64,000 nt of DNA, from NCBI RefSeq assembly GCF_002878395.1, contig NC_061111.1, positions 26,776,020 through 26,840,019 on the forward strand, given 5' to 3'. The notes beneath the pieces are model-generated. The model saw only the letters and a list, made by a program, of their open reading frames with translations, had not been told where the DNA came from and did not search any database. Source of the DNA: Capsicum annuum (Eukaryota > Streptophyta > Magnoliopsida > Solanales > Solanaceae). The translations under genes and the position numbers were made by a program. This document shows, one piece after another, positions 1 through 64,000 of the stretch; within the stretch, counting starts at the first letter, position 1, and every line of letters begins with the position of its first letter.

Positions 1-393
1 TGGATCGCGTCTAGACTTCTCAAACTATCAGTCATAGCAGTGGTGAGTCCTCATATTTTGAGGACACACTATTTTACTTCATGTTTTCAGTTCAGTAGTT
101 AGTTGGGGCCTGTCCCATTAACTCACATTTAGTCTGTTTAGAGGCTTTCAGACACTACAGTTAGTTATTCAGTATTCAGACTTCAGTTGACATTGTCAGA
201 TTATTTTATCAATTTTGTTTACAAATTCTATCCATTTTTATTATTTAAAACCTTCTGGCTTATCAGTTGTCCTTTCGCATATATTATATTATTATTCAGT
301 GCTCACAGCAGGTACCAGCTTATAGGTTAGCATGTGGTCCCTCGGGACTGTAAGTACCATGTGGCTCCTAGGGTGTACTCTTGGAGTATTACA
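1..393 (+). mobile_element. 3' part of a Ty3/gypsy LTR retrotransposon (LTR end)
   Basis: The sequence runs from a coding-like end through a pyrimidine-rich stretch into text typical of Solanaceae gypsy LTRs: a 'gcaggtaccagcttatagg' block, then 'tgtggtccctcgggac', ending in attaca at about 393. The rest of the element lies left of the window. No target duplication can be checked. The class is recognised from memory of the LTR text and not from a protein domain, so the lineage is uncertain. Confidence 0.55.
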
Positions 394-863
394 AAAAGAC
401 TCGGACAAATCAGTTGAAATGAAGGGGGCCAAAGTCAATCAAGCACCATTATATATCAAATATAGTGAACATGATGAAATGATAATTTCTCATTATATTT
501 ATATACATATTGAATCAAGCATAAAATATATTTTTTCTTATTAACATGACATTTTTAGCATGTTTAAGATGAAAAAATATTAACTAGGACATAATGTAAT
601 ATGTTTGTGACTGTCTTATGCTATTCAATATGAGATATATATTAATTATTATGTATCTAATATAATATTTATGTCTTTTTTAGATATCTTATTAACTTCA
701 GTGTTTATTAATTTGTATCTTCTACATTTTAAGTAATGTAGTAGTAAATAATATCATTCACTTAAAATACAAATACGGATAATTAATTAATTACAAATTC
801 AATATTGAATATAAAATTTTTATAACTATTTCATAGCATATTCAGGATGCTGGTATTGAGAAA

Positions 864-2716
864 ATGAATGACATTGTTGTTGAAGAAATGAAACCGCTTG
901 ACACTATTGTTCCAGTTCCACTAAATGATATGACTTTGATAGTTTATAAGCCACCTCCGAAAACTTCAAATGAGTATTTTATTAGTAATACAACAATTTT
1001 GTCTGCCTACCCTATACCAAAAAAGGACTTGTCAGAAGAAAAAAAGACATATGTCCAGTGTAATCGGAAGCCATCAACGATATACCGTTCTCTTTTTTAA
1101 CACATTTTGGATCAAGTTCCAAATAAAAGAATAGGTTGGTATCTATAGAGCAAAAAATTAGCCATTTGAAGATTATGACATCTTTGGGGATTCTCCAAAT
1201 CATCTGATAGAAGTATTTTAAGATTGGATACAAGAAGGCTTTACAAACAACACATGAACAAGTAAGTTCACAAATTAGTTATTATAAATTTAAATGTAAT
1301 ATACAGTTTATTACTTTATTCTGAAATCGACTGTACTATTATGTTTCAAAAAAAATAAGGACGATCACCACAAGGTTAAATATGCAAATCTTGAATTTCG
1401 ACAACTGAATTTCATAATTACTTTTCCAAAATCTAAGAACTGGTTCTGCCTGATGTATCAATAAAATAAATGCTGGAATGATGAGGTATTTTTCATAATG
1501 GATATCCAGAATTTCCAATATTAACATCATGCCAGTACATTTTTCTTAGTATATGTATTTCTGATTGTTTGATTTTTTTAGTCATGTATTGAAGTGTATA
1601 ACATGAGGTTGTTACGTCGACTGTATAATTTAGATGAGTTGTTTAAACTAACGAGCATGCAAAGGATTTTTTGTCTGTCAAATTAGTTAACTTGTTGCAG
1701 TATTGATCTTGTGTTGTTTTGTATGATAATGTCATAATTTTATGTTATATTAGATACATAATAACAAATATGTATCTAAATATATTAATATGTATCTTGT
1801 TTATTAGTTTCTCTTTCAATTACCTAGGCTATTCTTTTATTTATTTTAGATACATAAACAATTTTATTTGTATCTCATCTTAAATCAATTCAGCAACATG
1901 CTCTAATATATATTTCATTTATTTACACTTTGAACAACATCTGGATATCATTTTCTACTACTTGAGGAGGAAGTACAAGCACAAAAATTTTCCAACCAAC
2001 AGATACACTACTGCTGATTGTTTTTTCAAAGTGTACATTGATAAGGCATATATAAATTACTATCATATATACGTTGATAAGGAACTCCCAACTAAAGAGG
2101 CATTTGCAAGGGCTGATGAAGTTACTCGGATGGAGATGTCATTCATTAACACCATAAAGGGATTGAGTACACCCGCAGGTTAGCCTTGGCACCTGGTTAA
2201 TGAGGTATTTGTCCCCATTAATTGTGATGGTTCATTTCACTGGGTATTGACAGTCATTGCCTTAAAGGAGTGATGCATTAGTTTGTATAATTCAATGTAC
2301 TCATCATGAAACAAAGAAAAAATAAATGAGATTCAAAAGTTGGCTATAATGCTTCTGACTTACCTTCAGTATAATAAGTTTTTTAAGCAAAAGGTACCCA
2401 CTGACTGGGATGCACTTGAATCCTACAAGGGAAAGACCGAAAGATATCCATTCCAAGTTGAATATGTTACTGGGATAGCACAACAAGATAGTGAAAGTTT
2501 GTATGTATTACATTACTTTTTCCATTATTTTCATTATCGTATACAAGTATATATTTTTTTTAATTAAATTAATAATCTCTATGTAAGGATTGTGGAGTAT
2601 TTATAGTTGTCTTTACCGAGTATCTGAGTGAAAAATTAGTCATTTCATCTTCGGGTATTGATGCTCAAATACCATCATTTGAGATATGCAAGTATTTTGT
2701 GCAAGTATGGATCTGA
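864..2716 (+). pseudogene. Ulp1-like (C48 family) cysteine protease gene carried by a MULE, decayed
   Basis: The product resembles the Ulp1-like proteases carried by plant MULEs (C48 fold, SUMO-protease relatives); its substrate is unknown. Segments in order: an upstream region (864-1100); an 'EDYDIFGDSPNHLIEVF' segment near 1160-1220; a long segment at 1962-2183 with TRMEMSFINTIKGLS; the core with His in FHWVL (codon 2238-2240); a position equivalent to VYDS that reads LYNS (Asn codon 2289-2291 instead of Asp); and DCGVFIVVF with the Cys codon at 2591-2593 after a short putative intron (about 2500-2587, GTATGT...AG). In-frame stops are TAG 2181-2183, TGA 2271-2273 and TGA 2307-2309. The transposase of the same element lies convergently downstream. 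It is non-functional as it stands. The catalytic residues I name rest on family knowledge of the His-Asp-Cys triad. Confidence 0.8.
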
Positions 2717-3575
2717 AAATGCGGAGAATAAATACTTTATTAAGAATGACGATCCACCGAGGCCAAGGAGCAGCTTACCCCAAAAGAAAAAGACAGTATT
2801 TTGCATATTGAGTAGTTGTTTATTTGTTGGATAGTTGGCTATTAAATACTTTGATGATGTTAGTAAATATTTTGAATGATGTGTTTTTTGAATGTTTACA
2901 TAAACATACATTATGTATCTATGATGATAAAATAGTTCTACTTCATCACTAATAAGAAAATATGACTTTTGCAGTTTATGATATATTACTGTTTTGCTAT
3001 ACGTTTTAGTAACAATTTACAAAGACGTGATATGAAATATTTTTTGTTAAATTGTATGAGATACATTTTTGTAACTATATGTATCTAGTTTAATGAAGCA
3101 TATATATCTAAATAAAGTAATGATAGTAACCAACACCACATTACATTATGCAATATAATTGTATATCGTACAATTAAATCTCATATTAAATAATAACATA
3201 ATTTTGTATCTCTTTCTATGTTTTGTTCTTTGAATAACAGTTTCGAGCAGAACATAATAGTACATACGCGTCATACTATTTACAAAATATATTTTACAAG
3301 AGATACAATTTTTTTAAACATGTATCTATAATGAATTTTGTAACAATAAAGTTGTGCACTATGTAAGAAATTTATCAATGCACATTTAGATAACACTTTG
3401 TATATCATTTAATTACTTTGAGATAATTATTAAATACACATATTCTTAATATATTACATAAGTTTTTTATTTAAACAATTTACATTTTTTGGGAGATACA
3501 TTCTATAAATTTGTATCTCTTTTCAACCCTAGACTGTAGCAGAACTATTCTTTTATAATTTAATAACATTATCAT
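2717..3575. other. AT-rich interior of MULE 1, no gene seen
   Basis: This intergenic stretch lies between the convergent Ulp1-like and transposase pseudogenes. It is rich in short direct and inverted words of the type gatacat/atgtatct, which recur throughout both MULEs in the window. I see no coding potential beyond a weak tail of the Ulp1-like gene up to about 2815. Confidence 0.5.
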
Positions 3576-3583
3576 CACATATC

Positions 3584-3770
3584 CAGTGGCGGAACCAGGA
3601 TTTTCATTGAGGGGGTTCAGAAGTAAATATATGAACTAGTCGAAGGGGGTTCAACATCTACTATATATGCATAAAAAATATTTTCAACCATGTAATAGTA
3701 TTAAAACAGTATAATTTTTCGTCGAATGGGTTCGAATGAACCCCCTAGAGTACATGTAGCTCCACCCCTG
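3584..3770. mobile_element. hAT-type MITE, 187 bp, with 8-bp target duplication
   Basis: The ends are imperfect inverted repeats: cagtggcggaaccagg at the left, and caggggtggagcta when the right end is read on the minus strand. Internal 'gggggttca' blocks are also inverted. The element is flanked by a perfect 8-bp duplication, CACATATC, at 3576-3583 and 3771-3778. CAG-GG ends plus an 8-bp duplication fit the hAT superfamily. It sits inside MULE 1 and is therefore younger than it. Confidence 0.88.
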
Positions 3771-4032
3771 CACATATCTTAATTTCTAGTTGTATATATT
3801 ACTAGTGACGGATTTATTAACAATAAATTTTATACATACTTTAATATGATACGTCATGAAAAAATAAAATATGAAAACATATGTAACTAAGTAACCAATG
3901 AACGAAAATAATAATTTATTTCACTAATTGTTATTCATAAAATTCTGAAAAAACCTGCAATAACGTAATAAAAGATAATTTTTAAAGAGCTAGAAAATCC
4001 ATCAAACTACTAGACATTTTCAACATTATTTA

Positions 4033-6867
4033 TTAGTCGACTACATTGTCACTCCTCCTTTGAAAAAAATTACAAGTACTCCTGTTGTGACCTTCATAAC
4101 TACATCCCCCGCAACAGTTACTGTTTGATGTCACGGTTTCACTTGATTTCTTATGCCTAAATTTCTTTGGCCTTCCAGGTGGACACAACTCCGTCCATAA
4201 CTTCTTGTGGCACAACCCAATCCTTCTTATCTGAAATTGAACAGCGATTCTTCATCCGCCTTCCTTAACGTTTCAGGATAGTAATACTCGGCGCAATAAG
4301 GCTTCATATCAACTACATGCTTGCTTTTTAGAACTTCTATAACGTGTTGACATGTTATTTAGTTCAATTGAAATCTCCCGCAACTGCAAGTCTTCTTGTC
4401 AAGACATACTATTTACATCCTACTATCATTGTAAACAGAATACACATATGCTGATGAAGCACTAATCTGCAAGATTAATCATAATATGTTAATACATAAA
4501 TACATATAGATCTTTTTTATAATCATTTTGTATCTCTTTTAAAAAACTTAATTGATGAATTTACTGTGAAATACTTCAAAATAAATTCTTCAATTAATTA
4601 GTGTCATTTAATTTCAAACAAACATTACATAATATAAAAAATAAAAGTACACATGTAAACTAACCTTTAGCCACGAAGATTTTGAAATATTTAGATGAAG
4701 AATTCCTTCGAATCTACTACCCAGTGATGTGTTTGCATACAATTTCACTTTCCAAATAATTTTTTAACCTGTTTTAGAAATTCTATTATCGGCAACTCAC
4801 GTGCTAGCTTGAGTTTTTCATTTATACACTCCGCTATATTTGAAGTCATCATTCTACCTCGATTAACAGATTCATACACATGTGCCCACTTTTTAAATCC
4901 AGCATCCTCAAGATAAGACTTTACCCTCTTATCAATCTTGCCAACTTGATTCAAAGAAAATTCAAAATCATCTTTTAGGTATACCGTAGCCATAGCATAG
5001 AAAATATTGCTAAGTCTATCTTTACTCTTCATTTAGTTTGTGCACACATTCTTCCACAAGTGTCAAATGCATGTAAGGTGCGGCACATTCGGATCTACAA
5101 CACTGACAGCCTTTATTATGCTTTCGTGACGGTCGAACACCACACACATACTATCGCGCTCTTCAAAAGCAATTTTGAAATTCTCGAAAAATCAAGTCCA
5201 TGAATTATCATTTTCACTATCAACAACACCATACGCAAGAGGCAGAATACGACCTACAATTTTGATAAAAAAATAATGATGATGATACAAGTAAACTATT
5301 TATGAAACATAATAGAAAAAAAGCAACTAATACAAAGTAGGATAAGAATAACATCACAAAATAAGTATACATAACAAATAATTTTACATACCTACGTCAT
5401 CAAGAGTGCTTGCGGAAATAAATGTTCCTTTATATGCTCCACTCAAATGAGCACCATCAACCATAACTACAGGCCTATAAACTTGAATCCACTCTTTAAT
5501 GGTTGTAATGCAACAAACAGATACATGAATTTATAATCTTCAGATTTATGCATTCTAAGATGTGACCCTGGATAAACAGAATTTAATATGTATATGTATC
5601 TTGCCATTTGACGATAACCGTCAGCAGGTTTCCCCCTTAACATCTCAACTACACATTCTTTATCCATCCAAGACTTTAGATAATTAATGTCTATACTGAA
5701 AGCATTTTTAATATCTTTGATTTTATCATTCGGGGTGTGTATTCTCTTGTAATTAACAAGTTTAGAGCAGCAAAGTCACTAACAAACCCAACAGTAGCTT
5801 GAAGTTGTGTAAAAACTCTATCTTTCAATGGACATATGTGGACATCTTGAAAAAAATCTAACTTCAATGAGGTCAGTCCCCCGCAAACATAATACTTTAA
5901 ATACCCAAACACTATCCTACGAACGACATCTCAGGACATAGCTGTAATCATGCAAACAAAACTTCAGAATATGTTACAAAAATAAGATGTTTCTTTACGT
6001 ACTAGAATAAAAAATGAGAGATACATTCACAGCACAATCGTATACAATATGTATCTTTAACAATACTAATATGTATCTTGAGTATGCTTATATAATAAAA
6101 ATAAAACATCACGAGATACATAATTATACACAAATATAGAATCACAGATACAAGAAATACAAAAAATGTATCATGTACAGAAAATATGTATCGCAACCTT
6201 CTTAACATAACTATAAAGAGTTACGTAAAACGATAATCAAATTAACGTTAAATACATAATTCATTAAATTAGACATAATTAACGACAACTAAGATGTTAA
6301 TGAAGATGCATACATTTTCTTATCCGATCTTTTCACATAGAAATTGAAGGAATTCTCAATTGCATACTTTGCCATGACTGAAATTAAAGTATACTTGTCC
6401 TTGTAGATTTGTCCAACCTTAATTTTGCTATTTTTGAAATCAGTAATGATCAAAGGAGATGCATGTTTAGAATTATAACTAATTAATTCCGCAACTTCTT
6501 CACAAGGATTTTTCAAACACATTACTACACCAGCTTTACCACCAAACAACATCTCAATAGCAAACTTATCTACTGTGGTAATGATAAGTGGATACGTCTC
6601 AAAACCAGGCTTACTTTTCTTAATTTTGATATAGAGCTTCACATCCATCTCATTACGAATCAACAACGTTGTTGCATTACCATCAACTATGTAATGAGCC
6701 TCAATTTTTTTTCCGTTTTCGTCAATTTCCAATTCTACAACAATGACCGAAATTAATTTATCATACGTAACATGTTCACTAACAACGATTTCATTGCTCT
6801 TATAACCCTAGTACTTTATATCATTAATCCAAATTCTGGAATGATGTACCAACACTGAAATATCCAT
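4033..6867 (-). pseudogene. MuDR-family (MULE) transposase, degenerate, multi-exon
   Basis: This is a DDE transposase of the Mutator superfamily. It starts at ATG 6867 (MDISVLVHHS), where the matching segment of MULE 2 also starts. Order along the protein: an N-terminal region (6867-6289); an intron; a zinc-ribbon-like region with FFQDVHICPLKDRV (5912-5691); the MULE core with VVMVDGAHLSGAYKGTF (about 5475, first Asp), VVFDRHESIIKAV (about 5130, second Asp) and NRGRMMTSNIAECIN (about 4850, likely carrying the catalytic Glu); a SWIM-type segment TCSCGRFQLN...CQHV (about 4400-4350); then a GRPKK basic patch and a CCHC knuckle NCCGGCSYEGHNRSTC near 4100. Stops occur at several places, for example at the start of the core's CI*HLW segment and in the SWIM region, so it is a pseudogene. 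It is convergent with the Ulp1-like gene at 864-2716. Confidence 0.85.
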
Positions 6868-7261
6868 TGCAATTACCTCAAACAAAATCAAGAACAAAAA
6901 AAAAGGTTGTTGGAATAGTTTGCTGTATGGAATCTTATTATGGAAAGGATTTTATTTAAAAGGGTGGAATAACAAACTAATTACCTTATAACATGGGATA
7001 GTATTCCGTTTTTATCATAATTAGTTAGGATAATTGTTATATTAATGCTATTTATGTCGTTACATCCCTTAAAATATGCTAATTAGTTTAATTATTATAT
7101 GTATCTTTAGGATGTATCTATCACAAGCTAAATGTATCCTCAAAGGCTAAAAGTTGGAATTTTCTGAAATTTTGAAAATAATTAAAATTTTTGATAAATA
7201 CTAGTAAACATATCGTTACATATGTAATTTTTACTTTAATAAAAGTGCAATTTTAATTAGT
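6868..7261. repeat. Right terminal region of MULE 1
   Basis: This is the promoter-side end of the transposase gene. Read on the minus strand from about 7234, it aligns with 28894-29010 of MULE 2, which I take as the terminal inverted repeat. A 9-bp flank, tttaataaa, follows at 7235. The matching left flank was not found because the left end is missing. Confidence 0.55.
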
Positions 7262-7905
7262 CTAGCCCATTGATTTGGGTTATAGATAATGAGCCCACTT
7301 TGGTAAGCCCAAGATATTGTCATATTCTAAAGGTTCAAATAAGCACCATGTGTCGAATGCCGTGTCATGCCAAGTCAAGTGAAGGAGCCAATAGGACCAA
7401 GCCACATGTCAAAATGATGCAGCAAGCCTAGTGAAATCAAAAGCCCATAAAAGGTGACATGTCACTTGAATCTCATTGGTCAAAAGAAGTTCATTTTCAC
7501 CATGACTCTTTCCTTTCCACAACAATAAATAGGGGTTTCATAATTAAGAAAAGAACAAAGAATTCTAACAAGAAGCAAGAGAAAACTTGTGGATCAAACA
7601 CCGTAATTTCTCTATAAAACTCAAGCATTCAAATTCAGTTCATCATGATTCAAGTCAAGACCGCATGATTCAAGATTAAGCCCAAAAACCCTTAAATTTA
7701 AGCACAAGTCAAGATCAAATCCGCAAAGCAAGTTCAAATTCAAGATCAAGTTCGAATCTCTTGAATTTATATTTGAAAAGGTGAATCAGAGGAATCATAG
7801 AGATTATAACACTCACATATTGAAATAATTAAAATGATTGTTGCAATATTTTTCTTGTCTCGATTATTTATTTTTTGGTCTCAAAATTTTATTGTCCAAC
7901 AAACT
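7262..7905 (+). mobile_element. Probable solo or partial LTR
   Basis: The segment has LTR-like organisation: a G/C-richer start ('gatttgggttatag', 'gagcccactttggtaagccc'), a TATA-like acaataaatagggg near 7520, a transcribed-leader-like CAAG-rich stretch, and a T-rich end 'tggtctcaaaattttattg' followed by tccaaca at about 7905. I could not find a target duplication or a clean TG start, so the ends are approximate. Confidence 0.42.
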
Positions 7906-7981
7906 TGTCAAGTCAAAATTAAAAAATAAATTAAAATAGGATGTATTTTATTCGAGTTAGGTCTTTGTGTTGTTCAATAAG

Positions 7982-9036
7982 AGTTTTTCTGGTCAAAAGT
8001 ATCCTCAAATTATACACCTTAACTTGAACCGCTTCCCAAAAATATTTCTTTGGCTAATTTATGCAAATATTTCTCTTTTAATAAGATTTTCTATTTTATC
8101 AAAATGAATTTTTACATGATCTAAAAGATTTTTAAATTGCAAGAGGAATAAAAAGGTCATTTATTAAACATCTATGTATATCGAAAAAGGATAACCAAGA
8201 AAACTTTACATATTTATTTGAACAATAAACTAGCGATAGTTTCAATAAAGTAAAAACTTATACAAATTTTAACAAGTTTATCCCTAATTTTTCTCTATCT
8301 GTACTCTTTATTAAATTACAAATAATTTCTTATTTTATAATTTTTATATACATAGTTAGCATCCGAATACATAATTTTGAAGTTGAGATACATAATTTTT
8401 AACTTAAGAATATATCAGTTAATTACTCCATTTTTTGCTCGGATATATAATTAGCATATGAATACATAATTTTGATTAATGAGGTACATTCATTTCTGAA
8501 ACTATTTGATCGAAATACATAATACATTAACTAGATCAAAGGAGGATACAAAATTAAAATTATGTATCCAAAAATTTATGGGTTTGTGGATGTATCCGGT
8601 TGTTTTAAGAAAAAAATAAAGAGATTTAAGTAATTAATAAAAAAAGATAGGGATTTTATGTAGTTCAGTAAAGATATTTTGTGGTGTTATATAATTTTGG
8701 ACAAACAACATAAATTCGGACATTGTAGAGCTTAATTATAAAAAATCTTGATGTTTTATATAATTACTAAAAATCTCAATCTTGGATCTATCAAGATAAA
8801 TAGTTAGCTCTTGATACATCCTACGAAAATACAATTTTTCCTTTGTAAAGATACATAATTACCTTTCGATATGTTTTTTCTGATTTTGGGTCAGTCGAGA
8901 TATATAAATAGCTCCAAACATCTAATGAAGACAAATAATTAGTTGAAATTTATGTAATTATTTTGTAAGGATAGAGATTTGTGTGAACGTGATAAGTTAA
9001 GGTGTATGTTTACGTTACTTTTCCTATAATTTTTCC
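7982..9036. mobile_element. Non-autonomous MULE-type element, 1055 bp
   Basis: The two ends are imperfect inverted repeats. Left: agtttttctggtcaaaagta..., then atacaccttaactt. Right, read on the minus strand: ggaaaaattataggaaaagta..., then the same atacaccttaactt. A 9-bp flank, TTCAATAAG (7973-7981), matches TTCAATAAA (9037-9045) at 8 of 9 positions. A 9-bp duplication and a GGAAAAATTA terminus fit the Mutator superfamily. No ORF is present inside; the interior is AT-rich with repeated atacataatt words. Confidence 0.75.
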
Positions 9037-9045
9037 TTCAATAAA

Positions 9046-9432
9046 ATAGTATGATCTCCGATTAATTTAGTTTTTTGACTTCTCAAGTCCATTGATATTA
9101 CATTAACGGAAAAGGACATGTGTTGGCTTTTTTAAAAATAAGTGGCGCATGTTTGGGCCATTGGGCATTCATGGTCAGTCGGCCTAAGCAAATTTTACAT
9201 TATGATCATTTCATAATTGGGCAACTAACATAAATTCCGACAGTTCATAATTTGGGTCATTTTGGCCCAGATAATTCAGATACAGTTCATATACCTTATT
9301 AATACAATTCATATACCATAGTAATACAGTTCGTCAAAATAGAGCAGCAAATTTATGGGTAAAAATTATATCATTGTCATATAAATATGCATTTTTTAAT
9401 GTGATGTGCATAAAATTTGTATCATTATTGTG

Positions 9433-9434
<2 letters not shown>
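9046..9434. other. No gene seen; AT-rich intergenic DNA
   Basis: Short repeated phrases occur (cagttcatataccttattaatac and a close copy), but I see no terminal repeats or coding signal. Confidence 0.4.
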
Positions 9435-9530
<96 letters not shown>

Positions 9531-9590
9531 GTATGTATGTATATATATGTATGTATGTATATATATGTATGTATGTATGTATGTATTAGA
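9435..9590. repeat. (TA)n microsatellite grading into (TATG)n
   Basis: A tract of nearly 80 bp of pure TA is followed by alternating blocks of tatgtatg and tatata. Long Tyr/Ile translations on both strands here are artefacts of the repeat. Confidence 0.97.
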
Positions 9591-10801
9591 TGCATATAGA
9601 AATTTTATCTTTATTATATAGAATACATATCTGATAAAGATATGTATCAAATTTGTATTGTATAAAGCTGTCAGCAAATAACTAAAAAACAGAATTAAAA
9701 TTCAGTGGTCATTTTCATGTTAATAGTTTCACCCGAAGTGCTATTTATGTCATTTTTCCCACTAATGGGCTAATGGACGACCCAATAAGTTCGGAAATGA
9801 CCCTAAAATCGACCAATTTGATATTTTGTCTCTCCGTAAAAATGTCTTATAAAAATAGCCTCCATAAGGAGGATCTTGATTGTTTGGCCCCACTTAATAT
9901 ATTTTATTCATAAGACAGACGTTCTTACTTACTCTTGCCATAAGACATACGTTAACATATTTCAAGACAATGAACCTATACAATCGATCAGAAATTTTGC
10001 CTTACAGGCAAATGTTAGAGCTTAGATTTTATGTTGCCCATAAGACAAAGTTTAACTTCTGCCATAAGGTAGATGTTCATGGCATTTGAAGACAATAAAA
10101 ATACACAATTAAAATTCCTTATAGGCAAACATTAAAACTTATTTAGCGTAGTCAAAAAATAAGATACACACATTGTGGGGAAAAAATTTTCAAAATCGAC
10201 TACTTTAAAAAATACTAGATGTAATTTCTTGCAAATTTGGTGCTTTGAGTCCCAAGTCTACTTATAGATAAGATCTTGCAAATGTGAAATTATTAGTACA
10301 ATTTCCTGAGACAATTTTTCTGATACTGCTAAGTAATTTTTATTTATTATTAAATTTTTTTTTAGCATATATGGCACTCCAAACACCATTTGTATGAAGT
10401 CGTGTTTGACATAATCAAATTTCAGTCACATTATTTGAACTTACATATGAGTAAAGTTTATATTTTTCTATTTGAAGTAAAATGGTTGGACTTCAACTAG
10501 ATATGATTGAAATTCAATTGTTTTACCTAACTTTAGCTTTATTGCTTGAACTTTTAATGTTATATGCATAAATTTTGGACATAAATGAATGAAGTGTGGC
10601 AAAAAATACTTGGTTGAAGTCAGATTAAAATGACTATATTTTAATCATGTATGACTAAAATTCATCCATAAATGATTTAAGATCAACCATTTTTGCCTGA
10701 AGTTTAGGCAAAAACAATTAAACTTCAATTATATATAATTTAAGCCCAAGTATATTCTCCGCTGGCAACGACAATGATATTCAAACGATTCAGGTCGTTG
10801 A
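9591..10801. other. No gene seen; degenerate repeat-like DNA
   Basis: The phrase 'cataagacagacgtt' and variants (cataagacatacgtt, cataagacaaagttt, cataaggtagatgtt) recur between about 9910 and 10080. This suggests an old short tandem or dispersed repeat. The rest (10150-10740) has no recognisable feature. Confidence 0.4.
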
Positions 10802-13122
10802 TGTCAAAACCCTTTTTTGCTCGAAGGCCGATCGAGGTCGAAAGGTCTATCCAATTAAAGTGATGATATTGAATAGGGATTATTTTTATTATTTTTTAGA
10901 GTCGCCACTTGGAATTGAGTTTTGGTGTTCCAAGTCACCTTTTTGAATCCCTAATCAAAAGAGAAATGACTCTTTATTATTTTCTGCGAAAACAGAAGAC
11001 CGAATAAGGAATTCTGTTGACCGAAGGGAAGGTGTGAGACACTCCTCGAGTCCCGTGGTTCTAGCACGGTCGTTTTTATTGACTTATCTTGACTTAAATT
11101 ATTTTGATAAATTATGTTTGGGTCTAAGTTCGCTCTCTTTTGATATTTAAAATCTGTCTACATCTCCTATATTAAATAAATCGGTGAAAGTTAATTTTTA
11201 GAAAAATATTTGTCAAAGTACGTTATTGCATCCTTGAATTTTAAAATTATCTCAGAAATATGCGTACGCCGCATTCTTACTTGAGACGAATATTTTAAAT
11301 GTGCTTAAAATTTACCTAACGTTAAAGGCATTAATCTGTCTCCTATAAATTCGAGATAGCTAAACTTACTCTTTTTTTTTTATATTCTTTCCTTCTATTC
11401 AAATTTAAACAAACAACAAATTGAGAATACAAAGTAAAATGATTTAAATTTTTATGCTACTTCATACATAAATATACTATTACAACCGTTTAATGGACAA
11501 GATATATAGAATTAAAATAAACCAATTGAAATAGTAATTAATTATACATACAACATTGAGACAACAACTGAATCATGATGATAAAGAAATATTGACGAAA
11601 AAAGTAAAAGAAAAGAAAAATAAATAAATAAATAAATAAATTAAATCCTTATACTCTACTCTAGTGTAATTTATGTAAGCGAAAATCACTGTGTCATTTA
11701 TCAGGAATATAATCACAACTATTAGTTAAGATATAATTGTTATATTAAATGATTTTTTTTTCTTAACATTGCCTTTCTAAAAGAGAACAAAGGCAAACAA
11801 AAGATTGCTTTTTTTTTTTTTTTTGTATATATGTACTTCCTATAATACTTATTACTACTATTAAATTAAAAAAAAAAAGTTTCTGTCTTTTTTTTTTTTA
11901 CATTTAATCATTTTTACTTAATTTTTCTAGTTAATTACTCATGTAATTAAAATGCATGCTGAAACACTCAGTCTGAATCATGTGGGTGGCATATTGTTAA
12001 ATCAAATAGACAAATATAATATTACTCTAACAATAATTAAACAATGACTAAGCGAATTCCTTATAATTATTTTACGTTAATTTACTCTAAATTTAACAAT
12101 ATTAAATTTCAACATTCTTTTGATAGTATCATAAAAATAATAACAATAGAAATCATTCAAACACATATAAAAGTTGAGCAATTTTATATTATTGGAATCA
12201 AGTCCCACATGATTGTGATGTTATTCTATACAAAGAAAAAATAAAAATTACCTCTTGACGAAAATAATATCCAATCAAAAGAAAGAAAAAGCTACGAACT
12301 CGGAATCACGAATGAAACCTCAAACTCTAACTCATTGTCTACCCCTCTTGTACTCTCTTTGATTTTTTTTCTTTTTCCTAAGTTTTTCACCTCTCCTTCT
12401 ATGATTTTCTCTTTTCAAATCCTTTTCTCTTCTTTGTTTTCTCTAATATTTCTCACTGTTCGTCCTTTTCTTTTTTATTCTAAGTCTTTCTTTTTGGTTT
12501 TTTCTGAGTTTGTTCTCTTTTTTTTTTTTTTTCTTCTCACTAAGTGTTTGGTTTTTCTCCTCTCCTTTTTTGGTTTTTCCGTGTGTGTGTTATATATGTA
12601 AAGGGTTGCGAAGTTGGAGGGAGTTGAGGAGGGTGAGGAAATATAGGGGGTGATTTTAGGTTAGTGGGAAAATGGTTACTAAGGGTGGTTTTAGGGTAAT
12701 GGGTAGATTAGGATAAAATTTTCCTCTTTTTTTTTAAAATTTAAAATAAATATAAAAATAAATAATAATAAAACTTAAAATAAATAAATAAATAAAATAT
12801 TAACTAATTAATTTTTATATTTAAGATAATATAAGAAAATTTATAACTAGCCTAATTAAGATAATACTAAAACTACTAGCTTATTTATTTAAAAAGAAAC
12901 ATATTTTTTAAAAATTTTAGTATTATTACTGTTATTTTTTAAATTGAAATAAAATAAAATAATATCCTAAAATTAACTTTATTTTGTTATTTATTTTTAA
13001 ATAATAATTTATTAAAAATAAAATAAGAATTAAAATAATATCGGATCAAATATAAATATTTAATATCGAAAAATATATATATATATTACACTTTGGGGAA
13101 GGTAAAAAATCACGTGTCTACA
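10802..13122 (-). mobile_element. Long LTR (about 2.3 kb), possibly Tat/Ogre-like gypsy
   Basis: Read on the minus strand it starts TGTAGACACGTGATTTTT (13122) and can end at ...TTTTGACA (10802). Near its end it carries the block 'gtcgccacttggaattgag' and a 'ggtgtgagacactcctcgag' block (both as seen on +), which I associate with long gypsy LTRs. Just beyond the end, at 10758-10782, the minus strand reads GTCGTTGCCAGCGGAGA, resembling a CGTTGCCGGGGA primer-binding site but about 30 nt away from the LTR edge. Coding is absent; the ORF at 12335-12601 lies in a T-rich tract and is not a gene. The lineage is an inference. Confidence 0.5.
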
Positions 13123-13302
13123 GTTGAATGAGAAGTCATTTATTGAGTGCATAAAAGCTACTCTTTTTTGTTTTAGTTTTATATCGAATAGTTTGATTAA
13201 CCTATAATCGACAGATAATCGTAAACCAAACTGAATCAACACATATCTTTTCGATTCGGAAGTGGTTTAGCACATATTGAAAGTTGATAAGCAATAACTT
13301 AA

Positions 13303-13780
13303 GGGTGTATTTGGTAGAAGGAAAATATTTTTCAAAAAATGTTTTTCGACTTTCTCATGTTCAGTTGGTTAAAATTTTTGAAAAATATTTTCTTTAGAAA
13401 AAGAAGTTGCTTATAAATAAGGAAACAGACTTTCTTTATGGAAATAAGAAAAACAAGCTCTACAAATGACATTTCACATTAATTGTATCCTCCCACCTTC
13501 TAACACACTTTATCTTCGCCCCACCTCCCATAGCCCCCATTTCCACCACTTCACACCCCTCCATCAAACCCTCAAATTCCATAGTACTTGTCTAGATTAT
13601 ATACAAATGCTATTAGGATAACATTTTTATACATACATACCAAATACAAGAATATGCAAATGCTATTAGGATAACATTTTTATACATACATGCCAAATAT
13701 AAGAAAATAAGTAAAAAAAAGTTCACTTATTTTCCTTAAAAAAATCTAAAAAAATATTTTCCTTCACACCAAACACATCC
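13303..13780. mobile_element. Tourist-like (PIF/Harbinger) MITE, 478 bp
   Basis: Terminal inverted repeats are gggtgtatttggtagaagga at the left and ggatgtgtttggtgtgaagg at the right (minus strand), both followed by aaaatattttt. TAA flanks both sides (13300-13302 and 13781-13783), the 3-bp duplication expected of PIF/Harbinger. A 50-bp internal phrase beginning caaatgctattaggataac occurs twice (about 13605 and 13657). Confidence 0.82.
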
Positions 13781-13839
13781 TAAATCAAACCTTATAATAC
13801 AAAAATGAAACCAAACCACCCAATAAGCACCCCTACCAC

Positions 13840-14700
13840 AAGGTAATTAAAAAGAAAAAAAGATGGAGTTGAAGGTCCATTATGCAACAACACTTAATCC
13901 TATATGTGAGCTAATTAAGGCTAGAGCTTTTCAACATTTTCAGATGACCGAGTACACATATGTATTGAAAAATAATTTTATATCTCAAAGTAAGTCAGTT
14001 ATAATCTACTCTTTATCCTTATTAATCATACTTAATAGTCATTAATCACTTTTATTACTTACTATAACTTATTATAATTTATCATTTGTTTTCACTGGCA
14101 AAGTTGCGAGATACATGCAGAGAAATGTTTCCTCCTGTATTTTGATATTATGCCCTTTTTTTTATATTCCCAATTTATACTTCTAAAAGAGTATTAAATT
14201 ATGAGAAATACATCTTTACTGGTTAAATATTTTAAGATAGTATCCTTAACATGTCCAACGTACGAGAATTCCAAGTATACTCTCTAAGACTTTCAAATTA
14301 GTCCGTAAGAAATGGCATTAATCAGATCACTAGCTAACAATTTTTAAAAAAATATCCTAATTTTAATTTTTTAATTAAATGTAGTAGATTATTCAAAATC
14401 TTTCTTTTCTAATTGCATTTACCTATTTAACTTCTCAAAGTATAGCCACATTAATAAGTCTCTAATCAACTTTATAGTGAGTCAAGTTTGGGACAACCAA
14501 TATCCTTAGCAGTTAATTAGTTTTTAGTTATATGAGATCAAAGAATTTGGAGTGTCACTTATAAGGAAATCGTTTTTTTTTTCAAGCAATTTGTCTTCCT
14601 ATAAGAAAAGATTTTTCAAAATATTTTGGACACTCAAAACACTAGAAAACTAAAAAATCCATGCCAAACACACTCTTAAAATATGCATGGGTGTTACAAA
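13840..14700 (+). repeat. 5' flank of S1-like locus, copy A
   Basis: The phrases here recur in the same order at 17880-18480 (copy B) and partly at 35480-37070 (copy C): 'gagatcactag..aac', 'ttcttttctaattgcattta', 'tctctaatcaactttat', 'agtttttagttatatgag' and 'atcaaagaatttgga'. This identifies a segmental duplication that includes the S1-like gene downstream. No coding sequence is evident in it. A decayed Tourist-like relative with a 'gccaaacacactctta' end sits at about 14570-14690. Confidence 0.7.
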
Positions 14701-14791
14701 TCTCCTAAAGGAAAGAATCGATTAATTCCATTTTCTAACTTCACGTCTATTAGATTAGATTGCATTCATTGCAATATGAAAGCATCACTCC

Positions 14792-14798
14792 TATAAAG
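14792..14798 (+). promoter_or_regulatory. TATA-box candidate of S1-like copy A
   Basis: TATAAAG lies 63 bp upstream of the presumed ATG at 14861. The surrounding 'actcctataaagt' is conserved at the same distance in copy B (23090-23096), which supports a real former promoter. Confidence 0.5.
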
Positions 14799-14860
14799 TG
14801 AGGGGATCTTTTTTAAGCAAAAAAAAAAAAAAATTAATGAAGGTGAATGAATTCCTCAAC

Positions 14861-15284
14861 ATGACTCTCCACCACCAAAATCATATTTATTTTATTTTTT
14901 ATAATACAGACGACTAATAATCCATTTACTTTAAATTCTAGATACACTATTCATATCCTCAGTAAGCTTACCCCAGAATCTTCACCATCGAAAGTTCATT
15001 GTCAATCTGAAGATGACGATCTTGGAATTTGAACTCTTAATACTGGTGAAGGATTTGATTTCTCATTCCATGCTACAGGAGACACTCTTTTTCATTGTTG
15101 CTTTGTTTGGGGTTCAAAACATAATCATTTTGATGTATTTAGCAATCATAATGATAATTGTAATATAGTGGATTTCAAGAATGAATATTGCAATTATGTT
15201 ATGGAGGCTGATGGTTTTTATTTTGCTATTGGGTCTAATCCTCAGTCTTCTGATTTTAAGTTGATAGCTCCATGGTATTCATGA
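14861..15284 (+). pseudogene. Plant self-incompatibility S1-like (SPH) protein, copy A
   Basis: This is a small secreted protein of the plant S1 family (poppy S-protein homologues). ATG 14861 opens a hydrophobic leader (MTLHHQNHIYFIFY) that breaks early. After a frame change the mature region reads SKLTPESSPSKVHCQSEDDD, then LGI, a TGA stop at 15030-15032, then TLNTGEGFDFSFHA, GDTLFHCCFVWGSK, FDVFSNHND, EYCNYVMEADGFYFAIGS and ends LIAPWYS* at 15284. The HCQSEDDDLG, F.FSF, TLF.C.F.WGS, Cys and DGFYF motifs in this order define the S1 family. One frameshift or deletion near the leader and one stop make it a pseudogene. A second copy lies at 23163-23584. S1 proteins act extracellularly; no role can be assigned here. 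Confidence 0.85.
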
Positions 15285-15603
15285 GTCTTTTGGAGGAAAA
15301 AGATTAAATGTATATTGGATTTTCTCCTTCAACTTATTAATATCATAAGAGTTCAGTCTTTGCGTTATTTGATTAAAGTTGTTGGTAAAAAATAACTACA
15401 TGGTATAACTCTTAACTTAAATTACATCCTTAAAATATTTAGACTCATATTTTAAAGTTGTGTTAATATAACACTTGAGACTGATAAAACTTTAGACCGT
15501 CACCTAGTGACTATAAAATTGAAGTCGTGATCTAAGATATTGTGCTTTTTTTTTGTTTCCGCTTTTAATTTATACTAAAAGAGTTTGTTAAATTCTAAGG
15601 AAC
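15285..15603. other. 3' flank of S1-like copy A
   Basis: The flank shares 'attacatccttaaaatattt' with 23716-23737 and 'cacctagtgactataaaatt' with about 26778-26800. It is therefore part of the duplication and marks the site where a Copia element later split copy B. Confidence 0.65.
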
Positions 15604-17631
15604 TGTCACAATTCAAATCCGTCATAAGTAACAGTCACACTACTCATCCGATGGGAGAACTAATTATCCTGAACGACAATGCCATAATCCACATTTAGAA
15701 AAAATAAGCGAAACTAATTCATCAATATATCATCCAATTTAAAACCAAATCATAAGTACAGTTTGAGATAGAAAAGTACTTACGCAAAAACCATCCCTAG
15801 GCCCAAAAACTTATTTGTACCAAAATATCTAAGAATGTCAAGGAGAAAATGCGCCCCAAAACTGAAATAAAACATAAATTCAAAACTAGAGAACTATGTC
15901 AATAAGAAAAGATTTCATGGTAGCTTGAATATGTTGCTCACCCTAAAATCTGGAGTCAACCGCTGAAATCACAAGTAAAGTTTCGTAGGAGCCGCTGGAA
16001 TGTGCGCTGCACTCAAAAAAGTAAATGCGAGTACGTGTAGTATCAGCACACAAGAACAACAGTGTCCTGGTAGAGTCATTTGGTCAACTCAAGATGAGAA
16101 TATGAATCTATAACTAAGTTATAGTACAACAAGTTAATCTATGCTTAACAAACATACACTTAGCATAACAAGAAACAATGAGCAATTACGAATCAAACCA
16201 GCAAATCAACATATCATCACCAAGTCAAGTTTAGTCAAGCCAAGCCAAAAATAAGCCAAGATAATTTATTAAGTATAAAAATATATTTTTTTGATTCACT
16301 CATGGAACCATCAAACTCGCCTGATCCTCGTATATACGCGCTAAGGGATATACAATCACCCTCTAACCATGACCTGCAGGGGACAATTACTGTCCATGTA
16401 CTAAAATTCTAGACATAAGTGTCTGTCAACCTTGCTTCACCAAAAGCCCATGAGAACGTTCTAAATACTGAACATTCCACATTTAGCAAGTAAGGTAGAT
16501 CAAAATCATATAACAACCACAAATTACAAAGACCATAACAAACAACATTCACTAACAAGGCATACTACAAAATAGTTAACATGGCCCTATAGCACAAATT
16601 GAATTAAAATATAATATCATTATCTACCTCGAACCAAGCTTACAAAACTGCTCTATGTCGGAGCTCTGTCCATTCGTGCAATTTCTGCTTGCTCGTGGTC
16701 TAGAACATGCATATAAATAAATGATTAAGGAAATGACCTAACATGTGGCATTTATAACTCACACCCAACTTATAAGGTCATATTCGTGATCATTTTCTTT
16801 CTGTTCTACAAAATTTTTCACCGTAATTCACCTAAAACTATTAATTTCATGGATAAATTAGTGAATTGACGGAATGCAAGGGTAAATTAAATATTAATAA
16901 TTAAAACTCATTAACTTATTCCTTAATTTTCCCCCTTGAACCAGCAATTAACCTAAATCCTCCCTAAAATCCTCTCTGAATTCTATAAATTAATTATTCT
17001 TAGGTTTAATAATTAAATACAAGTTAACGGGGAAGAATTTCTTACCTTAACGAAGTCAAATAAAAAAAAATTGGTGTGTTTTTTTCTAAATTGCCCTTTC
17101 TTTGTTCCAAAATGAGTTTTAGAAAAATAATATTTTAATAAATCTGCAGTTTCCCCTGCTATAGCAGTGCCACTATAGCAATAACGACCGCTGTAGCGAT
17201 TGTTGACTGTCGCTATAGCGAAAATTTCTCCGCTATGGTGCTTGCCGCTATAGCAATGTGTCGACAACTATAGCAGCATCGACGGGACAGAATGTCTGTC
17301 TTTCCCAAAAAATCTCACTTTTTGCAATACACATTAAACCTGGAATATCATGAACAGTGTCTTTTACACTAAGATCAATTCCAGTTGTTCTACTTATCCA
17401 AATTCAATTCAGTAAACTTCTATGGATTTCTTATCGTCTTAGCTAACTAGAAATCAAAACAAATACCACTATCCTAATTCATATCATTCTCATCTATCCC
17501 TAGGCCACACTTCACTCTGAAATTGATTGAAACTAGCCTAACTTAAAATTTGTAACTTCTAAACAAAAAAGAATTTGGACATGAGATTTTAAATGTAGGA
17601 CTCATACTCAACGAAGGAAAGGATCGTTACA
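15604..17631 (-). mobile_element. Solo LTR of a gypsy-type element, about 2.03 kb
   Basis: Read on the minus strand the segment starts TGTAACGATCCTTTCC (17631) and ends GAATTGTGACA (15604), i.e. TG...CA. The flanks GGAAC (15599-15603) and AGAAC (17632-17636) match at 4 of 5. Inside, at about 17155-17280, are several copies of a 'cgctatagcg' palindrome-like word (ctatagcag, ctatagcaat, cgctatagcgaaa). No pol is present, so it is a solo LTR left by recombination. It sits between copies A and B of the S1 duplication. Confidence 0.7.
17155..17280. repeat. CGCTATAGCG-type word cluster in the solo LTR
   Basis: About seven variants of (g/c)ctatagc(a/g) occur in 125 bp, several inside CGCTATAGCG palindromes. 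I have seen similar text in Solanaceae LTRs. The ORF running through it (17013-17267, minus) is a repeat artefact. Confidence 0.7.
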
Positions 17632-17721
17632 AGAACACTATTTGAAGTAGAGATTTTTTCCACTGCATTCAATTAAAAATTTGTGCAATGAAACATGATT
17701 TTTTCACCTAATTCTACCAAA

Positions 17722-17885
17722 ATGGCTACTAAAAAAACACATAGCGGAAAACATATTCTTACTAAAACACTAAGAAGCGTCTTAATTTTTATATTACTAT
17801 TCTTTTAATTAATTTAATCAAAATATTTGTTGAAATAGCCACTGAACAATTTTTCATGAAATAGAGCTATTTTTTAGTAGTGACT
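17722..17885. mobile_element. Possible small CACTA- or PIF-like MITE
   Basis: The left end, ggctactaaaaaaacac, and the right end read on the minus strand, cactactaaaaaatagctc, are similar inverted repeats around 160 bp of AT-rich DNA. No target duplication was identified, so the class is open. Confidence 0.35.
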
Positions 17886-18480
17886 TACATCTTTATCGAT
17901 AAAATATCTTTTAAAATGGCGGCTTTAACACACTTCAAACTTAGGGAATTCCATGTATATTTCGTAAGATTTTTAAATTAGTTCGTAAGAAATGCCACTA
18001 ATGAGATCACTAGTCAACATTTTTAGTAGTACCTACTTTTAATTTCTTAATTAAATATAGCAGAATATTATAAATCTTTCTTTTCTAGCTGCATTTACTA
18101 AACGATTGCTCTAACTTATCAAAGTGTACTCTCACCACATTAATGAGTTTCTAATCAACTTTATTGTAAGTTAAGTTTGGAAAACTAATATCATTATCAA
18201 TTATTCATTTTTTAGAGTCAAATGATATAAACTTTAATCAATATTTTAAGATATATTTTTTAATCGTATTAAAAAAATTGCAATTATAATAGTTTTCATA
18301 TAGTTTTTGAATATCTATATTTAAATTTTAAAATATTGAATCAATCGAATCTAATTTAATTTTAAAAATTAGTCAGATTGACCCTCGAAAAATAAAACAT
18401 GCGAATAACTGAGAGAGTAATTAGTCTTTAGTTATATGAGACCAAAGAATTTGGACTGTGACCTATGAGGAAGCCCGCCC
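17886..18480 (+). repeat. 5' flank of S1-like locus, copy B
   Basis: Sequence colinear with 14280-14580 (copy A): 'gagatcactagtcaacattt', 'tttcttttctagctgcattt', 'gagtttctaatcaacttta', 'ttagttatatgagaccaaag'. The gene it belonged to (23163-23584) is now 4.7 kb away because of the insertions between them. Confidence 0.7.
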
Positions 18481-18575
18481 TTTTTTTCATTTTAAAAGGT
18501 ATCAGCCTTCCTAAAAACAATATTTTCAAAAATATTTTACTAATCAAACACAACAAAATTGAGAAACTCCATACC

Positions 18576-18579
<4 letters not shown>

Positions 18580-18617
<38 letters not shown>

Positions 18618-18633
18618 TATATATATATATATT
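18580..18633. repeat. (TA)n microsatellite
   Basis: A pure and near-pure AT dinucleotide tract. ORFs across it on both strands are artefacts. Confidence 0.95.
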
Positions 18634-18639
18634 TGATAA

Positions 18640-19500
18640 TGGAGCACGGATCCAATATGTTACTTTTTTATTTTAATTTATGTGATATAAATGAAATTTG
18701 AAAAGTCAATAATTTTTTTACATAATTCTCAGATAAGATATGTTATTTTTTTATCCTAATTTATGTGACACTAATGGAATAATTGAGAAAGTCAATCAAA
18801 TTTGTTATATACAATTTTAGATATTTTAAGTTGTTAATTATATTATGATTTATATGACTTTCTACGTAATTTTCTAGTAATATCCCTCTATCCCAATTGA
18901 CAAGACATCGACAGAACCTTAAAAGTCAAACATATTTTTAATACATCTTTCAAATATTTTAGATTGATAATTATTGTGATTTATATTACTTTTCATGAAA
19001 TTTTCAAATAATGTATCCAATTAATGTTGCATTATTATGATTTATATTACTTTTTGCGAAATTTTTAAACGACATATCTCAATTTATATTGCACTGATAA
19101 AATTTTGAGTCAATCAAAATTTTTTATGTGGCTCCAAATTATTTAAATTAGTAAGTATTATAATTTATAATATTTTTTACACAGTTTTCAAATATATAAC
19201 AGGTTAAAACTAAAAATAAAATAATTACATTAAAATTTAGACAATCAATTATATTTTTAATATATTTTTAAATTTTTTAAGTTGTTATCTATTATAATTT
19301 GTAATATTTTTTGACATTGTAATTTAATATTTTAAGATTTTAGCTATTATATTTTGTAATACTCTCCTTGTTCAGACTTTTATGGCATTGATAGTCAATT
19401 ATATTTTAAAAATAGTTTAAGCTTTTAATTATTGTGATTTATAATATTTTTTTCTATTTCAATTTAAGCGACACCAATATAATTTCGAGAGTCAACCAAA
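18640..19500. repeat. Tandem array of decayed Stowaway-like end units
   Basis: Roughly six degenerate units of 85-200 bp each contain 'ccaatttatgtgacactaat' (variants at about 18745, 18893, 19078, 19372 and 19455), then 'gagtcaatcaaa', then 'ttaattattatgatttatat' and a T-rich end. The same unit appears inverted at 40780-41850. No coding potential. Confidence 0.6.
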
Positions 19501-19963
19501 TATAACTATTGAAGTAGCGAAGCAGATATGTATTAAATGACTCATAATAACTAATAGAAGTGATGTAGTAAAATTGCTATAAAAATACATGTAAATTTAA
19601 GTGGGTCTCATATAAGATGTCAAATTAATTTAGAACATCAATATTTAATTTATCATTTTATGTCTATTTTATTCTTTTTATTAAATATTATTAATTTCTT
19701 AATACTCAGATGACTTTTAATAATTAATTAGGGGTCATATAGTAAAATTACGATTGAAGCAGCTGAAGCAGACATGCCATAGATGCCTATTTTTTTAATT
19801 AACTATTATTAATTTTCTAATACGTAAATAACATATAATAATTAATTAAGTGTGATATAGTAAAATTATGGAGCAAACAGGCAGCGAGAAGTAGACATGA
19901 CAATTGCCAGCTGCATGCTTGACCTGACTGCTCACTTGCGCTTATATATAGTAGAAATATATA
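19501..19963. other. No gene seen; short tandem phrase
   Basis: The phrase 'gaagcagacatg' with surrounding 'atagtaaaatta' and 'aataattaattag' recurs at about 19510, 19730 and 19850, a weak tandem repeat. Nothing codes here. Confidence 0.45.
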
Positions 19964-20069
19964 CTTCATTCGTTTCAAAATAGTTGACTTTCTTTCTAAA
20001 AGTATTTTTTTTAATTTAATTGTCTCATTTATGAAATTAAGAGAATTTTATTATGTTCTTCCAATACTA

Positions 20070-21141
20070 TGTTAGGATTGAAATAATTAGGAGTCATGCG
20101 GAAGCTAGCAAAGCAAACTTTGAAAGACCAAGGATAAGAAGATAAACGAGAAATAAATCAAAAGAGACACAATAATTTAACGTGATTCGTTCAATCGACC
20201 TATATCCACAAAAGGAGATGAACAATCCACTATATAAAAGAGAGTACAAACTGTCAAAAAAGACAACCACACACAATTCACTCAGAATAAAAAGAGGTTC
20301 ACACAAGTGATACCGCAACGCTTGTGTCTCAAAAAGTCTCCCCCAAAATGAAACTCACAAATCCCTAGGACTACATTGTGGATGCTAAAATATTAGAACA
20401 ATGGAGTCTCTATTTATAGAGTCTATAACCTTTTCTTACAAGAATAAGGATTATCCAAATATGGAGAATATGTTTTTCTTTTCCTAAAAGGAAACTCAAT
20501 TATGGTACCTAAAGGAAAACTCAATTATGGTAAGAAAGTCAGGACAAACATCAATAATTCTCTCTCTTGACCTGAATTTCTGATTAAATAAATTTGCTTC
20601 ACCTTCTTCATGTAATCTTCAAAAAGTTCAATCTTCATTAAATCTTGCCTCTATACAGAGGAACACTCTGATAAAATTTCTCGAACCAAAATCTTCATTA
20701 TTGTCTAATAGGTTACGACTAGAACTGAATCCGCCAAGATGAACAACCGATTTTAACCTCGCTCTGATACCACTTGTTAATAGGGGTGTGCATCGATCGG
20801 TTCGGTTTGGTTTTACATATTATCGGTTCGGTTTATCGATTTTTTATTTTTAAATATGCTAAACCAATAACCAAACCAATAAGATATTTTTTATCGGTTT
20901 TTAGTCTTTAACGATTTGATTTTTTATTTAACCGATAAGAAAATACTCATAAAATAAAAATAGTAGTAACTAACATGAAAAAAATGAATCTTAGTTGCAA
21001 CCAAAAATCCTACATGATGTGTTTAAAATTTACAAAAATCTTCAAGTTTGAACTAAATGTTGTTAGAAGAAATTAAGAGTTTGTATAATTAAAATAATAG
21101 GTTTGTTAATTTGTAGAAATAAAAGAGAAATATATAATAAG

Positions 21142-21190
<49 letters not shown>

Positions 21191-22572
21191 GTTATCGGTT
21201 TACCCAATAACCCAATAAGAAAAAATTGAACCAAACCAATAACCCAATAACTTTTTTTTATAAAACCATTAAAAAATCGTTAACTCAATAACCCAATAAC
21301 AATAAACTAATAACATTTTTATCGGTTCCATTTATTGGTCGGTTCGATTTTTGCACACCCCTACTTGTTAAGACCGAAATAATCAGGTGTCATGCGGAAG
21401 CTAGCAAAGCAAACCTCGAAAGGCCATGAATAAGAATATATGCGAGAAATAAATCAAAAGAAACACAAGAATTTAACATTGTTCGGTCAATCGACCTACA
21501 TTCAAACAAAAGGAGATGAACAATCCACTATATAAAAGAGAGTACAAACTGTCAAGAGAGACAACCTAATACAATTCACTCTAAATAAAAAGAGGTTCAC
21601 ACAAGTGATACCGTAACACTTGTGTCTCACAAAGTCTCCCCCTAAACGAAACTCTCAAACCCCTAGGACTACTTTATGGATGCTACAGAACTAGAAGAAA
21701 TGAGTCTTTATTTATAGAGTCTATAACCTTTTCCAACAAGAATAAGGATTACCCAAATATGAAGAATATGTTTTCCTTTTCCTAAAAGGAAACCCAATTA
21801 TGGTACCTAAAAGAAAACTCAATTATGGTAAGAAAGTCAGGAAAAACACCAACAATTCTCCCCCTTAGCCTAAATTTCTGATAAAATAAATTTGTTCCAA
21901 CTTCTTCATGTAGTCTTCAACAAGTTCAATCTCCATCTCCAAAATCTCCTTCATTAAATCTTACCTCTACACAGAGTAACACTCTGATAAAATTTTTATA
22001 ACCAAAATCTTCATTATCGTCTAATAGGTTGCGGTTAAAACTGAATCCGCCAAGATGAACTCCCGATATTAACCTCGCTCTGATACCACTTTGTTAGGAT
22101 CGAAATAATTAGAAGTCATGCAGAAGCTAGCAAAGCAAACTTTGAACCAAGGATAAGAAGATAAACGAGAAATAATCCAAAGAGACACAATAATTTAACG
22201 TGGTTCATTCAACCGACCTACATCCACAAAAGGGGATGAGTAATCCACTATGTAAAAGAGAATACAAACTGTCAAGAGAGACAACCTCATACAATTCACT
22301 CAGAATAAAAAGAGGTTCACACAAGTGATACCACAACGCTTGTTTCTTACAAAGTCTCTCCCAAACGAAACTCTAAAATCCCTAGAACTACATTGTGGAT
22401 GCTACAAAATTAGAAGAAGGGAGCCTCTATTCATAGAGTCTATAACCTTTTCTTACAAGAATAAGGATTAGCCAAATATGGAGAATATGTTTTCCTTTTC
22501 CTAAAAGAAACTCAATTATGGTACCTAAAGAAAAACCCAATTATGGTAAGAAAGTCAGGACAAACACCAACA
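20070..22572 (-). mobile_element. TRIM-like non-autonomous LTR element with three LTRs
   Basis: Structure on the plus strand: LTR 20070-20556, internal 20557-20774, LTR 20775-21854 (interrupted by a hAT MITE), internal 21855-22091, LTR 22092-22572. Each LTR is about 480 bp and runs tgttagga(t/c)... to ...ca(c/t)caaca. Each internal piece is only about 220-235 bp, with a polypurine tract at one edge (ctcccccttag on +) and a primer-binding site at the other (gctctgataccac, i.e. TGGTATCAGAGC for initiator Met-tRNA). The whole is flanked by a perfect 5-bp duplication TACTA (20065-20069, 22573-22577). It encodes no protein. The LTR-int-LTR-int-LTR layout implies unequal recombination between copies or a concatemer. 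Confidence 0.88.
20781..21363. mobile_element. hAT-like MITE, 583 bp, inside the middle LTR
   Basis: It has a perfect 12-bp terminal inverted repeat TAGGGGTGTGCA and a perfect 8-bp target duplication CTTGTTAA (20773-20780, 21364-21371). The interior is rich in 'atcggttcggttt' and 'aacccaataac' words and holds a (TA)n tract at about 21147-21187. The same family forms the split element at 42171/63848. Confidence 0.9.
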
Positions 22573-22658
22573 TACTACCCTTATTATTAAATGAATACAT
22601 AAAGTATATAAACACAAATTTATATTTTCAAAATATAATCAATAAGACTAATTCGATA

Positions 22659-22903
22659 CTCCCTCCGTCTATCTTTACTTGTCCATTTTTCTATTGACAC
22701 AAGGATTAAGAAACAATAAATAAAGAGTAGTGGTAATTTTACCATATTATTCTTTGGATATAATAAATTTAATGCTTTGAGAATGAATTAGATAATGAAT
22801 CGTATTTAATGCTAAGAGTCAAATAAGTAAAAAATAGGTAAATTATCAATTGATTTTATAAACTTGACAAATATTGTTGGACATTAGATGGAAGGAGGGA
22901 GCA
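22659..22903. mobile_element. Stowaway-like (Tc1/Mariner) MITE, about 245 bp
   Basis: The left end, ctccctccgtctatcttta, and the right end on the minus strand, ctccctccttccatctaatg, are inverted repeats next to TA dinucleotides. The related locus at 51345-51500 lacks this insertion, reading straight from 'ggctaatttgata' into 'ttaatattttcttgatggga'. Confidence 0.8.
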
Positions 22904-23089
22904 ATAAATATTTCTTAAAGGGAATGTCAAGTCAACAAGGGTCAACTATTTTGAAATGGAGGGAATATATATATTATTTTACAAAATTTTCTAAAATAAA
23001 TGAATTAAATACTTCCCTTTTCTGGCTATATCTATTAGATTAGATCATTTAACTGCCTTAATATTCATGTTCCAATATGAAAGAACTCC

Positions 23090-23096
23090 TATAAAG
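23090..23096 (+). promoter_or_regulatory. TATA-box candidate of S1-like copy B
   Basis: TATAAAG lies 67 bp upstream of ATG 23163 in a context shared with copy A (actcctataaagt). Confidence 0.5.
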
Positions 23097-23162
23097 TAAG
23101 GGTATCCTTCTTAAAAAAAAAAAAAAAACACTCAAACAATTGATAAAGGTGAATTCCTCAAC

Positions 23163-23584
23163 ATGACTCTCCACAACACCAAAAGCATATTTCTTTTATT
23201 TTTTATTCTAATACAAATGACAAATTCATTTACGTTACGTTAAATCCTAGATACACTCTTCGTATCATAAGTCAACTTTCAATAGATTCTCCGATATCGT
23301 AAGTTTATTGTAAATCTAGAGATGACAATCTTAAAATTCGAAACCTTAAATCGAGCTATGGATTTGATTTCTCATTCCATGCTACAGATATAACTCTTTT
23401 CTATTGTAACTTTAATTGGGGTTCAAAATTTAATAATGTTGATGTATTCAGCAATCATAATGATTATTGTGGCAAGGCGAGTTGCAAGGATGAATTTTGC
23501 AATTATGTGATGATGACCGTTGATTTTTATTTTGCTAAGGGGTCTGATTTTAAGTCTGTTCACTATAAGTTTATAAATCCATGA
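23163..23584 (+). pseudogene. Plant self-incompatibility S1-like (SPH) protein, copy B
   Basis: This is a paralogue of 14861-15284. ATG 23163 gives a good signal peptide (MTLHNTKSIFLLFFILIQ, then MTNSF). A 5-bp repeat 'acgtt acgtt' then shifts the frame. The mature part continues TLNPRYTLRIISQLSIDSPI, a TAA stop at 23300-23302, VYCKSRDDNLK, GFDFSFHA, ITLFYCNFNWGSK, VDVFSNHND, ASCKDEFCNYVMM, DFYFAKGSD and ends in KFINP* (23582-23584). The Cys pattern and F.FSF/TLF.C.F.WGS motifs are kept. It ends slightly earlier than copy A. Secreted in the family, but inactive here because of the frameshift and stop. Confidence 0.85.
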
Positions 23585-23739
23585 TATACATAAGTCTATT
23601 GGGCAAATATTAATACCTTTGTTTTTCTCCTTCAATAAATCATAAGAGTTCAATCTTTGTGTTATTTGATTAGAGTTTTTGGTCAAAAATATCCACAAGA
23701 TATAACTCTGATTTAGATTACATCCTTAAAATATTCGTT

Positions 23740-24197
23740 TGACTGATTTTCACAAATATCTCCTCTTGAGAACACTTTTTAAATGTGGTATTGTCATATT
23801 TCACACCACATTTTTCTCGAATGAGATGTATTATGGACCTCAACCATACACATTCTCGGCTTGCTTCATGAATAGCTATTATCTCAGCATGATCCGATGA
23901 AGTGGCTACGATAGACTGCTTTGTATATCTCTAAGATATGGCAGTATCCCCACATGTGAACACATTGTATGTTTGAGACCGAGATTTATATGGTTTAGAT
24001 GAGTACCCAACATCAGCATTACCAGTAAGATCGGTACTGCAATCTTTAGAATAAAATAAGCTCATGTGTTTTATCACATTTTGATGTCTCATAGTAGGAG
24101 CAAAAATATACCTTGCTAAAAAATTGTCTGAAAAGGCTATAGGCCTTGTAGTATTTGCAAGGTACATGAGTGCATCAATTACACTAAGATATGACAC
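23740..24197 (-). pseudogene. Copia pol fragment: end of reverse transcriptase and RNase H
   Basis: The translation contains YLSVIDALMYLANTTRP, IAFSDNFLARY, HQNVIKHM, LFYSKDCSTDLTGNADVGY, SRSQTYNVFTCGDTAIS, a stop, then RYTKQSIVATSSDHAEIIAI and HEASRECVWLRSIIHLI. These are the hallmark C-terminal motifs of Ty1/Copia pol (YLANxTRPDIAF, DADWAG-like ADVGY, KQ..VA.SS..AE). The stop stands where Trp is usual (TGG to TAG). The gene is partial and dead. Confidence 0.88.
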
Positions 24198-24199
24198 TT

Positions 24200-26454
24200 C
24201 ATAACCAATCCAATTCGATATATTTCAAATTTCAGCAAATAATTTATTGCTTTGAAAACTCTCCAAGAGTTCCAATGATGTTCAAGCAATAAGCTTATAC
24301 AATATAAGGATTATGAATAAGTTTCCCAGAAACTTTTATATGCTTCAAGCATTTAGAATCCTTAAAAGTTTTTCACATAAGTTTTGTCAAGTGACAATAT
24401 TCAACATTTCATGAGTGACATCTTTAAATATCTGGACTGCAAATCAAATAAGTTTAATACTTACCAAGATGTATCCTTTAATGTCACTTGATAAATATTT
24501 CTACGTCAGCATGCTTAAATTAGCGTAGACTTAAGATCCTCGTAATCTTTTACAATATTCCGCCAATATTGTGTCAAAGATATTGATGATTTATCATTTA
24601 GTATCGTTTCACAATGCAACATAACATTTTGAGATCTCATCACTTCATTATTTTCAGGTACATAAACCTTTCATAAGGTTTCATGAAGTATTATGTCATA
24701 GGCTCTTCAAGCGCAAATTACCTTCTTATTATGATTATTTGCTCCTTCTTCTATACAAGTACTATTTTATTTGGAACCGATTGGTCTATCACGCTTCACT
24801 CATGCATAGACTTTGGCCTTTAGAGACATAAAATAGGAGCACTTGCAGCTTAAATATGAGATGCTTCGGCATTTGACTTAAATTATCTTTTGAATGAGGA
24901 TCTGATGATAATTCTTAACATACTTCATAGCTGTTTATAATCTCCCCCTTATGTTATGAAAGCTAACATACATCCTCCATCTTCTTTGATGGATCCATCT
25001 TTGTGCATCATGTTACATTCATTAATCGTATACCGCACATCAAAACTATTAGATGGAATAGTTGGTTCATGACCTTGAACCAATTGAGGGGAAAAATAAT
25101 CATAATTTATTGGTTTAATGCATACAAGTGTTATTGTATGCAACATATCATATTTCAGATCAACACATGAAGCTTTGTTCTCATTAGCGATGGTTTAGCT
25201 ATTTATCGAAGACATTCAATGCCAAACCATCATCATCAAGATAACTTTCTTGATTGCACAATCTGAAAATTATGTTCTTAACTCAATTTTGTTGAGCAAG
25301 CAACTTTATGAATGTCAAATTGCAAGTTGACAATGAATGTACATGTGATCATCTTATTGATGCATCTTTTCAACATATCACATGATAGGTGAACGGGCCC
25401 CTATTCACCTTTTATTCTTTTCAGATTTTGAGGGATCCAATCCCAAAATTAGTTGGTCCAACCAACGTATCATGAGAACAAGCAACATTAAAGTTCATGA
25501 AGAATTTTCGAATTCTTCAATATATGTTTAATACTTAATATGCACATCTTTAAGATGTCGCAATCGTTCATGTCAACTTATGAACTTTTATGCTAGTAAC
25601 TCCAAGTTTACCATGATATGTGTTTTTGCTTTAGTAAATTTCAGATTTACTATTATAGGAATAAATTTCAGGTTTACTACTTCAGAAGTAGATTTCAAAA
25701 TAACTTTTCTCAATTATTCAACCTCTTTCAGAGGTGAGTTGTGATACCATCACAATCAAGTGCACGTTTGCATTAATAAGCTTCTCATTCCCCGGGAATA
25801 AAATATAATCATGCCTTAAGCGTATCAAATCATAATAGATTAGAACCTCTTTCAAAATATTGCTACTTCAGGAGCAACTCGAGGCATACATATGATCTAG
25901 AGAATTTTTCTCTAACATATTTTATGATCATAATACGCGTAAAATATCATCATTTTTTATGATCATTATCATATTATCTGTCCACACGTATATTCGTGCA
26001 TTCAATCACTTGTCTTCTTTCAGACATATTATGCACTGATACCACATACACCTTAAGAATAAAGTAGGTTGTCGTATTTCAGACTTATAATATATTGCTA
26101 CTACATTCACTTCATGGAATAGAGCATATTCAATGGGTCGAATTTACTTTTCATCAAACACCCATTATTTTGCCTTAGCCATCACAATATCATCAATACA
26201 TGCATTGAGATTCAATCTCAACGTATTATCCATATAAAGGCATCTTAGGCATGAATCGATGGGACTTGAACCTAATATATTATCATCCCTTTTGATAATA
26301 TTGTTCTTGAGGAATAAATTTAAGATATAAATGATTCCAAACCAATTATTTTTCCTCAAACCCAACAATAATTATTTCATTAATAGAAAAATACAAATAA
26401 CATAAGGAATTACTAACCTTGACCTTTAGATTTATAATTTTACCTTATTTGGCA
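24200..26454. other. Degraded interior of the Copia element
   Basis: I recognise no continuous pol or gag. Short open segments at 24949-25146 and 26165-26368 (minus) have no motif I can name. Several internal phrases repeat ('atttcagatttacta', 'tttcaggtttact'). Confidence 0.4.
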
Positions 26455-26473
26455 AAGTCTCGTGCTGATAACG
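26455..26473 (-). other. Primer-binding site of the Copia element
   Basis: On the minus strand the LTR end ...CATAACA is followed by CGTTATCAGCACGAGACTTT, the primer-binding-site text found in many plant Copia elements. Confidence 0.6.
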
Positions 26474-26716
26474 TGTTATGAAATATAAAGAAAAAACAAG
26501 AAGAATAAATAGAGAGAAAAGAGGGAGACTTATTTATTTCTCTTGATGGATGAGAGATCGTAAGATTGTAAATACAATGAACAAAACCCCTCTATTTATA
26601 GGAAAAATTTACTCCTACTCTGAGAAAAAGACGGATGTTTCAAATCCTAACAGATATCAAAGTAGATCTTATAGATCTTGATAGACATGCACTATAATGT
26701 AAATACATTTATAACA
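26474..26716 (-). repeat. LTR of the Copia element, 243 bp
   Basis: Read on the minus strand it starts TGTTATAAATGTATTTACAT and ends TATTTCATAACA. It contains a TATA-like 'ctatttatagg' (plus-strand view, about 26592). Confidence 0.75.
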
Positions 26717-27075
26717 GTTATTATTTTAAGAAAATGTATAAATATAACTCTAACCACTGACAAAAATTAGATTGTCACCTAATGACTATAAAATTATAGA
26801 TCATAGTCTAAGATTTTCTCATAATATTTTCAGTTTCATGAAAAATAATTTTTGAATTCATGACCTACTCTCTTCAGGTTCTAATTTATGAGATTTCACA
26901 AAATATGTTATTATTATTATTGATATGAAATGTCCATACGACAATAAATAAATAAGGTCTTGCATTGAATAGTTGTCACAGAAAGGGATAGTGGGACAAT
27001 CATAAAAAATTCATGTATTTAGTGCGCCTTAATGTTTCAAGAAATGATCAAGTTTCATCCGCAAGATACTGAATA
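26717..27075. other. Remainder of S1 copy B 3' flank
   Basis: 'cacctaatgactataaaatt' and 'atcatagtctaagattttctc' match copy A at about 15500-15545. No gene. Confidence 0.6.
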
Positions 27076-27321
27076 CTTTCTCCGTTTGTTTTTACTTGTT
27101 ATATATTTTGATTTGACACACTCATTAATAAAAAATAATTAATAAAATAACTATTTTATCATAGTAATTCTATTAAATGATGTTTACATTGAGTCTTGAA
27201 ATTAATTTGAAGATAAAACAATTACTGCTAAGAATAAAATAAGAAAAAAAAATTGTCTTCTCTTTATATATAAAAAATGATAAGTTAAAGTAGAAATCCA
27301 AATAGGTGCGAACGAAGGGAG
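27076..27321. mobile_element. Stowaway-like MITE, 246 bp
   Basis: Ends ctttctccgtttgtttttac and, on the minus strand, ctcccttcgttcgcacctat, with TA on both sides (27074-27075, 27322-27323). Confidence 0.75.
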
Positions 27322-27323
27322 TA

Positions 27324-28884
27324 TTATGAAACCAACGACATTTTTAATAAATTATACCCAATAATCTTGAAAAGGATGGTCTTGAACTTTGACTCTTGAT
27401 TGTATTACAGATAACTTTTTTAGGTCAAAAGTCAAAAGTCAAAATTTGTTGAAGTCAAGGTCAAAAGTCAATTTTTCGCTCAACGTAAGTCCTGTAAGAA
27501 TGAATTATGCTACTTACGACATAGCTTGTGGGTTCTGAATCTACATTTTTGCCTTGATCAAAATTTGTTCAGCAGGAATTAAGCAGCATAACTTGTTATG
27601 CCTTTTTAGGCATAACTTATGTTATGATACAAAAATATGAACTTATGACGAGCAAAAAATATTTATTATTTCAATGTCAAGATACTTTCGATTACTTATT
27701 TTTTATTTAGAGTGCTGAAAGGCAAAAATTAAAGATCATCCCGAAATAGAATCATTTGTGTGAATGTTCTTGAAAAAATTAAACAAAATGTCCATTTTAT
27801 CAAATACCTTACCTAAAATAACCTAATTTGTACTTATATACAAGGAAGAATCACACATTTTGATAATCCTCATAAGGACTCTTTAGATATTTTACTTCTT
27901 TGGTGAAGTAAAGTTGCTGCACATGTCAAATTTGTGTATTGATGGTGTCATTTTCTTGTATATTTCCAATTTTGCCCTCTCCGTTTTTGTTAAGACCATC
28001 TCCACTTGACTTTTGTAATTCTTGTTATTTATTGGATTCTTTTAATTAAAACTCCTTTTATTTTATTAAAAACAATCACTTCAGCTTGGAAAAAATTAAG
28101 TCAAAATAATTTTTAATAAAAAATTAAAGTTTGCAATGATTTTCGACTACACCAGTGTATTTTTTAAAAAAAAAAAATTACCTACTAAATAAGGTAACTT
28201 AATAAATAATATCTTGTATTTTTTATTTTTCTTAGTGGAAAGAAAAAAAAGTAAATCAATAATTAAAATGGATTGAAAAGTTTATTTGTCATGGTGCGTG
28301 TACAAAAATAAATATGACAAGTAAATGAGTAATGTATTACTGTAATCCAATTACTATTTATAACATCCTTATTGATCATTGTTAAGTTAATTTGGATTAA
28401 GACTCTAAATTAATGTTTTAATTATTTTAATATAAATTTGAAGTCATATAAATATTTATTGTACTAAATAATTCTATACGAAGAAAAATAAGAATTTTTC
28501 AAAAAACAAAATTGCCACATAAAATTATGAGAAAAAAACTTAATAAACATCAAAATGAATTTATTTATCTATACTAATAAATTCATAAAATTATCAATAT
28601 TTTTTGATTTATTATTCTTGTTGAATCGTAATTATTCATATACTTTAAGTCATGTTATTTTATAAATATATAATTCTCCGACGATATTTTATTCCTCAAA
28701 AATAATATTCTAATTTAAATTATTTAATTATATGATTATGAACTTAAATAATTATGAATACTTATCAAAAAGATATGTTTAATATTTAATTAAAAAATAT
28801 TAATTATAAAATAAAAATATAATATAAATTAATATTTTTATCTTTATATTCTGAATTTGAATTCGAGCTTGGATGTAACTAGTA
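27324..28884. other. No gene seen; AT-rich intergenic DNA
   Basis: A short 'ggtcaaaagtcaaaagtcaa' repeat lies at about 27420. From 28000 to 28860 the sequence is very AT-rich with no terminal repeats or coding signal that I can support. Confidence 0.45.
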
Positions 28885-29287
28885 TTACTTATAGGGAAAG
28901 TTACATATATCCCAACATGTTTAGTCCTAATTACCAAAAATCCCAACATGTTTCAAAATATCAGAAAATACCAACATTTCACCTCTATGATACAAGTTAA
29001 TAACATTGGATACATATTTCAGATACATGTTTTAAACCAATCAGTATTCACTTTTTAAGGTTTCTAATTGATAACTTAACATAAAGTATTTATTAAAGTT
29101 AACCAATAAAGGTAAAAAGAAAAATCAAATCCCACAATTAGTGGGAGTCATCCCTTTATTAATACACATTATTTGAACATAAAGATTATTTTATAAAACA
29201 TTTGAAATTCAAAATTTTCCATTCTTCTTGTTCAGAGAAAGCATACATTTTTTTGTTATTTTGACTTGTTAATTTCATTTGTTGGAT

Positions 29288-30547
29288 ATGAATATTTTGG
29301 TGCTTTTACGTCATTCCGGCGTTTGGGTTAACAAAATTGAGTATGTTGTTTATAAAAGTGATGAAATTGTGATCAGTGAACATGTTAGTTATGATAAACT
29401 GATTTCAACAATTGCGGTAGAACTTGAAATCGACGAGAAAAGGTATGTTATTTTTTGTTGTTGTTGCAGGTGATATTAATTTTCTGTAGATTAATTGTAA
29501 TTTGTATTCAATGTTTGGTTGAGGATTATTATAGGTTGTGGTTTGTGTTGTTATGCTTGTAAAGCTGAGTTACATTTTGTTATGAAAATGATACGTTTAG
29601 CTAATATTGAAGCTCAGGGTATGATGTTTTGGTTAATTATGTTTGTTGAGATTTAGTTTCACATATATATTATAAAAGTCGTAGATAGATATAAATGTTG
29701 TAGATACAAGTTGTTATTAAACTAGAAACAAGTTTAGCAAGTTTCATGTCGAGATACATTTTGTTATGAAGATGATATATTTGGCTTATCTTGTATCGCA
29801 GTTTAGGAAGTTATGTTTAATTATATTTCCTGTTGAGTTTTATTTTTGCATATATATTTGAAATGTCCATGGTACATATTAATGACCTAGATACATGATG
29901 TGAAATTTATAGATACATGTTAATCAAGTATGCAATGTTGTTAATGAATATAGAAATCATTCTTTTTTTCAATATTTAGTAAGAAAAATTGTTTGAAAGT
30001 GACACTTTTTGGAAAGTGACACAACTTTGCATAAAATAAGCATTAAAGTTATCTACTTTATTTTAAAAGTACAATCAAATGCCACAATTAGTGGGAATTC
30101 TTTGATTACTTAACTTTTTTAAAACATAAACTCAGGTTTTAGAAGGTTTTTGAAATTGAAACTTAATGTTTGTTGTTCAGACAAAACATTCCATTTTTTT
30201 TTATTTGCAAATTTCGTTTATGTGGTTTGAAAATTTATGTGCTGTTACGTCATTCAATGTTGTTAATGAATGTAGAAATTATTTTTTTCCATATTTATTA
30301 AGTTAATTATTTGAACTTTTGTTTTGATTGATTCAGCTATATCCTACAATGTCGTACAGAGGATTGTATTTGGATCTTTCTAGCGTCATGTCGTCTGGAA
30401 ACAGAACTATTTAAAGTAAAATTTTTCCAAGATGTTTGCACATGCCCGTTGAGAGATCGCGTTTTTATGCAACTTCAAGCTAAAGTTGGGTTTGTTAGTG
30501 ATTTTGCACAATTTGTATTAATGGTAAAATGTAATTGTATCATGTAG
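29288..30547 (+). pseudogene. MuDR transposase N-terminal remnant of MULE 2
   Basis: Exon 1 starts at ATG 29288 (MNILVLLRHSGVWVNKIEYV, then VYKSDEIVISEHVSYDKLIS and VELEIDEKR) and ends at a GTATGT donor (29442). It matches the start of the MULE 1 transposase (MDISVLVHHSRIWINDIKY...). A second coding piece at about 30345-30547 reads QCRTEDCIWIFLASCRLETE, then LFKVKFFQDVCTCPLRDRVF and QAKVGFVSDFA, the same Cys-rich N-terminal region as in MULE 1. The catalytic DDE core is absent, so the element is non-autonomous. Confidence 0.78.
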
Positions 30548-31939
30548 GACTATAAGTTTTGATATAATGTGTTAGTCAGTTTGAAGGCACACGTGCATTC
30601 TGAGTAAACAAAAATGGTTAATGATACATAATAATGTAATGTTTTGCTATTTTCAATTACTATATCATAAAATATGTATTTTATTAACTAGATACATTTA
30701 ATTTAATAAGATGTTTTTCAATTAATTTTTTAGATACAAAATTTTGTATATACAAGTTTAAATATTCACTTTTATAATATAATATGTCATTAGTTTTTTG
30801 ATATAGTCTTTAATATGTTATATTATACGACTTTTGAAATATGTCATTATTACATATGTTATAAATACATACTTACAAGAAAACATTCTATAATATGTTA
30901 GATACATACGTATTAAATATGTTTAAATATTCACTTCTATAATATAATGTAATATGCCATTATTTTTTAAAAATTCAGCGTCTTAAATATGTTATATTGT
31001 ACGACTTTTGAAATATGTAGTGTGACTATAAAAACATGTCATTAAGTAAAGAAGAAATTTAAATTAAGTTATTTTCAAAATTATAAAATTGTCATTCTAT
31101 GTTGAATGGATTAAAAAAGAAATATTACCATATAAATTGAAGCAGGAGTAAACAATCAGTTACTCATAGTTACCATATAAACTTGTATATTTTGTTAACA
31201 GTTGTACCAAATACGACATAACATGTATGTATTGACAAGAAACTTGTATGTTTACGTAAGTACCAGATAAGTACTAGATACAAGTTATGACAACATGTAT
31301 CTATTAAGTAATAACTTGTATATCGTACAATAAGACTTGCATTTTTTGTTAACAATTGTACAAGATACAAGTTAACATAATATGTATCTATGAATTCATA
31401 ACTTGTATCTCTTATAATATAATTTTTAGTCAAGTTTAAACACCAATAGATACATATCAAAGCATTAACAACAACATGTTATACAAGTATTCAATATTGT
31501 TAATGAATGTAGAAATCATTTTTTTTCATATTTATTAAGATAAATTATTTGAACTTTTGTTTTGATTGATTCAGCTATGTCCTACAATGAAGGTTAATAC
31601 CATTATATTCTACTTTATGTTTCATTATATTAGATACATATGATTGTAAAATATTATAAAATATGTAGCTAATACTATGTTGTTATAAAGTGCAAGAACA
31701 ACATATTTCGATACATAAATATATCTGAACTGTTTTGACATTGCATTATAATGGGTAACAAAATAAAATTATTTTATCATTAAAAAAATATAATGTATGA
31801 GTACCTAACATTACCAACCTCATCAAAAGATCATTACAGTTTCTATCAAAAGTTTTTGTAATATCCAACAAGCAAATAAAGTTGTATAATGACTTCATAG
31901 ATTCAATGGCCTCTATTAAGTATTAACTTGTATATCGTA
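30548..31939. repeat. MULE 2 middle: direct and inverted acttgtatc words
   Basis: This is the deleted middle of the element. It holds two copies of the phrase 'tattcaatattgttaatgaatgtagaaat' (about 31490 and 32690, also 29930 and 30257 in part) and many 'gatacaagtt' / 'aacttgtatct' words. The ORFs here (e.g. 31170-31460 minus) are built of these repeats and are not genes. Confidence 0.6.
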
Positions 31940-32222
31940 CAATAATACTGTACTGAAGGTAAGTCGGAATCATTAAAGCCAACTTTTCAATGTCACTTAT
32001 TTGTTTTCTTTTTCACGAAGAGGCCATTTGATCATACACACTTATGCATCGATCTTTTAAAATAATGACTATCAATACCCAGTGAAAGGTGCCATCATAG
32101 TTAATTGGGAGAAATACGTCATGAACCATATACCAAGGCTGACCTGCGCACATACTCAATCCTTTGATGGTGTTAATCGTTATCTTCTCCGTATCAGCAA
32201 CCTCATCAGTCCTGGTAGATGC
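31940..32222 (-). pseudogene. Ulp1-like protease fragment of MULE 2
   Basis: The minus-strand translation reads TDEVADTEKITINTIKGLSM, CAGQPWYMVHDVFLPINYDG, TFHWVLIVIILKDRC, ISVYDQMASS, a TGA stop (32013-32015), then KRKQISDIEKLALMIPTYLQ. It aligns with MULE 1 at 2110-2380. The catalytic His (codon 32082-32084) and Asp (32031-32033) are present. The part with the catalytic Cys is missing, because the reading ends in repeat DNA below 31940. Confidence 0.82.
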
Positions 32223-33738
32223 ATCTTGAGTTAATACAACATGTATCTTTTAAGTAATAACTTGTATCTCTAACAATAAAATTTCAGTAAAATTTAAACA
32301 TAAATAGATACTTATCAAAGCATTAAGAACAACTCAATGATACAAGTCAACCTAACATGTATTAATTAAAAAAGATATTTCTTTTGTTAACAGTTGAAGC
32401 AGATGCAAGTTAACATTACAGGTATCTATGAAGTCATAACTTGTATCTTTTGTAATATAATTTTCAGTCAGGTTTACAATATAATTTTCAGTTAGGCTTA
32501 CAAATTCTTGAAATTCTTTGATACTCTGTAATTGAGAAACCCCAAGACTAAAAGAAGGTCCAAATCCTCTATTCATGCTGATAATTCAAACAAAGAACCA
32601 TGAAAAAAGTGAAATTGAAGAAATGTCTCCCTGATACATATAAACGTCGTAGATACATGTTGTAAAATTTATAGCAACATGTTATACAAGTATTCAATGC
32701 TGTTAATGAATGTAGAAATTATTTTTTTCCATATAATATGTATCTATGAAGTCATAACTTGTATCTATTATAATATAATTTCCAGTCAAGTTTAAACACC
32801 AATAGATATATATCAAAGTATTAACAACAACTCATAGATACAAGACAACATAACATGTATCTGATGACATGAAACTTGTATGTTTATGTAAGTACCAGAT
32901 AAGTACCAAATTTCATATCCATGCTCAAAGATCCAAATTTTAAGCAGAATACCAAATTTCAGGTAGCCAATAATGTCAAACCCCCCATATCCATGCCCAA
33001 AAAAAATCAAAATTTAAGCAGAAAACAAGAAATACAAGTAGCCAAGAATTCCAAAACCCCAGATCCATGCCCAAAAATTCAAACTTAAGCAGAATACTAA
33101 ATTTCAGGTAGCCAAGAATGTCATAACCCCCCAGATCCATGCCCAAAAATTCCAAACTTTAAGCAGGAAACCCAAAAATGCTAAAAAAAAATTAAAATTA
33201 CGAAGCAACAAAAGGGAGATAGATACCTTTAAAATTCAAACAGTTTGAATATGTGTTTGAAATCTTGATCCGGGTCTTCGTCTTCATCTTCATCTTCATC
33301 TTGTACATACAAGACCTATAGATATCGTCAATAATGGCTTCCTTGACTGCTACAATATCTTTTATTATCTTGTACTCCCATGTAAAAACAATCAAGAGAA
33401 ACTTACACTAGTTTACCATTAAAGGGATAAAAATAAAAAACCCCACATGCAAGAAAGAGCACACAAATCAACAAAGCAGAACTAAAGTCTTTGAATCAGA
33501 TGGAGAAGATGGAATTAAAATGGTCAGATTTTGCTCCGGATTTTACGTCGTTGATAGAGGATATCTATGTAGAACTTTTGGTTAAAAGGGGAATAAAAAG
33601 GGGCTTTTTAGGTTGAAGGTTATCTTGTATCTAAACATTAGAAAATTTTGAGAAATGTTGGGATTAAGGTAATTTTTTAGAAGTGGGAGGATTTTTTGAA
33701 ATTTATATATTTATGTTGTGGTTTTAGGTAATTTTTCC
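32223..33738. other. Right interior and terminus of MULE 2
   Basis: This is the putative 5' part of the minus-strand Ulp1-like unit. It contains three tandem copies of 'ccaaatttcaggtagccaa' / 'agatccatgcccaaaaatt' (about 32910-33170) and an Arg/Lys-rich short ORF (33198-33395 minus, KMKMKMKTKTRIK) made of tct/tcatct repeats. No gene is recognised. Confidence 0.5.
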
Positions 33739-33747
33739 TTACTTATA

Positions 33748-34324
33748 ACATAGAATGACCATCCAACCATTTTTATTCCCAACAAGGTTGCTTGCAAAGT
33801 GCAAGCTAAGTTCAGTCGTGGAAGAAGAAGATGAAGAAAGAAAGAAAGAGCATGAGAAAGAAACATGGAACAATTCGTCATTGAAGAGCTTCAAAGTTCA
33901 AATTAAAATTTGATCTACCACAAATTTGAATGGTTTGAATAACTAATAAATCAAACGACTTGAACTATTGGGAAAAGACCATATCTAAAATTTGAGACTA
34001 TTTAAAGAAGAATGGAAAAATCCTCCATTAAAAAGTTTCGAAGATCAAATTTCATAATTTTACAGGTCACAAATGTAAATTGTTTCAACGAATAATATAT
34101 CAGAAGACTTGAAATATCGAGAAGAGCTCATATCTAAATTTGGACAATTTAGAGGAGATTTGAGTTGATTGGAATTGTAAAAAATCAGATCGTTGAGAAA
34201 GATGAGTTGCTGCAATGTATAAATATTGTATAAAAAGTGTATTATGATGGATATACCTCTATGATACACAGTTATACAACACATATACATGGATATATAC
34301 TATTTATACAATATCAAGACATCA
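33748..34324. repeat. Two diverged direct copies of about 170-190 bp
   Basis: 'gaagagcttcaaagttcaaatt' through 'ttgggaaaagaccatatcta' (about 33880-33990) is repeated with changes as 'aaaagtttcgaagatcaaatt' through 'tcgagaagagctcatatcta' (about 34035-34135). No coding function is seen. Confidence 0.55.
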
Positions 34325-34337
34325 CATAACTATTTAT

Positions 34338-34487
34338 TTTTTTATTATTATTTTTTAATTTTTTTTGGTTTCCCACCTGGTGTTCAGTACCCGCATTGAA
34401 GCCCCGACTAATCTGGATCGCGCACTGCAGAACCCATTCTTGGGGTGGCACTCCCAACAAGATTTTCTCCATACACAAGGCTCGAAC
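34338..34487 (-). mobile_element. 5'-truncated tRNA-derived SINE (Solanaceae type)
   Basis: Read on the minus strand it starts at a pol III B-box-like GGTTCGAGCCT. It goes through 'tgttgggagtgccacccc' and 'cgcgcgatccagattagtcggg'-type text (seen here as gcgcgatccagattagtc), then 'ggtgggaaaccaaaaaaaatt' and an A-rich tail. A perfect 13-bp target duplication CATAACTATTTAT flanks it (34325-34337 and 34488-34500). The A box is missing, consistent with 5' truncation during target-primed insertion. Confidence 0.85.
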
Positions 34488-34500
34488 CATAACTATTTAT

Positions 34501-35534
34501 ATAATATTGATATATTATATATACATGCTATCATTTTGTTGAATTTTTTTTTTTTTTATCATAAGTACAGTTAGGTAAGAAGCTAAATGCTGTTGGAGTT
34601 CTAAGCCTGTTGATATTACACTAAGGGGCTGATCGACTACCCAAATTGATGCTTTGATTTTGAGTCCTGAAGCCCATTTACTCGCAACAATGCATATATC
34701 ATGATAATTATTCATATATACATCTTTTATTAATAAGATAAATTATTTAGTCTGATGTAAAAATCGAGTGCAATATATATATATATATATATGTCTTTAA
34801 ATTTTCCTTCATCAAATCATCACTTCTGATCACCATTGCTCAACCATTGTCATCATCGTCAACACTACCACCATCTCATAATCATCATTACCGAGCACCA
34901 TTGCTAATTGTAAAAGTACGCTTCACCAAGTTTTTATAACATGTAAATTAAGATTTTCTTTATTTTTAATATTTTATTGAATAAATTATTTAATTGCTAT
35001 TTATTTGGATCTTTTAAGTATTTGCTTTTTAAATGAAGAACAATTTTACACTTTCAAATGTTGAAAAAATAATTAGTGAAATTACTCTTACTTATATGTC
35101 TAGTACTCACATTTAGAATTTACGATCTGAAAGAATTTGTTTGTGACGAGCATTGAAGCAAAGAGGTAGTATTTATCGCATAATTTTCTGAAATAATTTC
35201 TACTTTTCCTTCTTCTCTCCAGTGGAAATAAATGAATAAAATATATATAAAGATCTAATATATCTACAATATCAAATATTCACACATCTTTTTCTAGCTA
35301 ATTAAACGTAAAAACTTTTTATATTATTATCTAAAAAGTCTCCTTAGTCCTCCCTATCAAACGTCTCTTAAAAACATCAAATGGCTGTGAATTAATTAAT
35401 TGAAGTCAACTTGTAAGTAATGCTAGTTAGACCTACAAATTTTATAATTAATTACCCTCGTCATATATACAAGAAATAATAATTAAAAGAAGAAAGATCG
35501 AGTTGAAGGTCAATTATATTATAATTTATACATA
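34501..35534. other. No gene seen
   Basis: AT-rich DNA with a (TA)n tract at 34768-34792. From about 35400 the text 'gaagaaagatcgagttgaagg' matches 'aaaaaagatggagttgaagg' at 13855, which begins the third copy of the S1 flank. Confidence 0.5.
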
Positions 35535-36600
35535 CTAGTTTAGATGTATGCGCCTCGCGCGTATACCTTACTTTATTGAGTTCAAACGTTACACTAAATA
35601 ACATATTTGTTTAAATAATAAAGATGAATACAATAATTAAATTCAACATCTTTTGGAGAATTTATTTAATTAAACCGAACCTTTACCAAAAAAAAATTTG
35701 TCAAAGTCATCAACATTCATCTACCATCTGTAATTACAATAAAATAATATGATGATCGAGACATCAAAACAATATAATTAAATCTAACCTTTATACAAAA
35801 ATTTTCTCAAAACCGTCTGACACTCATCTACCACCTATAAATTATAACAAAATAATACGATAATAGAGATATCAATACATTAAACTTAACCTTTACACAA
35901 AAAAAAAATTCTCAAAACAGAGATATAAAAATAATACAATTAAACCTAACCTTTACCTAAAAAAATTTCTCAAAGCCGACCGACATTCATCTACCACCTG
36001 TCAATTCATCTACAACCTGTAAATTACAACAAAATAATACAATAGTGATCACAAATTTTGATCCTAAAGAATGACTTGAATGAAAAACAAAGAAGATATA
36101 TACACACACAGAGTTGAATTCTATTATGTTGACAAAAACAGTGAAGAAGTTGAGAGTTATAAGATTAAACATCCACCAATTTAGACATGCAACAGAATCA
36201 AGTTAGATGATCATCAATCATATTTTCTCAATAAGTAAATCAAATTTTTCTTTGGTTTAACGTGCATCTCAATATTTACAGAAGTATTTCCTTAATAGAG
36301 TCCTATTTTAGAAGTATTTTTCTATCCTATTTTAGAAGTACCAAAATATATTTTTCATATATTTTTCTTCTTACCATATAATTTAGGACTCCTTAATCTT
36401 TTAAGATTATAATTAATTTTATAAAGTTAATTAAATAATAATTAAAGAAAATTGGTGAAAAGACGATTTTGTCAAAAGGAAAGACTTTTAATGAAGGGTC
36501 AAATGTTCAAATCATATTTCTAATGGCCTTCACATTTTTAATATATTATTATTATTATTATTATTATAGATTATAGATTATAGATTATAGATTATAATTT
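35535..36600 (-). mobile_element. Helitron-like insertion in S1-flank copy C
   Basis: The minus strand ends ...ACTAG|T at 35535, with an imperfect GC-rich hairpin about 11 bp inside (gtatgcgc..gcgcgtatac, 35547-35566), the usual Helitron 3' signature. It interrupts text colinear with copy A. The interior has about four tandem units containing 'cattcatctaccacctgtaa' and 'aacctaacctttac'. The 5' TC end was not located with confidence; a (atagatt)n tract at 36548-36598 lies near it. Confidence 0.45.
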
Positions 36601-36609
36601 TTCAACTTT

Positions 36610-37070
36610 GTCAAATGACTTGGTAACCCATATTTTGTTAGTAAGCAATGACATTAATGAGATCACAAGTCAATAGTTCTTTAATATACAACTCAATCTC
36701 TCTCTAACGATCTTTCTCTATAGTAATATTCCACTAAATCATGTTTTATCAGAACAATTTTTTCTTGTTATATACGTTAATTATAATAACATTTCAATAT
36801 AAAAGTCAAAAAGTTACAAAAGACATCATTTTAGAAAAAGTTTGACCGTATATTATCTTAATCTAAATATAGCAAATATATATATAAGTATTATATTCTT
36901 TTTTAATTGCATTTACTTGCGCTAAATCAAACTTTCAAAGTCTACTCTAGCCACATTAAATCTCTAATCAACTTTATCATAATGAGTCAAATTTAGACAG
37001 CTAATAGTATTGTCAATCAATTAATCTTTAGTAATATGAGATCAAAGATCTAGAATAGTACTAACAAAAT
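36610..37070 (+). repeat. 5' flank of S1-like locus, copy C (no gene left)
   Basis: 'gacattaatgagatcacaagtcaa', 'tttttaattgcatttac', 'cacattaaatctctaatcaac' and 'agtaatatgagatcaaaga' match copies A and B in order. No S1-like reading follows, so only the flank survives here. Confidence 0.6.
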
Positions 37071-37191
37071 ACATAAATTAAGAAGTGTTGTTTATTGACT
37101 TGTTTAAAGTGGTTGGGCGATGAATTTAGCCAACTGGCATTTGTTTGGATTTGACTTCTCCATTTTATCTATTATAGTATTATTAGTAATA

Positions 37192-37531
37192 CTCCATCCG
37201 TTCCATTTTACTCGTCCCAAATTTTCTAATTTGTTGTCCTATTTTACTTGTCCTTTTTACTTATTAAGATAAGACAATTTTTTTTCCCATTATACCCTTA
37301 GTGTAATTGATTACTCCTTATTGTTAGTATTCTTGAAAAATATTGCAAAGAGGAGTACCATAAGAGTACACCATTAATAATATAAATGGTGTTTTGGTAT
37401 TAGCCATCCATTAATATTGGAACTAACAACATGATTAAGAGGGGCAAAAGGGTAAAGTTACATTACCAATCATTGTTTTCTTAATAGCTGTGTCATCCCA
37501 ATTTGGGACGGGTAAAATGGGACGGAGGAAA
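37192..37531. mobile_element. Stowaway-like MITE, 340 bp
   Basis: The left end ctccatccgttccattttac pairs with the right end on the minus strand, ttcctccgtcccattttacc; TA lies on both sides. 'ctcgtcccaaatt' and 'aatttgggacggg' extend the inverted repeat. Confidence 0.82.
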
Positions 37532-37533
37532 TA

Positions 37534-38361
37534 GTAAGTTGCTCCTTGAATCGTCCTGAATTTAAGTTGTAGGTTAATTAGTCTCTCCCTTGAATATGTA
37601 TGCTGTGTGTATATTTTGATCCATGTGTGGATAATTCTTCCTCAAGTACACAGCTAGTAGGAAAAAAAATAAAGAATGAACTTAATGGTCGATCATATAA
37701 CATCACTCCTTAGATATAACAGTACATACAATCATTTTCATCCAAGAAAATACTGTATGCATTTGTCATTAATCTCGTAGAGACTCATAAAGCTTCAAAT
37801 TATGAGTGCGCCTATGAAATTTAATGTACTACATAAAAGATTCCTTTAATTGCTAGTGCTAAAGTCTAAAGAGTTGACAAATTAACAATGCAGGACATTT
37901 AATTTCAAGTCGTTATTTTTCAAATAATATGATTAAAAACTAGAATATGGACAAACATTGAGCATGGCTATTAATTACTTGATTATTGGGCTAGTTATTA
38001 TATATTTTTATAAAATTTGAGTCAACATAGCCAACTGGCCTGTTGATTTTGACTGATTTTAAGTAAGGTATTTCCTCGAATACTCAGTATGATATTACTA
38101 AGTATTTTTTAATGCTCATCTCCCTTATGATAAATTAATTAAAGGATGCATAATTAGTTGACATTAATTTCTCAATGATCTATATGTGTACGTAATACGT
38201 ACATGCATGAGTACTGTACACAAGAGAACGTGTCCACGGCTGCATGATTAGTCGCCTTAATTAAACTAAATCTATCTCCTTTAATCAAAACTAAATAATA
38301 AATGGAGTAGTGTTTGAGGACAAACTTCATATATTTTACATTTGATTTCAGGCATTTCATA
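37534..38361. other. No gene seen
   Basis: AT-rich intergenic sequence. Open frames here are short and lack recognisable motifs. Confidence 0.45.
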
Positions 38362-38496
38362 AAAAAATATTCATTCGGTGTATATTCATTGGAGTCTAAT
38401 CAATTAGGAATTCGAGCCGAATAAGGCTCACTTGGGAGGAGCACTTCCTATCGATGTTTTTTCCACCTAGGATTCGAGACCAAGAACTCAACGATA
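38362..38496 (-). mobile_element. SINE-like fragment
   Basis: On the minus strand the text runs 'ttggtctcgaatcctaggtg', then 'aaaaaacatcgataggaagtg', 'ctcctcccaagtgagcc', 'ggctcgaattcctaattgat' and 'tagactccaatg', ending in an A/T-rich tail. This resembles the tRNA-related body and 3' domain of Solanaceae SINEs. I did not find a target duplication. Confidence 0.5.
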
Positions 38497-39274
38497 TTAT
38501 AATATATATACTACATAGTACTTGAGAACTATGTGATATTATAATAGATATACTACATAGTACTTGAGAACTGTGTAAAACTACTAACTACTTGTATAAA
38601 GTTGCATATATTGAAAAAGAAAATGCTGAGAAAATTGTCGTCAAGGAAAATAGAATTGCGCCAATAATAGTGATGATGATGTTATATACAACATAATTAT
38701 AATTTATGTAATCAATGAAAGTCTAATCAAAGTACAAAGCTTTTACTTAACGTTCAACTTAACTATAATTTTACACAAAATAAAGTAAAATTAGGAATAG
38801 TGGGAGTGCTATATGACAACAACCAAATTAAACCTTATCTGTAAAGTATAAGAATGACTTGTAATGAAAGTGATAGCTAGCATAAAAATAACCCATATTA
38901 GATATAAAGATACTCTTAATAATGTTACCAGCTGTAGCAAAAAATTGCATGAGCATATTATCTACAAGACAGAAAATATCACATCATAACCCTCCTAAAA
39001 CATACACATTTTATACATTTATAGGTCTTTATGCATTCACTATTAGAAATTAAAACATGAATTCGTGAGGGATAATTTTTCTAGATTAATATATAATAAA
39101 ATCCATCTCTAATTCTATTTAGCTGTGGATTACTGATAAATATCAAAAAGTTATGTTAGCTACTGATAATTTAGATACGGATAAGCAATGAAATTCATAA
39201 AAAATTTAAGCGTCTGATCAGTGTCAAAGTTGATGGAAATGACTGCTTGTAACGTACGAACAAGTTTACATCAA
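38497..39274. other. No gene seen
   Basis: The only repeat visible is a direct copy of 'atatactacatagtacttgagaact' at about 38505 and 38548. No coding signal. Confidence 0.45.
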
Positions 39275-39283
39275 TTAACTAAA

Positions 39284-40040
39284 GGAAAAGGGTCAAATTT
39301 ATCTCTCAATTTTGAAAAATTGGTTAAATATATTTGTCATCTTTGGGGTCAAATTTATCCCCATTATCATATCTTGAGGCCAAATTTACCCTTGCTGTTA
39401 AGAAACTTTTCAATTGTACCTTTTCTTCTACCAGAATAGCCCAAATCAACTTTTAAATGCCTCATTTTAAAATAAAATAAAATTCTAATTTAGTCGACCC
39501 GACCCACAAAAAAGACACAAACAAATATATTCCTATCTCAGTTCTGTTGATTGAATTTCTCCAACGAAAAAATATACTCTTCTTTCAATGACAACACTAG
39601 AAAGTCTAGTTCATCAAATAAATATCTTTTATTTTTGTTCATTTCAGCTCCAACGGTGCTTGTAATTCAATCAATGTTAATTAATTGAGGCCCCTAAATA
39701 GAATTGTATATTCAAATCATGCTAGAAAGTCTAGTTTGAAGGAGGGATATATTTGTTGGAAAAATTCGACCAACAGAATAAAGAGAGGGTATATTTATTT
39801 GAATTTTTTTTGTAGGTCGGATCGGATTAGATTAAGGTGTGTTTTATTTTAGAAAATGGACATTTAATAATGATTTAGGCTTTTCTATTAAAAGAAAGGA
39901 TAAATGTAAAAAGTTTTTTAACAACGAAGATAAATTTAACATCAACGTATGATAACAAAAATAAATTTAACCCCAAAAATAATTAAAAAATATATTTAAT
40001 TAATTTTTTAAAATAGATGGATAAATTTGACTCATTCCCC
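39284..40040. mobile_element. MULE-type MITE with long inverted ends, 757 bp
   Basis: The ends ggaaaagggtcaaatttatc and, on the minus strand, ggggaatgagtcaaatttat begin inverted repeats about 200 bp long with several 'ggggtcaaatttatc' blocks. Flanks TTAACTAAA (39275-39283) and TTACCTAAA (40041-40049) agree at 8 of 9 bp, as for Mutator-like elements. The ORF at 39221-39439 crosses the end and is not a gene. Confidence 0.75.
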
Positions 40041-40049
40041 TTACCTAAA

Positions 40050-40779
40050 TGTGGAAAGAAAATAAATAAACAAAGGAACACTGTTTCAGTGGATCTGATA
40101 ACATTATTTTATTATTATTATTTTATATATTAGAATTGGTGGTTTCCACATGTTAGTTTTAGGTGATTGATGAAAATTTTGAGGATATTATGGTCTTTGA
40201 AAGCATTTTTGCAATATTAATTTGCTTAACAAGATTGTCTTTTCTGTAAAACCTTATCAATAAATCCAAAAAAATGCCATCTCTTTTTTGCTAAAATTAC
40301 ATGTCATGCCCTAAATTGAAATGTCATTGTACACTGTGGGCCCATTGTGCTTTTTTAAAATTGACACGTGCATAACCATTTCTCTAAATACCAATTATAT
40401 CCCCTTCAAGTGATGTCATCTTCCACATGGTGGATCCCATGATCCTAAGCACAAATCCTTATTTAAAAAAAAAAAAAAAACTCCTTTTTAAATGCATATT
40501 TTCTTTTTATGGAAATGGTACAAATACTTATTTATGTTTTTTTTATGGGATAAAACATTAATTTTATTTTTTGTTCAAACTTTTTATACTTTCTTTTAGG
40601 GAATTAAAAAAATTATTTATTTTTTGTTCCAACATTTTATGTATGTTTAAATAACTTCTGTAAATTTAATATAATTAGGTAATTTGATACAAATCATAAT
40701 TTATATTAGTTAATCATAATTGAATTTTAAAAGTAATAAATGCCAGCTAAGCTGCCAAAAGCATCCACTCCTTCCATTT
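40050..40779. other. No gene seen
   Basis: AT-rich DNA with an A15 run near 40467-40481. No terminal repeats or coding motifs were recognised. Confidence 0.45.
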
Positions 40780-41850
40780 TCTATTGTGTACTTATAATAA
40801 TTTTAATATATCACTTCTTTATAATAATTTTAATATATCACTTCTAATTAATTGTTGTAAGTCATTTAATACATGTTTGCTTCGTTGCTTCTATTATGAT
40901 ATATAACCCTAATTAATTATTATGATCAGACATTGTGCCACTAAAATTAAAATTAAAAAAAAGTAATATAAATCACAATAATTATGAGCTTAAATTATTT
41001 TAGAAAATATAATTGGCTATCAACGCCACAAAATTTTGGACTATGAAAGAAATATTTTTTGAAAGTTACATGAAAAATATTATAAATTACAATAGTTAAC
41101 AATTTAAAAGATCTAAAAAAATAAAGTAATATATATTATTTGAAAGTTACATGAAAAATGTTATAAATTACAATAGTTAACAGCTTAAAAGATCTAAAAA
41201 GAAAATTGTTACATATTTCAAAAAGATAAGTAAAAAGTACTATAAATTACAAAAATTAACAATTTAAAAAATTTAAAGGTCAGCATGCTTGCTTTGGCAC
41301 AAATTCATTAATCCTTTTTTTATGCTTCAATTTTTTCTCCATTTAATTTGTTTGTCTTATTTTTTTAATCTGTTATATATATGTTTTTTAAAAATTTAAA
41401 AAATTCTATAAATAAAAGCAATTAATAAACTAAAAAGTTTTAAATATATAAAATATTTGGCTAACTATCAAAATTATACCAGTGCCACTTAAATTGAAAT
41501 AGAAAAAAAAAAATTATAAACACAATAATTAAAAATAAAATTATTTTTAAAATATAATTGACTATCAATGCCATAAAAATTTGGACAAGAAGAGTAACGT
41601 ATATTATTTTAAAATTACATAAAAGATATTCTAAATTACAATAATTAACAACTTAAAAAATCTATAAAAAAAATTAATTTGTTATATATTTCACAAAGTA
41701 TGTAAAAAATATTACAAATCATAATAATAATTACTTAAAAAAAATTTAAAGATATAAAATATTTGAAGCCTCTTGAAATTATATACGTGTCACTTAAATT
41801 GGAATAGAAAAAATATTATAAAAAATAATGTTACAACTTAGCATCTGATT
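40780..41850. repeat. Array of degenerate Stowaway-like units, inverted relative to 18640-19500
   Basis: The block 'ttataaattacaatagttaa' followed by 'caatttaaaagatctaaaa' is repeated at about 41085, 41160 and 41235, and with more change at 41630 and 41715. 'gtgtcacttaaattggaata' (41808) is the reverse of units at 19450-19480. Confidence 0.6.
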
Positions 41851-41910
41851 GGTATCAAATTTCAAATATTTACTTTTTAATTTTAAACTAAGCTAAATAT
41901 TATTGATGTT

Positions 41911-41943
41911 GGGCCCGTGCTAACATGGGCCCCATCCCCCTAA
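41911..41943 (+). mobile_element. Helitron-like 3' end signature
   Basis: A GC-rich hairpin gggcccgtg-ctaa-catgggccc (41911-41932) is followed 7 bp later by CTAA and a T. Hairpin plus CTRR then T is the Helitron 3' pattern; the 5' end was not located. Confidence 0.45.
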
Positions 41944-42170
41944 TTTATATAGTAGAAGAGGTGGTTTCGACACCTTTGCTACATGGAATTACCAAAAAGA
42001 TATAAGGGCAATTTGGACTTTAAATATATGGGTTGCTAAAAATCATTATACTTTTTGTTGTGTTATGTGTATTCTATTAAAGTTTTTAAAAAATGCCCAC
42101 CTTCTTCCATTTAATTACAAACCATGTCACTATAAAAAAATCCACCTACTTTCACTTAATTACATACCAT

Positions 42171-42418
42171 TAGGGGTGTTGGGTCTGTTTGGATCGGTTA
42201 TTGGTCAAAACCATAACCAAACCAACTTGGTCGGTTTTTAAATTTCAAAAATCAAACCAAACCAACACAAGAAAATAACCGTCGGTTTGGTTCTTGTCGG
42301 TTTACTTCGGTTTGGTTCTGTTTTTTCGGTTTATAACTTTAACTAATGATAAAGTTGAAATTTAAAAAAAAAAAACAAATCCAATCAAGCATAGTGTTGT
42401 GCCCTAATCTTGAAACTA
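42171..42418. mobile_element. Left half of a split hAT-like MITE
   Basis: It starts TAGGGGTGTT, the exact inverse of the end at 63848, and is flanked by CATACCAT (42163-42170) against CATACCAC at 63849-63856 (7 of 8). The interior is rich in 'ggtttggtt' and 'accaaacc'. It is interrupted after CTTGAAACTA (42409-42418). Confidence 0.85.
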
Positions 42419-42525
42419 GGGGGTTTGGGCCACAGGTGACAAAAGAGTTTTAAAATGAGATATAGGTGACACAAGTCTTAATAATTGAGTAGAGGTGACA
42501 ATTACTTCATTATGGTTTAAGAAAG
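42419..42525 (+). repeat. Left terminal inverted repeat of the giant element
   Basis: Three AGGTGACA blocks at about 42436, 42466 and 42497 are separated by about 30 bp. They pair with AGGTGTCG and TGGTGACA in the right end (63183-63235, minus strand), with the shared word AAGTCTT between them. Confidence 0.65.
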
Positions 42526-43396
42526 TTTGTAAAATTTTAAAATAACCCACAAGTTTTTAAATTTACACTTTGATTCAAATGTTAGTTAATATATAATGGG
42601 GAATGAAGGGAAAATGCGTCTTTTTCTCTCGCGTCATCCGTTGTTATTTTCTCTCTCTTCGCGATATTTGTTGTTCGTTGTTGCTGCTGCTTTATTCATC
42701 ATCTTCTGATTCATTATCATAATCTTATACTTCATTATCAACTTCATATTCTTCTTGTTGACCATTGTTTTTGTTGTTGTTGTTACCCCAATTGCTGCTC
42801 TTTGACCAAATTCTTATGTCAAATTTTATTTCGTAAATCACTTTCAACTTTGAAATTTACTTGAGAGGAGACTTTGGTAAGTCAGATTATGCTTTTTAGT
42901 TGAATCTGGGTAATTGCTAGTGTGTTGTTTTTTCAACAATAGTTTGCACGCGAACATGCATTCAATACAAGAGCAATCTGTTTAAACAGGTCCATTATCT
43001 GCGGCACCAGATAAATATTTTGTTGTAATAGTAGACTCATGTTAGATTCATGTTTAAGGGTTCAAGGTGCCCGTAATATGATTATGAATCGAATAGATGA
43101 GTATTCTGTTGCACCAGATTAGTAATTTGTTTCAACAGATAAATAATCTGTTTCATCAGATTACTAATATGTTTTGAACAGCAAAATACAGCTTCTGTCA
43201 CACACAAAACCTAACAGATAACTCATATGTTCTTGCTATTGATACTGGAATCAAATTATTCCTTAATTGTAGACGTGTCATTTGTTAAGAAATAGAAATA
43301 GACAACACGATTAAATAAGAAATAAAAAGTCAAGTGCATCAAACATAATTTTTTATAAAACAAACAAAAAAAATACATAGATAACAGAAAAAAAGC
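42526..43396. other. Left sub-terminal region of the giant element
   Basis: Non-coding DNA with a 'ttgttgttgttgttacc' run near 42770 and the first palindrome-family words ('aatctgtttcatcagatt', 'ccagatt', 'caacagataaataatctgtt') at about 42970-43150. No gene. Confidence 0.5.
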
Positions 43397-43612
43397 TTAA
43401 TTGTTATTATCATCATTATTAACATCATTATTATTTGTATGGCCAGCCGACCGATCTTTAAAGGGCAGCAATAGCGCCCTCATCAGCCTGCGGATCTCCC
43501 ACAGCATCCTTACTCTGACGGCGGCCAACTCCCAATCCAGGTAATGAACCTCCTTCTGCAGTTCCCTCATGGCGTCTCGTAAAATAGCGACATCCTACAC
43601 AGGATCAGCCAT
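43397..43612 (-). pseudogene. Small coiled-coil ORF A (unknown family) with poly-Asn tail
   Basis: Start ATG 43612 gives MADPV then TAG (43597-43595). The same frame, or a new start at ATG 43570, continues MRELQKEVHYLDWELAAVRV, RMLWEIRRLMRALLLPFKDR, SAGHTNNNDVNN and stops at TAA 43397. It is leucine/arginine-rich with heptad-like spacing, so a short coiled coil is likely. Its paralogue is at 48608-48790: both have RL(M/R)RALLLP and end in Asn repeats, and both have the same 5' region with a TATA box about 235 (A) or 65 (B) bp upstream. GC content is clearly higher than the surroundings. I do not recognise the family. Whether the 57-codon form is translated is unknown. Confidence 0.5.
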
Positions 43613-43845
43613 ATCTAAAAAACATATAAGTTGACAATACACACACGTAAATACAAAAGTAAGGAAAATAAAGAATTCGAATGTAATGTAATGTAATACA
43701 ACGTATATTTACACAAAAATCAAGAAAAAAACTTACCAGAGACAGGAAAAAGCTATCAAGTCCTTAAAGAAAAAGTAGTTGAAGGTGTAACAAGAGCGAA
43801 GAATAAATGGTCTGTAGTAGAACGAACGATTGAGTAAGGAGGGAC

Positions 43846-43858
43846 CTATTTATAGAGG
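43846..43858 (-). promoter_or_regulatory. TATA-box candidate upstream of small ORF A
   Basis: The minus strand reads CCTCTATAAATAGGTCC. The same TATA context (agggacctatttata on +) is conserved upstream of ORF B at about 48841-48855. Confidence 0.55.
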
Positions 43859-43910
43859 ATTGAACTTGAATAAGTTAGGCAAAAAATCACAACTGTTCAC
43901 CTCCATTTAT

Positions 43911-46651
43911 TGTCACGCCTCAAATCCTATTGGGGTGGACTGGCACCTGTAACCGAGGAGGCCCGGGAGAACCAGCTCATAACCTTATACTTCCAATGCA
44001 TACCTCTATGACAACCCGAAATTCGGACAGCATCATGTCACATATAAAAGGAAATAATCACCTGTATAAGCTCGAGCACACATATATATGTATATATAAT
44101 ACTTGGCTGTTGGAGCCATTACGTCTATTAACAAAACACCACCTTGACTGTACATTAGGTCTACAAAGCCTCTAGACAATACACAGAGTTTAACTAAGGT
44201 CGGGACACACCCCACCATATAACTAACTTCTATACAATACCAAAAGTGATTGGATATGACACGGAAAGCCCCGAAGCAAACTGGAGCTCACCAAAAGTAG
44301 CTGGATATCCCGGCTCCTACTTATGCAGTGTATGAGCTGAGGTACTTGTGCCTGCAGCATGAAATGCAGGTCCCCCGCGGGGGACGTCAGTACGAAATAT
44401 GTACTGAGTATGTAAAGCTGTAGATAATCACATATGATATAGGAGCTCAATAGAAATCAGAAACAAGTGAATAAATCGTAATAGGAGTGGACCACACTTA
44501 CTAGAACTTGTGACAACCTGTACATTGTATTTATTCAATCACTTTACCTTCGTTCTTATCATCTTTGTAATCATTACTGTACTGTATTGTGACCATTAGG
44601 CTGCCTCCAGTACATATTAACTGGGATCGACCCATAATAGGCTTATGCCCCTGGGATACCACCCATAAACACATAAATAGGGATTGACCCATGATAGGCT
44701 TATGCCCCTGGGATACCACCCGATAAGAAAGAATTTTCATCACTTAGTTCAATTAATCTTTGAGATTATTATTTCGGTTGCCACTACATTTTTCATACTT
44801 TGAAACAATGATACATCAATAAGAGACATATAAATAGACCATCAATGCAATAACAATGAAGTAAGAACTCATTGGCACATCAATGAAGTATTTTGGAGTC
44901 ATCAATGCCATAACAATGAAGTAGGAACTTATTGGTAAATCAATGAAACGTTTTGGAGTCATTAATAGCACATGGATCTTGTTTGAGTAACCGGATACCT
45001 TCTGACATTCATTAGTGCAATAAACATGTAAGATTTGGAAAACAAGTAAGTATTGGAATGTCTTGACATCTTGTAGGGTGGAAACAAGTTCATTGGTAAC
45101 GTAGGACATCATACAAAACTATTATGGATCACATGTTACTGAATAACTTTGCAAATTTTCTTAATAGAACAATTGTTTACTTTCATGGCAAAGATATGGT
45201 ATAGAGTATGCTTTACATACCTGACTGTCAACCTTGAATACTAGTCCCAAATGGACTTCCCGTTTTTTCGGATTACTTATCTACAATGAACATATATAGC
45301 AATCTAGTATTAGCAACCAAATGTCACAATTTAATTATTTGAATTCACCAAATTAGTGGTTAAGTAGTAAGCCTTAATTACACCATAAAGGGTGTCACTT
45401 TAACCCTCTTATACTCCAATTACATTCACATGCCATGCATATTCATACAACATCCTCTAATATCAAGTTTGGATTCATTTATCCTTCCAACCAATCCATT
45501 AAACCAAATTGAGCCATAGACATAAATAATCATCAATTCAATAGTATATCACCATATCCACCTTCCAAAACTCAATTACCATATTCACCTTCCATAATTC
45601 AATACAACCAAACCATGCAAAATAGTCCATAACCCTATTTCCATCACCTTTCAATAACAACCAATACATATAATCCTCTATCACACATATACATATGGAA
45701 AATAACAAAGGCAAACAATATTCATACCTTAGAATTCACCTCTTGATTATGCAATCCTGTTTGCACAAATAATAGGTGCCGTTCGAAGCTCTCGAGATGA
45801 CAAACGCAGTTATCGGATTACTTTAGAATTTCTACGGTTGAATCAAAAGTAATTTAAAGGTCAAATTTGGCTAGGGTTTGTTCTTCCTCAATGATTGATG
45901 ATGAAAATGAATTTTTGAACACATATACATGTATATATACACATATTCCCATCCATAATATAATAGAAAATGACCAAAATGCCTTTAAAATTTAAATAAT
46001 GTCAAATCTGTCCTTTGGTGGACTGTTTTGATAAGCTAAAGTTGATCGACCATAACTCTTTGCTCCGATATTGGATTTGGGTGAAATTAGTATCGTTGGA
46101 AGGATAATTCAAAGGGATTTCATTTCATATAAATTTGGCCACCCAGTTCGTCCTGTACAAGGAGTTATGGTCGTTTGAAGTTGACCCTAAAAATCTGTTT
46201 TGATAGGCTGAAGTAAAACGAGTATAAATCCTTACTCAAACATTAGATTTGGATGAAACCAATTTCACTAGAAATAAGACTCAAAGATCTTTCTTTTCAT
46301 AGGTCGCAGCTCTCCCAGTTCATTATATTAAGGGAGTTATGATCTTTCGAAGTTGACCTAAAAATTTGGCTGGCCTCAGTAGTTTGTGTGCAGGAAATTT
46401 TCCTGCACATTTACTATTCCCAAATATCCCGGCCACCGTTTTATAATTTTGAACGTTCTCGATTATATCCGAAACCTATTCATTTTTTGGAAATCTTTAT
46501 ATCATTGGAAAGCTTATTCAATAACCTTCGCATGGAACCATCGACGGGCATATTCCGGTATAAATAAAATAAAAAAAATAATTCCATATAAATAAGACCA
46601 ATACACATACTTGAATACGTCAATACATGTACTTGAATACGGGGTGTTATA
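43911..46651 (-). mobile_element. Solo LTR, 2741 bp, inserted in a tandem unit
   Basis: A TTTAT target duplication (43906-43910 and 46652-46656) flanks TGTCACG...GGGGTGTTATA; on the minus strand it reads TATAACACCCCGTATTC...GAGGCGTGACA. The empty site is visible in the neighbouring tandem unit as 'tctccatttattaatgacat' at about 47010. Internal tandem repeats: about 75 bp ('taggcttatgcccctgggat') at 44635-44720 and about 64 bp ('aataacaatgaagtaagaac') at 44840-44965. ORFs inside are repeats. No pol is present. Confidence 0.87.
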
Positions 46652-47263
46652 TTTATTAATGACATTCTTGATTACTATAAAAAGTTATGACTTAATTAAA
46701 TTAATTAATATTATAATAAGTCATGACTTTTCAGCTTTATTGTTATTAATAATTAGTTCTTTCTAGAACCGTTTTTTTACACTATTTTGGACAATAGATA
46801 ATATATCTGTTGCATCAGATAAATCATCTGTTACAACAGATATATTATGATTTGCAACAAATAGATAACCTGTTGCATCAGATAATATATATGTTGCAAC
46901 ATATAATATATATATATATATTTAAAAATATATTATCTTCATGACATCTAAATTTTCTGACTTTATAATTATATAAATTAATAAAGCAGATTTAAAGGCA
47001 CAACTGTTCATCTCCATTTATTAATGACATTCTTGATTACTGTAAAAAGTTATGACTTAATTAAATTAATCAATATTATGATAGGTCATGACTTTTCAGC
47101 TTTATTATTATTAATAATTAGTTCTTTCCAGGAATCATTTTTTTACACTGACTTGGACAACAGATAATATATCTGTTGCATCAGATAAATCATCTATTAC
47201 AACAGATATATCATGATTTGCAACAAATAGATAACCTGTTGCATAGATAATATATCTGTTGCA

Positions 47264-47302
<39 letters not shown>

Positions 47303-47402
47303 NNNNNNNNNNNNNNNNNNNNNNNNNNNNNNNNNNNNNNNNNNNNNNNNNNNNNNNNNNNNNNNNNNNNNNNNNNNNNNNNNNNNNNNNNNNNNNNNNN
47401 NN
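47303..47402. other. Assembly gap of 100 N
   Basis: Lies in a (TA)n tract of a tandem unit; true length unknown. Confidence 0.99.
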
Positions 47403-47870
47403 TAAAAAAAATATATTATCTTCATGACATCCAAATTTTTTGACTTTTTAATTATATAAATTAATAAAGCAGATTTAAAGGCACAACTGCTCACCTCCAT
47501 TTATTAATGGCATTCTTGATTACTATAAAAAGTTATGATTTAATTAAATTAATAAATATTATGATAGGTCATGACTTTTCAGCTTGAAGCTTAGTTTTAT
47601 AATTATTAAAATAATTAGTTCTTTCCAGCAACCGTTTACTTTTTTACACTGAGTTGCACAACAGATTATATATCTGTTGCATCAGATAAATCATCTATTA
47701 CAATAGATATATCATCCGTTGCAACAAATAGTTCAACTGTTGCATCAGATAATATATCTGTTGCAACATATAATATATATATATATATATATATTTTAAA
47801 AAAATTATCTTCATGACATCCAAATTTTCTGACTTTCTAATTATATAAATTAATAAAAAAGATTTAAAAA

Positions 47871-48607
47871 CAAAAATATTTCTGGTGAGTTTTTTACGGT
47901 TTAAATTGTGTTTATCATTCATTTCCTTATTCTTTTCTGTGAAAAGAAATGACTTAATTAAATCAAGCTGGTGGTGACTTAATCTTTCCGTTTCTTTAAT
48001 AACTATTTTTATTAATTGAGTTATGGCAACAAATTGTATATCTGTTGCATCAGATAACCCATCTGTTTCAACAGATATACTATCTGTTGCTATAAATCGA
48101 CCATCTGTTTAAGGAGCTTTTTTGATTTCTTCTAACTGATTCATAACTCGCAAGAGATGAGGAATTTGATGCATCACAAGCGTTTTTTGTTTTTGTTTGT
48201 TTGTTGAATGTGTTTAGACAAAAGTCACAGTCACAACTATTCATTAACTTTTTTCTTAAAAATCATATCATCATATATATATATATATCTTAATTAAATT
48301 AATCCAATGTTGTGACTTTTTTTAAAATTAAATAATCTTTTTTTTACGATTATAATATCAGTTAGTTCCTTATTATTTATTAACGAACCATTTTTAGGAT
48401 AATTTCTCATCATGACCTCATCCCTAACGCCAACCGCCGACATGTTTTGAATAGGGAATAAATAGAATGATAATTAAATATTGAATAAGAATTAAAAATT
48501 TAAAATCGACCAAACCAAATATATACATGGATTTTTTTGAATCCCTTATAGGTAGATCGGATATAAAAAAGGGAAATACATACGCTAAAAGAAAGAAAAA
48601 ACATAAT
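47871..48607. other. Non-coding, with palindrome-family words
   Basis: 'tatctgttgcatcagataac' and 'atctgtttcaacagatatac' occur at 48030-48085; the rest is AT-rich. No gene. Confidence 0.5.
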
Positions 48608-48790
48608 CTAATTATTATTATTATTATTACTATTATTATTGTAAACCTGACAATTTTCATTCGGCAGCAGCAGGGCCCTCCTCAGCCTTGCTCAAAAGTC
48701 GGCCAAATCCCTCTGGAGTTCATCAAACTGCCTTTGAAATTCCTGCAAGGACTCGATATGAAACTTCTTGTACAAATCTAGATCTGACAT
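48608..48790 (-). pseudogene. Small coiled-coil ORF B, paralogue of ORF A
   Basis: ATG 48790 gives MSDLDLYKKFHIESLQEFQR then QFDELQRDLADF, TGA (48694-48692), ARLRRALLLPNENCQVYNNN, SNNNNN and TAG 48608. Like ORF A it is a Gln/Leu/Arg-rich heptad-like stretch followed by ALLLP and an Asn run encoded by (AAT)n. One in-frame TGA stands where ORF A has sense. The TATA context is about 65 bp upstream. Family unknown; function not assigned. Confidence 0.5.
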
Positions 48791-48846
48791 ATTAGTATTG
48801 TAAGTATAGTAGAATGAACGAGAGTGAGTGAGGAGTCCAGAGGGAC

Positions 48847-48856
48847 CTATTTATAA
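48847..48856 (-). promoter_or_regulatory. TATA-box candidate upstream of small ORF B
   Basis: TTTATAAATAGGTCC on the minus strand, shared with ORF A. Confidence 0.5.
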
Positions 48857-49124
48857 AATGATTGAGAATTGGAAGGGACTGGATTTAGTCAAATAAAAAG
48901 CCACGACTGTTCATATCCCTTAAAAGAAAAAATTACACAAATCCCATATTTAAGACACTATATTACACAATATTCCTTAATATTTTAAAAAATTACATAA
49001 AATCCCAAATTCATATTTACTAGTGATACATATGCTATATGTATCACTACTTAACATATGTATCACAATTCGAAATTCCAGGATAAAATATAATTAGCAA
49101 ACTATCCGGGATTTAATGCAATAT

Positions 49125-50190
49125 TGCTGAAACTATCTGAGATTTATGTGTTGTGTGTGTTACTTAAATAATACTGGTGACTTTATTAATAAGTAAATTA
49201 GAAAAAAAATAGATCTAAATACAACATTTTATCTTTTTGTTGTATTTTTGAAAGATAAAGATTGATAATCTGTTGCAAAATATATTCCACCTGTCAGATA
49301 ACTTACAATATATGGACAATCTGTTGCAACAGATGGATATATCAGTTTGCTTTTCCTTTAGCTGTGGCGTCTATTGCAACTTGCTAGTCATCTGTTTATT
49401 CAATTTCATCGAGAGCAATCTATTTTTCTAAACACTTCTTGGCCAAATTCAATTTTTGCTCTTGGATNNNNNNNNNNNNNNNNNNNNNNNNNNNNNNNNN
49501 NNNNNNNNNNNNNNNNNNNNNNNNNNNNNNNNNNNNNNNNNNNNNNNNNNNNNNNNNNNNNNNNNNNAAAAGCAAACTGATATATCCATCTGTTGCAACA
49601 GATGGATATATCAGTTTGCTTTTCCTTTAGCTGTGGCGTCTATTGCAACTTGCTAGTCATCTGTTTATTCAATTTCATCGAGAGCAATCTATTTTTCTAA
49701 ACACTTCTTGGCCAAATTCAATTTTTGCTCTTGGATTACTTTTCTTTTTTTCTTTGCATCCTTCAACCAAACTAAATTTTTGCTATTGGATTAAGGGCAA
49801 AAATTAAATTTGGAGGCCAGCTTGAAGGATGCAAAGAAAAAAAAGAAGCAGTCCAAGAGCAAAAATTGAGTTTGGCCAAGAAGTGTTTAGAAAAATCTAT
49901 TGCTCTCAATGAAATTGAATAAACAGATGATTAGCAAGTTGCAACAGATGCCACAGCTGATGGAAAAGTAAACTGATACATACATCTGTTGTAATAGATT
50001 GTCCATATGTTGTAAGTTATCTGACAGGTGGAATATATTTTGCAACAGATTACTAATCTGTTTCTTTCAGAAATACAACAAAAAGATAAAATATTGTATT
50101 TAGATATATTTTTTTAATTTATATATTAATAAAGTCACCAGTTTTATTTAAGTAACACACACAACACATAAATCCCGGATAGTTTGCGTC
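49125..50190. repeat. Long inverted repeat (foldback) with arms of about 350-390 bp
   Basis: The left arm (49125-49467) and right arm (about 49810-50190) are reverse complements. Left, 'ttatgtgttgtgtgtgttac' matches right 'gtaacacacacaacacataa'; left, 'gataacttacaatatatgga' matches right 'tccatatgttgtaagttatc'; left, 'aaacacttcttggccaaatt' matches right 'gtttggccaagaagtgttta'. The centre (49750-49830) repeats 'gcatccttcaa' inverted. The stretch 49568-49740 after the N gap is probably an assembly duplicate of the left arm. Confidence 0.85.
49468..49567. other. Assembly gap of 100 N with duplicated flanks
   Basis: The 142 bp before the gap (from 'gatggatatatcagtttgc' at 49331) recur after it at 49601-49735, ending in the same 'ttgctcttggat'. 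The contig on the right starts in a 56-bp perfect palindrome (49568-49623). Confidence 0.97.
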
Positions 50191-50568
50191 AGATGTGGAG
50201 TCTGTTGTGTCAGATATGGAGTCTGATGCAACAGATATGGAGTCTGTTGGAATACATAGCAGCCTTGCTGGTGGTTTGATTTGTTCCATCAGTTGCTTCG
50301 TCTGTTGCAACATCAGCAATATCATAAACTACAAACAACAAATAAAAAACATTAACAACAAAGAAAACAACAACATTTGTTCCAACAACATCATCAACTA
50401 CAAAGAAGCATACATCCTATGTTCCAACACCATCAACAATAAGGGACGGACCCACATGGAGTCCTCCGGGTGCGCGAGCACAGACTGAACTCGTATCGAA
50501 CTTTATATATGTATGTGGAAATAAAGAAAAAAACATATATAATCTAATCAGTGAGTAACCATAGTAAG
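50191..50568. other. Gene-free; palindrome words and (CAACA)n-like DNA
   Basis: 'gatatggagtctgttg' is repeated three times at 50195-50245, followed by 'aacaacaacat'-rich sequence (50330-50440). The 97-aa ORF here (50195-50488) is Asn-rich repeat translation. Confidence 0.5.
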
Positions 50569-50670
50569 AGTTATTTGGTTAGCCTAGTTGTTGTTTATAG
50601 GTTCTTAAGGCTATTTATTTCTTTTGGTCTTAAGTTCAATTCCCACTCAGCACATATTTTTTAAAATTTT
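50569..50670 (+). mobile_element. Short tRNA-derived SINE-like element
   Basis: The A box TAGCCTAGTTG (50580-50590) fits TRGYNNARNNG exactly. The B box AGTTCAATTCC (50633-50643) differs from GGTTCRANNCC at one position. Text 'cccactcagcac' then an A/T-rich tail follows. It could instead be a decayed tRNA gene, but there is no acceptor-stem pairing that I can see. Confidence 0.5.
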
Positions 50671-51344
50671 GGTAACCAACTCTTCTCTTCTTATTCACTT
50701 TATACTTTTTATTTTTTTTCTCCCTTACTCCTTGTGTTGATTGTTAGGACTCCACTATTTTTAAGCTAAGAAGCACCCACTGTCTAAACCACACCACACC
50801 ACAAGTTTCAACAATGCCAAACCCACCAACAACACCACACCACAAGTTCCAACAATTTCAGCCCCACCAACAACATCAATAACAGCATCAACAACAAAGA
50901 AACAAACAAAATACATAAAAAAAATAATACTGCCAACAAAGCTTTTAAACTTCTCTACAGATAACTTTTTTTCGCATCTTATAATAAAAATTCTCGGTAT
51001 GTTTATTCAACAATTAAAAGTTCCTTCAAATTTTTTAAATAAATATGATATGGGAAAATGGTAATTAAATAAACAAAAAGATGTAAATAAAGTTGCAAGA
51101 AGAAGACGAGAATGAAAGAGAAATAGTGAATCATATCATACAATGTCAAAAGGGGGTCAAAACAGTAATTTCAGTTGAGGAATATAAGATATGGATATCG
51201 ATCGGTTTAGATTCGAACAAAAATTTTTGAGAAAGAGGAGAGAAAAAAAAGACCATGATAACCCTAAAGAGGATAGAAAGAAAAAAGATAGAGATTTAGG
51301 GCTGAAGGAGAGGACGGAAGAGATAAGATAATTCTAATTTCTAG
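50671..51344. other. No gene seen
   Basis: Repetitive 'caccacaagtt.caacaat.cca' phrases (50780-50900) and purine-rich DNA at 51210-51330. No coding evidence. Confidence 0.45.
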
Positions 51345-51500
51345 ATGTACTACCCTTAATATCACATGACTAAACAAAGTGTATTTATTCAAATTTATAT
51401 TTACAAAGCATAATTAATAAGGCTAATTTGATAGTAAAATAAACCCCTAATTAATATTTTCTTGATGGGAGTGCCAAGTCAATTTGAAAAGGAAGAAGTA
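51345..51500. repeat. Copy of the Stowaway-family interior without the inner MITE
   Basis: It aligns with 22573-22660 plus 22904-22966 ('tactacccttaatatcacat', 'tttatatttacaaagcataat', 'gggagtgccaagtcaa') and serves as the empty site for 22659-22903. Confidence 0.7.
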
Positions 51501-51699
51501 TTAGGGGTTTCAATATTCATTAATTAATATTCACTAATAATTTGAGGGGCACGAGGAAGAAAATGGGTGACATTGAAAAGACAGGACAAGACTACTCAAT
51601 GAGGTTTTTGAGTTATCCAAGAAACATTTTTTACCGCCTTTAGTAGTACTACTACTTTATCTACTCGGACAGTAGCTTGCTTTAAAATTAAAAGAAAAC

Positions 51700-51980
51700 A
51701 AAAAGATTTTCAAACAGATATATCGTCTGTTGCAACAGATTTAGATATCTGTTTGAGAAATCCCAACAGCTCAGTCATCTGTGACAACAGATGGAAATGT
51801 CATTTGATAACTAAATCAGAAACGTCATCTGTTACAACAGATATCAATATCTGTTTGAAATTTTTCAACACCTCAGTCATCCGTCATAACAGATACAAAT
51901 GTCTATTTGATAATTAAATAAGAAATGTCATCTGTTGCAATAGATATTGTTATCTATTTGAAATTCTCCAATAGCTCAGT
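51700..51980. repeat. Tandem palindrome cluster
   Basis: Three units contain 'atcgtctgttgcaacagat', 'atatctgtttgagaaatccc' and 'aacagctcagtcatctgt', variants about 100 bp apart. Confidence 0.75.
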
Positions 51981-51999
51981 TATTTGTTCAAACGGATTT

Positions 52000-53530
52000 C
52001 ATTGCAATTGATTTAGGATGAACTAGGGATGAAAGAATGAGCTCCTCATTAACGTAATGTTAAGATTAATAATAGTACCTACATCGATCCAGGTGGAATG
52101 AGGGATGAATGAATGAGCACACAGGGTCAATTACAGATCCAATTGAGTCATTGTATTTACATGGTATTAGTATTGCATTTATCCTGACCCGAGTCGTCGA
52201 TTGATCACTCTGAGTTGAAATGTGTTCTCATTAACTTAATAATAAGATTAATAATAGTACCTACATTGATCTAGGTGGAATTAGGGATGGATGAATGAGC
52301 ACAAAGGGTCAACTACAACTTCAATTGAGTTTTTTGGCAATTGCATGATGAGACGGTACTGCATTCCTCTCGATAAGTGTCATCGATTGATCACACTGAG
52401 ACGAACCAATTCTTACTACCTCGTATGTTCAACTAATACCTTAATTGAATAATCTGGGACTAGGGGTGAGTTATCATAGGTCAACTACAACTTTAATTGA
52501 GTCTTTTGGCAAATGCATGATGAGACGGGACTACGTTCTTCCCGACAAGAGTTGTCGATCGAATACTCTGAGCCAAACCAATTCTTACTACCTCATATAT
52601 CCAAATATTAACTTAATTGATTAATCTAGGACTAGGGGTAGGTTCTCATAATGTCAACTATAATAGATGACAACGCCTATTTGATAATTTACAATAGATG
52701 GGTAATCTATTGCAATATATGACTTAATTCATTTGATAATTTACAACAGATGGGTAATCTGTTGCAGCAGATGACCTAACCTGTTTGATAGTTTACAACA
52801 GATGTGTAATATGTTGCAACAGATTACATAATCTGTTTGATTTGATCCACCAGAAAAAACATCTATTGCAACAAGTTGAGCATTTGTTTATATATAATTC
52901 AATTGAGTTCGTATGTTAGACTAATACCTTAATTGAATATGAGTTCTCATAGGGCCAACTACAACTTCAATTGAGTCTTTTGACAACTGCATGATGAAAC
53001 GGTACTGCGTTCCTCTCGACCAGAGTCGGCGATCGATCACTCTGAGCCAAACCGATTCTTACTACCTCATATGTTAGACTAATACCTTAATTGATTAATC
53101 TAGGACTAGGGTACTAATACCTTGATTAAATAATCTGGGACTAGGAGTGAGTTCTCATAGGGTAAACTATCGATTAATTTAGGACTAGGGGTGAGTTCTC
53201 ATAGGGTCAGCCACAATAGATGGCAGCGCCTATTTGATAATTTACAACATATGGATAATCTGTTGCGACATATGAAAATCCATTTGATAATTTACAACAG
53301 ATGGATAATCTGTCACAATAGATGACTTAATCTGTTTGATAATTTACATCAGATTCGTAATCTGTTGTTACCTAATCTGATTGATAATTTACAACAGATG
53401 AGAAGTCTGACGCAATATGTTGAACATTTATTTTTTACAATTTCAATTGAGTTCATATGTTAGACTCCTAAATTGATTAATGTAGGACCAGGGGTGAGTT
53501 TTCACAGGGTCACTTCCTAGAGTACGCGAT
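52000..53530. repeat. Tandem array with 'gatcactctgagccaaacc' units
   Basis: 'cgattgatcactctgag', 'aattcttactacctcatatg', 'attaatctaggactaggggt' and 'gagttctcatagggtcaact' recur about five times between 52000 and 53530, interspersed with blocks of 'gataatttacaacagatggg' palindrome words. No ORF. Confidence 0.85.
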
Positions 53531-54334
53531 CAACTACAACTTCAATTGTTTTTATATGATTATAAAAATTACGCATATATTTTATGATTTTAAAAATAAT
53601 TAAGATCATTTCGGACCAAAATTAACATTTTCAAAACTACTTGTCATTCTTTTCCAAAATACAAATCAACCTATACAAAATGTTTTATCATTTCAAATCT
53701 CGAGGTCTGGCTCTTTCTCTCTCAATCTCACTCAACAATACAGTACATACTACAACTACTCAACAAATTTGCTCAACCCTCCACAATAGATCACTTTTTT
53801 TCTCATTTTCGACCACATAGGTGTTATTTTCAACATCATTCTTGTTTGTATCAGTCGTTTTATTTGTCTTCATAGGCAACAGAGTTCGAGAAGAGCTCTA
53901 TATTTTTTTTTAAAATAAGGGATTTTAAGTTAATGATGAAAAATAAAACTTTTATTTGTATTATCTTCGAGAATGGGTTTACAATTTTGAATTTTGATGG
54001 TAAAATCGTAGGAAGAACTCGAGAAATCCCTAGTTTCCATCGTAGTGTTCTGTTGACTGTCGTGGTATAGTTGGATGGCGTTGGTGGTGGTAGTGGTGGT
54101 GGTGGTTGTGGTGTTTGTGGTCGTTGTGGTGGCACCGGTGGTGGCATTAGTTGGTGATGTTTGTGGTGGTGTCGGTATTCATGGTGTTTGTTTGTTTGTT
54201 GGCATTGGTTGGTGGTGTTTGTGATGGTGGCTGTTGGTGTGTCAGTATTCGTGGTGTTTGTAATGTATTTTTAAATATCTATGCATACATCAACTGTAAT
54301 GTAATTTTTGTTTTTCTTTGTCCGTAAGTAAAAC
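53531..54334. other. Upstream region of the DUF1985-Ulp1 gene, with a GGT-rich stretch
   Basis: Pyrimidine-rich 'ctctttctctctcaatctca' at about 53710 may be a leader. From 54070 to 54260 the plus strand is (ggtggt/gtt)-rich. The Pro-rich minus-strand ORF there (53860-54147) is a product of that simple repeat. Confidence 0.5.
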
Positions 54335-54788
54335 ATGTCTCCCAAACGAAAAGAAAGTGAAAGTGGATCAACGTCTGACCACTACAAAAAAAAGATATAG
54401 TACAGAGAGATTCGGAGGAGCTTTCTGAACAATCTCAGTCAGGAAAAAGTGAAGATGAGGAGAGATATGAAAACAACGTTGAGGGAGGTGGACAAGGGTC
54501 CGTAGATAGTGATGAAGAAAATGAAAGTGAGAAAGAGGAGGAATTGGAGAGTCAGAAAGAGAAAGAGGACAACATTATACGGCTTTCCTTGGGCTTTCAT
54601 GGTAAAATTAATCACTAATTTTACTCATCCATTAATTTATATTGAATATAGTTATTATGATTTTTTTTTGCTTGCTTCCTGTTTACACTTTTTGGGCTTG
54701 GGCATTTGATGCCATTCCTCCCCTCCGAAAGCAGTTAATGGATTACCCGGATGAGGTTTTTCATCCAAGGATGTTTAGGTAGTTGGCT

Positions 54789-54888
54789 NNNNNNNNNNNN
54801 NNNNNNNNNNNNNNNNNNNNNNNNNNNNNNNNNNNNNNNNNNNNNNNNNNNNNNNNNNNNNNNNNNNNNNNNNNNNNNNNNNNNNNNN
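54789..54888. other. Assembly gap of 100 N with duplicated flanks
   Basis: About 140 bp at 54647-54788 (from 'atatagttattatga' to 'ggtagttggct') recur at 54889-55028 with one difference (gtagttgg/gtggttgg). The exon is therefore counted once, on the right. Confidence 0.97.
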
Positions 54889-55106
54889 ATATAGTTATTA
54901 TGATTTTTTTTTGCTTGCTTCCTGTTTACACTTTTTGGGCTTGGGCATTTGATGCCATTCCTCCCCTCCGAAAGCAGTTAATGGATTACCCGGATGAGGT
55001 TTTTCATCCAAGGATGTTTAGGTGGTTGGCTGCAAAGAGCAACACCAATATTAAGGAGGTTGATCTCTTTAACCCTCCGGATGATGCAGTACGTCTTCTT
55101 CAAGTA

Positions 55107-55578
55107 AAATAATTCTACTCAAAGATAATAAAGATATTGAACAGATGTTATATCTGGTGCATGAGATGTTATATTTGATGCACCAAATGGGACATCTGTT
55201 GCGACGGGGTATATCTTGCATCAAATTACCCATCTGTGGCTTTGGTTCTCTGAACCCAACTCCTAAAAGATTAACCATCTACTGTAAATTATGCAACAGA
55301 TGTTTAATCTAATAATATATCGTTTATCTGTTGCAACATACAAATCATCTATTGCATAACAGATTACCCGTCTTGTGCAGCTGTTGCAACAGATGATTGA
55401 TATTTTACATCAGATTATCCATGTGTTGCTCTGTTTCCATGAACCAGACTCAAACAGATTTTAACCATATACTGCAAACTATGTAACAGATGGGTCTTTT
55501 TTTAAAAATGTAGCCCAACTGTGAAAATTATTATATTATATGAGTTAAATGCATCTGTCTTTTTTTTCTTTTTTATAG
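55107..55578 (+). repeat. Intron of the DUF1985-Ulp1 gene, filled with palindrome words
   Basis: The region between GT (55089) and the AG at 55577-55578 holds about ten ATCTGTTGCA/TGCAACAGAT words and a duplicated phrase 'ctgaacccaactc' / 'gaaccagactc'. The second intron (about 56331-56585) is built the same way. Confidence 0.7.
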
Positions 55579-57299
55579 GTTGTTCATCCATGGATCGTGC
55601 CTACTGAGGAGGAGTCGGTGATGACTTCTTATATTACTCTTGGTCATGTTGATACTATTGCAGACCCAACGGTGGAGTTAATAAAGAAGGAATTGGCTGG
55701 AGCAACAGCCATAAGAAGAGCAGTTAGGCAAGGTCAACCTAATGTTGAGGCTCTTCATGACCAACCTTTTACTAAGACAGATTTGGGTGCTTCTTCTGGT
55801 GGAGTTGTTGGTGTTGGTGGAAGGCATGCTGATGCTGCTACCAAAGAATAAATATGTTTTAAAACACCCTTTTTGTCCCTTACACAGGTCCCTCTCACCT
55901 CTCTTCACCCTCGTGTTTTCGTTGCGAATGAAATGAGTTCAAGGACAGATAGGATAAACTTTTACAAAAGTAGAGGCTATCTCTAAAGCTATCGAGGAAT
56001 TCAAATTCAAGAGGTGTGTCATACTATCCAAGAAGGTGAGGGAGCCACACACGCCTATAGCGTTGGTTAGGAGAAAGAAAAGAACAATTAGAGACGTACT
56101 CTCCGCTCGGAAATCAAAAGAAATTGTAATTTCTCCATCTCCAAAAACTATTGAAGTTTAGGGGCCAGTCAAGAAGGTGGACATATATGCAGAACTTGGC
56201 GCCGAAGAAAAGAGGGATCTGTGACAGGCCAAGAATGCCAAGTCAGGTGCACCAGATTACCCCAGGTCTCCCTTTCCCCCCCAAGACTTCCAGACTATGA
56301 CTGATATGCGTATGTCATACGAGGACAAGGCAAGTTTACTTTTCCTAACTTAGCCCTTCTAATCTACCCATACGCAACAGATATCATATTTGTTGCAACA
56401 ACTGGGTATACTGGTGCAACTGGTTATGGTTCTGTTGCAACTTATTATCCATCTGTTGCATAAGTTGCGTTGGATTATTGATTCAGAGAACCCTATGCAA
56501 CAGATGGACCATCCGTTGCATCTTTAAAATTACTAACCTATTTAAAAATTGACTTTTTTAAAAATTGACTTCTTATCTCACAACATGTTGACATAATTCT
56601 CTACCTCATGAGAAAAAGGCAATTAACGTATCAGGAAGCTTATGACACTGCTGATAGGATAATGGACCTCGACTTCTGCAAGAAGCTCAAGGATAGGTAC
56701 GATTAACTCAATGGAGAGGCGTCATCCCTTGGCGTGGGAATTGATTTCCTAGTTCCTACGTTGGTCTTGGATGAAGAAGAAATGTTAAGATATATTAGAG
56801 GGGCAGGACAAATTCACACGGTAAGAGCTGGACCGAGGCAAAAAGGATTCTTGCAGTCATTTGCGTGAACGGCATGCATTATCGGGCTGTTGAAATACTA
56901 CTCGAGGAGGGAAAGATCAATGTTTATGACTCCAACGTACCTCTCGTCTACGATTTTGATCTTTTTCTCCTCGTGGAGCCACTGATGGTGCTGTTTCCCA
57001 TTTTGTTGAGGGAGAGTAAACTAATGAATCATTTGCGAAAGGAAGTGTTGATGAAGAAATCATGGGATTTTGAAGGTCGAAACAGGTGAATGATCTTTCC
57101 AAAAGATGATGCCGCTAAAGCGAGCGGCTTGCACGCTCTTGCACACATCAAATATTTGCTGATCGGCATAGAAATGGTCGAGCCAACGACTTTTCTGTGC
57201 GACAATGCTGTGGAAAACCTACAAGAGGTCCGAGCTTATGGGGTACTAACTAGACGCTTGAAGCCTGTGTATATAGAAGAGCCTGTGAAATAGAAATTT

Positions 57300-57692
57300 T
57301 TAATTTCAAGTCACCCTTCACTTTATTACATGTATATGTAGTGGCAATAATTTTTTTCTGATGAAAGTAGAGTTTTTTATAATGCAATAGATTAGATTGT
57401 CAATTTGTTGCAACAGTGGAAAGACCTGTTTGAATAATCTAATAATCTAATAATCTAAGTCTAATCTGTTGCAACAGTGGGAAGACTTGTTTGATAATTT
57501 CTATGAATAATCTAATAATCTAAGTCTAATTTGTTGCAACAGTGGAAAGACCTGTTTGATAATTTCCACAGATGACCTAAATTTTACAACATATGCCTAA
57601 ATCTTTTTGATATTTTCCAATAGTTACGCTTGAATATCTATGTGCTCGTCGACAACAAACCAGTAGCAAATACACACACCACCATGAAAATT
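57300..57692. repeat. Palindrome cluster between convergent genes
   Basis: Three direct copies of 'ttgttgcaacagtgg.aagac' then 'ctgtttgataatttcc' lie at 57405-57560. A short duplication, 'caacaaaccagtagcaaata' / 'caccaaaccagtagcaata', follows at about 57650 and 57728. Confidence 0.7.
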
Positions 57693-58102
57693 TCAGCAAT
57701 TAGGCTTCAATATCCATGTGCCCAACAACACCAAACCAGTAGCAATAACGACAACAATGTAGTATCTTCTTGCTCGATTTTATTTCTCTTCAAAAGCCTT
57801 GACTTTGTTCAACAAAACTCAGATTACACGATTTGCTTGTGAAGGGTGTCGTTCTTCATACCAATCAAAGTAATCGCATCCACCCAATTTCTATAAAAAA
57901 GAAAACACAATTACAAAATAATTATAAGTCAATAATTAATCAATTAATTAAATAAAAAAATATTACCCTTTGAAATCTTACAAGTAAAAAATCTATGACC
58001 CGAATTTTATTGAGTCCAAGAAGTCTTTAACAGAGCTTTATGCCCGCACTTACAATATCAAAAATCTTTATCATAAAAAATAGTGGAAGATGCGCTCGAC
58101 AT
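57693..58102 (-). pseudogene. GRF-type zinc finger protein with C-terminal membrane segment, decayed
   Basis: ATG 58102 gives MSSASSTIFYDKDF, a stop, then YCKCGHKALLKTSWTQ, a stop, NSGHRFFTCKISK. A short intron (57966-57891, GTAATA...AG) follows. Exon 2 reads KLGGCDYFDWYEERHPSQAN, RVI, a stop, LLNKVKAFEEK, a stop, RARRYYIVVVIATGLVLLGT, WILKPNC* (57693). CxCG..a.l.TSWT..N.GHRFF.C...GC.YFDWY is the GRF zinc-finger signature. The basic linker plus a roughly 18-residue hydrophobic end is typical of small plant GRF proteins with a tail anchor. There are four in-frame stops, and the splice join needs a 1-nt correction, so it is a pseudogene. It lies tail-to-tail with the DUF1985-Ulp1 gene and downstream of the minus-strand DUF1985 gene. 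GRF fingers bind single-stranded nucleic acid in some proteins; no role is inferred here. Confidence 0.78.
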
Positions 58103-58195
58103 TGTCAAGGTCAGTTGGAAAAAATGAAAGTAATAATTTGAAGAATTTGGATAGATAAAAGAAGATGACGATGAAGAAGAAGATTTGGAAATTTA

Positions 58196-58295
58196 NNNNN
58201 NNNNNNNNNNNNNNNNNNNNNNNNNNNNNNNNNNNNNNNNNNNNNNNNNNNNNNNNNNNNNNNNNNNNNNNNNNNNNNNNNNNNNNNNNNNNNNN
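58196..58295. other. Assembly gap of 100 N
   Basis: No duplicated flank was found here. The right side begins with two direct copies of 'gatgcctattttatttta' 40 bp apart. Confidence 0.98.
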
Positions 58296-58439
58296 CACAT
58301 TTGATGCCTATTTTATTTTACGTCTGTAAAATGAACATGTCTACTTGATGCCTATTTTATTTTAGGTGTTTGAATTGAACACCGTCGATGGGTTGCGCCT
58401 TTTTTATTTCAATTCACTTTAACCTTTTTAAACATAGTG

Positions 58440-59250
58440 GTAATTTTTTATGTCCAACAAAAGTTAAATTTTATAATGCAACAGATTCTCTATCCGTTGT
58501 AACAGTTATCCTACCTTTTCTGACATATAGTTTATCTGTTGCAATAGGTTGGTCATCTGTTGCATTATCTCGATATTTTTATCTAAAGTTCATCTGTTGC
58601 AACAGCGAGAAGACATGTTTGATAAATTCCAACAGATAACCTACCTATTACAACATATGTATAAATCTGTTCGATTATTCTAATAGATTAGTTATCTATT
58701 GCAACAGATAAAGTCCATATGTAGTAATATATGTCTAAATCTATTTTTTTTACAATAGATGTGTCATCTATTGCATTATCTTGATGTTTTTATCTAAATT
58801 ACATCTGTTGCAACAGTGGAAAGACCTGTTTGATAAATTCCAACAGATCACCAACTTGTTGCAACATATGTCTAAATCTATTTGAATTTTCCAATAGATG
58901 TGTCGTCTATTGCAACAGATACATTATCTGTTGCAATATTTGAATCTAGTATTCCTTTTCAATTAATAAGTTCAAATCTAAGGAATAAATAAAATTCGTA
59001 GATAAAATAAAACAAATTGAAGCCTTCATAAATTAGCTGAAACAAGTCAACGAATAAATAAAATGTAAAAAAAATGTTATGGGTACAGCTCTCAACAAAT
59101 ACATCAACAACAATTTAAGTATACTGCCAAGGATTGCTTTGACAGGCTCAAGCTATAAAGATCTACTCAGTATGGACAAGTTGTTCTTTATCTGGTGCTA
59201 TGGAATTCGGCTTTGCTCATCGTGGATCTTCATTGTTGCTTGCGTACGAT
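58440..59250. repeat. Palindrome-rich non-coding DNA
   Basis: Alternating 'catctgttgcaacag.g.aaga' and 'catgtttgataaattccaac' units at 58490-58930; the remainder shows no gene. Confidence 0.7.
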
Positions 59251-61570
59251 TTCTGCGTTTTTTGTTCTCCGTATTTCCATTAAAAGAGTAGCATATTTTC
59301 AATGTTGTTCAGCAGTAGCTTCTTCTAAATCCACCTGAAAAGCCAAAATTGGTCAATGCTAATCACAGAGATACAACAAAACAGAAAAGGATAACTCATC
59401 TCTTCTAGCAAATCAAACAGGTCTTCCTCCCATTTTAAATTATCCCAAATATATTATATTTCTGTTGCAACATTGAATCAACTATTGGAACAAATTTCTA
59501 CATGAGGAAGACCCTGTGTGATAATTTCCAACGGATGGCAACATATGAATCATCTGTTGCAGCAGATAGGTCAAGAGCTGTTTGATTTGCTAAAACAAAA
59601 GAGACATATGTTGCACCAGATAAAGTATCAAGTGCAATAGGTTAGTCAACTGTTGCAACAGATGTATATATCTGTTTGATAATTTTTAGCAGATGTGTCA
59701 TCTGTTGAAACAGATATGTGTCTGTTTGTTTTGTCAGTTAAAAGACATATAATATATTCACCCTTTTCAGCTCGTGCTGCTCTCCTTTGGATATTGTATT
59801 TGCTTTTTTGGATGCCTAATAATGCCCTGAAAATCACTGCCCTTCTTCTCTTAGCCCTAATCTCTAATGGAGCGGATGGAAATAAAATCCTCTTTGATGG
59901 AATGAGACCTCTCTTAGATGTCAATTCCTTTACAGAAGCAGTTAATGCATTAATAGCATTAATCATTACATCATGTTTCGCCCTGCAGTCTTGACATCTA
60001 CATGCAGAACATCGCTGGGAGAGGCAAAATCTATATAATCAGTATGATCATACTCATAATGGTTTGCTTTAAATACTGTAAGACAAGCATCATTAGCACC
60101 AATAGCAGCACCACTACCACCACCAACAGCTCCATCAACAACAACAAGCCCACCTTCCAAAATTATTTTTCTTGTAATGGTTGTTGGTTCAAACAATTTC
60201 ATTTTTATTTTGTCGATGACCTTAGAGTTCCATAAAGTTTGCATAGACCGTAAAGTAAGAAAAAATGGCATCTTCAACTCTCGATTGATCGAAACTAGCG
60301 ACGGATGCACGTTCTAACATAAATCATTACATATATTATAATGATGATTAGATCATTCAAAAAAAATCAATTAAAAGAAAAAATTAATTATAATTATGAT
60401 TACTGCATCCTTCGGGGGGTTGAAGAGATCAAGAAATTTTACATTTTTATGAGCTTTGGCCGATAACCATCTCAAGATTCTTGGACAGAAAACTCCTTCC
60501 TGGTAGAACACTTGTTGTCTCAAATAAGGAATGACTTCAAACGTCCAAGCCTATAAAATAACGCCAATAAATCAAAATCATTATTGAGCAAAAAAAATGA
60601 ATGATATCATAATAGAAGAAAGAAACATTTACCATGAAAGCCCATGGGAAGCCATATAAGTTAACTGTCTTTGGCGCTAACGGAGTCAATAAATATTTGA
60701 CAGTCATTTTGAGGCTTTCATACCCCATGGATAGCTGTTAAACGCCTCAAGATCCTCGGAGAGCTTTATTAAATCGAGGCTTATGTTGTTGTTAACGTCT
60801 CTCGCGCAAAGAATATTATGTACAAACCAAACCAAGCACAATGACTGCTTGTGCTTCTTTGAAAGTCCTTTACCTTTCAACACTTCTATCAAATTTTTAT
60901 TTGAAGCTTGGACCAACAATGGACACCAGGTCATCATGATCACACGACTTGTCTTTGCCTTTTTTGGGTATGCGGGGCGCTTTTTTTGGGTTAGAATAGG
61001 TATAACTTGAGAAGGAAGATAATATTTTAGTCCAGTAACTATGAAAAACTCCTTCTAACCAAAACAAACAGGAATGCCACAGTAATTTATCCACACCTCA
61101 TCCATCTTATCTTTATTTTCATACATAAACCTACACTTGAGAAGTTCATATACCATTTTCATTTGGAAACAAGCATTGTTGTCCTCTGACAAATCAAGAT
61201 ATTCCCCAAAGCAGCTGTCCCTGAAATAAGCATCTAATTTTTGTTTTTGAAGTATTTTTCTAAAGGCGTTGAAATATTTTCCCACGGCTGACTTAACCAC
61301 GAAATCATCTGTTAAATCTGCGGCACCATCACACTGCATTCTCACAGGATAACGATCAATGCTGAAGGCTTTGACCAGCTCTTCGATGGAAGGGCTATTA
61401 GCATCTGCCTCATCTCTTTTGAAATATTTCTCCTCCCTGTGTTCATCATATTCTGCTCTTGATTGAGATAACGCTTGTAAAGCAAGCTTATGGAGTGGTG
61501 GATGTAGCCTAGCTTCTTCACTTGTTCCTTGACTTGGACTTGATTCGATTTCTGTTCTTTTGGGAACCAT
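59250..61570 (-). pseudogene. DUF1985-family gene, minus strand, nearly full 5' part
   Basis: ATG 61570 ([15 protein letters not shown]) is preceded by an AG acceptor and starts a 172-codon open stretch: [87 protein letters not shown] and [13 protein letters not shown]. After a frameshift: PKKAPRIPKKGKDKSCDHDD, LVSIVGPSFK. After another: LIEVLKGKGLSKKHKQSLCL, NNNISLDLIKLSEDLEAFN and YESLKMTVKYLLTPLAPKT, NLYGFPWAFM, then GT. Exon 60550-60404 is a clean 49-codon phase-0 exon (AWTFEVIPYLRQQ...LDLFNPPKDA). Exon from about 60299: NVHPSLVSINRELKMPFFLT...ITRKIILEGGLVVVDG, a frameshift near 60020, then CQDCRAKHDVMINAINALTA, SVKELTSKRGLIPSKR, EIRAKRRRAVIFRALLG. A short exon at about 59335 reads VDLEEATAEQH. 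I found no protease core, so the 3' part is lost or moved. Confidence 0.78.
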
Positions 61571-61599
61571 ATTATCTAAAATTAACATGAACATAAAAT

Positions 61600-62460
61600 A
61601 ATATATTATTGTTGATTAATGCATCGTTAAAAAAGGATAACAGTAAATCAAATAAGAAAAATAGTAAAATAACAGTTGCAACAGATTACCGATCTGTTGC
61701 ACCAGGTAGTATATCTGTTGCAGCATATAACCAAACTATTGCAGCGGATGAGTAATTTGTTGCAACAATACAAAACATACCACTCATCTTTTAAGACAGA
61801 TGAATGATCTGTTCAACAGATCACACAACTGTTGTGACATCATCTATTGCAACATATAAGTGATCTGTTGGAACAGTTAAATAATTCGTAGCAACGACTG
61901 AGTAATCTATTGTGATAATACAAAATATATCGCTCATTTGTTGAGAAAGATGAATGGTCTGTGCAACAGGTCACACATCTATTACAACACGTGGGTGATC
62001 TATTAGAACAGTTATCAAAAATCAATATTGTTTAGATTTCTTCCAACATAGGATCTTCTATCGCGATAGATGAATGATCAGTTGGAAAAATCAAGTCTTG
62101 GACTTTTCCTGTAGGAAGAGTTGGTAGGATTTTATCCAACAGGAGGTTCATCTCTTGTATCAGATCATTAATCTGATGGTTCTTCCATTGTACCAGATGG
62201 TTAATTAGTTGCATCAGATTTTTTATCCGAAGCTTAATCTATTGCAACATATGGTAAAGCTGTTGCATCAGATTATTAATCTGTTGCATCAGAATTGTAA
62301 TCTGATGGTTCCTCTAGTGCATTAGATGGTTGATTTGTTGCATCATATGATGAATCTTTTGCATCAGATGGTAATATGTTGCACCAGATGAGTGATCTAT
62401 CGGAGAAAACAATAACACGATTTTGTTAAATAAAAAACAGCAATTTCACCATTTTTATGA
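61600..62460 (-). repeat. 5' intron / leader region of the minus DUF1985 gene with palindrome words
   Basis: About 25 words of the ATCTGTTGCA..AGAT family occur here. A probable 5' exon (62595-62800) ends with 'accctaatttctg' before GTATGT (minus strand), and an AG lies just before ATG 61570, so this looks like a 5' UTR intron of about 1 kb. Confidence 0.55.
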
Positions 62461-62827
62461 AGAACATAACAAATCAAGCCAAATTGTCCTTTTGTTTTTA
62501 TAAACACAAACAATTAAAATCAAACTTCAAAAAAATGCAACAAATAATAAAATATCATAATTCACTTCGAAAAGAGAAGAGAAGAGAAGACATACCAGAA
62601 ATTAGGGTTTTATTCAGACCGCATTTCAAATTAGTGCAACAAATATTGAAATTGTTAACCAATACTATAAGAGAAGTTGGCTCAAGTTCCTCATTTTCTT
62701 CAAAACTAAAAAAGCCATAAATTTTTACTTGTGAAAGAAGAAAAGGACCAATGAAGAATTTGAAGCTGTTATGACCGGAGAGCAAGGCTGTCACGTCGAT
62801 TAAAGTCGGAAAGGAACTGGAATCCTA

Positions 62828-62838
62828 ACTATTTATAG
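62828..62838 (-). promoter_or_regulatory. TATA-box candidate of the minus DUF1985 gene
   Basis: CTATAAATAGT on the minus strand, about 35 bp upstream of the probable 5' UTR exon and about 400 bp inside the right terminal repeat. It resembles the TATA contexts of small ORFs A and B. Confidence 0.5.
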
Positions 62839-62859
62839 TCAGATATTGAAGTCCCCGAG

Positions 62860-63070
62860 GATTGAAATAAGAAATTTGTAGAACAGTTGGTTGGGAGAGA
62901 GTTGAGAGAAGCTGTCGAGAGAGGGATGAAAGACAAGTTGATTGAATTGAAGAGGAGAACTCAAAGCCCAACTATTTGTCGTCGGAGGTTGAAGGGAGAA
63001 ATTTTGTAGAACTGTTGGTTGGGAGAAGCTGTCGAGAGAGAGGAGAGAGTGGTTGATTTGGATTGAAGAG
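62860..63070. repeat. Direct duplication near the right end
   Basis: 'gtagaac.gttggttgggaga' followed by 'agaagctgtcgagagag' and 'ttgattgaattgaagagg' occurs at about 62877-62965 and again at 63008-63070. Confidence 0.75.
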
Positions 63071-63129
63071 GGTGTGGGTTGGATTAATTTGTATTTTTGA
63101 AAAGATTAGAAAGTTTTGAAAATATTAAT

Positions 63130-63240
63130 CAAGTACACAATTAACTTGATCAAGTTTCCTAATAATGTTTGACCCTATCTGTTGGTCAATGTCACCAATC
63201 CTTCATTCAAGACTTAAACGACACCTATCCTTCAATTTCT
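63130..63240 (-). repeat. Right terminal inverted repeat of the giant element
   Basis: On the minus strand it contains GATAGGTGTCG, AAGTCTTGAATGA and TGGTGACATTGAC, matching the left end. CTTGAAACTA follows at 63241-63250. Confidence 0.65.
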
Positions 63241-63250
63241 CTTGAAACTA

Positions 63251-63848
63251 AGATGTCAATTTAGTGTTATATTTAGGCAAAGCCACGAACAACACCATAT
63301 GAACGCTTCTACAAAAATTATTTAGAAACTACATATAAGAGAACAATATAATAAACCCCTCAAAAGGTGAACACATAATTTTTTTTGCTCAATAGAAACC
63401 AAAAAGAAAGTTCAAAATTAGAGATTATTTATAATCTAATTAAATTCACCTGTAAAATTCCGTAGACAACAAGATGATTTTCACAATTAGTATCATTTGT
63501 TATTCAAAGTGCGAAAATCATTTAGAATCTCATAACGTACTGTCAGCTAGATGGAGACATATGACTAAAAGAGTTACGGTTAAACTTAAATTCATGATTA
63601 AAATTTAAAATGTAACAAATATTTATTTTTTATTTAAGAATAATATATAAATAATTTATATATGTATATAAATATATCGATTTGGTTATTTTGTTGGTTA
63701 TTTAGAGTAAAACCAAAACCAAACTACATAAGTATCGGTTTTTAAAATTTAAAACCAAACCAAACCAAATGTCGATTTTTTTTAATCGGTTTGATTTGGT
63801 TTGCGGTTCGGTTCGGTTCGGTTTTTAACCAAACCACGAACACCCCTA
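63251..63848. mobile_element. Right half of the split hAT-like MITE
   Basis: It ends ...AACACCCCTA, the inverse of TAGGGGTGTT at 42171, with CATACCAC as flanking duplication. 'aaaccaaaccaaacc' and 'ggttcggttcggttcgg' runs resemble both the left half and the intact family member at 20781-21363. Confidence 0.83.
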
Positions 63849-63856
63849 CATACCAC

Positions 63857-64000
63857 GCCCGAAATATATAATGATTTCATTGTTCTATTATAATGGTTTA
63901 AATAAATATTTAATATATTCCATTAATTTATTTTAATTAACTATAAATATATATTTGAAGTAAATTTTATTTATTTATTTAATAGGCTATCATGTTCAAA
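63857..64000. other. No gene seen
   Basis: AT-rich sequence up to the window end. Confidence 0.5.

Follow-up and report, generated by a model that had tools for sequence, protein, structure and literature searches.

A repeated Mutator-like element of the pepper genome with palindromic motif arrays and putative DUF1985/Ulp1 gene remnants

The element, its ends and its insertion site

In the window, by which we mean the whole 64,000-nucleotide stretch of Capsicum annuum DNA that was analysed, positions 42419–63241 almost certainly represent one copy of a repeated non-autonomous Mutator-like family of about 18 kb, inserted into a MITE with a 9-bp duplication. The insertion and its surroundings are built up as follows.

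42163..42418, plus strand: split MITE, left part plus CATACCA flank, left duplication included
42410..42418, no strand: left 9-bp target-site duplication TTGAAACTA
42419..63241, plus strand: element assigned to the non-autonomous Mutator-like family, 20,823 bp with a nested solo LTR and four N gaps counted in; both ends recur in five further complete copies
42419..42500, plus strand: left terminal region, three GGTGAC blocks at intervals of about 30 bp
43911..46651, no strand: nested LTR-like insert (solo LTR), 5-bp duplication TTTAT at 43906–43910 and 46652–46656
63185..63241, minus strand: right terminal region, two GGTGWC blocks in inverted orientation, spaced by about 30 bp
63242..63250, no strand: right 9-bp target-site duplication TTGAAACTA
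63251..63855, plus strand: split MITE, right part plus CATACCA flank

The original prediction had described a perfect 10-bp direct repeat and an element ending at 63240. We indeed found CTTGAAACTA at 42409–42418 and 63241–63250 with no third occurrence in the window (0.21 matches expected by chance; two or more in 1 of 100 shuffles), and the T before it is also common to both sides, so that the printed repeat in the window is 11 bp long. Comparison with the other copies showed that the duplication itself is shorter. The flanks match over exactly 9 bp in copies c1, c12 and c4b, which rules out a 10-bp duplication, over 10 bp in c3a and c3b and over 11 bp in the window; 9 bp is the length common to all six complete copies examined (the window and five others). 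The bases beyond nine agree by chance with the TC at the element's own 3' end, and the right boundary is therefore corrected to 63241. Mutator-like elements create target-site duplications of 8–11 bp, mostly of 9 bp. The 27 distinct left flanks furnished a palindromic target, WAGTWACTW, from which the left flank of L052 departs; flanks were fetched at 28 of the 40 left-end places, two of which (L005 and L028) are one insertion site.

At both ends we located the AGGTG(A/T)C blocks that had been noticed within the inverted ends, with AGGTGAC at 42434, 42464 and 42493 on the plus strand at the left, and AGGTGTC at 63220 and GGTGACA at 63190 on the minus strand at the right. Terminal inverted repeats are a trait of Mutator-like elements that is missing from the non-TIR MULEs. 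Here, the alignment of the whole left end with the whole right end stays at background level (a soft score of 17 is reached by 5.9% of random pairs, a stricter score of 25 by 9.7%), which speaks against classic TIRs. The GGTGWC blocks lie at like offsets across the copies, and the ends are weak, degenerate inverted ends that are credible through this recurrence.

The same left end was found at 39 other scored places in the window's own genome. Five of the six copies that we fetched are complete with both ends, confirming that further loci share the termini; the sixth, c4a, is interrupted by a 3-kb N run and was excluded from the full-length counts. We are hence dealing with a repeated family rather than a single case. 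Lengths of 17,684, 17,749 and 18,046 bp were obtained for the three complete copies that lack a large insert, in agreement, as are the ends, with the large non-autonomous MULE-like element that had been predicted, about 18 kb once the nested LTR is left out. For the copy comparison, blast rows under 250 bits were dropped. The solo LTR is missing at the corresponding place in all six fetched copies, and the 3.4-kb insert of copy c3b holds no recognisable transposase.

Four 100-N assembly gaps lie inside the element (at 47303, 49468, 54789 and 58196), two of them with duplicated edges (149 bp at 100% and 143 bp at 99.3%), which could point to an assembly chimera or to two adjacent elements instead of one insertion. 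This reading is refuted, and we consider its probability practically nil: the five other copies have the same ends and stay colinear over their full length, with gaps elsewhere or absent, the order and orientation of the pieces in the window copy agree with those of the other copies including the gap-free c3b, and empty sites bridge the junction. Joining the two flanks gives a 168-bp sequence with matches of 89–96% at 40 of 40 scored places, and every one of these matches runs across the junction; 39 of the matches reach from base 3 or earlier to base 167 or later and one covers bases 27–168. From this we conclude that one MITE was split, as had been proposed together with a single insertion event. 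In the five fetched empty sites the target sequence is single. The alignment of the MITE halves with the family at 20781–21363, which had been suggested as a check, was run and is weak (scores 35 and 53, for which no null was computed). We rejected that element as the MITE's own family; it looks like a different, related family, and the alignment to it is thus not decisive.

Gene remnants and transposases

The element carries what are, judged by their domains, two decayed convergent DUF1985/Ulp1 genes, a predicted make-up that is that of the VANC/KIU anti-silencing proteins. Genes are carried, as the original prediction held, and what it took for a whole gene cassette comes down to these two decayed genes.

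60728..61570, minus strand: gene A, exon for the N-terminus and DUF1985, interrupted once by an in-frame stop in the window copy
59780..60525, minus strand: gene A, additional exon pieces, presumably of that protein type, from reading frames
59184..59279, minus strand: gene A, C-terminal tail remnant
54889..55851, plus strand: gene B, middle exon pieces, from reading frames
56799..57230, plus strand: gene B, Peptidase_C48 (Ulp1) domain, in-frame stop present

The DUF1985 domain scores 75–76.5 bits against a Pfam cut-off of 35.1, and the decayed Peptidase_C48 domain of gene B 22.7–24.8 bits against 20.7; of the VANDAL/KIU group, an Ulp1 domain is expected in KIU only. We take the pieces at 59780..60525 to belong to the gene A protein type by their apparent likeness to Capsicum proteins. 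Between the C-terminal tail remnant of gene A and its preceding exons we detected no C48 core. In gene B, the window copy has lost the DUF1985 exon by deletion, and ASG stands at the position presumed for the catalytic DCG. The DUF1985 gene of copy c4b runs over 282 residues without a stop. For gene A, the first 190 codons give a dN/dS of 0.56–1.08, with no sign of selection on the compared copies. For a related DUF1985 protein, the AlphaFold model reached a mean pLDDT of 53 and was left out of the evidence.

Scanned against Pfam in six frames everywhere except 47301–47403 and 57251–58299, the window copy gave no mudrA-type MULE transposase and no VANA transposase of the VANDAL clade, which is compatible with a non-autonomous member of the Mutator-like group. 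Such a lack, together with broken genes and a near-neutral dN/dS, would also suit a Pack-MULE-like origin, in which captured Ulp1-type gene pieces are irrelevant to the life cycle and the tandem arrays that do exist in the element are neutral minisatellites created by slippage. Against this stands the observation that elsewhere in the pepper genome DUF1985 genes adjoin MULE transposases (the two lists were matched by eye), and, considering also the arrays described below, we regard this origin as unlikely. The pepper genes differ from those of Pack-MULEs in being of a transposon-associated type, and the pepper element is far above known Pack-MULE sizes.

Palindromic motif arrays

The feature that we judge to matter most, and which is new relative to the original prediction, is the motif TGCAACAGAT, found in 21-bp palindromic repeats throughout all six complete copies. 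With up to one mismatch, the window contains 123 sites inside the element and 3 outside, against a Markov null mean of 2.65. The density in the six copies is 5.1–6.8 per kb inside versus 0–0.2 per kb in the flanks. The first site lies 685 bp inside the element, and from there the sites run through introns and intergenic DNA along the whole length, with the following clusters.

43104..43155, no strand: 4 sites
46805..48091, no strand: 29 sites in four groups
49268..50050, no strand: 6 sites in two groups
51725..53399, no strand: 17 sites in three groups
55152..56520, no strand: 15 sites in two groups, amid the exon pieces of gene B
57383..59715, no strand: 26 sites in three groups, inside genes A and B and in the DNA between them
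61677..62389, no strand: 20 sites in two groups, on the upstream side of gene A

No site was found in 2,570 bp of the window copy's exons or in 9,023 bp of three nested inserts; the solo LTR bears none. Genome-wide, we counted 9,392 exact motif pairs 21 bp apart versus 0 for the reversed pattern. Slippage, which the Pack-MULE-like origin invokes, would not at a single place yield the at least 17 separate clusters with one 10-bp core and one 21-bp spacing. A 70–74%-identical relative with the same starting base (picked by its motif), which retains the core with different spacers, likewise speaks against that origin.

The arrays could also be real cis sites for a transposase or for a host factor (in replication, pairing or small RNAs) rather than for a DUF1985 protein. 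What links the motif with DUF1985 is no more than co-occurrence and analogy, non-autonomous copies do need transposase sites, and a second family with DUF1985 and MULE genes (L047–L049) has 0, 1 and 0 sites of TGCAACAGAT. Transposase sites would, however, be expected near the ends and not along the whole element, and a spread over introns and intergenic DNA is what PMC5735166 describes for VANC sites; we hold this alternative to be quite improbable. No autonomous partner bearing the motif was found. For the second family, the search for a motif of its own gave no candidate above the controls, several of the 12 control pieces equalling or exceeding the top 8-mer scores. TAGACC occurs 15 times per 10 kb in L047 and 14 times in L048 versus 19 times in about 93 kb, and with control pieces reaching equal or higher 8-mer scores we do not claim it as family-specific.

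Known systems and a possible anti-silencing role

Sequence-specific anti-silencing by transposons is known from Arabidopsis, where VANC proteins contain DUF1985 and bind short motifs in the non-coding DNA of their own elements, often in tandem arrays (PMC5735166). VANDAL21/Hiun and VANDAL6 resemble the pepper element in the DUF1985 gene, the MULE-type mobility and the dense, often tandemly arrayed motifs in introns and intergenic DNA. They differ in size (several kb compared to about 18 kb), in having VANA, and in their motifs, which are YAGTATTAY or AGTTGTMC, whereas TGCAACAGAT is palindromic and returns every 21 bp. VANC21 sites are reported to be arrayed one way round, unlike the palindromic candidate sites of pepper. 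Since no VANA transposase was found in the scanned stretches, we speak of an element that may work like a VANDAL, not of a VANDAL. Kaonashi (KI/KIU) non-TIR MULEs, described in PMC13317346 and PMC2528002, share the Ulp1 protease domain and, as it seems, the weak or missing TIRs; the pepper element differs by its two predicted convergent DUF1985/Ulp1 genes, decayed in the window copy, and in that the scanned stretches gave no mudrA-like gene. MULE-Solanaceae_1/_2 and MULE-Capsicum come from the same host family and are defined by their transposase, which the pepper element does not show; MULE-Solanaceae_1/_2 are listed in PMC6446971 with a 9-bp TSD and no TIRs. With the Pack-MULEs named in PMC13317346, the pepper element has in common that it is a transposase-less MULE carrying genes.

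Taken as a whole, a non-autonomous Mutator-like family with VANDAL/KIU-like anti-silencing through motif arrays is the reading that we think probable; for its motif and anti-silencing part we see the chances as evenly balanced. By analogy with VANC, we infer that the arrays may be a present or past target of a DUF1985 protein. The element would then work, now or formerly, in the manner of the Arabidopsis VANDAL/KIU elements: an undamaged relative would provide a DUF1985 protein that binds the arrays and lifts silencing from every copy that bears them, opening the ends of these copies to a transposase supplied in trans. The observed copies would have spread in one burst, after which the genes decayed and the cis arrays stayed.

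More tentatively still, and with slightly less than even confidence, one may speculate about a Solanaceae anti-silencing system in which the 16-bp palindrome ATCTGTTGCAACAGAT, repeated every 21 bp, would be recognised by a DUF1985/Ulp1 protein, and in which a transposase-less family could populate the pepper genome by means of cis "unsilence me" tags, the sites and not the coding capacity being kept. Should a DUF1985 protein indeed target the pepper arrays, DUF1985-based anti-silencing would extend to a large, repeat-rich crop genome and would use a different code there, palindromic and repeated every two helical turns. This would also offer a reason for the abundance of a transposase-less 18-kb element. 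The hypothesis is open to a direct test, given a defined motif, a defined type of gene and arrays by the thousand. The six complete copies differ from each other by about 7%, corresponding to an age of about 5 million years at an assumed rate near 7e-9 per site per year.

One insertion, its family and its target

42419-63241: Mutator-like element, flanked by a 9-bp duplication
Minus strand, start at 61570: gene A, decayed DUF1985/Ulp1-type gene of the element
Plus strand: gene B, decayed DUF1985/Ulp1-type gene of the element
20781-21363: separate MITE-like element

The direct repeat that was predicted to bound the element, at 42409-42418 and 63241-63250, is indeed the sole pair in the 64 kb (expected 0.21; two or more in 1 of 100 shuffles), and the predicted inner end blocks were found inside both termini. 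An end-to-end alignment of the termini scored no higher than background, and the ends taken alone are weak evidence; the matter was settled by a genome search. A 301-bp left-end query against the 3.21-Gb assembly gave 3,037 first-look candidates, of which 40, the window's own place included, were scored. The match started at query base 108-122, i.e. at 42419 or just outside, in 38 of them. We took 30 kb from each of six such places (c1, c12, c3a, c3b, c4a and c4b) and found five of them to be complete, with identical first and last base, so that other loci sharing these ends, as the original prediction called for, do exist. In c4a, the incomplete one, 3 kb of N is reached about 2.3 kb in. The five complete copies measure 18,046, 17,749, 17,684, 23,430 and 19,961 bp, the two longest (c4b and c3b) holding nested inserts. 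The predicted duplication is real, while its perfect 10-bp length did not hold: 9 bp are common to the window and the five complete copies. The target is the palindromic consensus WAGTWACTW, taken from 28 left flanks, 27 of them distinct, among the 40 places; single flanks deviate from it; the information amounts to 0.33-1.32 bits per position at the nine duplicated positions versus at most 0.29 at the eleven outside. All 15 pairs of the six complete copies diverge by 6.8-8.0%, a narrow range that reads as from one burst.

We also searched the genome with a 168-bp query made by fusing both flanks at the duplication (740 first-look candidates, 40 places scored), and all 40 places matched across the junction at 89-96%, confirming that the two halves of the hAT-like MITE around the element are one copy. 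The target was present once in the five of these empty sites that were fetched. The sites are paralogous empty sites, from which we conclude that a single insertion split a single copy of the MITE. At L048:9828-10000, another place fetched for comparison, 172 bp at 85% to the split MITE adjoin the 3' side of the C1 copy of a second DUF1985+MULE family; since this copy is also next to the MITE, the MITE family may be a repeated landing site. A sequence of about 490-740 bp occurs three times within window positions 20065-22572, at 86-91% identity, and the MITE-like element 20781-21363 is flanked by two of these copies. Inside the element, near-identical copies (49319-49736 and 54646-55031) at the edges of the gaps 49468-49567 and 54789-54888 (149 bp at 100%, 143 bp at 99.3%) look like unmerged contig overlaps rather than biological repeats. 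Also within the element, a 91% inverted repeat spans 49130-50185 (49130-49466 versus 50185-49852), and each of the other five complete copies shows corresponding inverted matches.

A motif that ends where the element ends

In the six complete copies the motif boundary is the element boundary. In the window, GTTGCAACA occurs 44 times inside the element and never outside, ATCTGTTGC 42 times versus 0 and CAACAGAT 62 times versus 1. Allowing one mismatch, TGCAACAGAT was found 123 times inside and 3 times outside, compared with a mean of 2.65 and a maximum of 4 in 20 sequences from a Markov model of the element. The distances between sites of one strand show peaks at 21 (28 pairs), 42 (17) and 63 (9), and 212 aligned sites, after de-duplication, give the palindrome ATCTGTTGCAACAGAT every 21 bp, which is two helix turns. 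The exons (2,570 bp) contain none of the 123 sites versus about 15 expected by length, which is not a probability because the sites are clustered. Each of the six complete copies has 21 bp as its commonest same-strand spacing and a density of 5.1-6.8 sites per kb, versus 0-0.2 in the flanks; three nested inserts from three copies (9,023 bp) have none.

Genome-wide, there are 4,701 + 4,691 exact motif pairs at a distance of 21 bp versus 0 + 0 for the reversed pattern. Among the first places listed on C1, the contig of the window, the spacer GACCAACCTAT of the element copies was seen in five, and many have spacers absent from those copies, so that related families probably have the same motif. 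The fetched place L052 is a relative, 70-74% identical and starting at the same first base. Of its 26 sites, nine form a single array in steps of 20-21 bp; past its terminus there are none. Because L052 was selected by motif, this content is not independent evidence, while its kinship to the element is. Motif columns in the first 1.2 kb of L052 are conserved at 30/35, 21/25 and 23/26 in three comparisons versus 76-79% elsewhere, a slight excess to which we give no weight. The left flank of L052 departs from WAGTWACTW, and its 8 kb yielded no Pfam domain.

Decayed genes of the element

A six-frame Pfam scan of the window copy, covering everything but 47301-47403 (N gap) and 57251-58299, gave matches above cut-off to DUF1985 (minus strand) and Peptidase_C48 (plus strand). 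It gave no transposase, although a domain interrupted where two scanned pieces meet could escape. IIGP (22.7 bits versus 24), PMD (12.2 versus 34.9) and weaker matches were regarded as chance, their scores being below the cut-offs. Named relatives of the DUF1985 protein are all from Capsicum among the 120 listed of 232, the best 84% identical.

With Capsicum proteins, tblastn recovered from gene A its N-terminal half plus a short tail at the C-terminus; in the window copy, the DUF1985 exon of this gene is interrupted by an in-frame stop. Pfam found no C48 core on this strand. Across the 282-residue region of the DUF1985 query P0001, c4b has no stop, and neither has c12, yet the c12 match is split over two frames and its first ATG is missing. 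The window copy and c3a have one stop each; in c1 (two stops) and c3b (one stop) the match also extends over more than one frame. From a dN/dS of 0.56-1.08 (first 190 codons of gene A, 15 pairs) we conclude that the six complete copies drift. Gene B has ASG where the C48 family usually has DCG, downstream of an in-frame stop. Only c4b among the six complete copies keeps its DUF1985 exon, with two stops (L022:7863-8666, element positions 11134-11937). The identity of this exon to the gene A type is about 40%, which means that the element once had two old, distinct DUF1985 genes, and its ancestral unit therefore bore a convergent pair of DUF1985/Ulp1 genes.

Possible mechanism and other DUF1985-MULE families

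Ulp1-carrying MULEs are described for Arabidopsis, melon, rice and grapevine in PMC2528002 and PMC13317346, and Solanaceae and Capsicum MULE groups, two with 9-bp TSDs and without TIRs, are tabulated in PMC6446971. In the open-licence literature we found no paper linking Capsicum to Ulp1 MULEs or to VANDAL-type motif arrays, which is no proof of absence. According to PMC5735166, DUF1985 is part of VANC proteins, the non-coding parts of VANDAL21 have a short motif to which VANC21 binds, methylation is lost across the element through VANC, and the motifs accumulate and change via tandem repeats. KIU, VANC genes with an Ulp1 domain, are said to act alike on their own group (PMC13317346, citing Sasaki 2022). 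Likewise, the pepper element has DUF1985/Ulp1 genes, has inserted in the MULE manner, and its non-coding DNA is dense with a motif specific to the element. What the data show is the insertion, its family and target, the confinement of the motif and the gene type; by analogy we infer motif binding, demethylation and mobilisation in trans: undamaged relatives would supply, now or formerly, both transposase and DUF1985 protein, and the 18-kb copies would retain the cis sites.

When the best 150 of 18,147 DUF1985 candidates and the best 150 of 7,406 MULE candidates were compared by eye, at least six pairs lay less than 20 kb apart (four convergent, two divergent) versus 0.28 expected by chance; thus, DUF1985 accompanies MULE transposases in this genome. 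Three fetched places, L047, L048 and L049, form one DUF1985+MULE family, about 91-94% alike, with which L050 has about 1.1 kb in common. The element motif has 0, 1, 0 and 2 sites in these four and 0 in L051, another place, so it does not accompany all DUF1985/MULE transposase pairs. The 19-bp palindromic tandem array (ATAGACCACGGGTCTACGA) at L047:9407-9462 and L048:9251-9287, near the DUF1985 gene of this second family, may be another motif and does not rise above controls.
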